Below are positions 1 through 64,000 of a DNA stretch of 64,000 bases, piece by piece (position 1 is the first letter of the stretch; each line of letters starts with the position of its first letter). Below the pieces are notes generated by a model. The model saw nothing but the letters and a program-made list of their open reading frames with translations, was not told the DNA's origin and searched no databases. The translations under genes and the position numbers were made by a program. The stretch is from Peristeroidobacter soli. Lineage in GTDB: Bacteria > Pseudomonadota > Gammaproteobacteria > Steroidobacterales > Steroidobacteraceae. Location of the stretch: positions 124,001 to 188,000 of the forward strand of contig NZ_RYEV01000009.1 of assembly GCF_004138485.1 (NCBI RefSeq), read 5' to 3'.

Positions 1-81
1 GGGATTGATCACGTCCAATGTTTCGGGGCGTGCGGGCTCGACCCAACCGCCGTCAATATAGAATCCAAGATACTCGCGCAT
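1..81 (-). CDS. Aldehyde dehydrogenase, N-terminal fragment (cut by window edge)
   Basis: Reading leftward from an ATG at 81, only 27 codons remain before the window ends. They read MREYLGFYIDGGWVEP and then DVINP, the usual opening of bacterial NAD(P)-dependent aldehyde dehydrogenases, which oxidise an aldehyde to its acid. The catalytic Cys and Glu lie outside the window, so substrate cannot be judged. It starts 21 bp after the MFS permease stop on the same strand and looks like a later gene of the operon led by the TonB receptor at 6740. The family call rests on the N-terminal motif alone. Confidence 0.7.
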   Translation of the reverse strand, partial: MREYLGFYIDGGWVEPARPETLDVINP

Positions 82-102
82 GTCGCCCCTTTGAGCCGCT
101 AC

Positions 103-1428
103 TTATCTCTTAACCGGGACCGTCCGATTGTCGCCGGTGGCGCAAAACAATCGTCGTTGACAGGGCGCGGTCTCGGGCATGGCGCGCATGGCGACCAAAC
201 CGACGATCACGCCGCCAATCATGTACCACGCCGGTGTCAGCGGGTTTCCAGTGACGCGAGTGAGCCACGCAACGGTGAACTGCGCGGATCCGCCGAAGAT
301 CGAAACGGCTAGTGCGTAGACCAACCCCAGCGCGCCGGACCGCACCCGTTGCGGCAAAGCTTCAGCGATGACGACGAAAAACACTGATGTGGAAAGCGTC
401 GACGCAGTCGCGAGCACAGCACAGGCGGCATAGAGCGCCACAGCGGTCCGCTCGCGCTCGAGCATCTCGAAGCACGGAAACACCAGGATCGCCAGGAATA
501 GCCACGGGATGAGCATCACTCGCTTGCGCCCATATCGGTCGGAGAGTGAGCCGGCCAATGGAGCGCATATCGCGCCACATAATCCAACAACCACCGTTGC
601 ACCGAACGCGAGTCGGGAAGTCATCCCGAGTGTCGAGTTGGCGTAAGTGGTCATGTACTTCAGCAAGTAGTTTGTCGTGGTTGCGGCGGCCACGAGGCAG
701 ACACCGGCCACCGCTACGCGCGCGTAGCTTTGCATCGGCGGAGACTCCAGAGAAACGCCAACCGGTTGTAAGGTTTCATCGAGCGTCCGACGTAGCATCA
801 GTCCGACAGGAATGATCACCGCACCGAGGAGTAGCGCAACCCGCCATCCCCATGCATCGAGCGCCGCGGGCTCCAGCACGCTCGCGAGCGCGACGCCGAC
901 AATTCCAGCGGTGAGCGCAGACATGTCCGCGCTCATGGCTTGGAGCGACGCATATAAGCCGCGACGCGAAGCCGGAGCCGCCTCCACCAAAAATGCGGTA
1001 CTCGCGCCTACTTCGCCGCCGATCGCGAAGCCCTGTAACAAACGAAACATCAACACCAGGATCGGCGCGGCGATGCCGATCGATGCATAGGAAGGAATCA
1101 ATGGCAGGGCGAGCGCGGCGATACCCATCAGCGCGAACGATAGGAGCATCGCCGGCTTGCGGCCGGCCCGGTCGGCGAACCTGCCGAGCATCAACGCGCC
1201 GAGCGGTCGCGTGAAGAATCCCATGCCAAACGTCGCGAGCGATGCCAGCAAGCTCACGCCGGGTGTCTCAGAAGGGAAGAAGGTTCTTCCGATCTGCGCG
1301 GCGAAATAGGCATACGTCACGAAATCGTAGAACTCGATCGCATTGCCGAGGCAGACACCGGCGACCTGGCGGTTCGAAATCCGTATTCTGGTTTGATCCA
1401 CGATGTCAGGCACCCCACACCGCTTCAT
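103..1428 (-). CDS. MFS permease, metabolite:H+ symporter (MHS) type
   Basis: About 441 residues with some twelve hydrophobic segments, the normal size for the major facilitator superfamily. The first helix carries GNAIEFYDFVTYAYFAAQ, characteristic of the MHS branch (relatives of KgtP, ProP and ShiA) that imports organic acids or zwitterions with protons. A loop basic motif, GRFADRAGRKPAM, follows helix 2, and a second one, GSLSDRYGRKRVM, sits mid-protein. I chose the ATG at 1428, which overlaps the dipeptidase 3' end by 23 bp; a GTG at 1413 is also possible. The frame stays open to 1623, but that extension lies inside the dipeptidase gene. It probably brings products of the exported hydrolases across the inner membrane. 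The substrate is unknown. Confidence 0.85.
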   Translation of the reverse strand: MKRCGVPDIVDQTRIRISNRQVAGVCLGNAIEFYDFVTYAYFAAQIGRTFFPSETPGVSLLASLATFGMGFFTRPLGALMLGRFADRAGRKPAMLLSFALMGIAALALPLIPSYASIGIAAPILVLMFRLLQGFAIGGEVGASTAFLVEAAPASRRGLYASLQAMSADMSALTAGIVGVALASVLEPAALDAWGWRVALLLGAVIIPVGLMLRRTLDETLQPVGVSLESPPMQSYARVAVAGVCLVAAATTTNYLLKYMTTYANSTLGMTSRLAFGATVVVGLCGAICAPLAGSLSDRYGRKRVMLIPWLFLAILVFPCFEMLERERTAVALYAACAVLATASTLSTSVFFVVIAEALPQRVRSGALGLVYALAVSIFGGSAQFTVAWLTRVTGNPLTPAWYMIGGVIVGLVAMRAMPETAPCQRRLFCATGDNRTVPVKR

Positions 1429-2524
1429 AGACGCGCAACCAGTTCTCACCCAGCACTTTGCGCAAATCTGCGTCGGACCATCCTCGTTGCAGCAGGCCCT
1501 GCGCGACGTTGGGTAATTCGTCGATGCTCTCGAATCCCTCGATGTAGAACCAGGGTGTTTCCTGGCTATAAGCTTCCGCCGCCATGACCAGCTGATCGGC
1601 GGCCGACAGGCGTCCCGGATCATTGCGGCCGCTCAGGAAATCCGGGCCAAGGCCGATGTGATCCGTACCCACGAGCCGCTTGAGATAATCATACTGATCG
1701 AGATGGCGATCCAGGCTTGCCTGCGGTGTGCGCATCACCTGCGCGTCGCTCGCTTTCCTGACGTGAAAGTCGCTGAAGGCCGTAACGCCGATGACGCCAC
1801 CGGTCCTGGCGATTGCTTCGAGCATTCGGTCGGTGGAGCAACGTGGATTGTCGTTCAGCGCCCGCACATTGGTGTGGCTGCAGATGACGGGGACGCCGGC
1901 TGAGATCGCGATCGCATCGAAGGACGTTTGCTCGTTCGTGTGTCCGCCGACGTCCAACACGATCTGCGATCGGTGGATCTCCTCGACCAGACGGTGCCCG
2001 GCGCGCGTCAGGCCGACCTGAGGGTCGAGACACCCTCCTCCGAACTGATTCGCGACGTTGTAGGCGATGCCGCAGATCCGCAGGCCCAGTTCGCGATACG
2101 CGCGCAGGTTTCCGAGCTCAGGCTCACCGGCGACGATCAGTCCCTCCGCGGATTGCCAACCGGACACGAGCGAAATGATGCCTTGATGGTGGAACTCCCG
2201 AATGTCACGCACGCAGCCTGCAGGGGCGATGTTCGTTTTGTATTCGTCGCAGAAGCTCAGCAGCGAAGCGAAGCTAGCGAAATCGTCGCCGACACTGCGG
2301 TGCCAGCAGCTCACTCCACCCGCTCTGAGATGATCGAGGTACTCCGCGCTGAGGCTCGAAGGATCGAGCCCGTTGACTACAAGCGCGAAACGCCGCAGCC
2401 CCAGAGCATCGCCTTCTTGCGTGCTCGGTCGTGCGGCATCTCCTGCCCAGAGCGTTGAAGTCGCGCCTGCCGCGCCGATTGAGAGCGCGCCACGAATAAA
2501 CTCACGCCGGTTCGTTCCGATCAT
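1406..2524 (-). CDS. Membrane dipeptidase (peptidase family M19), Tat-exported
   Basis: 372 residues. The N-terminus, TNRREFIRGALSIGAAGA, is a twin-arginine signal, so the enzyme is exported folded to the periplasm. The body matches the renal/membrane dipeptidase family, zinc enzymes that cleave dipeptides, often with a D-residue or dehydro-residue at the C-terminal side. Visible landmarks are HHQGIISLVSGWQSAEG, LDVGGHTNEQ, PVICSHTNVRAL and IGLGPDF, the usual metal-site segments. The typical N-terminal DGHxD site is not obvious, so metal binding may differ from the classical enzymes. It follows the serine hydrolase by 13 bp and overlaps the permease gene, so it is operonic. Confidence 0.8.
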   Translation of the reverse strand: MIGTNRREFIRGALSIGAAGATSTLWAGDAARPSTQEGDALGLRRFALVVNGLDPSSLSAEYLDHLRAGGVSCWHRSVGDDFASFASLLSFCDEYKTNIAPAGCVRDIREFHHQGIISLVSGWQSAEGLIVAGEPELGNLRAYRELGLRICGIAYNVANQFGGGCLDPQVGLTRAGHRLVEEIHRSQIVLDVGGHTNEQTSFDAIAISAGVPVICSHTNVRALNDNPRCSTDRMLEAIARTGGVIGVTAFSDFHVRKASDAQVMRTPQASLDRHLDQYDYLKRLVGTDHIGLGPDFLSGRNDPGRLSAADQLVMAAEAYSQETPWFYIEGFESIDELPNVAQGLLQRGWSDADLRKVLGENWLRVYEAVWGA

Positions 2525-2537
2525 AGCGTTCGCGGCC

Positions 2538-4010
2538 TTATCGGCTTCGAGCCAGCAGCCGGTCTCCGCTAGCGAGAAACCGCATTTGCCCGCGAACGTC
2601 AGGCCGGACGAAGCGGATTGCCAGCTCCGAGCCGGTCGCCGTCATTCCTTCGAACGTATCGTTGCCGACCGGATAGAGCGCCGCCGCCGGCCTTTGCTGA
2701 TTGGAATTGTCGAACGTGCTCAATTTGTCCGCGGTGCGCAGAGCGAGCCCGCCTTCACGGGCAGTGACGATGTAACGATCCGCATTGTTTTCGTAGGTCC
2801 CTTGGTAAGGCCTGGGGTCGACTTGCCCCTTCAGACGATGCGGCCGGGAATGTTTGATGCCGGTCCAGGATTCGAGAATCGGATCGAGGAAGGCCGACTT
2901 CAGAGCCTCGCCCTTGTCGCAGTTGGTCAGCAGAGCCAGGGCACGGCCGCTGGCAGGATGCGCATACAGCTGCGAGCGCACGCCCGGCCCGCCGCCGCCA
3001 TGGCCGAGCACGCCGCCCGCCGAGATCATCCATCCCAGCCCGACCTTCAAGACCGAAGTGCCGATGGCTACAAATTCCGCCGTAGGTTCCATCATGCGTT
3101 TGGACGAAGCGTCGGCGAGAATCCGAGTGCCGTTCACGCCTACCCCGCCGTTGATCATCGCGCGAGCGAACATCACCAGATCCGCAGCCGTGGTCATTTG
3201 CGTGGATCCGGCTGGCGCAAAGCTCGGAGCGAGAAACGGCCGCGTCGTTTGCACGAACTTTCCCGTTGCGACGTCCGTCAAGTCGCCGATACTTGCGCGA
3301 AAGCGCGGCACCTCCAGAGGATCCACGAGAGCATGATGCATGCCGAGCGGCTCATAGATGCGAGTCTTCATCAGCGTGTACCAGCTCTTGCCGCGCAACC
3401 TCTCGGTCATATGGCCTGCGATGACGGTTGCGAGGTTGCAATATGAAGTCGCTTCTCCCGGCGCATACAACTGGCCCAGATCAGCGCAACGCTTGACCGC
3501 ATCGACGATGCGCTCCCGGTCCGGTCCGTATTCCGGTAGCCATTCGCCATCGATGCCGCTGGTGTGGTTCACGAGCATCCCGCAGGTAATTCGCTGCAAC
3601 GCCTGCATGTCGCGCAGTCGCAGCTCGGGGAGATGCTTCAGCACCGGATCGGCAAGTGCGATGACGCCGTCGTCCACCAACTGCATCATCAATGCAGCGT
3701 TCATGACTTTGGTGATGGAGCCGACGTGCATCACGGTGTCGACGGTCACCGGATCCCGGGTCACGCTGTTGCGCAGACCAGAGACGGCAGTGTGAAGCGC
3801 TCTGCCATCCCAATAGGCAAACGAGGCTCCAGTGATCCCGGTAGCGACGCGCGCCGCCTCGAGCCGCTGCGCGTAGTTATCGGTTGCGTCGACCTTCGTG
3901 CGCCCCTTGGGCTCGAACTGTGAGTCCGCCGCGGCTGCTGATTGACCCAACGGTAATGCAGCTGCCGCGACGCCAACCGTCCGCTGCAGGAAGTCGCGAC
4001 GAGTAGACAT
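2538..4010 (-). CDS. Serine hydrolase of the class C beta-lactamase / esterase family, Tat-exported
   Basis: 490 residues. MSTRRDFLQRTVGVAAAALP is a Tat signal ending near AAA. The active-site set of the penicillin-binding-protein fold is visible: SITK (the SxxK nucleophile, after MHVGS), YCN (the YxN motif, in ATSYCNLATV) and GHGGGGPG, standing for the KTG/HxG box. Known members are D-aminopeptidases, carboxylesterases and D-amino-acid amidases as well as beta-lactamases. The length exceeds AmpC because of a C-terminal lipocalin-like beta domain after about residue 360. It starts 21 bp after the TonB receptor stop. With the M19 dipeptidase it suggests extracytoplasmic cleavage of an ester, amide or D-amino acid substrate taken up by that receptor. 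Confidence 0.85.
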   Translation of the reverse strand: MSTRRDFLQRTVGVAAAALPLGQSAAAADSQFEPKGRTKVDATDNYAQRLEAARVATGITGASFAYWDGRALHTAVSGLRNSVTRDPVTVDTVMHVGSITKVMNAALMMQLVDDGVIALADPVLKHLPELRLRDMQALQRITCGMLVNHTSGIDGEWLPEYGPDRERIVDAVKRCADLGQLYAPGEATSYCNLATVIAGHMTERLRGKSWYTLMKTRIYEPLGMHHALVDPLEVPRFRASIGDLTDVATGKFVQTTRPFLAPSFAPAGSTQMTTAADLVMFARAMINGGVGVNGTRILADASSKRMMEPTAEFVAIGTSVLKVGLGWMISAGGVLGHGGGGPGVRSQLYAHPASGRALALLTNCDKGEALKSAFLDPILESWTGIKHSRPHRLKGQVDPRPYQGTYENNADRYIVTAREGGLALRTADKLSTFDNSNQQRPAAALYPVGNDTFEGMTATGSELAIRFVRPDVRGQMRFLASGDRLLARSR

Positions 4011-4031
4011 GGATACCTCGGGGGCGAATTC

Positions 4032-6740
4032 CTAGAACGCCTTCGTGAAGCGCAGCCCGACCAGCCGAGGTGGCAGGACGCCGGTGGAGAAGCGTCGATC
4101 GTAGACCGGATCACCGAACACATCCGAGACGACTTGATTGAAAAGCGGCGTGCCGCGCTCGCTAACCTCGACGAACTTGTTGAACACATTGTCGGCGTAA
4201 AGCGTTACCGAAAATTCGTTCTGCGTGTCGGTGAGACCGATCCGCGCGTAGCTGATCGAGTAGGACGGGAGGGTTACGCTGTCGCCGCGCGCACCGGCCA
4301 TGCTCAGCACATTGCCGGAGAAAACCGTCCTCCAGCCAAAGTCGAGATCGAACCTGGCACTGATCGGCTCTACATAGGAAGCGGCAATGCTGCCGCGGTG
4401 CCTGGCTGAGCCGGGCAACCGGTCACCCGCCTCGCCATCGATATAAACAGCAGCGAAACCTGGCGGAACGACCGTACGGATGAGCCTCGGCGAGCGTTCG
4501 TCCAGCTGCGCATCGGTGTACGCGTAGTTGCCCTCGATGCGCAGTTTGCTGGTGACTTTCGCGCCGAGATTGAATTCGGCGCCGCGGCTGGAAGCACCCT
4601 CTCCGTTGACCGTGATTCCCACGGCGCCGACCTGGGTAGAGGAACCGAGCTGCACGTCCTTCCAATCGATATAGAAGACCGCCGAGTTGAGTGTTATACG
4701 ACGATCCAACCATTGGCTCTTGAATCCAAGCTCGTAGTTGGTCGTTTTGTCGGGCGTGTAGAGGAGCTCGTTGGGCTGACCGCAGACGAAAGTATCCGGC
4801 GGGAGCGGTACAGGGCAGAGCGTCAGAGCGTTCGAACTGCCGCCGCGATAGCCCTGGCTGATCGTGCCATAGGCCAGTGTGTCCGCCGAGACGCGGTACG
4901 AAGCGTTGAGCTTGCCGAGCACACCATCGTCCTTCTGCCCGGCCCGGGAGAAGTTGAATTGCGGTCCGGTCGCCGGAAAAGGCGGGAACGTCGCGGCCGA
5001 CGCCAGCCTCAGGTCGTAGTTGTAGTATCTACCGCCGACCGTAACGGACCACGCATCGGTGAGTTGATACGAGAGCTCGCCATACAAGGCATATTCCTCC
5101 CGCTCGCTGCGGTCGATCGAGAGATAGTCACGGTCGTCGCCCACGGCAAAGTCGAAGAACTCGTGGAGGCCGGGCGTGAGCTCGACGTAGTCGATCACCC
5201 TTTTGAAACGGTTGTAGAACCCGCCGACCGTCCAGCTGAATGGCCCCTCGCCCTTGGACACGAGGCGTAACTCCTGATTGGTGCGCTTCTCCTCGATTTG
5301 CTCGTCGGTGAAATTCACCAGGCCCGGGAACAGCTCGTAGCCGAAGCCGAGCTCGATCGCGAGATCGGTCTGATCGCGCTGGCTGCGCGAGGAATATTCC
5401 GAATAGCTGGTCGCCGAGGTCAGCTCCGCGAAACCGAGGTCGAAGGTTCCCTCCAGCGTCAGCAGCTGGTTGTCTCGCTCGGCCGGCTCGAGCACGCGTA
5501 GCGCCGATTCATACTTGCCGAACGAAACCGGCAGGCTGTCCAGCCGGTGCGACGAGGACTGCCGCCCGCCGATATCCTGATTCTGGAAGTAATAGGTGAG
5601 GTTGAGATCGACCGCATCGGCAGGTGCCCAGCGCGCGGCAACGCGACCCGACCAGGTCTTTTCGTAATTGACGTCGCGCTTGCGGCGGAAATTTTCGGCA
5701 ATGGCCTCCGGGCTGCCAAATGCGCTGGACAGCGATGTCCCGGGTTCCCGCAGGACATAGCGCTGGTCGATGAAACCCGAATCGTCGAGCCGATCGACCG
5801 AGGCCCGAAATGCAAACTTCTCGCTGAGCGGAAGGTTGACGGTCGCTCCGCCATCGAAGCTCTGGGTGGACGCCGCGCTGTAGCGATAGGTGGCACCACG
5901 AACTTCCACGGACGCCTCGGTGAAACTTGGCCGTCGCGGGATGTATCGAATCGCGCCGCCGAGCGTGCCGGCGCCGTACAGCGTGCCCTGCGGCCCCAGC
6001 AGAACCTCAACGCGCTCCATGTCATTGAGCTTGAGCTCCATGAACACCGGGGTTTCACCAAGATAGGTGGCAACGGTGCCGCCACCATCGTTGCTGTTGT
6101 CGTTGTTGGCCAGCGGTTCCGCGTTGAGGCCGCGCACGACGATCTGGCTGCCACCCCTGCCACCCTGATCGATGACATTGATACCGGGAATGGCGCGCGT
6201 CGCTTCGGACAAAGTCCTCAGGCCTTCGCGCTCGATCTGCGCGCCGGTCACGGCAGCGATATTGATCGGCGTATCCTGGAGCGTGGTGGTGCGGCGGGTC
6301 GCCGTGACGACGATTTCCTCGAGGCCTGCCGCTTCATCGGATTGCGAAGCAACGCCGGCCTGCGCGCGATTCTGGGCCAAAGAAGTTTCATCGCTATCGA
6401 GCCGCGCGCTGATACGCAGCTGTGAGGCGCTTGCGATCGGCACGATCGTGACGGTTTTGTCATCGAGATAGCGCCAGGTCAGACCGGTACCTTTGAGAAG
6501 TTGGTGGAGCGCTTCTTCGGAGGTGAGGTCGCCTACGGCACCTCCGGTGCGCAGGTCCGCGACGACATCGGTGCGGTACACCACCTGTATGTCCCGCTCC
6601 TTGGACAACAGCTGTAGCGCCGGACGCAGCGGCTGAGCTGAAATATTCGTTGGCTTGCGCATCATCGCGTGTGCGTTCTGAGCGGAAGCCAGACCCACCG
6701 TCGCACAACACATCAAAGCCGCACTTACCATCACGCGCAT
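4032..6740 (-). CDS. TonB-dependent outer-membrane receptor with STN signalling domain (FecA type)
   Basis: About 902 residues from the ATG at 6740, which has GGAGGGG just upstream and begins a clear signal peptide (MRVMVSAALMCC ... ASAQ). The frame is open further up to 6830, but that part contains the promoter. Residues about 25-110 form a secretin/TonB short N-terminal (STN) domain (ISAQPLRPALQLLSKERD), which contacts a FecR protein in the periplasm. The plug begins at EEIVVTATRR, with a barrel ending in RLVGLRFTKAF and a terminal Phe. FecA-type receptors import a ligand and signal its presence through FecR to an ECF sigma factor, and both are encoded directly upstream. The ligand is unknown. 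Confidence 0.92.
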   Translation of the reverse strand: MRVMVSAALMCCATVGLASAQNAHAMMRKPTNISAQPLRPALQLLSKERDIQVVYRTDVVADLRTGGAVGDLTSEEALHQLLKGTGLTWRYLDDKTVTIVPIASASQLRISARLDSDETSLAQNRAQAGVASQSDEAAGLEEIVVTATRRTTTLQDTPINIAAVTGAQIEREGLRTLSEATRAIPGINVIDQGGRGGSQIVVRGLNAEPLANNDNSNDGGGTVATYLGETPVFMELKLNDMERVEVLLGPQGTLYGAGTLGGAIRYIPRRPSFTEASVEVRGATYRYSAASTQSFDGGATVNLPLSEKFAFRASVDRLDDSGFIDQRYVLREPGTSLSSAFGSPEAIAENFRRKRDVNYEKTWSGRVAARWAPADAVDLNLTYYFQNQDIGGRQSSSHRLDSLPVSFGKYESALRVLEPAERDNQLLTLEGTFDLGFAELTSATSYSEYSSRSQRDQTDLAIELGFGYELFPGLVNFTDEQIEEKRTNQELRLVSKGEGPFSWTVGGFYNRFKRVIDYVELTPGLHEFFDFAVGDDRDYLSIDRSEREEYALYGELSYQLTDAWSVTVGGRYYNYDLRLASAATFPPFPATGPQFNFSRAGQKDDGVLGKLNASYRVSADTLAYGTISQGYRGGSSNALTLCPVPLPPDTFVCGQPNELLYTPDKTTNYELGFKSQWLDRRITLNSAVFYIDWKDVQLGSSTQVGAVGITVNGEGASSRGAEFNLGAKVTSKLRIEGNYAYTDAQLDERSPRLIRTVVPPGFAAVYIDGEAGDRLPGSARHRGSIAASYVEPISARFDLDFGWRTVFSGNVLSMAGARGDSVTLPSYSISYARIGLTDTQNEFSVTLYADNVFNKFVEVSERGTPLFNQVVSDVFGDPVYDRRFSTGVLPPRLVGLRFTKAF

Positions 6741-6808
6741 GAGATCCCCTCCGCCATTCCCCAGGCTTCTTGTGATTGCCGTCATTCGAAATGACCGGCT
6801 CATGCACG

Positions 6809-6840
6809 TATAGACAGGAACGCGCGGCAAACCGGATACC
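6809..6840 (-). promoter_or_regulatory. ECF-sigma promoter of the TonB receptor operon (GGTATCC-N17-TGTCTA)
   Basis: On the minus strand GGTATCC (6840-6834) is followed after exactly 17 bases by TGTCTATA (6816-6809). The same two boxes with the same spacer lie before the sigma gene at 8454-8485. The element is about 69 bp upstream of the receptor ATG at 6740. Assignment to the neighbouring ECF sigma factor is inference from repetition and position. Confidence 0.75.
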
Positions 6841-6851
6841 GCGGCGGCGAT

Positions 6852-7895
6852 CTATTTGCGAAGGGCGACGCGGATCTCATCGTCGGCGGTCGTGACCTGG
6901 ATACCGGGCTGGGCCTCGAGAAAGCGCAGCAACGAAGCGGAATCCGTGGAGGAGAAGGATCCAGTGATGGGAAATCCATCCAGGCTGGCGTCGACGACCT
7001 TGATCGGTCTTACGTTGTATCGATTGAACTCTTCGACGACCTCCGACAACGTCGAGGCGTCGAACACCAGCCTGCGCTGAGTCCACGCGGTGGCCGCCGC
7101 CGCATCCGCCGTTCTTGACTGTTTGGGCTGATTTGCCGGATCAGTGCTGACCGTCACCTGTTCGCCCGCGGACAGGAAAGATTTTCGACTCGCCTCAGCG
7201 CCACCGCTCGGCGAGGGTTCCAGAATGGACACGCGGCCCTCCACAACCGTGACGATCGTGCCGCTCGCCCTTCTATTCACGTCGAACTGCGTCCCGACCG
7301 CGCGGACACTGAGCGTGTCGACGCTTACTACGAACGGGCGATGCGCGTCGGCCACGACGTGAAACAGTGCCTGACCTTGCAACAGATCGATCCCGCGTTG
7401 CTTCTCAGTGAACTCGATGCGCACTCTGCTTCGTGCGTTGAGCTCGAGCGTTGATCCGTCAGGCAGCAACACGGAACGCTGTTCGCCGATGCCGGTCGTA
7501 TAGAGCGGCGCCTGGAATTCGCGCCACGCGAACAATCCACCCACTACCACGAAGGCTATTGTGGCAGCCATCGCGGCTGGCCAATGCGTGCGAGTCCTCG
7601 AACGTTGCCCAGGCTGTGCGCTACCGGTCAAAGCAACGACATTTCCTTCCGTATTGGCGTAGGCAATCAAAGATTCCGGTCCCTGATCTCGTGAGAACTT
7701 CGCGACCGAGCCCTGTTTCCAGAGCGGCAGTAGCCCGAGATAGGCGCGCACATGCTCCGGCGACTGGCGCAGCCAGTCGTCGAACTCACGTCGGGTGTCG
7801 GAATCGGGTTCACCGGCCTCGAATTCGATCAGCCATTCGCTGGCTTCCGCCAGGATCTGCGAATTCGTCGATTCCCTGGAAGTCTCCCTGCTCAT
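6852..7895 (-). CDS. FecR-family anti-sigma / transmembrane signal transducer
   Basis: About 347 residues from the ATG at 7895, seven bases after the sigma stop; AAGGAG lies upstream at a rather long 15-base spacing. The cytoplasmic part (residues 1-100) contains the FecR N-terminal helix pattern FDDWLRQSPEHVRAYLGL, which binds the sigma factor. One membrane segment follows (MAATIAFVVVGGLFAW, about 107-122). The periplasmic FecR domain begins near SVLLPDGSTLELNARSRV, and a C-terminal domain (about 275-347, LSEVVEEFNRYNV) should receive the signal from the STN domain of the receptor encoded just downstream. This is the standard FecI-FecR-FecA layout. Confidence 0.92.
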   Translation of the reverse strand: MSRETSRESTNSQILAEASEWLIEFEAGEPDSDTRREFDDWLRQSPEHVRAYLGLLPLWKQGSVAKFSRDQGPESLIAYANTEGNVVALTGSAQPGQRSRTRTHWPAAMAATIAFVVVGGLFAWREFQAPLYTTGIGEQRSVLLPDGSTLELNARSRVRIEFTEKQRGIDLLQGQALFHVVADAHRPFVVSVDTLSVRAVGTQFDVNRRASGTIVTVVEGRVSILEPSPSGGAEASRKSFLSAGEQVTVSTDPANQPKQSRTADAAAATAWTQRRLVFDASTLSEVVEEFNRYNVRPIKVVDASLDGFPITGSFSSTDSASLLRFLEAQPGIQVTTADDEIRVALRK

Positions 7896-7902
7896 GATGG
7901 CG

Positions 7903-8424
7903 TTACCGAACTCCTTCAAAATGCTGTCGGCAATGCTCTACCGCCTTGGCCAAGTATTTCTTGACCATGGGGCGCGAGACGCCCAGCTGCCTGGCGATCT
8001 CATCTAGGGTGTAGCCGTAGCGCCGCTGTAGCACGAAAGTTGCGTACGCCCGCGGCGATACCCCGCTCAGTGCCTGATCGAATTGCTCGAGCTGCCGAAC
8101 CGCGTCGATGTAAGCACCGGCATCGTCCTGCACGTAGGCCTCGATCTCGGCCAGCACTTCGTCCATCTCCACGGCCTTGGGCGCCGACGCATGGCTCAGT
8201 CGATGTTCGTAGAGGACATTGCGCGCCACGGTGAACAGGTAAGCCTGCGGGCTGCGGATGGTCTCGTGGCGCGGCATCCGCAGCAGCCGCAGATAGACGT
8301 CCTGCACCAGATCCGACGCATCCGCCGAAGCACCCCGGAGCTTCAGCTCCAGAAATCGGCGCAGCCGAGAACCATGCGCCCGGGCCAGCGCGGCGATGAA
8401 GGCCTGTCTGTTCTCTGTCCCCAT
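7903..8424 (-). CDS. ECF RNA polymerase sigma factor, FecI type
   Basis: About 173 residues from the ATG at 8424. An ATG at 8442 is also in frame, but the proposed -10 box ends at 8454, which would leave almost no leader for it. Region 2 lies at about residues 15-80 (ASDLVQDVYLRLLRM, then SPQAYLFTVARNVLYEH). Region 4 lies at about 120-165, with the helix-turn-helix YTLDEIARQLGVSRPMVKKY. Such sigma factors direct RNA polymerase to receptor operons when the receptor-FecR pair senses its ligand. The gene is probably autoregulated through the promoter at 8454-8485. Confidence 0.93.
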   Translation of the reverse strand: MGTENRQAFIAALARAHGSRLRRFLELKLRGASADASDLVQDVYLRLLRMPRHETIRSPQAYLFTVARNVLYEHRLSHASAPKAVEMDEVLAEIEAYVQDDAGAYIDAVRQLEQFDQALSGVSPRAYATFVLQRRYGYTLDEIARQLGVSRPMVKKYLAKAVEHCRQHFEGVR

Positions 8425-8453
8425 GGCAGTCCGAAAATGCATTCTCCCATCAC

Positions 8454-8485
8454 TGTAGACAGCTCTGGGCCGAAAAGTGGATACC
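8454..8485 (-). promoter_or_regulatory. ECF-sigma promoter of the first sigma-fecR pair (GGTATCC-N17-TGTCTA)
   Basis: Minus strand: GGTATCC (8485-8479), 17 bases, TGTCTACA (8461-8454). It matches the element before the receptor at 6809-6840 in both boxes and in spacing, while the spacer sequences differ. It fits in the short gap between the metallo-hydrolase stop (8488) and the sigma gene, so the sigma gene can be transcribed independently of the hydrolase. Confidence 0.75.
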
Positions 8486-8487
8486 GG

Positions 8488-9453
8488 TCACTTCGGGGCT
8501 GGCGCCGCCTCTGGCGGCTGGGCCATCAGGATGGAGAAATGCTCGAAGCGAAACACGCGGCGATTCCCGGACGCAGGTGTCGACGGGACGGAACCCGCGA
8601 GAATCTCCCGCAGAGCCGTCTGGAGCTCGACCAGTTGCTCGGGATCGGCCGTCGGCGCCCCGTGGGCCGGCAACAGTACCTTGAGACTGGGCCGCAACGC
8701 CACCAGCCGATCGATCGATGCCCGATACGCGGCCAGATCCGTGCCGGGCGCCCAGAGATAAATCTGGTTTGAATAGTACGTGTCGCCGGTGAACAGCAGG
8801 CCGTGCGCGCGGTCGAGCACGGTGATCGAATCCGGCGTATGACCCGGGGTTCGCAGCACTTCGAGCGTTCGATTCCCCAGGTCGATCCGTTCGTTGTCCT
8901 CGATGTAGCGTGAGATGCGCCACGTTGGAATCTTGTATTCGCGGCTCGTCACCCATGCCGGAAGTGAACCGCAAACATGATCCTCGGCGAGTGTGGGCCT
9001 TGCATATTCAGCCAGTGCCGGATCGACGTGTCCGCGCGAGCTCGCGAGGCTGTAGGGAATGTTCAGATTTCGCACGTCAGCGAACTCGGCATTGCCGCCG
9101 ACGTGATCGAAATGAGTATGCGAGTTGAACACGGTCACGGGCAGTGGCGTCAGTTTCGAGACGATCTTGCCGATGCGACCGATACCAAGCCCCGAGTCGA
9201 ACAGCACGGCGCGCCGGGACCCTACGATCAGGAACGAATTGACGCCCTCTGCCTGGCGCGGCTCGGTAATGGCAAACACGCCGTCGGCCACGACATAGAT
9301 CTTGAACCAATCCTCGCCCGAGTCGACTTGAGTGAGCGCAGCCAGCACCGGCAGCGGCGCGGCGTCACACCAGGATTCTGCTCGAGCGCTGGTGGCCAAC
9401 AATGAGCCAACTGCCAACGCCGAATACAAGCACCTCACCGCGAGTTCTTTCAC
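8488..9453 (-). CDS. Secreted metallo-beta-lactamase-fold hydrolase
   Basis: About 321 residues from a GTG at 9453 with AAGGGG six bases upstream. VKELAVRCLYSALAVGSLLA and the following TSARA form a Sec signal peptide. The zinc signature HTHFDHVGG is near residue 115, a later metal ligand sits in GHTPDSITV, the bridging Asp in LLFTGDTYY and the last His in LLPAHGAP. The fold covers beta-lactamases, lactonases and other hydrolases. The order resembles subclass B3-like periplasmic enzymes, but substrate cannot be set from this. It is on the same strand as the sigma operon and upstream of its promoter, so joint regulation is unproven. Confidence 0.85.
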   Translation of the reverse strand: MKELAVRCLYSALAVGSLLATSARAESWCDAAPLPVLAALTQVDSGEDWFKIYVVADGVFAITEPRQAEGVNSFLIVGSRRAVLFDSGLGIGRIGKIVSKLTPLPVTVFNSHTHFDHVGGNAEFADVRNLNIPYSLASSRGHVDPALAEYARPTLAEDHVCGSLPAWVTSREYKIPTWRISRYIEDNERIDLGNRTLEVLRTPGHTPDSITVLDRAHGLLFTGDTYYSNQIYLWAPGTDLAAYRASIDRLVALRPSLKVLLPAHGAPTADPEQLVELQTALREILAGSVPSTPASGNRRVFRFEHFSILMAQPPEAAPAPK

Positions 9454-9746
9454 GAGCAGCCCCTTAAGTCGATTCGCAGACTCTACGCGAACGGCAGGTA
9501 ACAAAGGAAATGCGAAAGGATCGCGGCCGAGTAGCCAAGCCGGATGTCTGGGCCTGACTTTATTCGAACCAGCGATGTCGAGATGGTCGCCTCGAGGGCG
9601 GTTCCGTGGACTCAAGTTGATTCGATGACTGTGGCAATCACGGAAGTGCCGCGACTTGTGCGATCGCGTCCCTGATAATGGTGTACGAGTGAGGCGTGAT
9701 CGCTGAAGCGGCGGTCACCGTGAGTCTTGATAAAGTTTGGTTACCA
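9454..9746. other. Intergenic stretch before the intron fragment
   Basis: No convincing gene. The left part must hold the promoter and leader of the metallo-hydrolase. The right part (9600-9746) forms the left flank of the group II intron fragment. On the minus strand it encodes a short open run (TIIRDAIAQVAALP) that I cannot assign. Confidence 0.5.
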
Positions 9747-10140
9747 GTGCGCCGGGAGACCGGCAAAGAGTAGGTGGTGAGAGTCCACTGCGATGAGGAT
9801 CTAGCGAGTCACATCGACCCCAAGCCGTGCGCAGGTCTGCGTGAGGAGTCCGGCGAAGCGTCGGTCGGGGTATGAGCAGGCCAGCCATTGAGCCGCGTAA
9901 TTAAAATCATCCCGGGTGCCGACGCGGTTGGTAACGCGGAAGGCAACATCCACAGGTGCGTCATCGCAAGCGCCTCGCAGAGCCCGGCGAGGTCGTAGAA
10001 CCTGGCATGCTCAGAAGCTCTTTGTACGGGAACCGGGAGATCTCCAGCTTGACCGTTGCAACTACAGCGGTCCGCATCGGGAAGGTGAGGAACCGAAGCC
10101 GATGATGCACGAGGTGGAGAAGTCAGACCTTTCCACACGA
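9747..10140 (+). mobile_element. Group II intron, 5' ribozyme fragment (truncated, no reverse transcriptase)
   Basis: The stretch begins with GTGCGCC, the 5' boundary sequence of bacterial group II introns. It continues with ribozyme domain I segments I know from Pseudomonas-type introns: GGTGAGAGTCCACT, GAGTCACATCGACCCC, TATGAGCAGGCCAGC, GGAAGGCAACAT and GGGAACCGGGAGATCTCC, in that order. Neither a reverse transcriptase/maturase gene nor a domain V hairpin follows, and the similarity fades near 10140. It is therefore a dead 5' remnant. The right edge is approximate. A short minus-strand reading frame inside it is the antisense artefact often annotated over such introns. Confidence 0.75.
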
Positions 10141-10147
10141 GCCCGCG

Positions 10148-10924
10148 TTCTCAGATAGCGGCAACGGCACTGTGAGATGTCGAAGTTATGGCATACAGCA
10201 AAGCAGTCCTGACCGAATCACCAGATTTCGAACGCGAGGCGGGTCAGGTCATCGGCCTGAGCCAGTCCGGTACAGTCTTTAGCGACGGAAGAGTTAGTGC
10301 TGCTCGACGCTGCTTGCCGCGCCTGTGAGTTGATAGACAACAGCCCGAGGAGGAGCGCTGCAGGAAGCTGGTGGATGAATGCCATGGCGGTTACTCTCAA
10401 GATGACCGAACTAGAAACGTTGGTCTCGCGAGGTGAGTTCTGCCGACAAACCTACGACGACGAAGTCAGCAGCACCGCCTACTCGGAAAGAGCGGCGGTG
10501 TGCCAGGTGAACCCGGCTCCGGGAGGACCGCCCGATCCCACGGCCACTTTATAGAGATCGATATTGGCATCGTCGGGACGCCCCATGACGAGCACGAGTT
10601 TATTGTTGCCGGCGATATCGCCCGGCTGTCCCGGAGTTCGACGAACTCTGGCTCGCGGCGCTGGAGCCATTCAGCTCGAATGAATTCTTCATCTCACACT
10701 CCGGGTTCCTGCAGCCCGGGAGTTTGCAGCTCGGTGACGCCGAACGAATGAGCGTGGAGCCTCTCAAACAGCTGCCCGACTTCTTCAACGCCAGCAGCCT
10801 GGAAATCGCACAGTTCGACGCCTCATCAGAATCTGCGCCGGCAGACACGCTATCCACGCACGCTGCTGATCACTTCGACTCGGACGCCCGGGCTCGGCAC
10901 CGCCGAACCCGGGGCCGCGGGCCA
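10148..10924. other. Gene-poor debris between intron fragment and receptor
   Basis: About 780 bp without a complete gene. It contains one short minus-strand frame with a signal peptide (10218-10385) and two short protein-like runs that I cannot place. One is on the minus strand at 10479-10640 (LVLVMGRPDDANIDLYKVAV). The other is on the plus strand at about 10640-10860 (LWLAALEPFSSNEFFISHSG). They look like remains of disrupted genes beside the intron fragment. Confidence 0.45.
10218..10385 (-). pseudogene. Truncated secreted-protein remnant (signal peptide only)
   Basis: 55 codons from an ATG at 10385: MAFIHQLPAALLLGLLSINS is a normal Sec signal peptide, followed by a short Ser-rich linker and KDCTGLAQADDLTRLAFEIW, then a TGA. 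The mature part is too short for a domain and ends abruptly, so I read it as the 5' end of a lost secreted-protein gene. A small genuine secreted peptide cannot be excluded. No family recognised. Confidence 0.35.
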
Positions 10925-13624
10925 TCACATCTTTGCGCGCAGGGTCACGCCGAAGGTTCGCGGTTCGGTGTGGTTGTCCATCAAGCCACCGGCGCGAAGC
11001 GTGGAGTTATACGGTCCCTTGCGATAATCGACATCGAACAGGTTCTTCGACCACAGCGAGACGTCGTAGCGCCCGCCGCCGAACTCATATCCCAGGCGCA
11101 GATTGGTCAGCGTATAGGAATCCACCGTCTTGTTCGGATCATTCTCCGGTCCGATGGGCGTGTCGTCTCTCCAGGAAACGTCCAGTTGCCCATACAGCAT
11201 GTTGCCGTTGGCAACGTAACGTTTCGCGTAGGCCGAACCGTAACCCGCCCACTCCGGCGTTCCCTGCACGCGTCGGCCCGACAGGTCGCAGAACGTCGGA
11301 AAGTTGGGTTGCCCCGCATCGGGTGAGCCAACCGCCGGTGTTTGAATACACGGCCCGCGATCGAAACGGTCGTAGATGGCATCCACGTAGGCCCCGCCGG
11401 TGGTGAGCGTCAGCCAGTCGGTCGCGGCGAACGACAGATCCAGCTCGGCCCCCTCAGAGGTGATCTTGCCGGCGTTGCGCAGGATGAAGCCGCCGGCGCC
11501 ATTGAAGCTCTGCGCCTGAAAATCGTCGAACTCCATGTGGAACACCGAAGCATTCAGACGCAGGCGATTGTCCAGGAAGTCGGCTTTCAAACCGATCTCG
11601 TAGCTGTCCACCGTCTCCGGATTGAACGTCACCGGTACGCCCGGCGGCAGTCGCCGGCCGTTGGTGCCGCCGGACTTGTAGCCATGACCGTATGACATGA
11701 ACGTCATCACGTCATCGCTCCAACGGTAGGCCAGCTTGGCGGTGCCGGTGAGCGCACTGTCGGAGAACTTGCGGCCATCGATATCGACCGGCACGGGCGA
11801 GGTGAAGCCGATCACCGCCCACGCGGGGTTGTAGCGGCTCTCGATGAAGCGGGTGCTCAGCTCCTTCTGCTCATCCAGATAGCGCAAGCCCAGCGTCAGA
11901 ATCAGATCGTCGGTCAGACCGACGTCGCCCTGGGCGAACAGCGCCCAACTGCTCTGCTTCTGATTCTCGAAGTTGGTGATCAGATCGCCGTCGCGATACA
12001 CCGGCGCCGTGCAATCGGCCGGAGCAACGCCGGCGGCCGCACAACTGGTTCCCAGCGCCGTCAGATAGCTCGCATTGGTCGGATTGCCCAGCAATGGATT
12101 GAGGTCCGGCCCGAGCGGCAACTCCTGCCTGGCATCGAGCTCTTGATCGAAATAATAGGCGCCACCGATATACTTGAAGCGCTTGCCGACCGAGCCGGTG
12201 ACGCGAAATTCCTGGGTGAACGTGTCCTGGCTGGCGAACCAGTTGTTGTTGAGCGTGAACAGGTCGGTGCTGTCGCCATCGAAGAAATTCTCCGAGTCGA
12301 ACTTGCGATACGCGGTGATGGACGTGAGCGTGACGGCATCCAGGCGCCAGTTCACCTCCGCCGACAGCCCGGACTCCTCGATCAGCGCACGATTGATGAC
12401 ATCGGCGGCGCTGATGTCGTCATCGAAGCGATCCTGCAGAACGATCGTCGCCCCGAGCGTGTCGCGCATGTACAGATCGCGAGGGCTGTTCAGCACCACG
12501 CTCTGCGAGCAACACTTCTCATCCATCTGCTGATAGTCGGCGATGATCCTGACACTCAGCGCCTCGCTCGGCGCCAGCAGGAACTGACCGCGCAGCGCGA
12601 ATCGATTCAGATCGTTCTGATCCTCGCCGGTGACGATGTTCCTGACATAGCCGTCGCGCGTGGATATGCCGCCGGAGATGCGGGCGGCCGCCTTGCCCTC
12701 GACCACCGGAATGTTGATGGCGCCATTCGCGTTCAAATAGGCGAGATTGCCGGCGCTCACTTCGCTGTAGCCGCCGTAGTCGTTCAGATCCGGAGCGACG
12801 GTGATGTACTGGATCGCGCCGGACGTGGTGTTCTTGCCGAACAGCGTGCCTTGCGGCCCCTTCAGCACTTCCACGCGCTGGATATCGACCAGATTGTTGA
12901 GCGCCGAGGACTGCCTGGAACGATACACGCCGTCGACATACAGGCCCACGGAGGATTCCAGGGCCCAATTGTCGCCGGGCGTGCCGACACCTCGCAGATT
13001 GATACTGGTCTGCACCGGCGAGTTCTCGCTGACCACCGTCAGGCCTGGAACGAACAGCTGCAGGTCGCGGATATCATTGATGCCCAACTCATCCAGCGAC
13101 GCGCTGTCGAACGCGCTGATCGCGATCGGCACCTCCTGGATATTCTCCTCGCGCATCTGCGCCGTAACGACGATCTCCTCGAGTTTCGCGCCGCCCTCGC
13201 CAGTGACGGCCTGCGCTCTGACGGAGACAGGATTGGCCGCCACGGACAGCGCCAAAGCCGCGAACATAGAAGACTTGACTGACTTACTCGACATCTCATC
13301 GCCCCCATCTGTTTTCTGTGTTGCCGAAACAACGATCACGTCTCTCTTGGTGACGACAGAATGGAGGCCGGTATCAGCCAGCAGGGTCTTCAGTGCGTCC
13401 CGCACCGTATAGACGCCTTCCAGCGGCTTGGTCTGGATGCCTGGAACTTCACTGGCCAGATAGAACAACGAATGGTTGGTCTTGCTCGCCAGGTAGTCCA
13501 GAGCATCGTTCACCTTCAACGAAGGCATATCCAACCGATATAGCGTTTCCGTGGCTTCGCCGCGAGCGGCGAAACTCAGCAGGATCATCAACGTCGCACA
13601 AGTTGCCTTTACGCCGTCAACCAT
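10925..13624 (-). CDS. TonB-dependent receptor with STN domain and an internal second signal-peptide-like segment
   Basis: 899 residues from the ATG at 13624. Residues 1-25 are a signal peptide and 28-100 an STN domain (MPSLKVNDALDYLASKTNHS). Residues 111-138 then read like another complete signal peptide (MSSKSVKSSMFAALALSVAA through RAQA), followed by the plug (LEEIVVTAQ, later VEVLKGPQGTLFGKNTTSGA) and a barrel ending FGVTLRAKM. The ATG for residue 111 (13294) has a G-rich stretch about 9 bases upstream, so a shorter STN-less product is conceivable. With the FecR and sigma genes upstream it forms a FecIRA set, driven by the promoter at 13694-13723. It probably imports the substrate of the catabolic block to its right. 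Confidence 0.9.
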   Translation of the reverse strand: MVDGVKATCATLMILLSFAARGEATETLYRLDMPSLKVNDALDYLASKTNHSLFYLASEVPGIQTKPLEGVYTVRDALKTLLADTGLHSVVTKRDVIVVSATQKTDGGDEMSSKSVKSSMFAALALSVAANPVSVRAQAVTGEGGAKLEEIVVTAQMREENIQEVPIAISAFDSASLDELGINDIRDLQLFVPGLTVVSENSPVQTSINLRGVGTPGDNWALESSVGLYVDGVYRSRQSSALNNLVDIQRVEVLKGPQGTLFGKNTTSGAIQYITVAPDLNDYGGYSEVSAGNLAYLNANGAINIPVVEGKAAARISGGISTRDGYVRNIVTGEDQNDLNRFALRGQFLLAPSEALSVRIIADYQQMDEKCCSQSVVLNSPRDLYMRDTLGATIVLQDRFDDDISAADVINRALIEESGLSAEVNWRLDAVTLTSITAYRKFDSENFFDGDSTDLFTLNNNWFASQDTFTQEFRVTGSVGKRFKYIGGAYYFDQELDARQELPLGPDLNPLLGNPTNASYLTALGTSCAAAGVAPADCTAPVYRDGDLITNFENQKQSSWALFAQGDVGLTDDLILTLGLRYLDEQKELSTRFIESRYNPAWAVIGFTSPVPVDIDGRKFSDSALTGTAKLAYRWSDDVMTFMSYGHGYKSGGTNGRRLPPGVPVTFNPETVDSYEIGLKADFLDNRLRLNASVFHMEFDDFQAQSFNGAGGFILRNAGKITSEGAELDLSFAATDWLTLTTGGAYVDAIYDRFDRGPCIQTPAVGSPDAGQPNFPTFCDLSGRRVQGTPEWAGYGSAYAKRYVANGNMLYGQLDVSWRDDTPIGPENDPNKTVDSYTLTNLRLGYEFGGGRYDVSLWSKNLFDVDYRKGPYNSTLRAGGLMDNHTEPRTFGVTLRAKM

Positions 13625-13693
13625 AACGCTATCGATCGGTATCGCTGCCAGTCGCTACCCTTGACCTCATGATTACTGTCATGCAACAGCTCA

Positions 13694-13723
13694 TAAAGAG
13701 GGTCGGCGACGAAATACCCGTAA
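13694..13723 (-). promoter_or_regulatory. ECF-sigma promoter of the second TonB receptor (TTRCGG-N17-CTCTTTA)
   Basis: Minus strand: TTACGG (13723-13718), 17 bases, CTCTTTA (13700-13694), ending 70 bp before the receptor ATG. It is one of five copies with identical spacing in the window (also 15685-15714, 17040-17069, 33184-33213, 33248-33277), each before a gene or operon start. Confidence 0.85.
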
Positions 13724-13917
13724 CATCCTTGCACGAGCGACGATGAGGTGAGATTCGATTCATCGATGAGGCGGTCATGACATCGAAGCCTCAGCTCCCC
13801 CGAAGAACTCTCGCGCGCCATGCGCGCTTTGTTGTCGACTCAACTACGATTCAGAGCAGTTTCCCGCCCGGCCTTCGACTCGAGGCTTCACCGCAGCGCC
13901 GTTTTGGGCGGAGCGGT

Positions 13918-14979
13918 TTACTTCTCACGCGAGACGCGCACCGTCGAGTCGCTGTCGCGCTCCATGCGCACATCGAAGGACGTCTCGATGGCGTCGAACA
14001 TCGCCTCGCTATCGCCGATCTTGAAGCGGCCGCTGATGCGCAGGTCGCGCAGCTCGGCATCCTCGATGACGATGTGGTTGGGGATGTAGCGATTGATCTC
14101 GGCGATCACATCCTCCAGCCGCTCGTTGCTGAACACGAGCTGGCCGTCGAGCCAGCCGAGTTGACGCTTCATTTCCTCGGCAGTCAACTTTCGGGGCGGC
14201 GCCGGAGTGCCGTCGTCGAGCTGGCTGACTGTGGCGCCCTCGCCTTTGCTCACGAGCAGCACTTCGTCCCGGGCACGGCCATCCGCATCGGCGGACGTCC
14301 GCTCCGCCCGCTGAGCTTCGCCCTTGGACTGACGCTTGGACAACTGCACCTTGCCGTCGGTGACGGTGACAACCACGTTCTGCGAGGTCAGCCGGACGAC
14401 GAACTCGGTGCCGAGGGCTTTGACCTGGCTGTTGTCTGCGTAGACGATGAAGGGCCTTTGCGGTTCGTGCGCCACATCGAACTTGGCCTCCCCCTGCAAC
14501 AATCGAACGATGCGCGCTGCATCGGAGTACTCGACCTTGACGATGCTGTTGGTGTTCAGATGCACCACCGAACCGTCACCGAGCCGATTCGATTTCTGCA
14601 TGCCAACGCCAGTCAGCAAAGTGGCCTCGACCACCCGCGGCGCCGATTGCCAGAACCAGCCGAGACCCAGCGCGCACAGGCACACGGCAGCCAGCGCGAC
14701 CACGGCATACCGTCGCACGAATCCCGGTGTCACGACCGGTTCGGCGACCGCCTCGACGTTCGCCGTGAGCGCGTTCAGCACCGAATCCATCTCGCTCCAC
14801 ATGGAACAGTAGCTTCGGAGCGTCCGTCCGTGCTCGGGATCCTGGGCCAGCCAGTGCTTCAGATCGCTGCGTTCCTGTTCGGACAGAGTGCCGCGATCCA
14901 GTTTCGCCAGCCAGTTGCTAGCCTCGACTTCGCGCAGTTCGCGAGTGCGCAGTGCTACGAGCGGTGCACGATGTTTCAT
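13918..14979 (-). CDS. FecR-family anti-sigma / transmembrane signal transducer (second set)
   Basis: About 353 residues from the ATG at 14979, which overlaps the sigma stop (ATGA) and has GGGGA upstream. The N-terminal FecR segment has the usual DLKHWLAQDPEHGRTLRSY pattern. A membrane helix (YAVVALAAVCLCALGLGWFW) lies near residues 90-110. The periplasmic FecR domain (RLGDGSVVHLNTNSIVKVEY) and a C-terminal domain (ERLEDVIAEINRYIPNHIVI) follow. It should hold the sigma factor in check until the STN domain of the receptor at 10925-13624 signals. The receptor gene has its own promoter 195 bp downstream of this gene. Confidence 0.92.
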   Translation of the reverse strand: MKHRAPLVALRTRELREVEASNWLAKLDRGTLSEQERSDLKHWLAQDPEHGRTLRSYCSMWSEMDSVLNALTANVEAVAEPVVTPGFVRRYAVVALAAVCLCALGLGWFWQSAPRVVEATLLTGVGMQKSNRLGDGSVVHLNTNSIVKVEYSDAARIVRLLQGEAKFDVAHEPQRPFIVYADNSQVKALGTEFVVRLTSQNVVVTVTDGKVQLSKRQSKGEAQRAERTSADADGRARDEVLLVSKGEGATVSQLDDGTPAPPRKLTAEEMKRQLGWLDGQLVFSNERLEDVIAEINRYIPNHIVIEDAELRDLRISGRFKIGDSEAMFDAIETSFDVRMERDSDSTVRVSREK

Positions 14980-15551
14980 ACATCCCCGCCCTGTTCGCCA
15001 GTCTGTTGCAGCCCGCGAGCAGGACACTCCTCCGTTGAATCCTCGAACTCGTATCCTTGCGTGATCAGATGACGCCGGCATTCTCTCAGCCCGCTCGCGA
15101 TGTACTTCTCCACTGAGCTGACCGAGACTCCCATCTTCCTCGCGATCTCGTTCTGCGAGAAACCGCAGAATTTTCGTAACAGAATGGCACGACGCTTGTC
15201 CGCCGACAGCGTCAGCAGCGCTTCGCTGAATCTTTCCAGTTTCTGCGCGTCGTGCAACTGCTGATCGATGGGTACCGCATCGACATCCGCCTGGGACTCG
15301 TCGATCTCGGCGGAAATCTCCCGCGAGCGTTGCGAGAGTTTCTCCAGCACCAGATTCCGGGACACGACGAACAGATAGCCTTGCGGCGACTGGATGCGCT
15401 TCTTATCGTTCCCCTTCAGGACGCGCAGCAGCGTCTCCTGCAGAATGTCGTCGACGTCGGCGGGTCGGATCGACATTCGCAGTATCGAGCGGACCAGCCC
15501 ATTACGGCAGGCCAGGAACGCCTTGGTAATCGGATCGTCGTTTCTATTCAT
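14976..15551 (-). CDS. ECF RNA polymerase sigma factor, FecI type; proposed master of the catabolic regulon
   Basis: About 191 residues from the ATG at 15551. Region 2 covers about residues 15-80 (ADVDDILQETLLRVLKG, SPQGYLFVVSRNLVLEKL). Region 4 covers about 110-160, with the helix-turn-helix FSQNEIARKMGVSVSSVEKY. The stop overlaps the FecR start by four bases, giving strict coupling. A copy of TTACGG-N17-CTCTTTA lies 134 bp upstream (15685-15714), so the gene probably controls itself. The same sequence precedes the receptor and three catabolic operons, which makes this the likely sigma factor for all of them (inference). Confidence 0.93.
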   Translation of the reverse strand: MNRNDDPITKAFLACRNGLVRSILRMSIRPADVDDILQETLLRVLKGNDKKRIQSPQGYLFVVSRNLVLEKLSQRSREISAEIDESQADVDAVPIDQQLHDAQKLERFSEALLTLSADKRRAILLRKFCGFSQNEIARKMGVSVSSVEKYIASGLRECRRHLITQGYEFEDSTEECPARGLQQTGEQGGDV

Positions 15552-15684
15552 GTCGCAGCGGCCAGCATCGCGCCCCTCGCCGAACCGCCCTGGCCAATGT
15601 AACCACTTGAATCCAAGGCATTCTCCGATCTTGCGCCGCCGGATCGGCAGGCCCCCGGTCCCGGTCTCCGCCCGGCTCGCCATC

Positions 15685-15714
15685 TAAAGAGGGTTTGGAC
15701 GAAGAAATCCGTAA
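15685..15714 (-). promoter_or_regulatory. ECF-sigma promoter of the second sigma-fecR pair (TTRCGG-N17-CTCTTTA)
   Basis: Minus strand: TTACGG (15714-15709), 17 bases, CTCTTTA (15691-15685). It lies in the gap between the PrpF-like gene and the sigma ATG at 15551, giving a leader of about 130 bases. Identical boxes and spacing occur at four other start points. Confidence 0.85.
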
Positions 15715-15739
15715 GAGCGGTCAGCGACCGCCGGCGCTG

Positions 15740-16906
15740 TCAGCGTCGAAAATAGGCATCCCCCGCCATGAGCCGGCGGGCAGTCCGGCTGAAGCCCAGT
15801 TCCTCGAAGTGCACGAAGGGAAAGCTCGCGATGGCGCTGGCCCTCACCCTGGCTGCCGTTATCCCAGAGGGATGACCGATCAACAAGACCTCTGGCGACT
15901 CACGGGCGACGGAGTGGATCACCGAGCCCGGAATGCGCGAAGCCGCTGCCAGGCAGATCGAACCCGTGCCGGCGATGCTCTCGTGCAGGCGATCCATGAA
16001 GATCAGCCTCACCAGCACATCCATATCGGAGGCGAGAACCGCGGCGCCGGACAGAGAGAGATAATCGGCTGGTGGAGCCACCAGCCCGACGAACGGCACC
16101 GTCGGTGATAGCTCCGCCGCGCGCTGCCATTCATCGCAGAACCCAAGGAGAACCGCAGCCTTGCCACGCACTTCGCGCAGCAGGCTCAACAGCGGAACGT
16201 TGCGATTGAGGTCTGCCGACAGGACGCTGGTCTGCAGTCCCAGATCGTCTGCCCGCACCCAGACACACGGATTGGCGACATCGCATAGCGTGGCGACGAT
16301 GGCGCGGCCGTCCTCCAGCACGATGCGATCTGTCACGCTCCCGGTCGGCAAGAGCCGGCCGGTGCTGGAACCGATCGTGCCCACCCAGTTCATGCGAATC
16401 TCCGCGCCTTCCCCCGGCACTCCGGGCACACGAAAGCGCCCCCCGACCTGAGCTTTGCCGCCGACCGTCGGCACCTCCGCGATGATGATCTTCGAGGTGT
16501 TGGTGTTGTAGATGCGCACGCGGGTCGAGCCGGGCTGCACTTCGACCAGTCCCTCATCGAGCGCAAAGGGACCGACCCCGGCGCAGATGTTTCCACAGTT
16601 GGCATCGTAGGTAACGGACGCTCTCTCCAGCTCCACCTGGCCGAACGTGTAGTCGACATCGGCGTCCGCGCGCGTCGACGGCGCGATGATCGCGACTTTC
16701 GATGTGATGGGTCGCGAGCCGCCCAGGCCGTCGATCTGCAATACGTCCGGAGATCCCATGAGCTCGAGCAACAGTGCATCGCGCGCCGCGGCCGTCGACG
16801 GCAGATCGCGCGCATGAAAGAACAGCCCCTTGCTGGTTCCCGCTCGCATGATGACGCAGCGAACCGTGGCTTGCTCAACGCTCTTGCCAACTTCGATGGA
16901 TGACAT
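15740..16906 (-). CDS. PrpF-family isomerase / 4-oxalomesaconate tautomerase-like protein
   Basis: About 388 residues from the ATG at 16906 (an in-frame ATG at 16930 is possible). The family opening VRCVIMRAGTSKGLFF is unmistakable, followed by QIDGLGGSRPITSKVAII and the Cys-containing DANCGNICAGVGPFA. The second half has RMNWVGTIGSSTGRLLPTG. PrpF-type enzymes have a diaminopimelate-epimerase fold and move a double bond or isomerise 2-methylaconitate, oxalomesaconate or related unsaturated acids. The gene runs opposite to the aldehyde dehydrogenase operon. I found no copy of the TTRCGG/CTCTTTA promoter on its strand, so its own control is open. Confidence 0.85.
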   Translation of the reverse strand: MSSIEVGKSVEQATVRCVIMRAGTSKGLFFHARDLPSTAAARDALLLELMGSPDVLQIDGLGGSRPITSKVAIIAPSTRADADVDYTFGQVELERASVTYDANCGNICAGVGPFALDEGLVEVQPGSTRVRIYNTNTSKIIIAEVPTVGGKAQVGGRFRVPGVPGEGAEIRMNWVGTIGSSTGRLLPTGSVTDRIVLEDGRAIVATLCDVANPCVWVRADDLGLQTSVLSADLNRNVPLLSLLREVRGKAAVLLGFCDEWQRAAELSPTVPFVGLVAPPADYLSLSGAAVLASDMDVLVRLIFMDRLHESIAGTGSICLAAASRIPGSVIHSVARESPEVLLIGHPSGITAARVRASAIASFPFVHFEELGFSRTARRLMAGDAYFRR

Positions 16907-17039
16907 GGTGGTACCACAACCGATGGCCAAACCGGCGACGGATAGTTCCAGAACGTTTGGAAGTGAGCAATAGCAAATGCATCACGATCGCCCTGCCTGT
17001 GCGTCGGTAACGCGGCGTTGCGAATATTTGCTGACGTCG

Positions 17040-17069
17040 TTACGGAAATTGTTCGCCGCGCCCTCTTTA
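17040..17069 (+). promoter_or_regulatory. ECF-sigma promoter of the rightward catabolic operon (TTRCGG-N17-CTCTTTA)
   Basis: Plus strand: TTACGG (17040-17045), 17 bases, CTCTTTA (17063-17069), 57 bp before the aldehyde dehydrogenase ATG at 17127. It has the same boxes and spacer length as the promoters of the sigma and receptor genes, in the orientation of the downstream operon. Confidence 0.85.
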
Positions 17070-17126
17070 TGCCCGATGACAGGTATCGTCCTGCCGGATG
17101 GAAGCTGCGCCCAGGCAAGATAGAGA

Positions 17127-18551
17127 ATGAACAACCGACACGCGATCTATATCGACGGCAGGTGGCTGCAGATTCAGGCCCCATCGTTTTGCGTCAGCGA
17201 CGCCGCGACGGGCGAACCGATGACGAGCATCTGCCTCGCATCCGCGGAGCACGTGAACCTCGCGGTACGCTCGGCCCAGAAGGCACTGCCGATCTGGGCC
17301 GCCGCCACGCCGGAGCAACGCAGTCACGTACTGAATCAGATCGCGGACGGTCTCGAAGCCCGCGCCACCGAACTTGCTCACGTCATCGCCCGCGAAGTCG
17401 GAATGCCGCTACGTCTGTGCGAGATGATTCAAGTGGCAGCGCCCATTGCCGCGTGGCGATCCTATGCGGGCCTCGCCGCGCAGGCTCGTAACGAAAGGTC
17501 GATCGGTCACTCGCTCGTGATCGACGAGCCAGTGGGTGTCGTTGCCGCGATCACGCCTTGGAACTATCCGCTACACCAGATAACCGCCAAAGTCGCCGCC
17601 GCATTGGCCGCTGGAGCGACAGTCGTGCTGAAGCCTTCGGAGATCGCTCCCTCGAGCGCGCTGATATTGGCGGAAATCATCGATGGCTCCGACCTGCCCG
17701 CCGGCGCGTTCAACATGCTGACCGGACTCGGCAGCGAAGTCGGCACAGCGCTGGTCGAGCATCCGGACGTGACGATGGTGTCCTTCACCGGTTCGACCGA
17801 AACCGGCAAGCACGTCGCGGCGCTCGCGTCCCGCGGCATCAAACGCCTCTCGTTGGAGCTGGGCGGCAAATCGCCGGCCGTCGTCCTGGAAGGCGCCGAC
17901 CTTACGCAGGCCGTCAAATCCACCCTCGCCTCGTGTTTGCTGAACTCCGGCCAGACATGCAACGCACTGACACGGCTCATCGTCCCGGAGGCGCGGTTCG
18001 AAGCGGTCGCGCAGCTGCTGCGAGAATTGCTGCCGAAGTACATCGTCGGCGATCCGATGGAACGAACTACTCGCATGGGTCCGCTCGTCTCCGAACAGCA
18101 GAGGCGCAGAGTGACTGCGTTCGTCGACGACGCGATTCGTGCCGGCATTCCTGTCATCGCCAGAGGCAATCTTCCCGAGCAGCTGACCGGCGGATTCTTT
18201 TTCGCGCCCATTGTTTTCGGTCCGGCTCCCGAGCACTGCGCGCTGGTACAGCAGGAAATCTTCGGACCGGTACTGACAGTGCAGACTCACCAGGGTGTGG
18301 ACGACGCCGTGCGCTTGGCCAACGGCACGCCGTTCGGTCTCGCCGCGGCCGTGTGGGCCGACACCGATGAGACTGCAATCGCCGTCGCCCGTCGCATTCG
18401 CGCAGGACAGATAGATCTGAACGGTGCTCCGTTCAATCTTGCCGCGCCATTCGGCGGCTTCGGTGCATCGGGCCTCGGCCGCGAGAATGGCGAGGCCGGT
18501 CTCAGCGAATTCCTCGAAACAAAATCCTTGCAGAGAAAAGCGACCGCCTGA
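17127..18551 (+). CDS. NAD(P)-dependent aldehyde dehydrogenase
   Basis: 474 residues, full length for the superfamily. The start MNNRHAIYIDGRWLQ is typical. The N-site segment is TPWNYPLHQI, the cofactor helix region is GATVVLKPSEIAP with FTGSTETGKHV, the general base Glu is in LSLELGGKSPAVV, and the catalytic Cys is in NSGQTCNALTRLIV. It oxidises an aldehyde to a carboxylic acid, probably one arising from the imported substrate. It is the first gene of a six-gene rightward operon (17.1-23.9 kb) behind an ECF-sigma promoter. The true aldehyde is not deducible. Confidence 0.92.
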   Translation: MNNRHAIYIDGRWLQIQAPSFCVSDAATGEPMTSICLASAEHVNLAVRSAQKALPIWAAATPEQRSHVLNQIADGLEARATELAHVIAREVGMPLRLCEMIQVAAPIAAWRSYAGLAAQARNERSIGHSLVIDEPVGVVAAITPWNYPLHQITAKVAAALAAGATVVLKPSEIAPSSALILAEIIDGSDLPAGAFNMLTGLGSEVGTALVEHPDVTMVSFTGSTETGKHVAALASRGIKRLSLELGGKSPAVVLEGADLTQAVKSTLASCLLNSGQTCNALTRLIVPEARFEAVAQLLRELLPKYIVGDPMERTTRMGPLVSEQQRRRVTAFVDDAIRAGIPVIARGNLPEQLTGGFFFAPIVFGPAPEHCALVQQEIFGPVLTVQTHQGVDDAVRLANGTPFGLAAAVWADTDETAIAVARRIRAGQIDLNGAPFNLAAPFGGFGASGLGRENGEAGLSEFLETKSLQRKATA

Positions 18552-18600
18552 CTTCACGCCGCGGAATGACTGGCGACCGACTCCCAACATCAGGTGACGC

Positions 18601-19098
18601 TTGCGAACCGAGCCGATCGAGATCCTGAGCAGAAGAATCTTCCGCGCGTTCTCCGATGCGGTAGCACTGCATGATGGCCAGCGCCTCGCCCGGCTGTTCA
18701 CGGAGCAAGGCACCTATACCGATTGTTTCTATGGAACCGCCACGGGCCACGAGCAAATCGCGCGCCTCATCGATCGTGAGTTCTTCGGCACAGCGGACGA
18801 TTTTCGATGGACCTTCCATGACCCGGTCGGAAGCAGCGAGCTGCTGTACGCACGCTACGCGTTCTCGTACCGCTCGAAAGTTGCCACCGCGCCCGCGTCA
18901 CGTGTCGGATTCGAAGGTGTCGCGATCGTATCGCTACACGGCGAGCAGATCGCCTCCTACCGGGAGATCGCCAATACAGGGCCCATGCTCGCCTCGCTGG
19001 GCTACGCCTCGGATCACCTGCGGAAGATTCTGTTGCGAGAGAACCAGCGAGTATGGTCGCAGCCGCAGTTTCGGAGTCACACAGATGCCGGTGAGTGA
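18601..19098 (+). CDS. SnoaL-like / NTF2-fold protein
   Basis: 165 residues, apparently from a TTG at 18601 with AGGTGA upstream; there is no earlier in-frame ATG and the next Met is far inside. The pattern FSDAVALHDGQRLARLFTEQ, then FRWTFHDPVGSSELLYARYA and IASYREIANTG, fits the SnoaL-like NTF2 fold. This cone-shaped pocket is used by isomerases, dehydratases and cyclases of ring compounds, and also by many proteins of unknown role. It lies between the aldehyde dehydrogenase and the hydratase/dehydrogenase fusion and overlaps the latter by 14 bp, so it probably acts on an intermediate of the pathway. Confidence 0.7.
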   Translation: MRTEPIEILSRRIFRAFSDAVALHDGQRLARLFTEQGTYTDCFYGTATGHEQIARLIDREFFGTADDFRWTFHDPVGSSELLYARYAFSYRSKVATAPASRVGFEGVAIVSLHGEQIASYREIANTGPMLASLGYASDHLRKILLRENQRVWSQPQFRSHTDAGE

Positions 19099-21046
19099 AG
19101 GAACTGCCCTCGGGACGCAACTCGCCGCGCCGGCGCCCGAGACATCGTTCAGCAGCACCGTGGCTGCGCGCATCGATGCAAACATCGGGTTCATCTACAT
19201 CGACAACCCGCCGGTGAACGCGCTGTCTCACAGCGTGCGCTCCGGTTTGTCCGCGGCGGTCCGAACATTCTCCGATGCGCCCGGCGTTCAGGCGATCATA
19301 GTCATCGGCAAGGGACAAACCTTCCCGGCCGGGGCGGATATCCGCGAGTTCGGCCGGCCCATTGAAGAGCCCGCGCTCAATGCCGTCAATCTCAGCATCG
19401 AAGCGTGTCGCAAGCCCGTCATTGCCGCCATTCACGGCACAGCGCTGGGCGGCGGGCTGGAGATCGCGCTCGCCTGTCATTTCCGAATCGCTCTCGCCTC
19501 CGCCCGGCTGGGACTGCCCGAAGTGAAGCTGGGGGTCATCCCGGGTGCCGGCGGAACTCAGCGGTTGCCACGGCTCATCGGCATCGAGCAGGCCCTGCGG
19601 GCAATAGCGACCTCTCGCATCCTCGATGCCGCGGAGGCGCTGCAACTCGGACTGGTCGATGCGATCGTTGCCGACGATCTGCACGCTCACGCCATCCGCT
19701 TCGCCCAACAGGTCATCGCGGAAGGCCGCCCGCTCCGCCTGGTTCGCGACCTGCAAGACAAGCTCGCTCCAGCCAGTGCCGGGGTGTTCGACGAATTCGA
19801 GAGCAACTTGCCGGCGCGGCTGCGAAATCGCCTCGCCGCGACCCGAGCCATTCGCAGTGTGCGCAATGCCGCTGCATTACCCTTCGATGAGGGCTTGCGC
19901 AAAGAACGTGAGTACGTCGAAGAGTGCAAGGCCTCGCCGCAATCGGCTGCTCTGCAATACGTGTTCTTCGCCGAGCGGGCAGCATTCAAGTTCGATGGCT
20001 ACATTGCCGGCGCTCTCGCCGGACCCGAGCCGCTCGTGGGCATCGCCGGGGCCGGCGCGCTGCGCACGCCGCTCGCGGCTGCCCTGCTGATCGGCGGCTG
20101 TCGAGTGCTGCTGTTCGATCAAAACGCTCGTGCGCTGTCCGATGCGTCGAGCGCGATCGTCGAGCGCCTCGAGAGATTGTCATCCAAAGGCCGCATCGCT
20201 TCCCGACAAGAACTGCAGTCGCTCACCGCTGCGCTCGAAGTCACCAGCGAGGCCGCTTCGCTGCGACATTGCACCGCTGTCATCGAAGTGGAGCCGGATA
20301 TGCTTTCGAGCAAGTCCGCAATAGTCGGTGCATTGAGCGCCCTGGTTGGCGAGAAAACCGCGCTCATCACAACTACCGCGCTCCTGTCCGTGGATGAGAT
20401 CGCCGCCGCGAGCCGGCGCCCCGCGAACGTCGTCGGCATGCATTTCTTCATTCCAGCATCGACGATGCGCCAGGTGGAGATCGTGCGCACCGACAGGTCC
20501 AGCAACCTCGCGGCATCGATCGCCGTCGAGCTGAGCCGGCGGCTCGAAAAAATTCCCGTCGTGAGCCGCGACTGCGACGGTTTCGTAGGCGATCGAACCC
20601 TGCGCGCTTACTTGAAAGAAGCCATCGCGATTCTCGAGGAAGGCGTGCCGGCCGCGCACATCGACGCCGCGCTACGCGACTTCGGCATGGCCCACGGCCC
20701 ATTCGAGCTTTGTGACTTCATCGGCTTGGATCTGGCGCAGCGGATTCTGGACGGACGCAGCGGGCCTGGTGAGACCGGGACGAAGCTGATCGATCTGCAA
20801 CGCGCCGGAACGCCGGACGGCATGCCTGCGCATGCAGGCACATCCATCCCGAAGATCCTCGCAGCAGCCATCGTGGAGCGCTGCCTGCTCGCCGCGGCCG
20901 CCGAAGCGAAACGACTCGTGGCCGAAGGCATCGTGTCTCGCCCCAGCGATGTCGACATCGTCTGGGTCAACGGGCTCGGCTTTCCAGAGCATTGCGGCGG
21001 GCCGCTGTTCTGGGCCACCCAGACCACGGCCAGCGTCCAGCGCTGA
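19085..21046 (+). CDS. Enoyl-CoA hydratase / 3-hydroxyacyl-CoA dehydrogenase fusion (FadB/MFE-1 type)
   Basis: About 653 residues from the ATG at 19085. Residues about 30-220 are a crotonase domain with PAGADIREF for the oxyanion hole and both usual glutamates (GTALGGGLEIALA and LPEVKLGVIPGAGGT). From about 310 comes the dehydrogenase Rossmann domain, then two 3HCDH C-terminal domains (DCDGFVGDRTLRAYLKEAI; VNGLGFPEHCGGPLFW). The catalytic His is in GMHFFIPASTMRQVE. Oddly, the dinucleotide motif reads GAGALRTPLA where GAGTMGxGIA is normal: the third glycine is Arg. The protein should hydrate an enoyl-CoA and oxidise the 3-hydroxyacyl-CoA, but cofactor binding by the second half is in question. 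Confidence 0.88.
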   Translation: MPVSEGTALGTQLAAPAPETSFSSTVAARIDANIGFIYIDNPPVNALSHSVRSGLSAAVRTFSDAPGVQAIIVIGKGQTFPAGADIREFGRPIEEPALNAVNLSIEACRKPVIAAIHGTALGGGLEIALACHFRIALASARLGLPEVKLGVIPGAGGTQRLPRLIGIEQALRAIATSRILDAAEALQLGLVDAIVADDLHAHAIRFAQQVIAEGRPLRLVRDLQDKLAPASAGVFDEFESNLPARLRNRLAATRAIRSVRNAAALPFDEGLRKEREYVEECKASPQSAALQYVFFAERAAFKFDGYIAGALAGPEPLVGIAGAGALRTPLAAALLIGGCRVLLFDQNARALSDASSAIVERLERLSSKGRIASRQELQSLTAALEVTSEAASLRHCTAVIEVEPDMLSSKSAIVGALSALVGEKTALITTTALLSVDEIAAASRRPANVVGMHFFIPASTMRQVEIVRTDRSSNLAASIAVELSRRLEKIPVVSRDCDGFVGDRTLRAYLKEAIAILEEGVPAAHIDAALRDFGMAHGPFELCDFIGLDLAQRILDGRSGPGETGTKLIDLQRAGTPDGMPAHAGTSIPKILAAAIVERCLLAAAAEAKRLVAEGIVSRPSDVDIVWVNGLGFPEHCGGPLFWATQTTASVQR

Positions 21047-21080
21047 GCCGCAATGTTTTCGATCCGATCAGGAGACTCTC

Positions 21081-21890
21081 ATGTCCGACGTTGCCCTCTA
21101 TCATGAAATTGTTTGCGAAACGCTCGGCCCGGTGCGCCGCATCCTGCTGAACCGCCCGCAACTGCGTAACGCGCAGAACCGCACGATGCTCGATGAGATC
21201 GACGCCGCCTTCGCCGCTGCCGCTGCGGATCCCACGATCCGCGTGATCATCCTGGCAGCCGCCGGAGATCACTTCTCCGCCGGACACGATCTCAAGGAAG
21301 CTCAGCGCGATCGCTCGCATCAGTCCGCCGAACAGCGTTTCCATCAGGAGGAAGCCAAGTACTACCAGATTTGCATGCACATCCACGATTGTCCGAAACC
21401 GACGCTTGCGCAGGTGCAGGGAGCATGCCTTGCCGGTGGCCTGATGCTGGCGGGTATGTGCGATCTGATCGTCGCCGCCGAGGACGCTTTCTTCTCCGAC
21501 CCGACCGTGCACAGCGTCTCTCTGGCCAGCCTGGAGGTGCTCGCCTATCCGTTCTATCTCGGGCCGCGCAGAGCCAAGGATCTGCTGCTCACAGGCAGGC
21601 GCCTGCCAGCGAGCGAGGCGCTGCAGTTCGGGTTGGTGAACCGTGTCGTACCGCGCGCAGAACTGGAGAGCACGACACTGAAGCTCGCCGAACACATCGC
21701 GAAGGCGGCACCGTTCGCGGTGCGCCTGGCGAAGCGCTCTGTCAATCGAATGATGGACATGGCCGGCTTTCGTACCGCGCTGGAGGCGCATTTCGACACG
21801 CATCAGGTCACCCATCACAGTGACGAGTTCGCTGCCGTGATCAATGGCAGCCTCGCCAACAGCATCGATCGCGGCAAGGCGCTGCGTTGA
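21081..21890 (+). CDS. Crotonase-superfamily protein (annotated family: enoyl-CoA hydratase)
   Basis: 269 residues; the ATG at 21081 has AGGAG seven bases upstream. The fold markers are clear: LNRPQLRNAQNRTMLDEI, the CoA/oxyanion segment HFSAGHDLKEA and the second half LAGGLMLAGMCDLIVAA. The two hydratase glutamates are missing, however: GGLML replaces the usual GGCEL, and SDPTVHSVSLASLE stands where GQPEI is expected. It is thus probably not a simple hydratase. Crotonases without these residues include hydrolases, decarboxylases and C-C bond lyases. It is the fourth gene of the operon. Confidence 0.85.
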   Translation: MSDVALYHEIVCETLGPVRRILLNRPQLRNAQNRTMLDEIDAAFAAAAADPTIRVIILAAAGDHFSAGHDLKEAQRDRSHQSAEQRFHQEEAKYYQICMHIHDCPKPTLAQVQGACLAGGLMLAGMCDLIVAAEDAFFSDPTVHSVSLASLEVLAYPFYLGPRRAKDLLLTGRRLPASEALQFGLVNRVVPRAELESTTLKLAEHIAKAAPFAVRLAKRSVNRMMDMAGFRTALEAHFDTHQVTHHSDEFAAVINGSLANSIDRGKALR

Positions 21891-21907
21891 TCGTACGGAG
21901 CTCGCAC

Positions 21908-22783
21908 ATGTCACAACCAGTAATCATCACCTGTGCCGTGACCGGTGGCGCTCCGATCGTGGAGAAGAACCGCGTACCGGTGACGCCGCAGGAGATCGCG
22001 GACTCGGCGCTCGAGGCGTGGCGAGCCGGCGCGGCCATCGTTCACATCCATGTGCGCGACCCGAACACGGGACAGCAAAGCAATGAGTTCCGTTACTACG
22101 AAGACGTCGTCAATCGGATTCGCCGCAGCGGCTCGGACGTCCTGATCAACCTGACCACGGGCTTCGGCGGACGATACATTCCCAATCTGGAGGATCGTGA
22201 CCGGATCGGCCCAGGCTCGAATGTCATCAGCCCCGCCGACCGCTGCCGACACGTGGTCGAGTTGCGGCCGGAGCTGTGCTCGCTCGACATGGGTTCGATG
22301 AACTTCGGAAACATCGTGTTCGTCAACACGCCGGCCATCGTCGCCGAGATCGCCAAAGCAGTCACCGCGGCCGGCGTGCTGCCGGAGCTGGAAATCTTCG
22401 AGCCGGGCCATCTGCGGCTCGCCCGGGAACTGCTCGCCAACGGCACCCTGCCCGCTCCCGGCTATTTTCAGTTGTGTCTGGGCGTGCGATGGGGCAGCGC
22501 TGCCGATACCCGGACCATGCAATTCCTGGTGGATCAACTGCCCGCCGAGGCGCGGTGGTCGGCGTTCGGCGTGGCGCACAGCCACTTCGCCATGGCTGCG
22601 CAGTCACTGATCCTGGGAGGCCATGTGCGAGTCGGTCTGGAAGACAATCTTTACATCGAGCGCGGCGTTGCCGCTCCCGGCAACTACAGTCTGGTGGAAC
22701 GCGCCGTGGTGCTCGCCAACGCGCTGGGCAGACCCGTGGCATCCGCTCGAGAAGCCCGAACCCTGCTTGGAATATTGTCATGA
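21908..22783 (+). CDS. Beta-keto acid cleavage enzyme (BKACE, 3-keto-5-aminohexanoate cleavage family)
   Basis: About 291 residues from the ATG at 21908. The family start PVIITCAVTGGAP is followed by VPVTPQEIADSALEAWRAGA and the metal-site HIHVRDPNTG, then INLTTGFGG, PELCSLDMGSMNFGN and ELEIFEPGHL. BKACE enzymes are zinc (beta/alpha)8 barrels that condense a beta-keto acid with acetyl-CoA, giving acetoacetate and a new CoA ester. Here it could release an acyl-CoA from a beta-keto acid made by the upstream enzymes. Its stop overlaps the next start (ATGA). Confidence 0.88.
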   Translation: MSQPVIITCAVTGGAPIVEKNRVPVTPQEIADSALEAWRAGAAIVHIHVRDPNTGQQSNEFRYYEDVVNRIRRSGSDVLINLTTGFGGRYIPNLEDRDRIGPGSNVISPADRCRHVVELRPELCSLDMGSMNFGNIVFVNTPAIVAEIAKAVTAAGVLPELEIFEPGHLRLARELLANGTLPAPGYFQLCLGVRWGSAADTRTMQFLVDQLPAEARWSAFGVAHSHFAMAAQSLILGGHVRVGLEDNLYIERGVAAPGNYSLVERAVVLANALGRPVASAREARTLLGILS

Positions 22784-23919
22784 GCTGGCCATGCACTCCT
22801 GACGATCGGAAACTGCAGCAACCCTATGCAAGGCGGCGCACGCGCCTCGCCGAGGCATTGCGCGAGCGCGGCTTGGGCGCGGCGGCCATTTTGCCCGGAC
22901 CTTCTTTCTACTATTTCACCGGCCTGCATTTCCTGTTGCTGGGCCGACCCACGATGATTGTCATCACCGCCGACGGTGAGCTGCTGGCCTTGCTGCCGGA
23001 ACTGGAACGGCTGAAATGGCTCGAGCACTATCACGACACACGGACGTTCTTCTGGCAGGACAGCGACGGCCACCAGGCCGCATTCGATGCTCTGGTTCGC
23101 ACTCTCGGCCCGATGCGTCTCGGCATCGAGAGCCGGCGCATGCGGACTTTCGAAGCTGACGAGTTCCGCTGGCGGCTGGGCAGCGATGCCTTGATCGACG
23201 TCGAACGCATCCTGGAACGCCAACGCATGGTCAAGGAGATTGCCGAGATCGAATGTATCGAGCGCGCGATCGCGATCACACAGCGTGCGTTGGGCGAGAC
23301 GCTGGAACTGATCAGAACGGGCCAGACCGAGCTGGACGTGCAGAAGATTCTCAGCATCCGCATGCTCGAAGGCGGTGCCGACGGGCTCGGCTTCGAGCCA
23401 CTGGTGCTGTTCGGAAGCAATGCCGCGAATCCCCATGGCACCTCGGCAGATCGGCCGCTACGGCCGGGCGATCCGATTCTCATCGACTGTTCCGCACGCA
23501 TTCAGGGTTATCACTCCGCCTTGAGCTGCAGCGCGTTCTGCAAATACGTGAGCGACGAGCATGCAAAGATTCATGAGGCTGTGGTGACCGCGAGCAAAGT
23601 CGGCCTGGGCGCGGTCGAGTCTGGCATGACCGCACATCAACTCAATGGCGCTCTCATGGATTCGCTACGAAGCTCGGGGTACGCGGACATGATCGTTCAT
23701 CGCGGCGGTCACGGCCTCGGGCTCGCGATTCACGAGGCGCCGTACATTCAGGAGAGCGAGCACGAAGTGCTGCCCGAGGGCGCCGTGGTGCTGCTGGAGC
23801 CGGCGTTGTATCGCCAGGGAGAGATTGGCGTGAGACTGGAGGACGTGGTTCTGGTGCAAGCAGGCACCTCGCGAGCGCTGACGAGCTTCAGCCGGGAACT
23901 GAAGATCGTGGGCAAGTAA
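22780..23919 (+). CDS. M24-family (aminopeptidase P / creatinase fold) protein with an altered metal site
   Basis: About 379 residues from the ATG at 22780. The N-terminal creatinase-type domain covers about 1-135 and the pita-bread catalytic domain about 145-379. Metal ligands seen: first Asp in ILIDCSARI, His in RGGHGLGLAIHE, Glu in VVLLEPALY and Glu in VRLEDVVLV. The second Asp of the family motif (GYxSDxTRT) is replaced: the sequence is GYHSALSCSAF. A normal dinuclear centre is therefore unlikely. Creatinase and the DMSP lyase DddP show that this fold can do non-peptidase C-N or C-S chemistry. It is the last gene of the operon and faces the CobW gene. Confidence 0.85.
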   Translation: MSWPCTPDDRKLQQPYARRRTRLAEALRERGLGAAAILPGPSFYYFTGLHFLLLGRPTMIVITADGELLALLPELERLKWLEHYHDTRTFFWQDSDGHQAAFDALVRTLGPMRLGIESRRMRTFEADEFRWRLGSDALIDVERILERQRMVKEIAEIECIERAIAITQRALGETLELIRTGQTELDVQKILSIRMLEGGADGLGFEPLVLFGSNAANPHGTSADRPLRPGDPILIDCSARIQGYHSALSCSAFCKYVSDEHAKIHEAVVTASKVGLGAVESGMTAHQLNGALMDSLRSSGYADMIVHRGGHGLGLAIHEAPYIQESEHEVLPEGAVVLLEPALYRQGEIGVRLEDVVLVQAGTSRALTSFSRELKIVGK

Positions 23920-23955
23920 TCGCGGCGGCGTGCTTCGGCTGCGCATCGGCCGAGC

Positions 23956-24957
23956 TCACAACTGCCTCGAGCACGCAGCGTCGTTGTGTTCGATCTCCTC
24001 CAACTCCGCCCACAACAGCTGGAACAGCAGCTGGGGCCACGCATCGGGCAGCCCTCGGCCGATGATGGAAATTCTGGTCCTGCGATCCGGCGAGGGCCAT
24101 GTCGACAGTCGGGTCACCTCCGCCTTTCGATGGCTCGTGCCTTGAACGACGATGGGATAGTCGGCCGCGCCGGCGACATTCAGGATGCCCTTGACGCGCA
24201 GCAGCCGGCTGCCGGCGTTGGCCGACAACCCTTCCAGGAACAGCGACATCAATGCCGCCGGCAACGGCCGCTCCTCGATGATTGCGATGGCTCGCACATC
24301 CCGCAGATGATCGCGTCCCACGCTTTCGCGCGGCAAATACTCACCGAGCGGAGCGGCGAAGTCTTCACCCTTCCGCGAGCCGAACAGATCGTCACGGGAC
24401 AGCTCATCAGCGTCGCTGCCATCGATCGCCGCGGTGGGATTCAAAGCGCGAATCAGCGTGACCAATCTCAGCGGCAACGGATGTGTATCCAGCTTGGTCA
24501 ACTTGATCCGGTCCGCGAATATCACTTGCTGTCTGGCCTCCGCACAGCCCTCGAGGGTCTCCAGTCCCACGTCCACGGTCACGACCACATGACCGCGTGA
24601 AAACATTCCCGACATCGGCCCGCCCGGCCCGATGAGCTGCAGAACCGCCAGCGGGTCGGCCAGACCGGAAGTCTCGACCACCACGCGCTCGACGTCGATC
24701 TCTCCTCGCCGGGCGCGGCTCCAGAGCGTTCGCAACGCATTCTCCAGTCCACTGCGAGCGCTACAGCACAGACATCCATTGGATAGCAGGATGGTCTGGT
24801 CCTCGCCGGTCTCCAGCAACTCATGATCGATGCCGACCACGCCGAACTCGTTCACGACCACCGCGGTACCGCTCATGTCCGGCTCCTGCAACAGACGGCG
24901 CAGACGCGTCGTCTTGCCGCTGCCGAGGAATCCGCTGAGGATGCCGACCGGAATCAT
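23956..24957 (-). CDS. CobW/COG0523 GTPase, metal-centre chaperone family
   Basis: 333 residues. GFLGSGKTTRLRRLL is the Walker A motif, VVNEFGVVGIDHELL follows, GCLCC is the CxCC metal-binding motif, VVVETSGLADP is Walker B and TKLD is the base-recognition motif; a C-terminal CobW domain runs to the end. COG0523 GTPases deliver zinc, cobalt or iron to specific enzymes, for example nitrile hydratase activators. As last gene of the ten-gene leftward operon it could load the hydantoinase-type amidohydrolase or another metalloenzyme of the pathway (inference). Its ATG overlaps the stop of the 107-residue gene by four bases. Confidence 0.88.
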   Translation of the reverse strand: MIPVGILSGFLGSGKTTRLRRLLQEPDMSGTAVVVNEFGVVGIDHELLETGEDQTILLSNGCLCCSARSGLENALRTLWSRARRGEIDVERVVVETSGLADPLAVLQLIGPGGPMSGMFSRGHVVVTVDVGLETLEGCAEARQQVIFADRIKLTKLDTHPLPLRLVTLIRALNPTAAIDGSDADELSRDDLFGSRKGEDFAAPLGEYLPRESVGRDHLRDVRAIAIIEERPLPAALMSLFLEGLSANAGSRLLRVKGILNVAGAADYPIVVQGTSHRKAEVTRLSTWPSPDRRTRISIIGRGLPDAWPQLLFQLLWAELEEIEHNDAACSRQL

Positions 24958-25277
24958 CCCGCCTGCTCCGATATTTTGTCACGCGGACTATTCACGGCCA
25001 GGAGCCGCCGGAGACTTGCGAGGGTGGCGAGACTGCTGTTGCATGGTTTTTCGCGCACGCTCGCAATGCCGCCGCCCGCTTGTTTCGCGATCCACCAGAG
25101 CGCGACCGCATTTCCTGGATCGTACCGGACGACCACGATGCACGTTCGTGCGCGTACGGTGATGATGTTTCCTGCTCGAACCACATCGCCGTCGACCTGC
25201 CACAGCTCGAGACTGTGCCGAAGCAGGTCGTGCAACAGTGCGACCTTCTCGACGTCGGCAATGACCCCGGCCAACAC
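24954..25277 (-). CDS. Hypothetical protein, 107 aa, between amidase and CobW genes
   Basis: A GTG at 25277, one base after the amidase stop, opens 107 codons that end in a four-base overlap with the CobW gene, so it is translationally coupled on both sides. It begins MLAGVIADVEKVALLHDLLR with a central beta-rich run (GNIITVRARTCIVVVRYDPG) and a helical tail. No signal peptide, transmembrane segment or Cys/His metal motif is visible. I do not recognise the family. Its position suggests a small partner of the amidase or of the CobW GTPase. Confidence 0.65.
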   Translation of the reverse strand: MLAGVIADVEKVALLHDLLRHSLELWQVDGDVVRAGNIITVRARTCIVVVRYDPGNAVALWWIAKQAGGGIASVREKPCNSSLATLASLRRLLAVNSPRDKISEQAG

Positions 25278-25278
25278 G

Positions 25279-26661
25279 CTACGCCGCCCTCAGATTCGCA
25301 GGACGCCTGCTCGTCCAATCCGTGGCTCGCTGGTAGGCGTTTGCTATCCGATAGACGCCCCGCTCATCGAAGTAGTTGCCGACGATCTGCAAGGACAGCG
25401 GCAGGCCCGCGGAACTGAATCCTGCCGGCACGGCAATCGCCGGATGTCCGGTGACACTGAATGGATGACGACAATGTCTCGCCAACGCGCGAGTCTTCGC
25501 CGCGCTATCGCTCAGCGGATAGGCCGGGTCCAGATTGGTAGCCGTGATCGCCGCGTGCAGTCCGTCGAATGCTGCGTTGGTGGCTCTGGTCAAACGGGCT
25601 CGCCAGCGCTGCGCGTCGATATAGTCCGCCGCGGACACGGTCGCACCCGACATGATGCTGGTTCTGGCATGCTCACCGAGCTGCGCAAAACGCTGTGTCA
25701 GCAAGCCGCGAAAGATGGCATAAGCCTCGGAGAACAGGATCAGCGCGCAACAAGCGCTGAACTCTTCTCTCCGAGGTAGACGAATCTCGACGATCTCAGC
25801 CCCCAGCTTCTCCAGCAACGTCGCTGCCTGGTCGAGGGCCGTGACCTGTTCGGGATGAGCTGTCTCATCGCCCGCGTAGAAGTGACGTATGAGCCCGATT
25901 CTCAATCCCACCACACCGCGGTCGAGTGTCTCGATGTAGTTGGTGCGAGCTTTCGCGTTCGTCGCCGTCAGGCTCTGCAACACCAGAGCGTTGTCTCGTA
26001 CGGTTCTCGTCAGCACGCCGACGCAATCGAGACTGTGAGCCAAAGGAATGATGCCGTTGCAACTCAACAGGCCGCGCGTCGGCTTCATTCCAACGACACC
26101 GCAGTTGGCCGCTGGACTTCTGACCGAGCCCCCCGTGTCGGTGCCGATCGCGGCAGGCAACATGCCCGCGGCGACCGCGACCGCGCAGCCGCTGGAGGAA
26201 CCGCCCGCGAAATGATCGTCCGCCCAGGGATTGATCGGCACGGGCCACGGCAGATCGAAGGAAGGACCGCCAATCGACAGTTCGTGCAGGGCGAGCTTGC
26301 CCATCATGACCGATCCAGCATCGATGAGCCGGCGGGTCACCGCCGCATGTGCGTCCGGAATGTTGTTGACGATCGCGGCGGAATTGCCGGTCGTCGGCAT
26401 GCCGGCGTAGTCGATGACGTCCTTCAGGCCGTACGGAATGCCATGCATCGAACCGCGCCACTGACCCGCCATGATTGCAGCTTCAGCGGCTCGAGCATCG
26501 CTCAATGCCTGCTGCGGACTTTGCATCAGGAATGCGTGCAACCGACCGTCGACGGCGGCGGTGTGATCGATCAACGCCTGCGTGTATTCCACTGGCGAGA
26601 GCCTGCGCTGCCGTATCAGCGATCCCGCCGTGGCCAGCGGCATGAAAGGCAGCACGCTCAT
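25279..26661 (-). CDS. Amidase, amidase-signature family (GatA/AtzE-like)
   Basis: 460 residues. The Ser-cisSer-Lys triad is complete: Lys in HGIPYGLKDVIDYAG, cis-Ser in FAGGSSSGCAVAVAAG and the nucleophile Ser in GTDTGGSVRSPAANCG. These enzymes hydrolyse amides to acid and ammonia or amine. The start (ATG 26661) overlaps the stop of a 67-residue gene, an arrangement seen for amidases that need a small GatC/AtzG-like subunit. In this operon it probably cuts an amide exposed after ring opening by the neighbouring amidohydrolase. Confidence 0.92.
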   Translation of the reverse strand: MSVLPFMPLATAGSLIRQRRLSPVEYTQALIDHTAAVDGRLHAFLMQSPQQALSDARAAEAAIMAGQWRGSMHGIPYGLKDVIDYAGMPTTGNSAAIVNNIPDAHAAVTRRLIDAGSVMMGKLALHELSIGGPSFDLPWPVPINPWADDHFAGGSSSGCAVAVAAGMLPAAIGTDTGGSVRSPAANCGVVGMKPTRGLLSCNGIIPLAHSLDCVGVLTRTVRDNALVLQSLTATNAKARTNYIETLDRGVVGLRIGLIRHFYAGDETAHPEQVTALDQAATLLEKLGAEIVEIRLPRREEFSACCALILFSEAYAIFRGLLTQRFAQLGEHARTSIMSGATVSAADYIDAQRWRARLTRATNAAFDGLHAAITATNLDPAYPLSDSAAKTRALARHCRHPFSVTGHPAIAVPAGFSSAGLPLSLQIVGNYFDERGVYRIANAYQRATDWTSRRPANLRAA

Positions 26662-26861
26662 TCCGTCTGCTCCGGTTCGCCCGGCGACATCCAGAATGGC
26701 GCTTCATGCCATTGCAGATCGCGAGGCAAATGCGCGAGCAACGATCGGGTGGCAACGTATCGGCCGCCGATGGCCGTCACGATCCCGGCATCCGGGTCGA
26801 CGAATCCCGCATCCGTGGCCAACCGTCGATACAATTGCTGCTCGATGCGTTCGTCTTCCAT
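26658..26861 (-). CDS. Small protein upstream of amidase, possible AtzG/GatC-like subunit
   Basis: 67 residues from the ATG at 26861, with CAGG upstream; in-frame starts at 26882 (ATG) and 26888 (GTG) would add 7 or 9 residues. It is mostly helical (EQQLYRRLATDAG, VATRSLLAHLP) and ends with an acidic, Pro-containing tail (HEAPFWMSPGEPEQTE), much like the C-terminal tails of GatC and AtzG proteins. Those hold the linked amidase in an active shape. It overlaps the amidase by ATGA. The assignment rests on size, position and tail shape, not clear sequence identity. Confidence 0.6.
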   Translation of the reverse strand: MEDERIEQQLYRRLATDAGFVDPDAGIVTAIGGRYVATRSLLAHLPRDLQWHEAPFWMSPGEPEQTE

Positions 26862-26891
26862 TGGGATACCTGCTGACGCCATCCCCACGCG

Positions 26892-28331
26892 TCAGCGCCG
26901 ACCCGCCCGGATATGCTCCGGTATCGAGCGGTGCAGATACCTGCCGCCCGCGGCCGGGATGAATAGTTCACCGCGCTCCATCACGACCGCTCCCCTGAGC
27001 ACGGTGACGATGGGCCATGCATGGATCTCGTGACCTTCCCAGGGCGAGTACTGGGCCTGATACAAATCCTGCCTGGCGAGTGTGCCGCGCCGGTTCGGAT
27101 CGAGAATGACGATATCCGCGTCGCTGCCGGGCAGCAGCACGCCCTTGCGCGGATAGAGCCCCATGATCCTGGCTGCATCCGTCGCGACCAGATCGACGAA
27201 TCTTTCTAAAGAGATTCCTCGTCTCACCACCGCCTCGGTGTACATGACGGCGATGCGCGGCTCGACGCCGCTGAAACCGCCGACGGTGTCGACGATCTGC
27301 GCACCCGCAGTCTTCTGCTGCAGCGAGCAGCAGATGTCATCCGTCGCCAGCGTCTGAATCGTGCCGTCCGCCACGCCATCCCAAAGCGCATCCTGGTCCT
27401 GCTGGGATTTCAAAGATGGGTAGGTGTGATAGATCTGGCCATCGGGCCGCAGATAATCATCGGCAGTGAAGCGCAGATACTGTGGCAAGGTCTCGGCGTA
27501 AACCGGTAGCGACCTGGCTTGCGCCTCACGCACTGCCTGCACACCTGTGCTCGCCGAGACATGCATCATGTACAGCGCCGTGCCGGGGACATTCTCCGCC
27601 AGCCGCAACACCTGGCGAAAGCTCAAATCCTCCGAGAGCCGGCTATGCACTTGCGCGAGATGCTTGAAATGCCCCTGGCCCTGCGCCATGAGCTTGGCAG
27701 TCATGTGCATGACCAGCTCATCGTCTTCGGCGTGCACGACTCCCAAGCCGCCCGCTTTGGCGAGCACCTGGAAGATCTCCCACAGGTCGCCGGTGTCGAT
27801 CTTGGCCCCGCTCCACTGCGGCAGGATGTTCGTCGTGAACATTTTCACCGTCGGATACCCGGCTCGGATCGCCTCGGCGAGTTCATCCAGGGTCCGCTGC
27901 GACGGATCCGAATGCATCATCAGGTGATAAGCGTAGTCGCAGGGGCATTTGTTGGAAAAGTCGGCATCGCGGGCGCGGATGCAAGTCTCGATGCTGTCGG
28001 TCGCCGTCACGCGAGCGAAATCGATGAGCGTAGTCGTTCCGCCATGTAATGCCGCGCGGCCAACGTGATCGGTGCCCTGAGATCTCGGTCGTTCCGAGCC
28101 GCTGCTGTGACCAATGGGCCAGTACATGTGCACGTGAGGATCGATGCCGCCGGGCATGACGATCATTCCGGTGGCATCGATCCGCCGCTCCGCCTGGCAC
28201 TCCACGAGGGATCGCGGCGGAAAGATGCCCGCGATTCTCTCACCCGCGATGGCCACGTCTGCGATATTCGAACCGCTCGGCGTGACGACCTTGCCATTGG
28301 AGATGATCAGGCGATACATCGCGTGCTGCAT
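26892..28331 (-). CDS. Dihydropyrimidinase / hydantoinase-type amidohydrolase
   Basis: 479 residues from the ATG at 28331 (a second ATG at 28319 is possible). The metal-site residues of the cyclic amidohydrolases are seen in order: HVH in GGIDPHVHMYW, the Lys to be carboxylated in YPTVKMFTT, His in LGVVHAEDDE, His in LYMMHVSAS and Asp in LATDDICC. A C-terminal beta-sandwich part (SDADIVILDPNRRGTL) follows. Members open cyclic amides such as dihydrouracil, hydantoin or cyclic imides. It lies six bases after the CoA-transferase and before the small protein-amidase pair, pointing to stepwise hydrolysis of a cyclic amide or ureide. Confidence 0.88.
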   Translation of the reverse strand: MQHAMYRLIISNGKVVTPSGSNIADVAIAGERIAGIFPPRSLVECQAERRIDATGMIVMPGGIDPHVHMYWPIGHSSGSERPRSQGTDHVGRAALHGGTTTLIDFARVTATDSIETCIRARDADFSNKCPCDYAYHLMMHSDPSQRTLDELAEAIRAGYPTVKMFTTNILPQWSGAKIDTGDLWEIFQVLAKAGGLGVVHAEDDELVMHMTAKLMAQGQGHFKHLAQVHSRLSEDLSFRQVLRLAENVPGTALYMMHVSASTGVQAVREAQARSLPVYAETLPQYLRFTADDYLRPDGQIYHTYPSLKSQQDQDALWDGVADGTIQTLATDDICCSLQQKTAGAQIVDTVGGFSGVEPRIAVMYTEAVVRRGISLERFVDLVATDAARIMGLYPRKGVLLPGSDADIVILDPNRRGTLARQDLYQAQYSPWEGHEIHAWPIVTVLRGAVVMERGELFIPAAGGRYLHRSIPEHIRAGRR

Positions 28332-28336
28332 GACAT

Positions 28337-29593
28337 TCAGATGACTCCCTCGGCAGCGAGCCGGCTCAGTTCCTCGCGGTCCAGCTCCAACATCTCGCCG
28401 AAGATCGCGGTGTTGGATGCCCCGAGCGATTCGCTAGGAATGGCAGGCTCGCGCATGCTGCCGTGAAAGCGTAAGGGACTGCCCGGCAGCACGACTCTGC
28501 CGAGCTCCGGATGATCGATCCATTCGAGCATGCCGCGCTCGTGCATGTGCCGATCGTTGACCACCTCGGGCAACTCCCGCACCGGGCTACAGATGAACTT
28601 GTATTCAACGGAAAGCTCCGCGAGCTGTTTGCGACTCTTGGTTGCCGTCCATGCCGCGACGACAGCGTCGGTCTCGTCCATGTTGGCAACCCGCCGCGCG
28701 TTGTCCGAGAAGCGCGAGTCGGTGGCGAGATCCGGCCTGCCCATCGCATCGGTCAATCCCCGCCAATGACTCTCCAACTGGCAGATCAATGCGACGTGGC
28801 CGTCGGCGCAGGAATAAACATTGTAGGGCGCGACCGATAGGCCGCCGTGACGATTGCCGGTGCGCGCCGCGCCCTTGCCGCCACTGCTGTACAACATGCC
28901 GAGATTGGAAGCCAAAGTGGGAAACACGGCTTCGAGCATCGCCACCTCTACCAGCCGGCCTTGCCCACTGCGCTCCCGATCGAACAGCGCAGTCACCACG
29001 GCTCCGTAGAGATGCACGCCGCTGATGATGTCGGCGAATGCCACGCCGGATTTCAGCGGTCCACCGTCCGCGAAACCCGTGACGCTCATGGCGCCGCTCG
29101 CCGCTTGAATCGTCAGGTCCATCGCCAATTGCTCGCGATCCGGCCCGGACAGACCGAACCCGGTGCCCGAGGCATAGATCAGCCTCGGATTCATGGCCCG
29201 CAGTACCGGCCAACCCACACCGAGCCTGTCCAGCACGCCGGGCGCGAAATTTTCGATCAGCACGTCGGCCCGTCGCACCAGCCGGAGCAGCAGATCGCGG
29301 CCGCGTTCCGTCTTGAGATTGATCGTGACGCAGCGCTTGTTCGCGTTCAGCATACAAAACGGCAGCGATGCACCCCGCCCCACGGTGGAGCGACGACGAG
29401 CCGGCTCTCCGGCAGGTGGTTCGACCTTGATCACCGTCGCGCCGGCCTTCGCCATCAGGAACGTTGCATACGGTCCCAAATAGATCTGACCGAGATCCAC
29501 CACGACGACGCCATGCAGCGGCAGCGCGCGAGGCGGCCCGTCGCTCGTCGCACCCACGGACGTATCGTCAGAAGCAGTGTCGCTTCCACTCAT
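28337..29593 (-). CDS. Family III (CaiB/BaiF) CoA-transferase, first copy
   Basis: About 418 residues from the ATG at 29593, which overlaps the DUF35 stop. After an 18-residue acidic lead, the family start reads LHGVVVVDLGQIYLGPYATF, then AGATVIKVEPPAGEPAR, IENFAPGVLDRLG and YASGTGFGLSGP. The nucleophilic Asp is in LAMDLTIQAASGAM. These enzymes move CoA from one acyl-CoA to a free acid through an Asp-anhydride. It should activate an acid of the pathway, or pass CoA from product to substrate. A second, different copy is at 34665. Confidence 0.9.
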   Translation of the reverse strand: MSGSDTASDDTSVGATSDGPPRALPLHGVVVVDLGQIYLGPYATFLMAKAGATVIKVEPPAGEPARRRSTVGRGASLPFCMLNANKRCVTINLKTERGRDLLLRLVRRADVLIENFAPGVLDRLGVGWPVLRAMNPRLIYASGTGFGLSGPDREQLAMDLTIQAASGAMSVTGFADGGPLKSGVAFADIISGVHLYGAVVTALFDRERSGQGRLVEVAMLEAVFPTLASNLGMLYSSGGKGAARTGNRHGGLSVAPYNVYSCADGHVALICQLESHWRGLTDAMGRPDLATDSRFSDNARRVANMDETDAVVAAWTATKSRKQLAELSVEYKFICSPVRELPEVVNDRHMHERGMLEWIDHPELGRVVLPGSPLRFHGSMREPAIPSESLGASNTAIFGEMLELDREELSRLAAEGVI

Positions 29594-30012
29594 TTGTATC
29601 TTCCGTCCCGCGCAGTCGAAGGAGTGAACAGCGGCACGTCCACCGATCGTCGTCGGGTCACCTGCAAGCTGAGCTCCTGATCGATCCTCAGCTGCTCCGG
29701 ATCGTCGACGCCGACGATGTTGCTGATCAAACGCGGACCTTCCCGCAACTCGATCAGCCCGACGGTGTACGGAATCGAGTCCGCAAAGGCCGGCACGAAC
29801 GCGTGGTGATACACCACCCAGCTCACGAGCTTCGCGGCCCCACACGCGTCCAGCCGATCGATGCGATTCCCCAGACATCCCGGGCACTCGGTTCTCTCTG
29901 GAAGCCAGCAGTGCGCACAATCGCGGCAGCGCTGATAAGTGAGCTTGCCATCGCGTAGCGCGTGGTACGCCGCCACGTGCTCGGACTCGGGCCCTGCTGA
30001 ATCTGCTTGCAT
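29590..30012 (-). CDS. DUF35 OB-fold protein with zinc ribbon, thiolase partner
   Basis: 140 residues. The rubredoxin-like zinc ribbon is CRDCAHCWLPERTECPGC near residues 29-46, followed by an OB-fold (KLVSWVVYHHAFVPAF, YTVGLIEL, LISNIVGV). DUF35 proteins bind acyl-CoA and pair with SCP-2-type thiolases or aldolases, for example the ChsH2-Ltp2 system of steroid side-chain cleavage. The gene sits six bases after the thiolase-like gene, the usual arrangement for such pairs. Confidence 0.88.
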   Translation of the reverse strand: MQADSAGPESEHVAAYHALRDGKLTYQRCRDCAHCWLPERTECPGCLGNRIDRLDACGAAKLVSWVVYHHAFVPAFADSIPYTVGLIELREGPRLISNIVGVDDPEQLRIDQELSLQVTRRRSVDVPLFTPSTARDGRYK

Positions 30013-30017
30013 GATCT

Positions 30018-31145
30018 TCAGTTACCCAGAATCAACGTGGAGTGAGTGTGCATGACGCCCCCCTGGTTGCTGATCACGCAGGTCTTCGCGTTCGGCACTT
30101 GTGTAACGGCGTCGCCGCGCATCTGACGCACGCCTTCGATGATGAGCTGCATGCCCGGCATACCGGTTTCGGCCAGCAACCCGCCAGCGGTATTGATCGG
30201 CAGACGGCCGCCGACTTCCAGAGCGCCGTCCTCGACGAATCGGCCGCTCTGCCCCGGCTTGCAGAAGCCGTAATCTTCCAGCGTCATCAGCACGACGATC
30301 GAAAAGCAGTCGTAGAGTTGCGCGACGTCGATGTCGGCGGGCTTCAGCCCAGCCATCGCGAATGCGGTCGCCGCCGAGGATGACGCCATGGTCGAGGTGA
30401 GCCTCGGACGTTGCGCGATATCCAGCGACGTTTGTCCTTGTCCGAAGCCGAGAATGGGCACCGGCCGTTGCACTTTCAGCTCGCGAGCCCGCCTGGCGCT
30501 CATCACCACCACACTTGCGGCACCGTCGCTGACCAGCGCGCAGTCGTCCCGTCGCAATGGCGAGACGAGATAGTCACGCGCCAGGTACTCATCCAGCGTG
30601 ATCGGCTTGTTGCGTAGTTGGGCGTTGCTATTGGCGGCGGCGTTTCTGCGGCTGTTCACCACGACCGCGCCGAGATGCTCGGGTCGCGTGCCTAACTCGC
30701 TCATGTGCCGACGCGCGACCATCGCATACCCGGCTGGCACACCGCCCCAACCAAACAACGCGCCTTCGCCCCGGGCGCGACTGTAGACACTTCGATCGCC
30801 CGTCTTGGGATTGTCGGCGAACGTGACGACCGCGATCTCGCATTGACCATGCTCGATGGCCATCGCTGCATAGCCGATCAAGCTGGCGTTGGCCGCCCCG
30901 CCCTGATCCCACACGCCGCCCACTCTCGGGCTGATGCCCAGGGACTCCGCCAGCCTCTGTCCATATAGAAGTTCCGGAGCCGACGTCGGTCCTTTCACCA
31001 GCAAGGCATCGACGTCCGATTTACAGATATTTGCATCGTACAAGGCATTGCGAACCGCCTCGGCATGCAGGGAGTGCGTGGAGCGGCCCGGCAGCGATCC
31101 GTATTTGGTGTGACCGACACCGGCGATGACGTATTTACCGCGCAT
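30018..31145 (-). CDS. SCP-2-type thiolase-like protein, no classical nucleophilic Cys
   Basis: About 375 residues from the ATG at 31145, two bases after the crotonase stop. The start MRGKYVIAGVGHTKYG and the segments VDALLVKGP, DDCALVSDGAASVVVMS, LYDCFSIVVLMTLEDYGFC and VISNQGGVMHTHSTLILG are typical of SCP-x-type thiolases. Where classical thiolases have the acyl-accepting Cys (NxxCSSG), this has DQGGAANASLIG, so it cannot use the normal mechanism. With its DUF35 partner it resembles the Ltp2-type retro-aldolases, which cleave a beta-hydroxyacyl-CoA side chain. The C-C lyase role is inference. Confidence 0.87.
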   Translation of the reverse strand: MRGKYVIAGVGHTKYGSLPGRSTHSLHAEAVRNALYDANICKSDVDALLVKGPTSAPELLYGQRLAESLGISPRVGGVWDQGGAANASLIGYAAMAIEHGQCEIAVVTFADNPKTGDRSVYSRARGEGALFGWGGVPAGYAMVARRHMSELGTRPEHLGAVVVNSRRNAAANSNAQLRNKPITLDEYLARDYLVSPLRRDDCALVSDGAASVVVMSARRARELKVQRPVPILGFGQGQTSLDIAQRPRLTSTMASSSAATAFAMAGLKPADIDVAQLYDCFSIVVLMTLEDYGFCKPGQSGRFVEDGALEVGGRLPINTAGGLLAETGMPGMQLIIEGVRQMRGDAVTQVPNAKTCVISNQGGVMHTHSTLILGN

Positions 31146-31147
31146 GT

Positions 31148-31921
31148 TCAGGACGCCGTGAACTTCGGTTCGCGCTTTTCCTTGAACGCCGCCTGTCCTT
31201 CCTTTGCATCCTCGGTTTGCAGCAGCGTTCGACCGACCAGTTGCTCCATTCGCAGGCCTGCCGCCAGATCCATGTCGCGACTGCGAATCGCCAGCTCCTT
31301 GGTCGCCTGGACCGCGAGCGGCGCATTCTTGGCAATCCGCTCCGCGATCGCGCGCGCCTCGACCATGAGACTTTCTCGGCTGGTGACGCGATTGATCAAC
31401 CCCCATCGCAACGCTGTCTGCGCGTCGATTGCGTCTCCGGTAAGGAGCATTTCCATTGCAATCGCATGAGGCAACTGGTGGACCACCCGTTGCGTGCCGC
31501 CATTCGCTGCGATGACGCCACGCTTGACCTCGGCCAGGCTGAAGGTGGCGCTCGCGACGGCCAGCCGGATATCGGTGGCGAGCATCAAAGTAACGCCGCC
31601 GCCGATACAGAAGCCGTTGATGGCACTGATGACGGGCTTCCATACCTCCAGGCCGCGATTCAGCAACTGATCTTTCTGGGTCAGCCACTGCTCGGCCCAG
31701 TGAAAGTCGCGCGACAAGTAGGACTTGATGTCCGCACCGGCCGTGAACGACTTCTCACCCGCTCCGGTGATGATCGCCACGCGAATCTCCGGATCGTCGC
31801 GCACTCTCGTCCAGGCCTGCGACAACAGACGGTAGTGCTCCGCGTCCATCGCATTGAGGCGCTCGGGCCGGTTGATGGTGATGGTGGCAATATGCTGCGA
31901 GAGTTCGATGTCGATGGCCAT
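31148..31921 (-). CDS. Crotonase-superfamily protein (enoyl-CoA hydratase/isomerase)
   Basis: 257 residues. Family segments: ITINRPERLNAMDAEHYRLL, the oxyanion-hole run SFTAGADIKSYL, GFCIGGGVTLMLATDIRLA and LAEVKRGVIAANGGTQRVV. The first hydratase glutamate is replaced (GGGVT instead of GGGCE), while the second (LAEV) is kept. One acidic residue is typical of isomerases and some dehydratases of the superfamily. It lies three bases after the acyl-CoA dehydrogenase gene and probably acts on the enoyl-CoA made by it. Confidence 0.88.
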   Translation of the reverse strand: MAIDIELSQHIATITINRPERLNAMDAEHYRLLSQAWTRVRDDPEIRVAIITGAGEKSFTAGADIKSYLSRDFHWAEQWLTQKDQLLNRGLEVWKPVISAINGFCIGGGVTLMLATDIRLAVASATFSLAEVKRGVIAANGGTQRVVHQLPHAIAMEMLLTGDAIDAQTALRWGLINRVTSRESLMVEARAIAERIAKNAPLAVQATKELAIRSRDMDLAAGLRMEQLVGRTLLQTEDAKEGQAAFKEKREPKFTAS

Positions 31922-31924
31922 GGC

Positions 31925-33103
31925 TCACCGGTACTGGCTGATGAGGCTGCGGGCGACGACCATGCGTTGCACCTCAGAGGGACCCTCGCCGATGCGACGA
32001 ATACGCAGCTCTCGATACCATCGTTCCAGGGGCAGTTCCTCGGAAACACCGAGCGCACCGAAGATCTGCACACAGCGATCGATCACCCGTCCGGCCGTCT
32101 CGCTGGTGGTGAGCTTTGCGATCGACGCATCCACCCCCGGATCCTGACCAAGATCGGCCTTCCACGCAGCTTGATACGTAAGCAGCCTCGCGGCGCGAAT
32201 TTCTATTTCACTGTCGGCCAGCATCCACTGGATGGCCTGCTTGTCGGCGAGGTACGAACCGAACGTCTTGCGCTCGGTCGACCACTTGACCGCCATATCC
32301 AGCGCTGCCTGTGCGACCCCGAGCGTCGTGATCGAGTAGGGAATGCGCGTTTCCACCAGCCACTTCTTCGCGAGATTGAAGCCTTCGCCCTCCTCGCCCA
32401 GTCGATGCGCGACTGGAATCCGGACATCTTTGAAAGCCACCTCGCAGGGCGACCACGAGCGAATGACCGGAATCGGACGGACGGTCATGCCTTCCGGCCG
32501 GCCATCGACGATGAATGCGGTGATGCCACCGCGCGAGGTATCGTCACCGGTGCGTGCGAAGAGAATGCCCCAGTCCGCTGTGTCCGCCGCAGAGATCCAC
32601 ATCTTGCTGCCGTTCACCACGTAGTGGTCGCCATCGCGAACGGCGCGCGTACGAATCGAGCGCGCCGGGTCGGATCCTCCGGACGCCTCGCTGATAGCCA
32701 CATAGGCCTTCTTGCCCTGAGCCACCGAAGGAATCCCGAATCCTTCTATCTGTTCGCGCGATCCTTCCCAAATGACATTCGGCGGGTCTGCGCCGAAAGC
32801 ACCGCAACCGGCGCTGTACAAGCCCATCTTGCATTGGGCTGTTTGCTCGGCAACCACCGTTTGCGCGAGCAACCCAAGGCCCGCCCCTCCGTATTTGGCG
32901 GGCGTGCGGTAGCACCACAGCCCCATCTCGTCTTTCACTTTCTTCTGCAGGGGCGCCAGCTTTTCCGGCGGCAGCTTGTAGGCATCGTGCTCGACACCGT
33001 CCTCCACCGGCCGCACCTCGGTCGCCATGAACTTGCGGACCGTATCCCGCAGCAGCGCCAGCTCCTGCGGCAACTCCCATGCCCCCAGACTCACATCGTT
33101 CAT
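31925..33103 (-). CDS. Acyl-CoA dehydrogenase (ACAD10/11-like C-terminal type)
   Basis: About 392 residues from the ATG at 33103 (an in-frame start nine codons earlier is less likely). The flavin and substrate segments are clear: YVAISEASGGSDPARSIRT, YVVNGSKMWISAA, FKDVRIPVAHRLGEEGEGFN and, near the C-terminus, QIFGALGVSEELPLERWYR and RIGEGPSEVQRMV, the latter holding the region of the catalytic Glu. It introduces the 2,3-double bond into an acyl-CoA and passes electrons to ETF. It is the first gene of the ten-gene leftward operon, 81 bp behind the ECF-sigma promoter at 33184-33213. Confidence 0.92.
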   Translation of the reverse strand: MNDVSLGAWELPQELALLRDTVRKFMATEVRPVEDGVEHDAYKLPPEKLAPLQKKVKDEMGLWCYRTPAKYGGAGLGLLAQTVVAEQTAQCKMGLYSAGCGAFGADPPNVIWEGSREQIEGFGIPSVAQGKKAYVAISEASGGSDPARSIRTRAVRDGDHYVVNGSKMWISAADTADWGILFARTGDDTSRGGITAFIVDGRPEGMTVRPIPVIRSWSPCEVAFKDVRIPVAHRLGEEGEGFNLAKKWLVETRIPYSITTLGVAQAALDMAVKWSTERKTFGSYLADKQAIQWMLADSEIEIRAARLLTYQAAWKADLGQDPGVDASIAKLTTSETAGRVIDRCVQIFGALGVSEELPLERWYRELRIRRIGEGPSEVQRMVVARSLISQYR

Positions 33104-33183
33104 AGATAACTCTCGATCCACCTTGCGCAATGTTTTTTATGGCGGCTCGTCCAGCGAGCAGCCGCGACACTCTGTGACGCTCT

Positions 33184-33213
33184 TAAAGAGTGTCGTCGCT
33201 CGAGAATCCGCAA
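33184..33213 (-). promoter_or_regulatory. ECF-sigma promoter of the leftward ten-gene operon (TTRCGG-N17-CTCTTTA)
   Basis: Minus strand: TTGCGG (33213-33208), 17 bases, CTCTTTA (33190-33184), ending 81 bp before the acyl-CoA dehydrogenase ATG. The -35 box differs by one base from the other four copies. It is back to back with the promoter at 33248-33277, which creates the inverted repeat ACACTCTTTA/TAAAGAGTGT seen here. Confidence 0.8.
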
Positions 33214-33247
33214 AGCGCCCCGGCTCGATCGGCCACCGCCCCACCGA

Positions 33248-33277
33248 TTACGGCTCTCGACCGGCAAACACTCTTTA
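33248..33277 (+). promoter_or_regulatory. ECF-sigma promoter of the MFS / CoA-transferase pair (TTRCGG-N17-CTCTTTA)
   Basis: Plus strand: TTACGG (33248-33253), 17 bases, CTCTTTA (33271-33277), 58 bp before the permease ATG at 33336. It shares boxes and spacing with four other start points and is divergent from the copy at 33184-33213, 35 bp away. Confidence 0.85.
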
Positions 33278-33335
33278 GCAGAACGACGTGGCCGGGCCGG
33301 CTGCGCCCTGTGAACACACTGCGCGAGAGTTGCCC

Positions 33336-34640
33336 ATGAACGGGGATACGACGATGACCGCCGCCGAAGCCTCGCCTGAGGCAGAAGCGCCAGGCTTGCG
33401 AGCCCACGCGGCGCTGATCGTCCTGGGCCTGGTGAACATGTTCAACTACATGGACCGCACCGTTTTCTCGGTGCTGCTGGAATCCATCAAGAGCGAGCTG
33501 CTGCTGTCGGATGCGCAGATGGGAATTCTCGGCGGGCTGGCCTACGCGGCCTTCTATGCCATCTTCGGCTTGACCGTCGGCTGGATGGCCGATCGCTATC
33601 ACCGTGTCAGGATCATCTCGACCTGCCTTGCGGTCTGGAGCCTGGCTTCGATCTTCTGCGGCCTGGCGCGATCGTTTCTGCAGCTGTTCTTTGCTCGACT
33701 CAGCCTGGGCGCGGGAGAAGCCGGCTGTATTCCCTCAGCGCATTCCATCATCGGCGATTGCTTTCCGCCCCAACGGCGTGCGCTCGCCATCTCGGTATTC
33801 ACCGGCATCGGCTTGATCGGCACTCTCATCGGCCTGACCGCCTCGGGCGTGCTGCTGGAACGGGTCGGCTGGCGCAATGTATTCATCCTCTTCGGCCTGC
33901 CCGGACTGGCGCTCGCATTGCTGCTGCCACTGCTGCTCAAAGAGCCGGTACGCGGCAGATTCGAGCGCACCGGCTTGCCGACCCGATCGCCGCCGTTGAT
34001 CCAGGCCATCCGAAGTGTGTTGGCCGTTCGCACCGCGCGCCGCCTCCTGATCGCGACCACCCTCTATTACTGCATCTTCGGCGCCTGGGTATGGGTTCCG
34101 ACCTATTACCTGCGCGCCTACGACATCAGCGCCGCGCAGTTCAGCACGCTCGGCGGCTTGTGCCTGGGCATCGGCTCCATCGTCGGCATCATCGTCGGGG
34201 GCATTCTGGTCAATGCGCTGATCGGTCGTAATCGACTCTGGGAATTCTGGTTCCCGGCGCTGACCGCATTGCTCACCGCTCCGCTGTTCCTGCTGGTCTA
34301 CCTCACCGAGAACATCGCCGCTTCCTATGTGTTCCTGTTTCTCGGCGCAACGGCGGTGGGGCTGGGCATGGGACCGAGCCTCGCTTGCATGCATATCGTG
34401 ACGGAACATCGGGTTCGCGCAACGGCAATCGCGTTGGTGGCATTCTTCACGTCCATTTTCGGCTACGGCCTGACGCCCGTCGTGATCGGCCTGCTGAGCG
34501 ACGGCTTTGGCGCCTGGTTCTCCGTCGATGTCGCCACTTCACTGCGCTGGGCGATGCTGTGTCCGCTGCTGCTTTCGATTGCAGCGGCGCTGATGTACTT
34601 CGTCGCGTCCAGGTCCGCGCACCAGGACGAAGTCAATTGA
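33336..34640 (+). CDS. MFS permease
   Basis: About 434 residues with twelve predicted membrane helices. The first helix has the LGLVNMFNYMDRTVFSVLLE pattern common in anion:cation symporter-like and Spns-like families of organic anion transporters. The inter-helix motif GWMADRYHRVRII follows, with CGLARSFLQLFFARLSLGAG in helix 4-5. I chose the ATG at 33336; the frame is open upstream to 33288, but the promoter ends at 33277. It is the inner-membrane partner of the TonB receptor in the same regulon, or else an exporter of a product. Confidence 0.88.
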   Translation: MNGDTTMTAAEASPEAEAPGLRAHAALIVLGLVNMFNYMDRTVFSVLLESIKSELLLSDAQMGILGGLAYAAFYAIFGLTVGWMADRYHRVRIISTCLAVWSLASIFCGLARSFLQLFFARLSLGAGEAGCIPSAHSIIGDCFPPQRRALAISVFTGIGLIGTLIGLTASGVLLERVGWRNVFILFGLPGLALALLLPLLLKEPVRGRFERTGLPTRSPPLIQAIRSVLAVRTARRLLIATTLYYCIFGAWVWVPTYYLRAYDISAAQFSTLGGLCLGIGSIVGIIVGGILVNALIGRNRLWEFWFPALTALLTAPLFLLVYLTENIAASYVFLFLGATAVGLGMGPSLACMHIVTEHRVRATAIALVAFFTSIFGYGLTPVVIGLLSDGFGAWFSVDVATSLRWAMLCPLLLSIAAALMYFVASRSAHQDEVN

Positions 34641-34664
34641 CGGAAGCTGCATTCATCTCCGGCC

Positions 34665-35906
34665 ATGGCGCGGCGTGAGCCATCAGGTACCCATGTGAAC
34701 CAACGAAACTTTGCCAACGGTCCGCTCTCCGATCTTCGCGTGCTGGAGCTCGGCACGCTGCTCGCCGGACCGATCTGTGGACAACTGCTCGGCGACATGG
34801 GCGCCGAGGTGATCAAGATAGAGCCGCCGGGCCAGGGCGACCCGCTGCGTGTGTGGGGGCGCGAGACGGCTGGTGACAAGTCACTGTGGTGGCCGGTCGT
34901 CGCGCGCAACAAGAAATCCATTACGCTCGACATGCGCCAGCCGCAGGGCCAAAGCGTGTTCAAGGATCTGGTACGACAGGCCGATTTCGTGCTGGAGAAT
35001 TTTCGGCCGGGCACGATGGAAAGATGGGGCTGCGGTTACCAGCAGCTGGCGCAAATCAATCCACGCCTGATCATGATCCGCGTTTCCGGCTTCGGCCAGA
35101 CCGGGCCGTACTCGAGCCAGGCCGGCTTCGGCGCAATCGGCGAGGCGATGGGTGGGCTACGATACGTAGTGGGCGATCCAAGCACGCCGCCCTCGCGCAC
35201 GGGCATCAGCATCGGCGATTCGCTCGCAGCTGTTTACGCCTGCCTGGGCGCACTCTCCGCACTTCACTATCGTGAACGGACCGGTCGCGGCCAGATCGTC
35301 GACTCCGCCATCTACGAAGCCGTTCTCGCCATGATGGAATCGTTGGTCACGGAATACGATCAGACCGGTTATATCAGGGAGCGCACCGGTGCGATCCTGC
35401 CGAATGTCGCGCCGTCCAATGTTTATCTCACCATCGACCAACAAATGGTGCTCATCGCCGCCAATCAAGACACTGTCTTCAAGCGTCTCGCCGCAGCGAT
35501 GGGGCGACCGGAACTGGCGCAGGATCCGAGGTATGCAACTCACATCGAGCGCGGCAAACATCAAGAGGAATTGGACGCGCTGGTGAACGAGTGGACCCGC
35601 ACACTGTCACGCACCGAGCTGCTGCAAACGATGCAAACGCATGGCGTGCCGGCCGGACTGATCTATCGCGCCCCCGAGATGCTGGCGGATGCCCATTTCA
35701 AGGCGCGCGAAGCCATCGTGAGCGTGCCGCATCCGGATTTCGGCACGTTGCAGATGCAGAATGTCGCACCGAAATTATCCGCGACACCAGGCCGCATCCG
35801 CAGCCCCTCTCCGGCGCTGGGCGAACACAATCAGGAAATATTTCTGGAACTGCTCGGCATGAGCGCCGAGCGCTTCGACGAACTGCGCACCGCCGGGGTC
35901 ATCTGA
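34665..35906 (+). CDS. Family III (CaiB/BaiF) CoA-transferase, second copy
   Basis: 413 residues from the ATG at 34665; a GTG at 34695 with AGG upstream may be the real start, since homology begins after it. Segments: LRVLELGTLLAGPICGQLL, GAEVIKIEPPGQGDPLRVWG, ENFRPGTMERWG and RVSGFGQTGPYS. At the position of the nucleophilic Asp it has GFGAIGEAMGGL, with Glu, a variant common in one subgroup of the family. It lies 24 bp after the permease and shares its promoter. It ends three bases before the convergent HMG-CoA lyase-like gene, so there is almost no room for a terminator. Confidence 0.9.
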   Translation: MARREPSGTHVNQRNFANGPLSDLRVLELGTLLAGPICGQLLGDMGAEVIKIEPPGQGDPLRVWGRETAGDKSLWWPVVARNKKSITLDMRQPQGQSVFKDLVRQADFVLENFRPGTMERWGCGYQQLAQINPRLIMIRVSGFGQTGPYSSQAGFGAIGEAMGGLRYVVGDPSTPPSRTGISIGDSLAAVYACLGALSALHYRERTGRGQIVDSAIYEAVLAMMESLVTEYDQTGYIRERTGAILPNVAPSNVYLTIDQQMVLIAANQDTVFKRLAAAMGRPELAQDPRYATHIERGKHQEELDALVNEWTRTLSRTELLQTMQTHGVPAGLIYRAPEMLADAHFKAREAIVSVPHPDFGTLQMQNVAPKLSATPGRIRSPSPALGEHNQEIFLELLGMSAERFDELRTAGVI

Positions 35907-35909
35907 GGC

Positions 35910-36833
35910 TCACTGCGCCGCCGGGACGCAAACCTGTGAGGCTCGCGGAAAGCCGCCGGTCTTTACCAGCATGCCGGGCACCGCTCGGCCGAGCTGTTGT
36001 TGCAGCCATTGACTCGTCTCGATGAGCGCATCGAGACGCAGGCCGGTGTCGATGCCGCTGCGATCGAGCATATAAAGGAGATCTTCCGTCGGAATATTGC
36101 CGGTGGCAGCCGGCGCGAAGGGACAGCCGCCGATGCCGCCCGCGCTCGCGTCGAGCGCGTCGACACCCGCTTCTACTGCCGCATAGGCATTGGCGATGCC
36201 CGTGTTGCGCGTGTTGTGAAAGTGACAACGCAGACGCATGCCCGGCACCACTTCACGCACCCGCGCGATCATCTCGCGCACTTGCGCCGGCACGCCCACG
36301 CCAATGGTATCGGCAAGCGCGATTTCGTACGGGCCACCTGCGGCGACCTGTCTCACAACATCGAGAACGCGTTCGATGGGCACTTCACCTTCGTACGGAC
36401 AACCGAAAGCGGCAGACACCGTCACCTGAGGACGCACACCCACGGCACGCGCAGCCTCGGATATCTCCAGCCAGGCATCGATGGATTGCTGAGTGCTCAT
36501 GCCCTGATTGCGACGATTGAAAGTATCGCTCGCGATCACAGCCATGCCGATTTCGTTACAACCGGCGGCGACGGCGCGCTCGAATCCGCGACGATTGAGC
36601 ACGAGCCCTACGTAATAAACACCTGCGGTTCGCCGCAGGCCAGCCAGCACCGCCTCTGCGTCGGCCATCTGCGGCACGCGCTTCGGATGCACGAAGCTCG
36701 TGACCTCGACCCTTCGCACGCCCGCATCGATGAGCCGCTCGATGAACTGAATCTTGATGTCGGTCGCGAGCATGCTCGACTCGCTCTGCAACCCATCGCG
36801 CGGTCCCACTTCGACGATTTCTATTCTCGGCAT
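35910..36833 (-). CDS. Hydroxymethylglutaryl-CoA lyase-like aldolase
   Basis: 307 residues from the ATG at 36833. The DRE-TIM signature parts are present: IVEVGPRDGLQSE, VRRVEVTSFVHPKRVPQMAD, the metal-binding HxH in LRCHFHNTRNTG and the catalytic Cys in AGGIGGCPFAPAATGN. It cleaves 3-hydroxy-3-methylglutaryl-CoA or an analogue into acetyl-CoA and a keto acid. That would be a good terminal step for a branched acyl-CoA made by the neighbouring genes. It is on the opposite strand, and I find no TTRCGG-N17-CTCTTTA element before it, so its control may differ. Confidence 0.9.
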   Translation of the reverse strand: MPRIEIVEVGPRDGLQSESSMLATDIKIQFIERLIDAGVRRVEVTSFVHPKRVPQMADAEAVLAGLRRTAGVYYVGLVLNRRGFERAVAAGCNEIGMAVIASDTFNRRNQGMSTQQSIDAWLEISEAARAVGVRPQVTVSAAFGCPYEGEVPIERVLDVVRQVAAGGPYEIALADTIGVGVPAQVREMIARVREVVPGMRLRCHFHNTRNTGIANAYAAVEAGVDALDASAGGIGGCPFAPAATGNIPTEDLLYMLDRSGIDTGLRLDALIETSQWLQQQLGRAVPGMLVKTGGFPRASQVCVPAAQ

Positions 36834-36900
36834 GCCCGCATGTATCCTCTGGTAACTCGCGCTTGCGTTGTACGAGCAACGCGGACTTCATTGTATCTTA

Positions 36901-37023
36901 TTACGAAATGCGCTTCAGGGTTTCATCGAAGACCTTCAGATCCTGACAGGCCAAGTCGCTGACGCGCTCACTGTCGGCACACAAAGTGCGTAGCTGCCAC
37001 CCGGCCTCGCTCAACTCGAGCAT
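36901..37023 (-). CDS. Short hypothetical reading frame, 40 aa
   Basis: ATG at 37023, TAA at 36901. The product, beginning MLELSEAGWQLRTLCADSER and ending DETLKRIS, is hydrophilic and helical. It lies between the HMG-CoA lyase-like gene and a SnoaL-like remnant. It may be a small gene or the tail of a broken one. No ribosome site is convincing. Confidence 0.3.
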   Translation of the reverse strand: MLELSEAGWQLRTLCADSERVSDLACQDLKVFDETLKRIS

Positions 37024-37038
37024 GCGCGGCGTTTTGGA

Positions 37039-37230
37039 TCAGTTCGATTGCAACTGAGCCAGGACCGACCCTAGCGAATTGATACCCCAATGTTCGACAT
37101 AGCGACCGTCTCGAACCCGAACGATGTGCGGGCCACTAACGCGCTTGCTTCTTTCTAACATCTGCGCCTTCCAGACGTGTGGAACGGTCGAGGGATCGTG
37201 GATCTCGATCGGACCGGCAGACCACGCCAT
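37039..37230 (-). pseudogene. SnoaL-like / ester cyclase C-terminal remnant
   Basis: 63 codons. The run SGPHIVRVRDGRYVEHWGIN followed by SLGSVLAQLQ is the typical last strand and C-terminus of SnoaL-like cyclase-fold proteins (normally about 130 residues). The upstream half of the domain is absent: the frame opens at 37230 and the DNA beyond does not continue the fold. I read it as the 3' end of a deleted gene. Confidence 0.55.
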
Positions 37231-37321
37231 CCTCGCTAGCCACTGCGTGCGCGGAATTCAGTAGAATTAGGGGGCTTGCCCCGTCAGCCACCAACGCGCT
37301 CGAACGAACCGTATCTGCAAT

Positions 37322-39253
37322 ATGACCTTCAGTCGACCGAAGTGTCTTTCCGCCTCGCTACTCGCCGCAGCCTGTGCGATCGGCGCCTTAGCCGCTATGT
37401 CGGTCCAAGCGCAGTCCGTGAAACAGCCGGTCCAAGTTCTAAACTCCTTGCCGGTGCCAGCGCCGGTCGATCATGAGTTCGCCGGTGTCATCGAAGTGAA
37501 TGTCGAGGCGACTGACGTGGCACGAAAGCTGTTCGTCGTTCGTGAAGTCGTGCCCGCTCAACAGGCAGGCTCGATGACACTGCTTTACCCCCGCTGGGAA
37601 GCCGCGAGCCACGGCCCGAGCTTGACGGTCACCGATCTCGCCGGCCTGGCCGTGGAACTCGACGGACGGCCATTGTCATGGCGCCGCGACCCGATCGAGC
37701 CGCATGCCTTCCATCTCGACATCCCACAGGGCGCACGGACAATCGAACTGCGCTATCAGATCGTCGCTGCCGAAGAAACAATGTCACCGGACATGATCGT
37801 CGTGCACTGGCAGCGGCTCATTCTCTATCCGGCGGGATGGTATGCACGAAATCTTCCGATTGCGGCCACCATCACGCTGCCCGCCGGTCTGCAGCCCGTC
37901 ACGGCGCTGGATGTCATACCGACACAGCGAGGCGCAGTATCTCTTGCCACCGTGTCGCTCGAAACCTTGCTCGACTCACCCGTCTATGCGGCCCGCTATC
38001 TAACGCGGATTCCCCTTTCCTCGGCCCCCAAGGCGCGAGCGACGCTCGCTCTAATGGCAAGCCGCGCGGACGATCTGGCCGTGGCGCCCGAGCGGATCGA
38101 CTCGTTTCGGCGAATGATCGCCCAAACTTCTGCGGTGTTCGGACCTGCTCCCTTCCGGCGCTACGAATTCCTTGCAAGCATGAGCGATGACGCCTCCTCA
38201 GGTGGGACGGAGCATCGCAACTCCAGTGAGATCTCGCTGCCCTCGAACTACTTTCGCAACTGGGATGCCCAGCTCAACAACCGCGACATCATCGCCCATG
38301 AGTTCGTGCATGCGTGGAATGGTCTCTATCGCATCCCCGCCGACCTTTGGGCGCCCACGCCGAATGTGCCCCAGGGCGGCGGCCTGCTATGGGCCTATGA
38401 GGGGCAGACCGAATTCTGGGGGCGCGTCTTGGCGGCGCGCGCCGGCCTGCGCAGTCCTCAGGAGACCCTTGACCAACTGGCGCTCGACGCCGCAGCAATC
38501 GCAAACCGACCCGGCCGCGCGTGGCGAAGCTTGTCCGACGACGTAAACTATCCCTCGTTCATGCTTCGCAAGCCCGTGCCATGGCCGGACTGGCAGCGTC
38601 GAAAGGATTATTATCATGAAGGCGTCATGCTGTGGCTCGCGGTCGACTCGCTCCTCCGGGAGCGCAGCGCTGGGCATAAGGGCATCGATGACTTTGCCGG
38701 GCTGTTCTTCGCGGGTGCCTCCGCAGAAGCGCCATCGCAAACATATATTTTCGAGGAGCTGTGTGCCGCGCTGAATACCGTCGTGCCTCACGATTGGGAA
38801 ACCGAGCTGCGCCGATGGGTCAATGGCCATCAGGAAGTCGATACAACCGCCGGGCTGGAGCGACACGGCTGGCGGCTCGTCTACACCGAGACCCCAACGA
38901 CCGCTTTCCGGCAGAACGAAGACGAGCAAGGCGGCGTGGATCTCTTCTATTCCATCGGTTTGAAGGCGACCAACGGCGGCGTGGTGAGCGCAGTCGCCTG
39001 GGAGAGCCCAGCGTTCAACGCAAGTCTCGCGCCGCGCGCGAAGATTGTCGCCGTGCAGGGCCAACCCTTCAGCAAGGAGCGCCTGGTGGAGGCAGTACGC
39101 GCTGCTCAACAATCTCCGGTTCAACTGACGATCGAGCAGGACGGTCGCCGCGCGGAGCGAACCATCGCCTATACAGGAACGCTGCGTTATCCACGCCTCG
39201 TGCGAATTCCAAGCAAACCGGATACGCTGACCGAGCTACTGTTGCCTCGATAG
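37322..39253 (+). CDS. M61-family metallopeptidase (glycyl aminopeptidase type) with PDZ domain, secreted
   Basis: 643 residues. MTFSRPKCLSASLLAAACAI begins a Sec signal peptide ending near VQAQ. The N-terminal beta domain covers about 45-230. The thermolysin-like catalytic part holds HEFVH in DIIAHEFVHAWNG near residue 330 and the third zinc ligand Glu in LLWAYEGQTEFWG about 35 residues on. The last 110 residues form a PDZ domain (GLKATNGGVVSAVAWESPAF). M61 enzymes are periplasmic or extracellular aminopeptidases. It stands alone between remnant genes. Confidence 0.88.
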   Translation: MTFSRPKCLSASLLAAACAIGALAAMSVQAQSVKQPVQVLNSLPVPAPVDHEFAGVIEVNVEATDVARKLFVVREVVPAQQAGSMTLLYPRWEAASHGPSLTVTDLAGLAVELDGRPLSWRRDPIEPHAFHLDIPQGARTIELRYQIVAAEETMSPDMIVVHWQRLILYPAGWYARNLPIAATITLPAGLQPVTALDVIPTQRGAVSLATVSLETLLDSPVYAARYLTRIPLSSAPKARATLALMASRADDLAVAPERIDSFRRMIAQTSAVFGPAPFRRYEFLASMSDDASSGGTEHRNSSEISLPSNYFRNWDAQLNNRDIIAHEFVHAWNGLYRIPADLWAPTPNVPQGGGLLWAYEGQTEFWGRVLAARAGLRSPQETLDQLALDAAAIANRPGRAWRSLSDDVNYPSFMLRKPVPWPDWQRRKDYYHEGVMLWLAVDSLLRERSAGHKGIDDFAGLFFAGASAEAPSQTYIFEELCAALNTVVPHDWETELRRWVNGHQEVDTTAGLERHGWRLVYTETPTTAFRQNEDEQGGVDLFYSIGLKATNGGVVSAVAWESPAFNASLAPRAKIVAVQGQPFSKERLVEAVRAAQQSPVQLTIEQDGRRAERTIAYTGTLRYPRLVRIPSKPDTLTELLLPR

Positions 39254-39325
39254 GCGTACTCGGAATTCGAGTGCCCCCGGCCATCGGGGCGCGGGTCGGA
39301 CCCGTAGTGTCTGAAAATTCCGTCG

Positions 39326-39486
39326 TCAGGCCGCTTCTCGATGATAGAAGTTGAGCATTCCACCGAGTCTCTCCCGGCGCTCTACCCGACCAACTAGATT
39401 GATAGGGCCATCAGAACGCTTCAGCAAGCGATTCTGCAGCCCCTGGTGATTGCGCTCTTCGTGATAATGCGCCACATAGTGCGTCA
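39326..39486 (-). pseudogene. Transposase 3' remnant (DDE integrase-core type)
   Basis: Reading leftward, the frame gives ALTHYVAHYHEERNHQGLQN, then RRERLGGMLNFYHREAA and a TGA at 39326. This is the C-terminal end of a DDE integrase-core transposase (the YHxERxHQGL and ERLGGxLxYYxRxAA motifs). Everything upstream of it is gone, and the sequence joins directly to an AraC-type regulator remnant on the other strand. Presumably it is the scar of an insertion-sequence deletion. Confidence 0.7.
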
Positions 39487-39684
39487 GCGCGCGTCAGGTA
39501 TCTCATCCTGGAGAGCCTCGCCAGTAAGGAATGCACCAACGAGCAGATCGCAGCGAGACTCTGCCTGCATCCGCGCATGCTGCAGCGAAGGCTTCGCGCG
39601 GAACACACCTCGTTTGATCTCATAAGAGACGAGGTTCGACGCGAAGTCGCATTGCGCTATATCAAGGCCGCAACATGCCGTTGA
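39487..39684 (+). pseudogene. AraC-family regulator, C-terminal DNA-binding remnant
   Basis: The plus-strand frame reads VRYLILESLASK, then EQIAARLCLHPRMLQRRLRA and TSFDLIRDEVRREVALRYI up to a TGA at 39684. This is the second half of an AraC/XylS-type helix-turn-helix domain (subgroup with LQRRLxxEGTSF). The sensor domain and first helix-turn-helix part are missing: the frame starts at the junction with the transposase remnant, with no start codon. It is a truncated regulator, probably inactive. Confidence 0.7.
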
Positions 39685-39806
39685 AGCGCGTCGACAGCTG
39701 CGGCGCAGACAGTCAGCCGAGCTCGCACCTCCGCCTTGTTAGTTGCGCTTCCCACCAGGGCTTGCAGACGTCTAGGAACGAAACAGCAAAGATCGCCATG
39801 TGTCCG

Positions 39807-40832
39807 TCAGGCGATGGCCTCGGCGACGAGCCGGTCTGACATCTTATGGTTGAACCAATTCGGGTAGACTGGCGCGAGTGCGGTAGCTGAGTCGAGGCTG
39901 GCCACCTCCTCCGCGGTTAGCTTTACTGCTATGGCGCCCAAATTGTCCTTCAATTGATCCGGCTTCGCAGCCCCTAGAATCACACTCGTCACAGCGTCCT
40001 TCGCGAGCAGCCAGGCGAGTGCGACCTGCACGACCGTGCTCCCATGGCTGCGTGCGATGATTCGCATCTGATCCAACACTGCCAAGCCATGCTCCCTGTC
40101 AAAGGGCAGCAAATCGAATCCAGGGTTGCGCTTACTCGGATCGCTGAGACTCTCGCGAGTGTACTTGCCACTAAGAAATCCAGAAGATAGTGGACTCCAC
40201 ACCGTGAGCCCCAATCCGTACATTCGCATCATCGGGAGCACTTCCCGCTCCACATCCCTGCCTAGCAGTGAGTAGTGCATCTGCCCATGTGTGAATGGCG
40301 CGAGGCCGTTTGCCTTTTGGCATTCAAGGGCTGCTGCGGCCTTCCAAGCGGGCCAGTTGGAAAATCCGAGATAGCGCACCTTGCCAGCGCGTACCAGCGA
40401 ATCAAGGGCGCTGAGTGTCTCTTCCATCGGGGTATGCGGGTCTTCCTTGTGCGCGATGTAGACATCGATCCAGTCGGTCCCCAAGCGGCGCAGGCTCTGC
40501 TCCGCTGCATCGAGGATGTGCCGACGGGACAGTCCTGCCTGGGTCAGCGGCGTGCCAGTGCGAAAGCCGACCTTTGTAGCGATCACAACTTGCTGACGGC
40601 GCCCCTTCAACGCGGCACCAAGTAGTCTCTCGGATTCGCCGTCGGCATAAATGTCCGCTGTATCGAACAGGGTGACGCCGGCATCGACAGCCATGGCTAC
40701 CAGGTCCTCCGCGACCTGAGCACCCGCTTTAGCCAATGCACCTACATCTTTGGCGCCTGCTGTGAACGTCATCGTTCCAAACGCGAGGCGGGAAACCAAC
40801 AGGCCAGTGGAGCCAAGAAACTGGTGCTGCAT
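39807..40832 (-). CDS. Aldo/keto reductase
   Basis: 341 residues. It opens MQHQFLGSTGLLVSRLAFGT as usual for the AKR superfamily. The catalytic set is present: Asp and Tyr in FDTADIYADGESERLLG, Lys in VVIATKVGF and His in VYIAHKEDPHTPMEETL. The C-terminal NADPH-binding part is VILGAAKPDQLKDNLGA. It reduces aldehydes or ketones with NADPH in the cytoplasm; the substrate is open. It is followed by the DJ-1/PfpI gene upstream on the same strand with a 98 bp gap. Confidence 0.92.
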   Translation of the reverse strand: MQHQFLGSTGLLVSRLAFGTMTFTAGAKDVGALAKAGAQVAEDLVAMAVDAGVTLFDTADIYADGESERLLGAALKGRRQQVVIATKVGFRTGTPLTQAGLSRRHILDAAEQSLRRLGTDWIDVYIAHKEDPHTPMEETLSALDSLVRAGKVRYLGFSNWPAWKAAAALECQKANGLAPFTHGQMHYSLLGRDVEREVLPMMRMYGLGLTVWSPLSSGFLSGKYTRESLSDPSKRNPGFDLLPFDREHGLAVLDQMRIIARSHGSTVVQVALAWLLAKDAVTSVILGAAKPDQLKDNLGAIAVKLTAEEVASLDSATALAPVYPNWFNHKMSDRLVAEAIA

Positions 40833-40930
40833 GAGTGCGGTTCCTTCAAGACATGATGTTCTCTGGCTGACACGCCGCCGTGCGAACCGCGGATCTCGCG
40901 GCTCGCACTGTGTTGGGTTCCAGCGAAGCC

Positions 40931-41605
40931 TTAGACTGTCTTCTTGAGCGCTGCGGCCAGTTCCTTGCCCAGCGGCCCGGCGGACGCGGGGTTCTGGCCG
41001 GTGATGAGACGTCCGTCCACCACCACATGCGGCTGCCAGTTTGCCGCGGAGGAATACTCGGCGCCCTCCGCTCTCAGCGCGTCTTCCAGCTCATAGGGAA
41101 CGTCTTCGCGAGCGTAGTCATACTCTTCTTTCTTGGAGAACGACGTGAGCTTCTTGCCGCGCACGAACGGCACGCCGTTACCGAGATCCACGCCTAGCAA
41201 TGAGCAGGGACCATGACACACGGCAGACACGATCTTGCCGGTGCTCCACGCACGCACGACTGCATTCTGCACCTCGGCGTTACGTGCGATGTCGACCATG
41301 GGTCCGAGGCCTCCGGGAATCAGGATGGCGTCGTAATCGGCGGCGTCCACCTCGCATAGCTTGCGGCTGCGGTTCAAGCGGCGGAATGCCTTGCTTCCCA
41401 GAAACTCTTTCTGCGCCGGATCCTTCTCGTCATAGGCATCGTACGGAGTCCATCCTCCGGAGGGCGATGCAAACTCCACGGCGATACCCGCCTTGTCGAG
41501 TGCTTCGAACGGATGAGCGACCTCGGCGAAAAAGAAGCCGGTCTTGCGACTGTGGGGCCCGATCACGGGCGCGTTGGTGACGATGAACAGGACATGCTGG
41601 GTCAC
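40931..41605 (-). CDS. DJ-1/PfpI-family protein (class I glutamine amidotransferase-like, Hsp31 type)
   Basis: 224 residues from a GTG at 41605. The nucleophile elbow AVCHGPCSLLGV holds the Cys, and AILIPGGLGPMVDIA carries the upstream family motif. The length and the TGFFFAEVAHPFEAL segment match the Hsp31-like branch, whose members are glyoxalase III, chaperones or stress proteins. With the aldo/keto reductase beside it, a role in carbonyl stress is plausible. Confidence 0.88.
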   Translation of the reverse strand: MTQHVLFIVTNAPVIGPHSRKTGFFFAEVAHPFEALDKAGIAVEFASPSGGWTPYDAYDEKDPAQKEFLGSKAFRRLNRSRKLCEVDAADYDAILIPGGLGPMVDIARNAEVQNAVVRAWSTGKIVSAVCHGPCSLLGVDLGNGVPFVRGKKLTSFSKKEEYDYAREDVPYELEDALRAEGAEYSSAANWQPHVVVDGRLITGQNPASAGPLGKELAAALKKTV

Positions 41606-41834
41606 GGTGATGCTCCTTCGTTGTGTATCGAGACGGTCAGGAGGCAGCGAAGCGCGAACGGTGTTCGTGAAACGCCGCCTCTGGAGTTCGCTGTGGCATC
41701 AAGATTAGGAGCGTTCCGGCCGTGTCGAAATTATATAAATCGTTTACGCAGGAGTAACACATCCCGATGATTCTCTACGCGCGCACGGCGCGTTACGGTT
41801 CTGCAAAACACCTTCCATGACATGAGGAATGCAG

Positions 41835-42311
41835 ATGACCGACACCGCCACCTTGCCCGCTCCGCTTCAATCCATTCGCTGCAATCATTTGTTGGTGCTG
41901 GAGCTGGACATCAAAGCCGTGCAGCGGATCGGCACGGATACCCTTGTTGGAGTGGTTGGCGGCGGACGTTTCGAAGGAGCGCGCCTGCGAGGTCGCGTGC
42001 TCGACGGCGGCAGTGACTGGCAACGAGTAATGCCGGACGGCACCGTTCTGCTCGACTGCCGCATCGTTCTGGAAACAGCCGAGGGCGAGTTGATTGCGAT
42101 GACCTATCAGGGAGTGCGCTCCGGTCCCGCTGAGGTCATGGCTCGCCTCGCACGGGGTGCGGAGGTACGCGCCGACGAGTACTACCTGCGAATCGCACCG
42201 CTGTTTCGTACCCAATCACCAAGTCATGTGTGGCTCAACGAGATCGTGGCGGTCGGAGCCGGGCAGCGTCTGCCGACTGGCCCGATCTATAACGTCTTCG
42301 AAGTGCTCTGA
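41835..42311 (+). CDS. DUF3237-domain protein, first copy
   Basis: About 158 residues from the ATG at 41835, with GAGGA six bases upstream. It shows the DUF3237 pattern: FEGARLRGRVLDGGSDWQRV, then GTVLLDCRIVLETAEGELIA, YYLRIAPLFRT and WLNEIVAVGAGQRLPTGPIY. The family forms a small beta-barrel of unknown biochemical role, often next to catabolic oxidoreductases. A second, diverged copy is at 62553-63044. Monocistronic here. Confidence 0.82.
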   Translation: MTDTATLPAPLQSIRCNHLLVLELDIKAVQRIGTDTLVGVVGGGRFEGARLRGRVLDGGSDWQRVMPDGTVLLDCRIVLETAEGELIAMTYQGVRSGPAEVMARLARGAEVRADEYYLRIAPLFRTQSPSHVWLNEIVAVGAGQRLPTGPIYNVFEVL

Positions 42312-42319
42312 TGCCGGCA

Positions 42320-42892
42320 CTACAGCAGATGTACAGTCAGCATCAGTAGCAGCAGGGAAGCAGTTCGCTTGCCATCGTCGTCCTGCTGCAACCAGTAGGC
42401 GTCGACGGACACAGCGCTTCCAGCATCGACGCCGAGGCCCGCGCCCCACATGTTACGAAACCAGCCAGGTCCACCCTTCTCGTAGAACGCCTCATCGAGC
42501 AGCTGCCAGCGAACGACGTATCCTCCATAGTTGGCGGGCTGGGTGAGGCGAATTCTGTTTCGATAGCGCATCGTGCCGGCATCGCTGAAGACGCCGAGAT
42601 TGCGGTCATCGATCCTGATCGTACCCAGGTCCAAGAAGAACGTCGCAGCCGTGCGCAGTTGCTGCTCAGTGTTGCCTCCTTCGGCAATCACAAGCGTCGG
42701 CGCAGCGGTCAAGTGCAAGTACGACGACACTGCGGCCCGCGCTTCCAGCATCTGGAGCCCCAGATCGGTGGGGCCGAGTACGCCAATGGTCATCGCACTC
42801 AGCGAAACACTCGGAAACTCATCCGCACGCGCAGAGTTCGTAACAAAGAGACCGACCGCGATACCCAGTGAACAGACCAGCTTGCCCGTCAT
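42320..42892 (-). CDS. Exported outer-membrane-like protein, DUF2490-like
   Basis: 190 residues. MTGKLVCSLGIAVGLFVTNS followed by ARA is a Sec signal peptide. The mature part alternates short beta strands, and the segment MRYRNRIRLTQP followed by WQLLDEAFYEKGG resembles DUF2490 proteins, predicted small outer-membrane barrels. It ends TASLLLLMLTVHLL, compatible with a last barrel strand. The similarity is by pattern only. It shares a strand with the regulator gene at 42914, 21 bp away. Confidence 0.5.
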   Translation of the reverse strand: MTGKLVCSLGIAVGLFVTNSARADEFPSVSLSAMTIGVLGPTDLGLQMLEARAAVSSYLHLTAAPTLVIAEGGNTEQQLRTAATFFLDLGTIRIDDRNLGVFSDAGTMRYRNRIRLTQPANYGGYVVRWQLLDEAFYEKGGPGWFRNMWGAGLGVDAGSAVSVDAYWLQQDDDGKRTASLLLLMLTVHLL

Positions 42893-42913
42893 CGCTTTTC
42901 CACTGTGTGCACG

Positions 42914-43576
42914 TCAGTTGAGATAGGCACGCGAAGCGCCGGCAATTGCGACCGCTATCCGTACCAAAGCGGCCAAAGAGCCCGCAGACATCTTTCGCAT
43001 GACACGACTGCGATGTATCTGGACGGTAATGTCTGCAATCTCCAGCCGCCGGGCAATCTGCTTGTTGGAAAGGCCGTCGGTGACCAGCTCGAAGACCTGG
43101 CGCTCGCGTGCCGTCAGCTGTTCGTACCTGGAACGCAGCTCCCGAATCTGCACACGTCGGATCAGCGACGATCGGGCTTCTTCCAAAGCGTCACGCACTG
43201 CGCTCATCAGTTGATTCTCGTCGCAAGGGACGGTGAGGAAATCGACAGCGCCCGCCTTCACCGCCCGAACGCAGGAGGAAATGCAATGCTCTCGTGTAAG
43301 AAACATGATGGCCACTCCTTCCCGGGCCAGCGCATCCTGTAGCTCGAAGCAACTGGCATCCTGCAAAGTCACATCGAGAATCGCACACGCCACCGCTCCC
43401 GGCGTGAGACGAGAAGTCAGCTCGGAGGCCGAGCTCAAGCTGATGGCGCGCAGTCCCGCGGAGGCGACCGTGCTCTCGACCCACGCGCGAGTCGACTCAT
43501 CCCTTTTCACAATGAATACGACCGGCTCGATACTCTTGCAGAGGTCCCGCTGGTCGATGCTGGATGTGAGAATCAT
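42914..43576 (-). CDS. FixJ/NarL-type regulator with a degenerate receiver domain
   Basis: About 220 residues from the ATG at 43576 with GAGG six bases upstream. The N-terminal receiver has the phospho-acceptor Asp (CAILDVTLQDA). The acidic pair that binds magnesium is replaced by Lys-Arg (VVFIVKRDEST instead of VxVVDDDxS), and the conserved Lys is Val (DFLTVPCDE instead of DFLTKPFDE). The C-terminal LuxR helix-turn-helix is normal (LTARERQVFELVTDGLSNKQ). It is probably a phosphorylation-independent regulator. No histidine kinase gene is adjacent. Confidence 0.87.
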   Translation of the reverse strand: MILTSSIDQRDLCKSIEPVVFIVKRDESTRAWVESTVASAGLRAISLSSASELTSRLTPGAVACAILDVTLQDASCFELQDALAREGVAIMFLTREHCISSCVRAVKAGAVDFLTVPCDENQLMSAVRDALEEARSSLIRRVQIRELRSRYEQLTARERQVFELVTDGLSNKQIARRLEIADITVQIHRSRVMRKMSAGSLAALVRIAVAIAGASRAYLN

Positions 43577-43728
43577 CTGCCACCTCACTGAGGTCGATTG
43601 TGAGGTCGATTTTTATTCTTCGGGGCACGTTAGCCAAGTTAGTTGTGGTAAATCGCAGTACCGCTTGCTGCTTGCCAGGGGCTCATCCACATGGATGAAC
43701 CCCTATCCCGGTCATGCGCGGCGGCTCT

Positions 43729-44784
43729 TCACCACGTCATCACGGCGCGGCCAATGATCTCGCCTGAACGCATGAGATCGAGGTACTCGTTGACCTGTTC
43801 GAACTTGAACTGCCTGGTGGTGTGACGGATCTTGCCCTCCGCGGCGAGTGCCAGCACCTCCATCAGGTCGATGTTGTTACCCCAATACGAGCCATGAAAC
43901 GTCTGCTCGCGATTCACTCGCGGCAAGAGCGGCACATCGATTCGATCGCTCACCAGGCCAACGTTGGCATAGTGACCACTGATGCCGAGCAGGCTGAAGC
44001 CGAGCTGCATCATTTCCATGGCACCCGCACAGTCGATGATCGCATCCAGATCGGCTTGACCGGTGGCCTTGTCGAGCTCCTTGGCGACGTCCTTTGAAGA
44101 TTTGCCTTTGACGGCGATGACGTGGTCGGCACCATAGTCCTTGGCAATGGCGAGCTTGTCGGGATTGCGAGCGAATGCGACGACCTTCGCCCCGCCGCCG
44201 AGCAACTTCGCATACTGAACGGCGTAAGCGCCGAGTCCACCGATACCGAGGATACCGAGCACTCTATCCGGGCCCAGTGCGCCAGCATCGCGGAGCTTCT
44301 TGATGCCTCGGTAAGGCGTCAGGCCCGCATCGGTCAGTGGTGCGATCTCATCGAACTTCAGGCGCGCATCGGCTTTGACCAGATATCGCGCTGGCACTGG
44401 CAGATATTCGGCGAAGCCGCCGTAGGGCCCAAACCCAGGCCAGCGCACATTCGCGCAAATATGAGTGTTGCCAGCCAGGCAATGCCGGCACACGCCATCG
44501 CCCCAGCCCGGAGCGACACCGACGTGATCGCCTTCCTGGAGGCCCGTTACTTTGGGCACCGCCTTGCCGATCTTGTGCACGACACCGGAAATCTCGTGGC
44601 CGATGGTGATCGGTGTGGGGATGTCGGCAAACGGACGAAAATAGCCGTCGATCAGCTGCGAGTCGGAGCGGCACATGCCGCATGCCTTGACCTGCACCAG
44701 GACTTCATCCGGTTGAATGTCCGGAACCGGCACGTCCTCGAGCACGACCGGCTTGCCGTACTCATGAATTCGAGCTGCTTTCAT
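43729..44784 (-). CDS. Zinc-dependent alcohol dehydrogenase (MDR family)
   Basis: 351 residues. Catalytic zinc ligands: Cys in KACGMCRSDSQ and His-Glu in ITIGHEISGVV. The structural zinc loop reads GDGVCRHCLAGNTHIC, with three Cys where four are usual; an Asp replaces the first, a substitution known from some archaeal ADHs. The Rossmann motif is LGIGGLGAYAVQYAK. The enzyme interconverts an alcohol and an aldehyde with NAD(P). It lies 54 bp downstream of the ALDH start on the same strand, in an ALDH-ADH order that would take an alcohol to an acid. Confidence 0.92.
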   Translation of the reverse strand: MKAARIHEYGKPVVLEDVPVPDIQPDEVLVQVKACGMCRSDSQLIDGYFRPFADIPTPITIGHEISGVVHKIGKAVPKVTGLQEGDHVGVAPGWGDGVCRHCLAGNTHICANVRWPGFGPYGGFAEYLPVPARYLVKADARLKFDEIAPLTDAGLTPYRGIKKLRDAGALGPDRVLGILGIGGLGAYAVQYAKLLGGGAKVVAFARNPDKLAIAKDYGADHVIAVKGKSSKDVAKELDKATGQADLDAIIDCAGAMEMMQLGFSLLGISGHYANVGLVSDRIDVPLLPRVNREQTFHGSYWGNNIDLMEVLALAAEGKIRHTTRQFKFEQVNEYLDLMRSGEIIGRAVMTW

Positions 44785-44838
44785 TGGCTTCTCCTCTTTC
44801 GCAATATTTGCAGTACTGGAACGCTCTGTTGGCTGACG

Positions 44839-46212
44839 TCATTCAGGAGCAACGACGATCATTTTCTGGTTGACCAACTCTTTGATGCCGAACTGGGACA
44901 GCTCGCGGCCATAGCCGGAGCGCTTCACGCCGCCGAACGGCAACTCGGCCGCAGTGGATGAGCGCGTGTTGATCCAGACAGATCCTGTCTCGATGCGCGC
45001 CGCGAGCTGCCTGGCGCGATCGGTATCGGCTGCGAAGATCGCGCCCGACAGGCCAAAGTGAGAATCGTTGGCTAGCGCGATCGCTGCGTTGTCGTCTGGA
45101 ACGACGTAGATCTGCGCGACCGGTCCGAAGAACTCTTCGAAGTAGGCGGGATTGGTGCGCGAAATGCCCGTGAGAATGGTCGGCTCATAAAAGGCACCCG
45201 GACCGGCGATAACCTTGCCGCCGTGGTGAAGCGTGGCACCGGCCCGCACCGCTCGTTCGACCTGCGCGGCGATCTCGTCACGCGCAGCGATCGAGCACAG
45301 CGGCCCCATGTCGGTGCTCTCGTCCATCGGGTCGCCGATCTTCATGCGGGCAACGCGCTCCGTGAACTTGCTCATGAAGCGGTCGGCAATCCCGCCGTGG
45401 ACGATGAAACGTTTTGCAGCGTTGCACGCCTGCCCCGCAACGTTGAAGCGTGACGCGACGCCGTGCTCCACGGCTCGGTCGAGATCCGCATCGTCCAGCA
45501 CCACGAATACGTCGGCGCCGCCCAACTCGAGCACGGATTTCTTCAGATGCTTGGCGGCCTGGGAAGCAACGATGCCGCCCGCCTTCTCGGACCCGGTCAG
45601 GGCCGCGGCCTGCACGCGGTCATCTTCGATCAGCCGGGCGATCTGGTCGCCTGATGCAAATATGTTTGTCCATGCGCCACGTGGCGCACCTGCGGACAGC
45701 AACAACTCTTCGAATACAACCGCTGCCTGCGGGACGATACTGGCGTGCTTCGCCAGGACAGGATTGCCGATGGCAACGTTGGGCGCGGCGACGCGAATCA
45801 ACTGGTAATAAGGAAAGTTCCACGGCTCGACGGCAACGACCACGCCGATCGGGTGATACTCGACCCAGGCTTCGCCATGCGTCGTCTGGAGTTTCTCCGG
45901 CGCAAGAAAAGTCGCAGCGTGGCGAGCGTAGTATCGAGCGATCTCGGCCGTGATGTTCACTTCCCAGCGCGCTTCCGAAATGCGCTTGCCCATTTCGTGC
46001 ACCAGAATTCGCGCCAATTCTTCGGCTCGCTTGTCGATCTCATCGGCCAGACGCGCGAGCACGTCGAGCCTGGCCTGCCTCGGCTCCCTCGACCACGGGG
46101 ACTGATATAGAGCGTAGGCCTGGGCTAGAAACGATTCGAGCTCAGCATCGCTGTGATTGGCGAATGTCTTCAATACTTCGCCGGTGACCGGACTGATACT
46201 TCGGTAAGCCAT
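44839..46212 (-). CDS. NAD(P)-dependent aldehyde dehydrogenase, succinate-semialdehyde dehydrogenase-like
   Basis: 457 residues. Start MAYRSISPVTGEVLKTF, proline-site segment VEPWNFPYYQLIRVAAPN, Glu base in SVLELGGADVFVV, catalytic Cys in VAGQACNAAKRFIV, and PFGGVKRSGYGRELS near the end. The subgroup is the short succinate-semialdehyde dehydrogenase-like enzymes without an N-terminal arm, but substrate range is broad in this group. It is the middle gene between a GlcG-like gene and an alcohol dehydrogenase, all on the minus strand. Confidence 0.9.
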   Translation of the reverse strand: MAYRSISPVTGEVLKTFANHSDAELESFLAQAYALYQSPWSREPRQARLDVLARLADEIDKRAEELARILVHEMGKRISEARWEVNITAEIARYYARHAATFLAPEKLQTTHGEAWVEYHPIGVVVAVEPWNFPYYQLIRVAAPNVAIGNPVLAKHASIVPQAAVVFEELLLSAGAPRGAWTNIFASGDQIARLIEDDRVQAAALTGSEKAGGIVASQAAKHLKKSVLELGGADVFVVLDDADLDRAVEHGVASRFNVAGQACNAAKRFIVHGGIADRFMSKFTERVARMKIGDPMDESTDMGPLCSIAARDEIAAQVERAVRAGATLHHGGKVIAGPGAFYEPTILTGISRTNPAYFEEFFGPVAQIYVVPDDNAAIALANDSHFGLSGAIFAADTDRARQLAARIETGSVWINTRSSTAAELPFGGVKRSGYGRELSQFGIKELVNQKMIVVAPE

Positions 46213-46222
46213 GGATGTTTCC

Positions 46223-46645
46223 TCATGAAGGCGCCAGCGCGGCTATCGCAGCTTCCGCGACGGCTATGTCCTGTTCGACTGTGCCGGCGCTGGCTCCCAC
46301 CGCACCGACGATGTTTCCTGCGATAACGACCGGTATGCCACCGCCGAAGATGACGACTTTCCCGGAATGACTTTGTTGGATGCCAAACAGCGGCTGGCCG
46401 GGCTGAGCGAGCGAGGACAGGTAGGCGGTGTTTTTATCGAAGATGCGCGCGGTCGCCGCCTTGTTGATCGCAAGCTCGATACTGCCGATGAGCGCGCCAT
46501 CCTGCCGCAGAAATGCCAGCAGATGACCGCCGCAATCAACGACCGCGACGTTGTAGGGAACCCCCAGGTTGCGGGCCTTCGTCTCGGCGGCCGCGAGCAT
46601 CCGCTTGGCGTCTTCGAGCGTAAGGCTTGGATACTGCGCCGGCAT
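46223..46645 (-). CDS. GlcG/HbpS-family protein
   Basis: About 140 residues from the ATG at 46645, with GAGG five bases upstream (an in-frame GTG at 46660 is possible). Family motifs: LTLEDAKRMLAAAETKAR, VPYNVAVVDCGGHLLAFLRQ, DGALIGSIELAINKAATA, then GGGIPVVIAGNIVGAVGASA. The fold binds haem or small ligands and is found beside alcohol and aldehyde oxidation genes. It lies ten bases before the aldehyde dehydrogenase and is likely first in this three-gene operon. Confidence 0.88.
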   Translation of the reverse strand: MPAQYPSLTLEDAKRMLAAAETKARNLGVPYNVAVVDCGGHLLAFLRQDGALIGSIELAINKAATARIFDKNTAYLSSLAQPGQPLFGIQQSHSGKVVIFGGGIPVVIAGNIVGAVGASAGTVEQDIAVAEAAIAALAPS

Positions 46646-46791
46646 TTCGTCCTCACTCACACATCAACAGCGTGTGAGAACGAATTTAGGATCGCGATAC
46701 TCGACCCTCAATCATGGTCATCTGTTACCGCAAATGGTGGCAGCTCACGATTTGCGCTTCGCGCGGTGGATCCCGCAGACCCGACATCAGC

Positions 46792-48888
46792 TCATGGGCT
46801 GATGGCCGTGCGATCCGCGATCCGTTTGAGCCGGTCGCTGGTCACACCGAATCCGCTCATCGGGAAATTCTCGAAGCCGATTGCAATCGCCGGACTGTCC
46901 GGCGGCACGCGAAAATCACCTGCAGCCGGATTCGCGAACCGCGGATCACCCTGCTGAGAATGTCGATCTACCCCGAGGGCCTTTGCTCGTTCGAGCGCGG
47001 ACGGACTGCTGAACAGATTGAAGTCGACCGCCGCCCCCCAGTAATGCATGAGTACGGGTTGGTGCGTCGCCATCACGATGTTGTGCTCGAAGCGATCGCC
47101 GCTCGCCTCGAGCCAGACATGCGGATGAAAGCCGTTGTTCACGATCGCATTGTTCCAGGCGGCGCGGTCGAATCCCTCGCGGAACTTGAGGCCGCCGCCC
47201 AGCAGGATGTTGTTGTAGATGCGATAGCTGGATGAGCCATCGTCCAGATCGATGTCCCAACCGTGCGCGCAGCTCAAACGATTGTTCCTGAGCGTGATGG
47301 GCTGCAATACATCGAGCTTCCACAGCTCCGGATGCCGGCCATTCATTTGCTCCAGGATGCCGCGATCCGGATGCCAGAAGCGGTCGCGGCCCCAGCTGTT
47401 GAAAGCGCCGTGGTCACCCGTTTCGAGCACGGTGTCGAACACATCGTTGTATTCGATGAGGTGCCCGCCCCAGGTGCCATCGCCGATGTTTATACCGGCG
47501 CGCGGCGTGCGGTAGATCGTGTTATGCGCGACCCGGATGTTCATCGCAATCGCGATCTGGACGCCGGCAACCTGCTTCTCCATGGTGCCGATGTCGTGGA
47601 TCAGATTGTCCTCCGCCACCGACTCCGAAGGGTACTCATCGGTCTTCGGTCCCGGCGTGAGATCGAGATCATCGAAATTCACGAACTGCTCGTAGCGAAA
47701 GCTTGGCGAACGAACCGCCTCCGGGCGGCCCGTGAAACTGATGCCGCTACCGCCGATGTCGTGAATGTGGTTGCCGGCGATGCCAATGCGCCGGGCGTAG
47801 CCGCTGACGAATACGCCATTGCCACCCAACTCAGACAGCGTGTTGTCCGCAACGTGGACATCCTCGGCATTTTCGATGTAGATCGCCCCTTCGCGCGCAA
47901 TCATCCAGTCACTGCGCAGCAGCGGCTCGGTCGCCTGCAGGAACGAATGAGCGGTGCGTTGAAGCTCGAAACCCTCGATGCGAACGAATTGAACCGGTGA
48001 CTGTCGCGCACCGAGCACGTTGAGGATGCGTGCTGGTCCGCTCGCCGCGAAGGTCGCCTGGTGGATATCAATATGCTTCGGCGGCATGTAGTACAGGGTC
48101 GACTCCGAGGAGCTGAAATACCATTCACCATCTGCGTCGAGCTCTTCGAGGACATTCTCGACGTAGCGATACGTTGCATGCGCAGCGGAGGGTCGGTTGT
48201 TGCCAACCGCCGGACCCAGTGCGGCCGATCCATCGCTGTTCTTTCCAAGGATCGGAATGTGCATCCCGCCCCAGAGATGATCATGGATCGCGTGCAGGAT
48301 GCCCCCGGCCGGATTGCGCCAGTTGCGAACTCGCTCTGGCGACAGTGCATCCGCTGCGTAGCCATTGAGTATTCGAATGTGCGCGTCGTAGTTTGGATAA
48401 CGTGCTCTGACCTGCCGTTTACCATTCACGAACAACTGATCGAACGCGGTTCCCTCGACCGGCCAATCGGTAAGTCGCGCTCGGAAGATGCCGTCTCGAT
48501 AGGGTTGCCAGACCGGCCGCAGCAGGCGTCCCGACAACAGTCGGGGTTTCTGGTTCGCAGCCGCGGTGATCAATGTGGGAAAGCTCTGCGTCCCCGACAG
48601 ATCAGCGCCAATCTGCAAAGGTGCATCGATGTAGTAGTCACCAGTCGCAACTTCAATACGCAGCGGGACGCCCGGTTGCTCACGACGTAATCGCGCTGCC
48701 GCCGCGAGCGCAAGATCGAGCGATCGATAGCCGCCGGCAGGTGCGTTCGCAGACACACGAAGCACGACGTATGTTTCATCGGGCAGCGCAGATCTTGAAG
48801 GAGCGGTACAACTGCTCGTCCCAATGATCGTCACCAGCGTGAGCAGCACTTGCGCCAGCTGGGCGCGCATCAATCTGTTGCGAACCAT
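46792..48888 (-). CDS. Exported right-handed parallel beta-helix protein, probable polysaccharide-active enzyme
   Basis: About 698 residues from the ATG at 48888. A signal peptide with a possible but weak lipobox (TIIGTSSC) precedes an N-terminal part beginning with the repeated-element opening YRSLDLALAAAARLRREQPG. PbH1-type repeats follow from about 280 to 620 (HVADNTLSELGGNGVFVSG, IGIAGNHIHDIGGSGISF, IRVAHNTIYRTPRAGINIGD). Such helices carry polysaccharide lyases and glycosidases of several families; I cannot choose one. It follows the TonB receptor stop by nine bases, so uptake and cleavage of a glycan are probably linked. Confidence 0.85.
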   Translation of the reverse strand: MVRNRLMRAQLAQVLLTLVTIIGTSSCTAPSRSALPDETYVVLRVSANAPAGGYRSLDLALAAAARLRREQPGVPLRIEVATGDYYIDAPLQIGADLSGTQSFPTLITAAANQKPRLLSGRLLRPVWQPYRDGIFRARLTDWPVEGTAFDQLFVNGKRQVRARYPNYDAHIRILNGYAADALSPERVRNWRNPAGGILHAIHDHLWGGMHIPILGKNSDGSAALGPAVGNNRPSAAHATYRYVENVLEELDADGEWYFSSSESTLYYMPPKHIDIHQATFAASGPARILNVLGARQSPVQFVRIEGFELQRTAHSFLQATEPLLRSDWMIAREGAIYIENAEDVHVADNTLSELGGNGVFVSGYARRIGIAGNHIHDIGGSGISFTGRPEAVRSPSFRYEQFVNFDDLDLTPGPKTDEYPSESVAEDNLIHDIGTMEKQVAGVQIAIAMNIRVAHNTIYRTPRAGINIGDGTWGGHLIEYNDVFDTVLETGDHGAFNSWGRDRFWHPDRGILEQMNGRHPELWKLDVLQPITLRNNRLSCAHGWDIDLDDGSSSYRIYNNILLGGGLKFREGFDRAAWNNAIVNNGFHPHVWLEASGDRFEHNIVMATHQPVLMHYWGAAVDFNLFSSPSALERAKALGVDRHSQQGDPRFANPAAGDFRVPPDSPAIAIGFENFPMSGFGVTSDRLKRIADRTAISP

Positions 48889-48897
48889 GTTCAAGAA

Positions 48898-51582
48898 TCA
48901 GAATTTCAAGCGCAACCCGAGCGCGAGTCGTCTATCGCCCGCGGCCCATGACAACGGCAGACGACCTGCTGCGCTGTCGATCGGGCGCAAGCTTGAAATA
49001 GTTTCCTTGCCGAGCAAGTTGTTACCCTCGAAGTAGACATTGATCTGATTCGACAGCTCGTAGCCGGCCTGGAGGTCGAGCGTCGAGAAGCGCTCTGCCC
49101 AGGCGGCCGAGCGACCTTCACCACGGATGTCGGGATCGACCAGGAAGGGATCGCGGCTGTTGTAGGCGAGCCGCAGGCTGAAGCCGTATTTCTCGTAGAA
49201 CGCCACAATGTTGTAGGTGAACTTGGAAAGGCCACTGAACGGGTGCGACGGTATCTCGTTCACGGGATCGGCGTCCACTTGTCCCTTCGCATAGGTGAGA
49301 TTGGCCTGGACTCCGAGGCCCGACCAGATCGATGGCAGGAAATCGAACGATTGTGCGTATCCGAGCTCCGCGCCTCTGACGTAGCCGCCCTGACCGTTCA
49401 CCGGCAGCACCCGGTTGAATGTACGACCCTGGATATCGAACGCCTGTGCGCCTTTTTGGATGAAGGATCTGATCTGCTTATCGAACAACGACACGGACAG
49501 CAACGAGCCAGGACGCGCATACCACTCGAGCGACAGATCGTACTGATCGGCACGGAACGGATCGAGATCGGGATTGCCGCCTGAAACGAGCGCCGGGTTC
49601 ACTGTCACCGAGTAACGAGGCACGAGCGATTCGAGGGTAGGTCGAGAGAGCACCCTGGCCGCGGAGAAACGCAGCAGCAAGTCTTGCGAGAGATCCACGA
49701 TGGTATTGAGGCTCGGCAGCACGTCGGTGTAGCTGCGATCGAACGTTTGTTTGCCGGCCGGGGGCACGATCGCCGCCGGCGCCGGCGGCATCGGCGCGGG
49801 CTCGATGAATTGGATCGCGTCGAAGTCGACTGCCGAGTTCGTGATCGTCTGCTCCGTTCTCACCACACGCACGCCGAAGTTGCCCCGAACGGGACGCCGG
49901 GTACTGAGGCGAAAATCCGCCATGAGATAGGCAGCGCTGGTTTCCTCCGTGATTCGGTATTGATCGCCTGGATTGAGCTGTGGACGGGTCGTCGGCGCGC
50001 GGGCCCAGTTCCGATACGAGCCATCGAACGCAGCATCGAGGTAGAGCTGGCTATCGTAATAAGGAGCATCACCAGGGAGAACCGCCCCGCCATGGTAGTT
50101 CGCAAGCAGTCCGTGGACTGGCGAGCGCCCGGCGAAGCGACTGATGTCAGTGCCCGCCAGCGAGGAATCCAGCAGGAAGCGGGCGCCATTGTCCCGACTG
50201 CGATCGGCGAACCGCAGACCGCCCTTGATCGATTTGATGACGCCGAGGCTGCCGGTATAAGTGACGTCGAGTTGCTCGGACCAGAGCCGGTCTCGCCGAT
50301 CGGTGACTTGGCCACCGATGTAACCGTTGAGGTATGAGCTGGGATCAGCGACGTCGAAGCGAGGATCGATGACAAACGAAGGGATCGGCTCGCCTGGAAT
50401 GATATCGTATCCGCCGGAGACAGCCGTACCGAAGCCACGCGAGCCCCAGCGCAACAGGTCGAAGCCGATCTCCTCGGAATGTGTGGTCGACTCGCTGTAG
50501 GCTAGCTGGTTCTCGGCCTTCCATACCGTGGACAGCCACTCCAACCGCAGCGTGTGATTGTCGAGTTCGCCCTCGTCCCACTGGTGGAAATTTCCCGTCC
50601 CGATGTAGATATCATCCCCTACCGCGCGGGTGAGGACATTGGCCGAGTTCACTGCATAATCGAAGGTCGCCGGCTCGAAGGAGAAAACCGGTCTCAGTGC
50701 AAAGCTACCGGAGATACTGTCGCCTGCGAACTTTGCGTGGATCGTCGTCACGCTCGCCGTCATGGAATCGTTCAGCTCCAGCTGCACGGCACCGTAGTAT
50801 GTCTTGGTATCGCGCAGCTGATCATTGAAGTTGGCGGAGTTGTTGTTGAGGATCAGCGCCGTGCCATTCGCCAACGACACGGGGTCCAACTGAGCTGTAT
50901 CGGTCGCCTGCCCCTGGAAGAAACGTCGATTCCATGCGGCACCGACCGTCAGTCCCACACGACCTCCGAGCCAGCGATCGGAGTACAACCCGGCGAGGTT
51001 CGGCTCCGGCTCGTCCTTGATGTCGTACTTCTGTGCCTGCGCCGAGAACGCGATCCGGCGACCATCGATGTCGAAGGGTTGCAATGTTTTGATATTGATG
51101 GTCGCCGCAACGGCACCCTCCTCCAGATCGGCCCTCGCTGTTTTGTAAACAGCGAGCGCGGCGACGAAATCCGGAGCCAGCAGGCTGAAATCGAAGTTGC
51201 GATCGGCGCCGCGCACGATCTGGTTATCGCTCGCGCTCGTGACCGCCTGCCCGTTCAACGTCACGAAGTTGAACTCGGAAGGCAGTCCGCGCACGTTCAC
51301 GAACTTGCCTTCATTCGCCTCTCGCGTGATCTGCACGCCCGTCACACGCTGCAGCGCTTCGGCTACGTTGTGGTCCGGAAACTTGCCAACGTCCTCGGCG
51401 GTGATGACGTCGGCGACCACATCCAGGTGACGTTTGTCCTCGATGGATTTGCTGACGCTCAGGCGGATGCCCGTGACCACCACCTCCTCCTCGGTGGTTT
51501 CAGGCTGCGCCGCATAGGCTCTCGGCCCGAGCACAGAGACAGCCACGACAGCCAGCAGGCCATTCGAAATGAATCTCTCCAT
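48898..51582 (-). CDS. TonB-dependent receptor, carbohydrate-type, no STN domain
   Basis: About 894 residues from the ATG at 51582, which begins a signal peptide (MERFISNGLLAVVAVSVLGP). The TonB box/plug start is EEEVVVTGIRLSVSKSIEDK. The phrase DVITAEDVGKFPDHNVAEAL is typical of the large Xanthomonas/Caulobacter receptor subgroup that imports oligosaccharides, as are VNVRGLPSEFNFVTLNGQ and the barrel end LALGLRLKF. It leads an operon with the beta-helix protein. No sigma/FecR pair accompanies it. The divergently transcribed regulator at 51949 may control it. Confidence 0.92.
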   Translation of the reverse strand: MERFISNGLLAVVAVSVLGPRAYAAQPETTEEEVVVTGIRLSVSKSIEDKRHLDVVADVITAEDVGKFPDHNVAEALQRVTGVQITREANEGKFVNVRGLPSEFNFVTLNGQAVTSASDNQIVRGADRNFDFSLLAPDFVAALAVYKTARADLEEGAVAATINIKTLQPFDIDGRRIAFSAQAQKYDIKDEPEPNLAGLYSDRWLGGRVGLTVGAAWNRRFFQGQATDTAQLDPVSLANGTALILNNNSANFNDQLRDTKTYYGAVQLELNDSMTASVTTIHAKFAGDSISGSFALRPVFSFEPATFDYAVNSANVLTRAVGDDIYIGTGNFHQWDEGELDNHTLRLEWLSTVWKAENQLAYSESTTHSEEIGFDLLRWGSRGFGTAVSGGYDIIPGEPIPSFVIDPRFDVADPSSYLNGYIGGQVTDRRDRLWSEQLDVTYTGSLGVIKSIKGGLRFADRSRDNGARFLLDSSLAGTDISRFAGRSPVHGLLANYHGGAVLPGDAPYYDSQLYLDAAFDGSYRNWARAPTTRPQLNPGDQYRITEETSAAYLMADFRLSTRRPVRGNFGVRVVRTEQTITNSAVDFDAIQFIEPAPMPPAPAAIVPPAGKQTFDRSYTDVLPSLNTIVDLSQDLLLRFSAARVLSRPTLESLVPRYSVTVNPALVSGGNPDLDPFRADQYDLSLEWYARPGSLLSVSLFDKQIRSFIQKGAQAFDIQGRTFNRVLPVNGQGGYVRGAELGYAQSFDFLPSIWSGLGVQANLTYAKGQVDADPVNEIPSHPFSGLSKFTYNIVAFYEKYGFSLRLAYNSRDPFLVDPDIRGEGRSAAWAERFSTLDLQAGYELSNQINVYFEGNNLLGKETISSLRPIDSAAGRLPLSWAAGDRRLALGLRLKF

Positions 51583-51948
51583 TTGCTGCCCGTTAGCGGC
51601 CAGCCCTGGTGGCGTGGGAGCGAATAGTGTAGCCACGGAGATGACAGTAGCTGCGAGCCGCCGTTATACGTTGCGACTCGATTCTGGGAGTGCGACCGGC
51701 TTGCCGCACCCCTCCAAAGCAGCCAGCCTCCATCCCTCTTTCGAGTAACTCGGCGTAGCGACACGAGACGGTATTCGTTGCTCCATGGAGTGCTCGAAAT
51801 GTTCTGCTTTGTGGGCTGTTCTCGAGCTGCGCGCACTGCCACGATTTGTCCAGGCTCGATCACCGCAGGGCCGTCCCGAGATTGCCGCCGCGGTTCGCCC
51901 GGTTTGCCCGACCAGTTCAAACGGATGTCTCTGCCGGAAGGAACTCTC

Positions 51949-52701
51949 ATGACTGCCCTCGCAGATTACACATCTTTGCAGACTGCGTCTCGGGATCGAG
52001 TCATCGCCAGCACGCGTTCGGTGTCGCCGGTCCCGATGAGCGGCGAGATCTTCTGTTTCGGCCGCTGTCGGCTGATCGTTCGCGAACGCCAGCTACTGAA
52101 GGACGATGTGCTGGTGAATATCGGCGGCCGGGCGTTCGACCTGCTGCTGGCGCTGGTGGAACGTGCCGGCGAAACCATCGACAGCCGGGAATTGTTCGCA
52201 CGGGTGTGGCCAAAAGTCATCGTCTCTCCAGTCAACCTGCGCGTCCACGTGGCCGGATTGCGCAGGGCGCTGGAGGACGGACGGGACGGCAATCGATTCG
52301 TCATCAGCGTGCCAGGCATAGGCTATCGCTTCGTCGCTCCCGTCAGTCGCCTGCAGCCTTCGGCGGCGCCGGCGTTGTCGCGTTTGCCAGCGCACACGCT
52401 GGCCGCTGATTACAGCGCGGTGTGCCGCGTCGACCTGGCCAGCGTCGAAGATCCCGCTCACGTCGCAAAGTCCGTGGCCACCGCGCTTGGCTGCGAGGCG
52501 GAGCCGCCCGACGCGCAGAGCTGTGTGATCGATTACCTACGGGACAAAGAACTGTTGCTGGCGTTCGACCATTGCGAACATGTATTTACCGGCGTTGCGC
52601 AACTCACCGAGCGATTGTTCACCGACGCCCCCATGGTCAACATCCTGATCAGCAGTCGAGCGACGTTGCATTGGTCGCGTGTTCGCACCGCTGACACCTG
52701 A
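51949..52701 (+). CDS. Winged-helix regulator with a shortened ATPase-like C-terminal part
   Basis: About 250 residues from the ATG at 51949 with AAGGA seven bases upstream. Residues about 30-130 are an OmpR/PhoB-type winged helix (VNIGGRAFDLLLALVERAGE, LRVHVAGLRRALEDGRDGN, ISVPGIGYRFVAPV). The remainder resembles the NB-ARC ATPase of large wHTH-ATPase regulators: AHVAKSVATALGC, Walker B-like LLLAFDHCEHVFTG and VNILISSRATLHW. No Walker A is present, and the protein stops where the full-length relatives (about 900 aa) continue. It is divergent from the TonB receptor operon. Confidence 0.78.
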   Translation: MTALADYTSLQTASRDRVIASTRSVSPVPMSGEIFCFGRCRLIVRERQLLKDDVLVNIGGRAFDLLLALVERAGETIDSRELFARVWPKVIVSPVNLRVHVAGLRRALEDGRDGNRFVISVPGIGYRFVAPVSRLQPSAAPALSRLPAHTLAADYSAVCRVDLASVEDPAHVAKSVATALGCEAEPPDAQSCVIDYLRDKELLLAFDHCEHVFTGVAQLTERLFTDAPMVNILISSRATLHWSRVRTADT

Positions 52702-52848
52702 TCACAGGCCCGGCTCAACCTGCCGGGCCCTGCGCACGAATAACGTTCAACTGGTGGCGTCGATCCGATTGCTGCCACTATTAGGATTCGATCCGCGCTG
52801 CTACAGTCTTATAATTAAGTGAATCCACGTCAGCGGACGTCACGACGT

Positions 52849-55800
52849 ATGAGACTTTCCGCCCAGCTGGCAGTGATACAGTTCGTGCTTGCCTTCGCGA
52901 CCTGCTGCGCACAGGAAACTGCCGGGCCTGCACGCGCGCAGATCGACCCACACATCGTTCATCTTGGCGTGACCGACGCGACCGACCTGCGCTTCGTGCG
53001 TTTGTCCCGTTCGCAGGGGCTCTCGCAACAGCGCGTGACCAACATCGCTCAGGACGAGCGCGGCTTTCTCTGGTTCGGCACACAGTACGGTCTGAACCGC
53101 TACGACGGCTATCGATTCCGGGTGTTCAAGAACGAGCCCGACGATCCGGGCAGCCTGTGCGATGTCCACATCACCTCACTGATCAATGACCGCGACGGGC
53201 GGATCTGGGTCGGGTGTGCGAATTCGGTCGATCGATTCGATCCGGTGACCGAAAAATTCGTGCACTACCCTCTCGAGCCGGCAACCACCACGCACACCAA
53301 CGGCGCGGTACGACACATCAGTCAGGACAGCGAAGGCCGCCTGTGGCTGTCGACTGGAAACGGACTGTACTCGCTCGATCCGGTCACAGGCTTCGTGCAG
53401 CGCTTCGCCCATGACAACGACGATCCGTTCAGCCTGAGCAGCAGTGAGATCCGGTCCAGCGGCGAGGATCGGTCCGGCGCCTTCTGGGTGGCGAGCACCG
53501 CCGGCATCGATCGTTTCGATCGACGCAGCGGTCGTGTCACGCTGCGCGTGCCGCTGCGTGAAGCGGAGGATCTGAGGTTCTATGAAGATCGGCAGGGGAC
53601 GTTCTGGATCCTGCAAGATTCCGGTCATGGTCTGTCGATCCTGGACCGCCGCACGCACCGCCTGGTGCGTTATTCCTTTGCCACCACGGCATCTCCCGAG
53701 CTTTTCCTGACCGGCGTGCGCTCGATGCTCGAGGACCGCAATGGCACGCTGTGGGTTGGCACGATGGCCGACGGTCTTTTGAAATTCGACCGGGCGCGAC
53801 GACAATTCACCCGCTATCGCAACGATCCCACCGACATCGAGAGCCTGTCCGAGAACCGGGTCCTGGCGCTCTACGAAGATCGTGAAGGTCACGTCTGGAC
53901 CGGCTTCCATGCGATGGAACCGGGCTTCTTCATGACCCGGCCGCTGCCGTTCACGAAGCTGCCGTTCGACGCGCGCAATCCAAACAATCGCGGCGAGACG
54001 CTGGTCAATGTCATCTATGAAGATCGCCAGGGCATCCTGTGGATAGGAACGACCGGCGCACTCAACCGCTTCGATCGCAGCAGCGGACAGCTCACTCACG
54101 TCGATGTCCCCGGCGATGGCAGCGTCGGCGAAGTCCTGTCGCTCATCGAGGATCCCTCCGCCGAGGCGCTTTGGATCGGCACTGGCGGTCAGGGACTGTA
54201 TCGCCTCGATACCCGAAGCCAGCGTTTGCAAGGATTCCGCCACGATGACACCAACCCGGCCAGCCTGAGCGACAACCGCGTGATACGCCTGTTCTATGAC
54301 GCCCGCGGGCGACTGTGGATCGGCACCTTCGATGGCTTGAACCGCTTCGATCCCGCCACCGGCAGCTTCATCACCTATCGCCACGGCAACGGCACTACGC
54401 CGCATGTGTATCGCTCGATAGTGGAGGATGCGCGTGGCACCCTTTGGTTGGACGCCGACGGCGACGGCGTACAAACCTTCGATCCCGAGACCGGGCGCTT
54501 TACACCCGTAAATTTGCAGTCGGGTTCTGACAGCCCGCTGTTATACAAACGTGTGCAGTCCCTCCACGTGGATCGCGGGGGTGCCATCTGGGCCGGAACG
54601 GGCAATGGCTTGTATCGCTACGATGTCGAAACGGGGGCGAGCACCTACTACAGCGAACGCAACGGGCTGCCGAGCAATACGGTGAGCTGCGTGTTCGAGG
54701 ATAACTTCGGTGAGCTGTGGATGGGCACCAGCGCGGGCTTGTCACGACTCGACCAGGCACGCAAGACCTTCAAGAATTACTCGATTGCAGACGGACTGCC
54801 GGGGCTGGATTTCACCGGCTGGAGCGCATGCTTCCGGGGCGCCTCAGGTGAAATGTTCTTCGGCGGCTTCGCGGGCGCGGTCGCATTCCGTCCGGAAAAC
54901 GTGCGTGACTTCGATTACGCACCGCCGATGGCACTCACGGGTTTCAGGCTCGCGGGTGTTCCGGAGGAGCCCGGACCGGGTTCACCCCTGTCGCGTGCCC
55001 TTGGCTACACCCAGGCGGTGACGTTGCTGCACCATCAGAACAGCTTCTCGATCGAGTTTACGACGCTGAGCTTCCGCAGCCCGTCGACGAACCGCTTTCG
55101 CTATCGTCTCGAAGGTCTGGAGGATCGATGGCAGGAAGTCGGCAGCGACCGTCGCTTTGCCAACTACACGACCTTACCTCCCGGCCACTATCGCTTTCGA
55201 GTTCAGGGCGCCACCAGCCGAGGTCCCTGGAGCACTCCGGGACTCGAGGTCGCCATCGATATACAGCCGCCCTGGTGGGCAACGTGGTGGTTCCGCAGTC
55301 TGCTGGTGCTCATTGCGCTGGCGACGATAGTCGGCGCCTATCTGCTGCGCATCCGACAGATCGCGCATCAATTCAACATGCGATTGTATGAGCGGGTGAA
55401 CGAGCGCACGCGCATCGCTCGCGAACTGCACGATTCGTTGTTGCAAGGCTTTCAGGGCTTGATCTATCGCATGCAAGCCGTGCGTACACTGTTACCGGAT
55501 CGCGCTGCCGAGGCGGTGACGCTGCTCGAGACCGCTCTCGACAGCGGTGACCGCTCGATTGCTGAAAGCCGTGCAGCCGTGCACGACCTGCGTTCGAACG
55601 CGCCGGTCGCGAGCGATCTCGCCGATTCTCTGGCCGCGCTCGGTGAAGAACTGACGTCCGGCGGCCTGCATCCACTCACTTTCCGGATTCTGGTGGAGGG
55701 CAAGGCGCGGCCAGTCGCCCCTCTCGTGCGAGATGACGTCTATCGTATTGCCCGCGAAGCACTGCGAAATTCGGTTCAGCATTCGCAGGCACAAAATATC

Positions 55801-56082
55801 GAGGCCGAACTGCATTACGCAGAGCACACGCTTACGCTGCGATTGCGCGACGATGGCATTGGCGTCGATGCGAAAGTAATAAGCGAGGGCCGGCGCGCCG
55901 GCCATTGGGGACTGCAGGGTATGCGCGAGCGCGCCGAAGCCTTCGGTGCGCGCTTCGCTGTTTGGAGCGAACATGGAGCGGGAACCGAGGTTGAGCTCTC
56001 GGTCCCCGCGGCGATAGCCTATGGGGGTACGGTGAGTCATCGGTCCTGGTTCAAAATTCCTATATTCGGAGGCCGTCCATGA
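52849..56082 (+). CDS. Two-component sensor kinase with periplasmic beta-propeller, Y_Y_Y domain and NarL-type kinase
   Basis: About 1077 residues from the ATG at 52849 (a GTG at 52819 is possible). A signal peptide precedes some 14 propeller repeats of the type DRDGRIWVGCANSVDRFDPV (about 50-700), then a Y_Y_Y immunoglobulin-like domain (FRYRLEGLEDRWQEVGSDRR), one membrane helix near 820-840 (WFRSLLVLIALATIVGAYLL), the HisKA_3 dimerisation box with phospho-His (IARELHDSLLQGFQGL) and an HATPase (DDGIGVDAK, WGLQGMRERAEAFGA). Such sensors detect glycans or other extracellular ligands. It overlaps the response regulator gene by ATGA. Confidence 0.92.
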   Translation: MRLSAQLAVIQFVLAFATCCAQETAGPARAQIDPHIVHLGVTDATDLRFVRLSRSQGLSQQRVTNIAQDERGFLWFGTQYGLNRYDGYRFRVFKNEPDDPGSLCDVHITSLINDRDGRIWVGCANSVDRFDPVTEKFVHYPLEPATTTHTNGAVRHISQDSEGRLWLSTGNGLYSLDPVTGFVQRFAHDNDDPFSLSSSEIRSSGEDRSGAFWVASTAGIDRFDRRSGRVTLRVPLREAEDLRFYEDRQGTFWILQDSGHGLSILDRRTHRLVRYSFATTASPELFLTGVRSMLEDRNGTLWVGTMADGLLKFDRARRQFTRYRNDPTDIESLSENRVLALYEDREGHVWTGFHAMEPGFFMTRPLPFTKLPFDARNPNNRGETLVNVIYEDRQGILWIGTTGALNRFDRSSGQLTHVDVPGDGSVGEVLSLIEDPSAEALWIGTGGQGLYRLDTRSQRLQGFRHDDTNPASLSDNRVIRLFYDARGRLWIGTFDGLNRFDPATGSFITYRHGNGTTPHVYRSIVEDARGTLWLDADGDGVQTFDPETGRFTPVNLQSGSDSPLLYKRVQSLHVDRGGAIWAGTGNGLYRYDVETGASTYYSERNGLPSNTVSCVFEDNFGELWMGTSAGLSRLDQARKTFKNYSIADGLPGLDFTGWSACFRGASGEMFFGGFAGAVAFRPENVRDFDYAPPMALTGFRLAGVPEEPGPGSPLSRALGYTQAVTLLHHQNSFSIEFTTLSFRSPSTNRFRYRLEGLEDRWQEVGSDRRFANYTTLPPGHYRFRVQGATSRGPWSTPGLEVAIDIQPPWWATWWFRSLLVLIALATIVGAYLLRIRQIAHQFNMRLYERVNERTRIARELHDSLLQGFQGLIYRMQAVRTLLPDRAAEAVTLLETALDSGDRSIAESRAAVHDLRSNAPVASDLADSLAALGEELTSGGLHPLTFRILVEGKARPVAPLVRDDVYRIAREALRNSVQHSQAQNIEAELHYAEHTLTLRLRDDGIGVDAKVISEGRRAGHWGLQGMRERAEAFGARFAVWSEHGAGTEVELSVPAAIAYGGTVSHRSWFKIPIFGGRP

Positions 56083-56726
56083 ACGCCAACACGCCGATCC
56101 GCATCCTGGCCGCGGACGACCATCCGGTATTGCGTGCCGGGATCGCAGCCCTGATCGGCACCGAGCGCGACATGAAAGTCGTTGCGGAAGCTGCGACCGG
56201 ACGCGAGACGGTCGAGCGATTCCGCGCGGTTCTTCCAGATGTGACTCTGCTCGACATCCAGATGCCGGAGATGAGCGGCATCGATGCGCTGATCGCGATC
56301 CGCAGCGAGTTTCCTAGCGCGAAGATCATCATACTGACTACTTATGGCGGCGATGTGCTCGCCCAACGAGCGCTCAAGGCCGGTGCATACGCTTACATTC
56401 TCAAAGGCCTGGTGCGCAAGGACTTGCTGGACACCATTCGGGCGGTGCATCTGGGCCAGAAGCGGATTCATCCTGAGGTAGCCGCAGGGCTGGCCGTCCA
56501 TCTCGGCGAAGACCCGCTCTCGGAGCGTGAAGTTGAAGTGCTGCGACTAGTGGCAGCCGGTAATTCCAACAAGGAAATCGGCGTACGCCTGTCAATCACG
56601 GAACATACCGCCAAGGCCCATATGAAGCGCATCGTCGCCAAACTGGGGGCCAACGATCGGACGCATGCCGTAACGGTGGCGCTGGAGCGCGGCATCCTCA
56701 CCCAGGCCATTCCCCCAAAGGGGTAA
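56079..56726 (+). CDS. NarL/FixJ-family response regulator
   Basis: 215 residues. The receiver is complete: acidic pair in ILAADDHPVLRAG, phospho-acceptor Asp in VTLLDIQMPEMSG, Thr in IIILTTYGG and Lys in AYAYILKGLVRKD. The LuxR-type helix-turn-helix is DPLSEREVEVLRLVAAGNSN and following. It is the cognate partner of the upstream kinase, translationally coupled by a four-base overlap. Targets are unknown; the TonB receptor/beta-helix operon nearby is one candidate. Confidence 0.95.
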   Translation: MNANTPIRILAADDHPVLRAGIAALIGTERDMKVVAEAATGRETVERFRAVLPDVTLLDIQMPEMSGIDALIAIRSEFPSAKIIILTTYGGDVLAQRALKAGAYAYILKGLVRKDLLDTIRAVHLGQKRIHPEVAAGLAVHLGEDPLSEREVEVLRLVAAGNSNKEIGVRLSITEHTAKAHMKRIVAKLGANDRTHAVTVALERGILTQAIPPKG

Positions 56727-56792
56727 TTGCCTGCTGCTTGTTCGGGGGACTCGGTTGAAAGCAAACGTTGGTAGGGTCGCTGCCGAACACTC

Positions 56793-57203
56793 ATGCAGCG
56801 AATCTTCTCCACATTCCCCGACAAGTGGCCCGGCCGCGGCCTGTTGCTCCTGCGCATTGCCGGCAGCGTGCCGCTGTTCGTGGTTGGCCTGTCGAAACTG
56901 TGGGGAGACCCCGCCGACATAGCGGTTTGGATCCGAGTCCTCAGCTGTGTGTCGGCGACGTTGCTGCTGGCGGGATTCTGGACCCCATTCGCCGCGACCC
57001 TGCAGGCACTGCTCGAAGCATGGTTATCCTGCGCCGGGACTGCGTTCGAATGGACGCATCTCATCCACGCATTCATCGGTCTGAGCCTGCTGATGCTCGG
57101 GCCGGGATACTGGTCGGTCGACGCGCGCCGCTACGGCCGCAAGCGCATCGTTCTCGAATATTCGCAGCGCCCGCCGGGCGAGCGCGATCTCGAAGACCCT
57201 TGA
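56793..57203 (+). CDS. DoxX-like small membrane protein
   Basis: 136 residues with four hydrophobic segments (GLLLLRIAGSVPLFVVGLSK, VLSCVSATLLLAGFWTPFAA, a third around LLEAWLSC, and HAFIGLSLLMLGPGYWSVDA). Arrangement and the final LMLGPGYWSVDAR motif fit DoxX-like proteins of the inner membrane, whose roles are mostly unknown or linked to redox. It follows the response regulator by 66 bp and may be co-transcribed. Confidence 0.75.
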   Translation: MQRIFSTFPDKWPGRGLLLLRIAGSVPLFVVGLSKLWGDPADIAVWIRVLSCVSATLLLAGFWTPFAATLQALLEAWLSCAGTAFEWTHLIHAFIGLSLLMLGPGYWSVDARRYGRKRIVLEYSQRPPGERDLEDP

Positions 57204-57251
57204 AGCAACATCCGCGCCCCTGCTCAAGGGCCAGATGTTCGAGCCGCCGGC

Positions 57252-57665
57252 TCAGGCCGGCATACCAGGGAACTGAGGCAGGTCGAGCGGCTTCGCCCAG
57301 GGCAAACGTCGCTTGGTGAACATCTCAAGCTTGGGTGCGATCAATTCGGGCCGATCGAGGCTGCCCAGGGTGACGAACACCAGGCCCGGGAAGCTCTCCA
57401 GATTGCTGGAGAATATCCGGGCACCGCAGTCCGGACAGAAATTCCGGTCCAGTCCTTTGCCAGAATCGGCAATATAATGAAACGCCTTCGGCTTGCCCTG
57501 GGTCAGCGTGAAATCATCCGTCGGAACGCCGAAGAACGTGGCCGCCTCACCGCCCGACGCTTTCTTGCAATCGTTGCAGTGACAAACGGCGACAAACGCC
57601 GGGTCGGTCTCGAACTCGAACCTGCAAGCGCCACAGGCACACCGGGCAGTGTGTTTCTTCGTCAT
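57252..57665 (-). CDS. GFA-family (glutathione-dependent formaldehyde-activating-like) protein
   Basis: About 137 residues from the ATG at 57665, with GAGG eight bases upstream (an ATG two codons earlier is also possible). The zinc-binding cysteines of the GFA fold are present: RCACGACRFEFE, VCHCNDCKKASGGEA and NFCPDCGARIF. The fold is shared by S-(hydroxymethyl)glutathione synthase-like proteins, but most members have no proven activity. It stands alone, convergent with the DoxX-like gene. Confidence 0.9.
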   Translation of the reverse strand: MTKKHTARCACGACRFEFETDPAFVAVCHCNDCKKASGGEAATFFGVPTDDFTLTQGKPKAFHYIADSGKGLDRNFCPDCGARIFSSNLESFPGLVFVTLGSLDRPELIAPKLEMFTKRRLPWAKPLDLPQFPGMPA

Positions 57666-58066
57666 GTTCATGTCCTCGGATGCTGAGCTATAGAGGCATT
57701 GCCGCCCTCGCGAAGCACAGCTTATCCGCACCGATACTCGCCGTCCGTGCCTTTAACGCTTATTAACCGCTGTTACTTTTCCAACCGCCGGCCGGATCGA
57801 TCTCAATTCAGCTTGCGCGCAATGAAGGCGCCGTCGCCCGCCTTTCGAATCTGCCGTCCTTATTACGTTTGCCGAGTTCGACCTTGCCTACCATCTCAGT
57901 CTCCAGGGAAAGCGCATAGCGCATCGCTCCGACCACCTTTCCCATGCGCGAGCATGACGCCAGATGTGCATCGTACTAAGCGAACGCCGATCAGCGTAAT
58001 GTCCAGAGTTGAAGCACTTGGGGTTTCGCCACTTTCCCGGCGATGCTCCAAGTATCAGCTACAAAC

Positions 58067-58093
58067 CTTATCGCCGGATCTCTCGGCGATAAG
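58067..58093. repeat. 10-bp inverted repeat (hairpin, 7-base loop)
   Basis: CTTATCGCCG and CGGCGATAAG enclose GATCTCT, a perfect ten-base stem. There is no T-run after either side, so it is not a standard intrinsic terminator. It could be a stem in a transcript or a dyad operator. Confidence 0.6.
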
Positions 58094-58119
58094 CTACCCT
58101 TGCTAGCGCCCCCAATAGG

Positions 58120-58169
58120 AACGCCTAAAAATCTATAAAAAACATCCGCCCCCCACTCTTAGGCGTTTT
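58120..58169. repeat. 9-bp inverted repeat around an AT-rich segment
   Basis: AACGCCTAA (58120-58128) and TTAGGCGTT (58159-58167) flank 30 bases that include an A-rich run and a C-rich run. TTTTA follows the right arm. It could be a weak terminator or the relic of a small mobile element. Confidence 0.45.
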
Positions 58170-58460
58170 AGAAATGTTTCCATGAGATTGCCGCGTCAAC
58201 CTCGCGATCTCCCCTGATCGTTTGATCTCACTCTCTTAATCAGATGGTCAACCGCTGTCGCACTGTGTGGGGAACTGTCGCAAACCGTCTCGACTCGTGG
58301 ATTTCGCCGTGCACCGTTGAGTGGAATGGGTTTTCATTTCGAACCGGCATACGTTCCCGCACATTTTCGAAATGGACACGGCACCGCCTGCGACGCAGGA
58401 TGAACGTCGCAAGACAGTCATGGACATCGTCCTTCGCGGGTGCCGCGTGCCTTCAGGCAG

Positions 58461-61403
58461 CTAAAAGCCGACCCGCACTCCAAGCTTATAAAATCGCCCC
58501 ATCACATCGTAGTGAGTGCCATTGGTCTGAGTGAGCAGCGTCGCCGAAGGAATGATGGGCGGATCGCGATCGAACAGATTGTTGACGACCCAGAACAGCT
58601 GCGCACGGCCACCTGCCGTCAAGTCGTACGTGCCCGACAGATTGAACAGGAAATAGTTGCCGATATGGTTGGTCTCGGGATCGATATCGGCAGGTGCGGT
58701 AGCGGTCGGCGCCTCACGATAGGCATTGTCGATCTTGCCGGGCCCGACCCAACGGACTTGCGTGGTCAGGCTGAACGGCTGCAGGCTGTACGTGAGCGAT
58801 ACATTGGCTTTCCATCGCGGCGTCGCGCCTTCGCTGGTATCCAGCTGACCGGCTTGCTCGTTGATGGACGGCGCTTCGCCGGGAGCCCCCGGCACGGCGA
58901 TTGTGAATCTGTCGACATAGGTTGCATTGGCTCGCAGACTGAGGCCGCCTGCCCCGAGGTCCATGCTGTACGTACCGACCAGATCCACACCGCGAGTGCG
59001 CAACGACGACAAATTCCTGAGCTCATTGATGACGCGAATCAGCGCGCCGGTGTTGTTGAACTCCAGTAGATCGCAGTAGACCTGCACGCCGTGTTCGCAT
59101 AGCCGCGCTATTTCCACCTGACCTACGGTTGCGATCACGTCGTCCACGTCGATATCGAAGAAATCCGCCGACACGCTCAGTCCCGAAGCGAACGCCGGCG
59201 TATAGCTGGCCCCGAATGTCGTCGTGTGCGAGCGCTCTGGTTGCAGCCGCTTGTTGCCGATCGTGTCGATCTGCACGCCAGGATGAGTCGTTCCGTTGTA
59301 GAGCACGTTATTGAGCGACGTTGTCGCGGGTGAATCGAGTTCATAGATGCTTGGCGCGCGAATGTCGAGCGAGTGCGTGCCACGAATGAGCAGCCCGTCG
59401 AACGGTTCCCAGGTCACACCGCCCTTCCATGTCGTGGCGCCGCCGAAGTCGGAGTAGTCCGCATATCGAATCGCTCCGTTCAACGCGAGCGAATGCGCAA
59501 ACGAAGCATCGCTGATCAGTGGCACGGTCGTCTCGAAGTAGCCTTCCTTGACGTTGAAGCTGCCTTCGAACTCACTGCCTAGCGAGAGATCGTAGACACC
59601 GGTTTTCGCCACTTCGTCGAGGACGGACTCGAGCGTCTCGTGACGCCACTCGGCACCGAACGCAACTGCGACCGGACCGGCCCAGTTATCGAAAATCGTG
59701 CCTTGGAAGTTGAGCTGCGCCGCCTGCTGGCGGTAAGTCACCCGGGCGAAAGGCGTGCCCGAGTAATACTCGAACGCTGCCCGAGAGGGCGTACCGTTGC
59801 CGAAGAGATTTACTGGCACGCAGCCGTTGTTTGGATCGGTGAGCGTCGATCGGCAGATGGGATCCACGACACCCGGCGTCGCGGGATTGTCGATCACGTC
59901 CGCGGCGAGCGCATAGAGCGCTCGATTGCGCATGTTGTAAGTACGGCGGAAATATTCGTTTTCGCCGTAGGTGTACGCGGCGTTCCAGGTCCAATTGCCG
60001 CCGAGCGCGCCATCGAGCCCCGTGGACGCGGTGTACGCAGTATCGCGCAGCACAGTCTGCGGTGGCTCATTGTCATAGGCGACTCGACCCAACACGAAAG
60101 ATTGGGCCGGCGGAGTTGACGTCGAAGCCCCCGCAGGCATCGGAATGGCCGCTCTCAGGGCGTCCGGAATGAAGGGATTGTCCGCATAGATGCGTGCCTG
60201 TGTTCCAACCAGCGTCGTCGGATTGAACACGCTCACGCGATCTCGGATCGGCTGGTTGGTTTGATCTCCGGTCGATCGTCCCCACGAAGCGTCGAGAAAC
60301 ATGTCGAGACCGTCATTGATCCGATAACTGGTCCGGCCGTAGAGCACCTGCCGCTCCACCGCCGGAATCATGCTGTACTCAGCCCCATCCGGATTGTTGC
60401 CACCCGCCTGATTGGCCGCGAACGTGGTCGGTGTCGTCGCCGGATTGAACTCACCGCGCACGAACGGAGAAACACTGGTCGCAGAATCGAATTGCAAACC
60501 GATGAGTGCCGCGCGCTGCGCGGCGGTTCCACCAGCAGCATTCACGATGAGACCGCCTGGCGTGAAGTTGCCAGGCTGCGTGTTGCGCCTCATCACCATT
60601 CGCGGCCGGCCGTTCGCGGCGGAGGCTGAGGGATCGGTGTAGAACTGCCAGTAGTCGTCGGCCCAGTCGCGACTGCGGTAATTGCCAAGCCCGTCGTTCT
60701 TGGTGAAATCTCCGGAGAACACGACGTGCCCGCGCTCGTCCGCGAAAGAGAATCCACTCACCATGCCGGCCCGCCACTCGCGGCCGTCGCCCCGTTCGGA
60801 CGTACCGCCTTGAATTTCGGCGTGAACCCCCTCCACTTGTTTCTTGAGGATCAGGTTGACGACGCCCGCGACGGCATCGGAACCCCATTGCGCGGAGGCG
60901 CCGCCGGTCACGATGTCGATGCGATCGATCATCAGCGCCGGAATCAAATTCAAGTCGACCTGATAGGGATTGCCGACACTGGCCGACGGCACGCTCGGAA
61001 CAAAACGCCGGCTATCGACGAGCACGAGCGTGCGTGGCGAGCCCAGTCCGCGCAGATCGGCGAATGTTTGTCCTGGAGTTTGAGTTCGAACGCCGTTGGC
61101 GGCACCACTCAGGCGCGAATTGAACGCCGGCATCTCCTGCAGCAGGCTATAAACATTGTCGGCCCCCCGCTCCTGAAGTTCGACGGCGCCGATGGTCTGG
61201 GTGGGCGTCGGAGCGGTAAAAGGAGAACGAATGCGTGTGCCGGTCAACACGACCTCTTCGAGCACTCCGTCTTCAACCGCAGCTCGCAGGTGAGATTCGC
61301 TTGCGTCTGCAGGCTGCGTTTCCTGCCCGACGGCCACCGAGGCCCACGCGGCAAGACCAATGACAGAGCAATACGGCCGGCTCGAACGCGCGGAATCGGT
61401 CAT
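58461..61403 (-). CDS. TonB-dependent receptor, no STN domain
   Basis: About 980 residues from the ATG at 61403 with GGGGGAG just upstream. A signal peptide (PYCSVIGLAAWASVAVG) is followed by the TonB box EEVVLTGTRIRSPF, a plug with NVYSLLQEMPAFNSRLSGAA and VDIVTGGASAQWGSDAVAGV-type sequence, and a barrel ending MGRFYKLGVRVGF. It belongs to the subgroup common in sphingomonads and Steroidobacter-like bacteria, whose ligands are plant or aromatic compounds and peptides. No regulator is beside it. The Tat-exported hydrolase gene lies 104 bp upstream on the same strand. Confidence 0.92.
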   Translation of the reverse strand: MTDSARSSRPYCSVIGLAAWASVAVGQETQPADASESHLRAAVEDGVLEEVVLTGTRIRSPFTAPTPTQTIGAVELQERGADNVYSLLQEMPAFNSRLSGAANGVRTQTPGQTFADLRGLGSPRTLVLVDSRRFVPSVPSASVGNPYQVDLNLIPALMIDRIDIVTGGASAQWGSDAVAGVVNLILKKQVEGVHAEIQGGTSERGDGREWRAGMVSGFSFADERGHVVFSGDFTKNDGLGNYRSRDWADDYWQFYTDPSASAANGRPRMVMRRNTQPGNFTPGGLIVNAAGGTAAQRAALIGLQFDSATSVSPFVRGEFNPATTPTTFAANQAGGNNPDGAEYSMIPAVERQVLYGRTSYRINDGLDMFLDASWGRSTGDQTNQPIRDRVSVFNPTTLVGTQARIYADNPFIPDALRAAIPMPAGASTSTPPAQSFVLGRVAYDNEPPQTVLRDTAYTASTGLDGALGGNWTWNAAYTYGENEYFRRTYNMRNRALYALAADVIDNPATPGVVDPICRSTLTDPNNGCVPVNLFGNGTPSRAAFEYYSGTPFARVTYRQQAAQLNFQGTIFDNWAGPVAVAFGAEWRHETLESVLDEVAKTGVYDLSLGSEFEGSFNVKEGYFETTVPLISDASFAHSLALNGAIRYADYSDFGGATTWKGGVTWEPFDGLLIRGTHSLDIRAPSIYELDSPATTSLNNVLYNGTTHPGVQIDTIGNKRLQPERSHTTTFGASYTPAFASGLSVSADFFDIDVDDVIATVGQVEIARLCEHGVQVYCDLLEFNNTGALIRVINELRNLSSLRTRGVDLVGTYSMDLGAGGLSLRANATYVDRFTIAVPGAPGEAPSINEQAGQLDTSEGATPRWKANVSLTYSLQPFSLTTQVRWVGPGKIDNAYREAPTATAPADIDPETNHIGNYFLFNLSGTYDLTAGGRAQLFWVVNNLFDRDPPIIPSATLLTQTNGTHYDVMGRFYKLGVRVGF

Positions 61404-61506
61404 GTCTCCCCCTTCGGACATTGTTCGTGGGCGCGCCAGTACCGGCGCTTACCCGTTAAAGTTCGTATTACTAGCCTTACGCATCTACCCCCTGAGCGTC
61501 AAGCTG

Positions 61507-62466
61507 TCATTTGCCACGCGCGCGGTGTTTGTTGAAGAACTCGAGCAGCGAGCGATTGAATGCCACCGGTTGCTCCCAGTAAGCCGAATGCCCCGACTCG
61601 CTCACGACGACAGCTTCGGCGCCCGGCACATGCCGCGCGAACTCGCGCAGTCTTGCGGGTGGCATGTACAGATCGGCATCGCCAGTGATCAGCAAAGCGG
61701 GTGTGCGAATCGTCTCGATCGCCGACCATGTCAGTGAATACGCGGTAGGCTGGCGCACACTCTCCTCGGCCCGATTCATCTGATGAAGCTCCGACCAGCG
61801 CGCGACACCCGTGGGATTGGCGGCGCGGTAGGAGGGTCCGATCTCCCGAAATTCGACTGGCAGGTCACGAAAGCCGCGTGGCATCAGAGCGCGCGTGACA
61901 CTTTGATACTGCTCATCCTGCACCCCTCCCAAGCTGCAGGCGATCGTCAGGGATAGCAATTTCTCCGGATGCGATAGCGCGTAATCCGGCACGATAAAGC
62001 CGCCGGCCGCCGAGCCGACCAGATGAAAGCGGTCGATTTTCAGGTGTTCGATCAGCTCGTGAAGATCGCCGGACCCCGTGCCTGCCTGGTTGGGATTCAT
62101 CTCCGAGGCAGCTACCTCCGAGCGAAAATAGCCGCGTCTCGAATAACCAATCACACGATAGCCCGCGGCAACCAGCGCCGGCTGCTGATACTCCCAGATT
62201 GCGCCGTGACCACTCGCCGGATGAAGAAGCACGACCGGCTCTGCGTCTCCACCGGTGTCCCAATACCAAAGCCGCGCGCCACCGGGCAGGTTCGCGATAC
62301 CTTCTGTGACTCGTGCCTGCACAGGCGGCGAACTCCAACTCGTCTGAGCCGCCAGCACGCGCACCTGGGCATCTGTTGAGGCCGCCCGTGCACTGACCAG
62401 CGCTGCTCCGCTGGCGATCAGCGCGCCCTGCAGCAGCGCTCTGCGATTCCTGTTCTGAATGCTCAC
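61507..62466 (-). CDS. Alpha/beta hydrolase-fold protein, Tat-exported, nucleophile position Ala
   Basis: 319 residues. MSIQNRNRRALLQGALIASG is a twin-arginine signal. The fold markers are VVLLHPASGHGAIWEYQQPA, IGYSRRGYFRS, then the nucleophile elbow. That elbow reads HLVGSAAGGFIVPDYAL where the family has LVGxSxGG, so Ala stands at the Ser position (a Ser lies one place earlier). The acid (LLITGDADLYMPP) and His (VVSESGHSAYWEQP) are kept. It could use the shifted Ser, act as a lyase or binding protein, or be inactive. It is upstream of the TonB receptor on the same strand. Confidence 0.85.
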   Translation of the reverse strand: MSIQNRNRRALLQGALIASGAALVSARAASTDAQVRVLAAQTSWSSPPVQARVTEGIANLPGGARLWYWDTGGDAEPVVLLHPASGHGAIWEYQQPALVAAGYRVIGYSRRGYFRSEVAASEMNPNQAGTGSGDLHELIEHLKIDRFHLVGSAAGGFIVPDYALSHPEKLLSLTIACSLGGVQDEQYQSVTRALMPRGFRDLPVEFREIGPSYRAANPTGVARWSELHQMNRAEESVRQPTAYSLTWSAIETIRTPALLITGDADLYMPPARLREFARHVPGAEAVVVSESGHSAYWEQPVAFNRSLLEFFNKHRARGK

Positions 62467-62552
62467 CTGGTGACCCTCTGCGTATTTTCTCTTCAGCTAG
62501 CTTTATAGCTCTAGAAAATACAGCGACACGAGGGCACGTCAATAGCGAGGGC

Positions 62553-63044
62553 TTAGAGCAGCTCGTGAAACCGGACGATCGCCGCTGTCGCAGTCCGCCG
62601 CGCGACGCCGACGAAGAGTGCACGATTGAGCCAGGCATGCGCGCTGTCGAGCGGCGCTTCGAACTCGGCGCAGGTACGGAAATAATACAAAGCAGGATCC
62701 ACCGCCTCTCCCCGACTCAACTTGTCGATGATTTCCGGCGAGCCGTGGCGCAAGCCGCGATTGGTCACCATGATCGAGACACCGTCCGCGGCCTGCAGCG
62801 TGTATTTCGCCTCGATCTGCAATACCCCATCCGGACGCACGAATTGCCAGTCGGCGCCGCCCGGTATGACTCGGCCCTGCAGGCGCGGACCAGTCACCTC
62901 TCCGCCGGTGACAGGCACGATCCGCCGGAAGCCATGCGCACTCGGTCCGATGACGACCGGGCCATCGACCAGCACGTGCGCTTGGAAAGCGAAACGGGTT
63001 TGAACCGGCGCGGCCTCGGCGGCGAATTCTTTGCGATCGATCAT
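62553..63044 (-). CDS. DUF3237-domain protein, second copy
   Basis: 163 residues. Segments GPRLQGRVIPGGADWQFVRP, GVLQIEAKYTLQAADGVSIM, LYYFRTCAEFEAP and WLNRALFVGVARRTATAAIV follow the same order as in the first copy at 41835-42311, and the two are clearly homologous though diverged. Function of the family is unknown. It lies between the hydrolase and a LysR regulator, all on the minus strand. Confidence 0.82.
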   Translation of the reverse strand: MIDRKEFAAEAAPVQTRFAFQAHVLVDGPVVIGPSAHGFRRIVPVTGGEVTGPRLQGRVIPGGADWQFVRPDGVLQIEAKYTLQAADGVSIMVTNRGLRHGSPEIIDKLSRGEAVDPALYYFRTCAEFEAPLDSAHAWLNRALFVGVARRTATAAIVRFHELL

Positions 63045-63084
63045 CCCGATAGCCTATCGATCCAGCGCGTCGATGCAAACCACC

Positions 63085-64000
63085 TCAGCGCGAGCGCTTC
63101 TGAGTACGCTTGCGTCGCTCCGGCTCGCCGACCTGCAGGAACAGCTTGGAAATCAAACCGCGCAGCCAGCGGATTCTCGCATCGTTGTGAAATCGCGTAT
63201 GCCAGTGCTGCCGGACCACCGGTGACTTGACCGTGAAAGGCGGTTCCATCAGTCGCAAGCCGGTGAGCTGCGACAGGCTCGCACCGATGGCATGCGGCAC
63301 CGTAAATATCAGGTCCGACTGCTTCAATATCATTGGTACCGCGAGAAAGTTACCGACGCGAACGACGATACGGCGATGAAGACCCTGCTCCGCCAGCTCG
63401 TCCTCGAGAATGTCGTTGGTGCTGCCCTGCGCATGGACCACGCCATGCAAGGCTTCGATGAATTGCTTGCGACTGATCTCCTGCCCCAGGCGTCGGTTGT
63501 TATCGCGAGTGACGCAGACAAAGGAATGCGCGAACAACCGCTGCTGATACAAAGCCGCGCCCGTCAGGCTCGGGTACGAACCGATCGCCAGATCGACAGC
63601 GCCGGAACGCAGGGCCGGCTCGATCTCCTCTTCGGGAAGCTGGACGGTGGAGACGTCGAGACCGGGCGCGAGCTCCATGAACGCTTCGAGAATACGCGGC
63701 ATGAGCACCAACTCGCCGATGTCGTGCATGGCGATCGTCACGGTGCCTCGGGCCGTCGCCGGCTCGAAGCTGGCCTGCTGCAGCACGTCCGAGCGAATTC
63801 GCTCCAGCACTTCCCGCACCGGAATCGTCAGTCGCTCCGCGAACGGGGTCGGCTCGATGCCTCGCGGCGTCCGAACGAACAGCTGGTCGCCAAACAGTTT
63901 GCGCAGCCGGTTGAGCGAATAGCTGGTCGCCGGCTGACTCATATCCAGCAGCTTCGCGGCAGCGGTCACACTACGTGCCCGCAACAGCACATCCAGAACC
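63085..64000 (-). CDS. LysR-family transcriptional regulator (5' end outside window)
   Basis: At least 305 residues; the frame is open to the window edge and the visible N-terminus (VLDVLLRARSVTAAAKLLDM) lies inside the LysR helix-turn-helix, so a few codons are missing. The recognition part SQPATSYSLNRLRKLFGDQL is followed by FVRTPRGIEPTPFAE and the effector-binding domain (GTVTIAMHDIGELVLMPRIL, RSGAVDLAIGSYPSLTGAAL). The order resembles NodD/PbpR-like regulators of aromatic compound use. It may control the DUF3237-hydrolase-receptor genes to its left. Confidence 0.92.
   Translation of the reverse strand, partial: VLDVLLRARSVTAAAKLLDMSQPATSYSLNRLRKLFGDQLFVRTPRGIEPTPFAERLTIPVREVLERIRSDVLQQASFEPATARGTVTIAMHDIGELVLMPRILEAFMELAPGLDVSTVQLPEEEIEPALRSGAVDLAIGSYPSLTGAALYQQRLFAHSFVCVTRDNNRRLGQEISRKQFIEALHGVVHAQGSTNDILEDELAEQGLHRRIVVRVGNFLAVPMILKQSDLIFTVPHAIGASLSQLTGLRLMEPPFTVKSPVVRQHWHTRFHNDARIRWLRGLISKLFLQVGEPERRKRTQKRSR

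Follow-up and report, generated by a model that had tools for sequence, protein, structure and literature searches.

Genes at the locus

In the window (the whole 64-kb stretch of DNA analysed here), a group of signalling genes lies beside a catabolic gene cluster. Three genes on the reverse strand, assigned by their Pfam domains, constitute the signalling group: a TonB-dependent receptor of 899 aa with an STN signalling domain, a plug and a barrel (10925..13624); a FecR-type sigma regulator with DUF4880, FecR and FecR_C (13918..14979); and an ECF sigma factor, 191 aa from its assigned start, in which regions 2 and 4 are both present (14976..15551). The STN domain of the receptor scored 26.6 bits in one Pfam run (cut-off 28.4) and 31.2 bits, over the cut-off, in another. 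The receptor also has a second signal-peptide-like stretch at residues 111–140. Another sigma/FecR/STN-receptor set is located at 4032–8442 of the window.

The catabolic cluster comprises a gene for a PrpF-like isomerase/tautomerase (15740..16906, reverse strand), which lies between the sigma gene and the rightward operon, and three groups of genes. The six-gene rightward operon (forward strand) encodes an aldehyde dehydrogenase (17127..18551; Pfam), a SnoaL-like protein (18601..19098; Pfam), a FadJ-like enoyl-CoA hydratase/3-hydroxyacyl-CoA dehydrogenase (18671..21046), an enoyl-CoA hydratase (20832..21890), a beta-keto acid cleavage enzyme (BKACE; 21887..22783) and an M24-family protein (22276..23919). 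The coordinates of the FadJ-like, hydratase and M24-family genes are those of the open frames as listed, and their starts are probably internal to these frames: the FadJ-like start is placed near 19100–19170 because the domain begins at residue 168, the hydratase start after 21046 because the domain begins near residue 90–101, and the M24-family start near 22780–22830 because the domain begins near residue 187.

The ten-ORF leftward operon (reverse strand) consists of a CobW-type GTPase (23956..24957), an ORF of 107 aa (24954..25277), an amidase (25279..26661), an ORF of 76 aa (26658..26888), a hydantoinase/dihydropyrimidinase-like amidohydrolase (26892..28331), a class III CoA-transferase (28337..29920 as the listed open frame, with the domain from residue 135), a ChsH2-type Zn-ribbon/OB-fold thiolase partner (29590..30012; Pfam), a thiolase (30018..31688 as the listed open frame), an enoyl-CoA hydratase (31148..31921) and an acyl-CoA dehydrogenase (31925..33103). 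The thiolase gene probably starts near 31150, since its match begins near residue 181. The 107-aa and 76-aa ORFs matched no Pfam family at E 0.01 and no NCBIfam family. The last group, on the forward strand, is a pair of genes for an MFS permease (33336..34640) and a second class III CoA-transferase (34665..35906). From the hydantoinase-like and amidase genes, one might guess that the substrate is a cyclic amide.

Five promoter-like sites in the window and the genome

It had been predicted that five copies of TTRCGG-N17-CTCTTTA stand before the receptor gene, the sigma gene and the three catabolic groups, correctly oriented and 57–135 bp from a start codon. All five were found letter for letter, and they are the only exact matches in the window. 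They are intergenic, and each is aimed at a gene whose start codon, as assigned in this analysis, lies 58–134 bp away, counted from the final base of box two. The predicted sigma-specific promoter of the receptor gene (13694..13723, reverse strand; TTACGG-N17-CTCTTTA) lies 70 bp from the ATG at 13624, and that of the sigma–fecR unit (15685..15714, reverse strand), which implies autoregulation, lies 134 bp from the ATG at 15551. The predicted promoters of the six-gene operon (17040..17069, forward strand), the ten-ORF operon (33184..33213, reverse strand) and the permease/CoA-transferase pair (33248..33277, forward strand) are, respectively, 58 bp from the ATG at 17127 (aldehyde dehydrogenase), 81 bp from that at 33103 (acyl-CoA dehydrogenase) and 59 bp from that at 33336. 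The ORFs behind these three catabolic sites number 6 + 10 + 2 = 18, against the approximately 19 metabolic genes originally counted. The PrpF-like gene is probably outside the regulon, because no site precedes it at the 17-nt spacing even when up to 4 mismatches are allowed; two places with 4 mismatches at spacings of 16 and 19 were dismissed.

A chance origin of the five sites was rejected. The whole genome (9,374,132 bases in 17 contigs) contains five exact matches, all inside this window, and no match to the backward-read pattern used as a control. Given the base composition of the window, 0.0017 exact matches would be expected in 64 kb and 0.25 in the genome; 300 dinucleotide shuffles of its sequence gave none, and no further place in the window fits with up to 2 mismatches. 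The alternative raised with the original prediction, equally frequent matches elsewhere, is thus excluded. Copying of one site was likewise rejected, since the spacers differ (pairwise identity 18–53%, mean 37%), as originally noted, and so do the 80 flanking bases (mean identity 27%).

The possibility that the regulon extends to other parts of the genome was also considered. With up to one mismatch, five extra places (L006–L010) were found, as compared with 15 for the backward control. Four of these five are within predicted ORFs, including L010, which fits the widened box TTRYGG described below, and L007 has no co-directional ORF downstream. The wider regulon was therefore rejected.

Sites beside relatives of the sigma factor

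The strongest support for the regulon is the comparison with the loci of sigma relatives. We examined 22 near loci, whose sigma factors are 45–56% identical to the present one (406,174 bases), and 35 loci of remoter homologues (598,909 bases). With the first box widened to TTRYGG, a change made after the relatives had been seen, the near loci hold 53 exact sites and the reversed control gives 0, while the distant loci hold 0. At least one site occurs in 18 of the 22 near loci. Three positions recur: one is 20–250 bp ahead of the sigma match (16 of 22), another is 1.3–2.3 kb past the sigma start, where fecR ends (16 of 22), and the last is a divergent site less than 600 bp upstream of sigma (13 of 22). 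None of the 53 sites is inside an ORF, and 49 are within 300 bp of a co-directional mechanical ORF start (an overlap of up to 60 bp being allowed); the same proximity holds for an opposite-direction ORF at 17 of the 53. The two bases T of a TTRYGG-N-TT extension, which were unused in the search, are present in 49 and 47 of the 49 distinct sites, and in the window the extension is present in only 2 of the 5 sites.

The near loci are not independent, because 15 of the 22 are titled Colwellia, Cognaticolwellia or Thalassotalea and the sites of L060 and L061 are identical. Three of them (L063, L067 and L068) have no site with up to one mismatch, and in L066 two sites, one ahead of sigma and one ahead of the receptor, share a variant ending in CTCTTAC. 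The region-4 helix of sigma differs in the three motif-free loci, but it differs in the motif-bearing L051 too, so that its co-evolution with the first box is suggestive only.

The pattern thus recurs in distant marine bacteria ahead of other nutrient genes, such as those for a PutP symporter, or for a sulfatase and sugar transporters. Since this cargo differs, what looks conserved is the sigma–FecR pair with its promoter code, and the nutrient genes under its control appear to have been exchanged. Of the 22 near loci, 7 have a match to the aldehyde dehydrogenase at about 30%, and L066 has one to the MFS permease at 32%; both are treated as general family matches.

Occurrence in the family, class and phylum

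Of 200 family genomes, 10 contain exact TTRCGG-N17-CTCTTTA sites, one of them being the own genome. The other nine hold 10 sites, single or double, which are background because the reversed control matches more often (24). Some sigma homologue was found at E 1e-10 in 87 of the 200 genomes, and the best-scoring one outside the own genome, among at most 16 candidates scored per genome, is 38% identical. This suggests that in its home family the sigma is rare and was possibly acquired. In a sample of 398 genomes of the phylum, one other close sigma relative was found (G866), but it adds no independent support because both sites at its locus are identical to those of L055. In a class-wide scan of 369 genomes, the narrower form TTRYGGRTT matched in 6, namely at 2 of the 5 sites in the own genome and at a single site in each of five others. 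As the reversed control gave 9 matches, those outside sigma-bearing loci are regarded as background.

The amidohydrolase had no other match at E 1e-100 in 369 genomes of the class. Among plasmid records, 45 gave a match at E 1e-60, each below 60% identity; the best of those listed (40.8%) is an Arthrobacter plasmid that also carries CoA-transferase and amidase homologues close by. For the receptor, two other family matches at E 1e-100 were found among 150 genomes (34 and 36%), along with 8 sphingomonad plasmid records at about 30%; the one inspected (H1) had no STN domain by eye and was left out of account.

Proposed regulon and its alternatives

The locus is very probably a self-contained cell-surface-signalling regulon of five promoters, built on a conserved unit whose nutrient genes vary. 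The sites, their uniqueness in the genome, their orientation and their conservation beside sigma relatives are direct observations, and from them we infer that the sigma reads these sites. Judging from the domain architecture and Fec biology, a substrate bound by the STN-bearing receptor would signal through FecR to the ECF sigma, so that sensing at the outer membrane would act as the switch. RNA polymerase carrying this sigma would then start at the five promoters, presumably giving one transcript per operon. The output of the receptor and of sigma/FecR would be raised, closing a positive feedback, and inner-membrane uptake, CoA activation and a beta-oxidation-like pathway would be switched on.

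Three other readings were weighed. The sites may be real while the receptor and sigma alone are induced, the catabolic operons depending mainly on other promoters. The PrpF-like gene, having no site, does call for at least one other promoter in the cluster; however, each of the three catabolic sites is an exact fit to the shared consensus, and the scanned parts of the gaps of the catabolic operons (17000 onward) yielded no sigma-70-like promoter, which makes this reading improbable. Slightly poorer still are the prospects of a motif read by another ECF sigma or several FecI-like sigmas, with the local sigma merely one target. Cross-recognition is conceivable because the genome holds at least 15 further ECF homologues (154 candidates at first look; all 16 that were scored were ECF at E 1e-10), one more signalling set being present within the window itself, but no copy of the site stands elsewhere in the genome, hence none ahead of the remaining ECF genes, and in other genomes the site accompanies relatives of this sigma, not distant homologues. 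Least probable by our estimate is an operator of an ordinary transcription factor: sequence matches alone do not separate operators from promoters and some sites stand back to back between divergent genes, but the two-box pattern is non-palindromic, fixed in spacing and in most cases gene-directed, and a sigma-70 consensus scan of 17000–36900 gave one match against a shuffle mean of 4.4.

The regulon commanded by the local sigma is thus preferred, and the original prediction is partly supported: uniqueness, orientation and conservation beside close but not distant sigma homologues uphold it, while its background statement on FecI was inaccurate (see below). The sigma–FecR pair and promoter code would be the conserved unit that relatives couple to other nutrient genes. 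A bolder extension, which we consider doubtful, is that this sigma–FecR clade is a plug-in catabolic switch re-coupled to unrelated pathways and that, for some members of the clade, the receptor gene gives two products: one long and able to signal, the other short, non-signalling and made from an internal start with its own signal peptide; a single gene would then set both uptake capacity and signal strength. On sequence evidence, the analysis predicts a complete local ECF regulon whose promoter code finds support in several genera. Such a code might help to identify further pathways, with their substrates, that are turned on by binding at the outer membrane, and might serve in the design of orthogonal inducible promoters.

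Comparison with known systems

The locus resembles FecI–FecR–FecA of E. coli in its ECF sigma, DUF4880/FecR regulator, STN receptor and sigma-specific promoter before the receptor, the last recognized here by its sequence. FecI-type sigmas had been said to control normally only a receptor and themselves. According to the sections consulted of PMC9249621, the promoter ahead of fecA is the only one that E. coli FecI controls, and fecIR lacks autoregulation. In contrast, the present sigma gene itself bears a site, as do three catabolic operons, and no iron-transport family was found by Pfam among the cluster proteins scanned.

Other systems share one or another feature. In Ralstonia, PrhA–PrhI–PrhR are FecA/I/R homologues that sense plant contact (PMC1790865, in part), an example of Fec-type signalling for a non-iron purpose, which is tied there to plant contact and not to a local catabolic gene cluster. 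In Arcobacter butzleri, ECF sigmas also govern metabolic genes, but, as far as the excerpts of PMC3445524 describe, through overlapping regulons for transport, energy generation and redox balance and not through one linked catabolic cluster.

The glycan loci of Bacteroides, as portrayed in portions of PMC3878776, likewise lead from an outer-membrane protein, SusC-like there, through an anti-sigma to an ECF sigma and nutrient operons. ECF/anti-sigma pairs activate operons in the presence of glycans, again at odds with the restricted role ascribed to FecI-type sigmas, and 26 such systems are associated with sugar-utilization genes in one genome. The same source calls ECF promoter prediction without start-site data challenging. 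The present locus differs in that no SusD family match, and hence no SusC/SusD pair, was found by Pfam among the cluster proteins scanned; it has instead a TonB receptor with a FecR partner, enzymes for CoA-dependent small-molecule metabolism and an identified promoter code. If the proposed regulon is true, Fec-type surface signalling in Proteobacteria would embrace entire catabolic pathways, with interchangeable cargo, and not just transport operons.

Predicted promoter sites and the genes behind them

The predicted ECF-sigma promoter, TTRCGG-N17-CTCTTTA, was found exactly five times in the window (13694–13723, 15685–15714, 17040–17069, 33184–33213 and 33248–33277), as the original prediction had claimed, and no further match occurs there within two mismatches. 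The claimed orientation and distance were also borne out: all five sites are intergenic and are directed at a start codon 58–134 bp away. A common duplication, which had likewise been discounted, is not indicated, the mean identity being 37% for the spacers and 27% for the flanks. In a whole-genome search with this pattern, these five were the only exact matches in 9,374,132 bases, and the reversed control (the same pattern read backwards) gave none. From base composition, 0.0017 matches would be expected in 64 kb and 0.25 in the genome, and no exact match turned up when the window was shuffled 300 times. When one mismatch was allowed genome-wide, 5 extra places appeared, versus 15 for the reversed control.

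The sites front the signalling genes, namely those of a TonB receptor with the signalling (STN) domain (10925–13624, minus strand; 899 aa) and of the ECF sigma (14976–15551, minus) with FecR (13918–14979, minus), and also three catabolic units with 18 ORFs in all. Judging from the tight gene spacing, each catabolic unit is probably a single transcript. The rightward unit encodes an aldehyde dehydrogenase, SnoaL-like and FadJ-like proteins, an enoyl-CoA hydratase, a BKACE protein and an M24 protein. The leftward unit encodes an acyl-CoA dehydrogenase, an enoyl-CoA hydratase, a thiolase with its ChsH2-type partner, a CoA-transferase, a hydantoinase-like amidohydrolase and an amidase, together with a CobW GTPase and two short ORFs without a Pfam match; the pair consists of an MFS permease and a CoA-transferase. 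No site precedes the PrpF-like gene between the sigma gene and the rightward operon. An HMG-CoA-lyase-like gene (35910–36833; 336 bits, cut-off 246), convergent with the CoA-transferase gene, possibly belongs to the same pathway as these enzymes; the window scan found no site before it.

A second complete ECF sigma/FecR/STN-receptor set lies a few kb away (4032–8442), adjoined by metallo-beta-lactamase-fold, beta-lactamase-family, M19 peptidase and MFS genes; it has no promoter match within two mismatches. A sensor histidine kinase gene with Reg_prop and Y_Y_Y domains (52819–56082) is flanked by two TonB receptor genes. In this genome there are 90 STN-domain hits (E up to 0.001), and homologues of the ECF sigma number at least 16; judged on this genome alone, its surface-signalling repertoire is large.

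Sigma relatives in other genomes

Sigma homologues were sought in 84,980 species, one genome per species; some relatives may have been missed because candidates were picked via short peptide patterns. The 57 homologues returned comprise 22 near loci (L051–L072; 45–56% identity) and 35 far loci (L073–L107; at most 37%). With the pattern widened to TTRYGG-N17-CTCTTTA, only after the relatives had been inspected, 53 exact sites were found in the 406,174 bases of the near loci (reversed control, 0) versus none in the 598,909 bases of the far loci. At least one exact site occurs in 18 of the 22 near loci. The near-locus counts overstate independence, since Colwellia, Cognaticolwellia or Thalassotalea stands in the title of 15 of the 22. 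A site lies 20–250 bp upstream of the sigma match in 16 near loci, 1.3–2.3 kb past the sigma start in 16, and divergently upstream in 13. None of the 53 sites falls within an ORF, and for 49 a co-directional mechanical ORF starts within 300 bp; the same distance rule, applied to ORFs running the other way, selects 17 sites, which is what divergent units would produce. At the two T positions of TTRYGG-N-TT, which are outside the search pattern, T occurs in 49/49 and 47/49 distinct sites; both are present in only two of the window's five.

Among the near loci without an exact site, L066 has two variant copies ending CTCTTAC, one 5′ of the sigma gene and one 5′ of the receptor gene, and L063, L067 and L068 have no site even at one mismatch. 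In L063 (11672) and L067 (11665), CTCTTTA is retained 5′ of the receptor gene at the usual distance, with TTACTC as the first box, and the sigma region-4 helix is likewise divergent; a co-evolved variant is possible.

In tblastn searches with the window proteins, sigma and FecR (34–47% identity for the latter) were matched in all 22 near loci, and the receptor matched weakly and only in some of them. The window's enzymes had no match there save the aldehyde dehydrogenase (about 30% identity, seven loci) and MFS (32%, L066), which are taken as general family likeness. Other genes occupy these loci: a PutP-family symporter behind the divergent site in L052 and L059 (722 bits, cut-off 515.5); a sulfatase, a Pfam Beta-lactamase-family protein, a sugar transporter and others behind exact sites in L070, with a GH43 gene behind a two-mismatch site; and, in L064, GH97 and fucosidase genes within the cluster with no site immediately before them. 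Since the cargo differs while sigma and FecR persist, the sigma-FecR pair, together with its promoter code, is interpreted as a putative switch that is conserved and is linked to differing nutrient pathways.

A second signal-peptide-like stretch in the receptor

The window receptor has a second signal-peptide-like stretch between STN and plug (residues 111–140; the interval noted in the window, 13184–13294, covers residues 111–147), onto which the N-terminal signal region of L110, a shorter same-family receptor with no space for an STN domain, aligns. Comparable stretches are visible in the receptors of L051, L063, L066, L067 and L068. By an ad hoc score devised after the stretches were seen (signal-peptide-like sequence plus a Shine-Dalgarno match of at least 4), both features occur at an in-frame linker start codon in L051, L066, L067 and L068, and in L072, but there with weaker hydrophobicity; the joint background was 3/1680 in-frame start codons farther downstream. 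L063, whose n-region has no basic residue, was not selected, and L069 and L167 satisfied the peptide requirement but had weaker Shine-Dalgarno scores. A further 69 STN-receptor loci of the own genome, out of its 90 hits, were inspected; of these, L149 alone resembled the others on visual inspection, and it was not selected by the score. The stretch could be a relic of STN domain grafting. Alternatively, it could be an internal start yielding a short, non-signalling receptor from a dual-start gene, a reading weakened because the window's own case is weak (Shine-Dalgarno score 0).

Mechanism and known systems

Given the hydantoinase-like and amidase genes, the CoA-transferases and the beta-oxidation-type enzymes, our guess is that the substrate is a cyclic amide whose ring is opened before CoA-dependent degradation. 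A literature search, with subscription papers mostly outside it, returned no description of this promoter code or of a CoA-dependent catabolic cluster under a Fec-type switch. The domains of the window's receptor, FecR and sigma are the ones that characterize Fec-type surface signalling, and the signal would pass from the receptor STN domain to FecR and then to sigma, the relay described for FecA/FecR/FecI in PMC9249621 and PMC11658791. Because a promoter site precedes its gene, the window's sigma would be positively autoregulated, in contrast to E. coli fecIR as described in PMC9249621.
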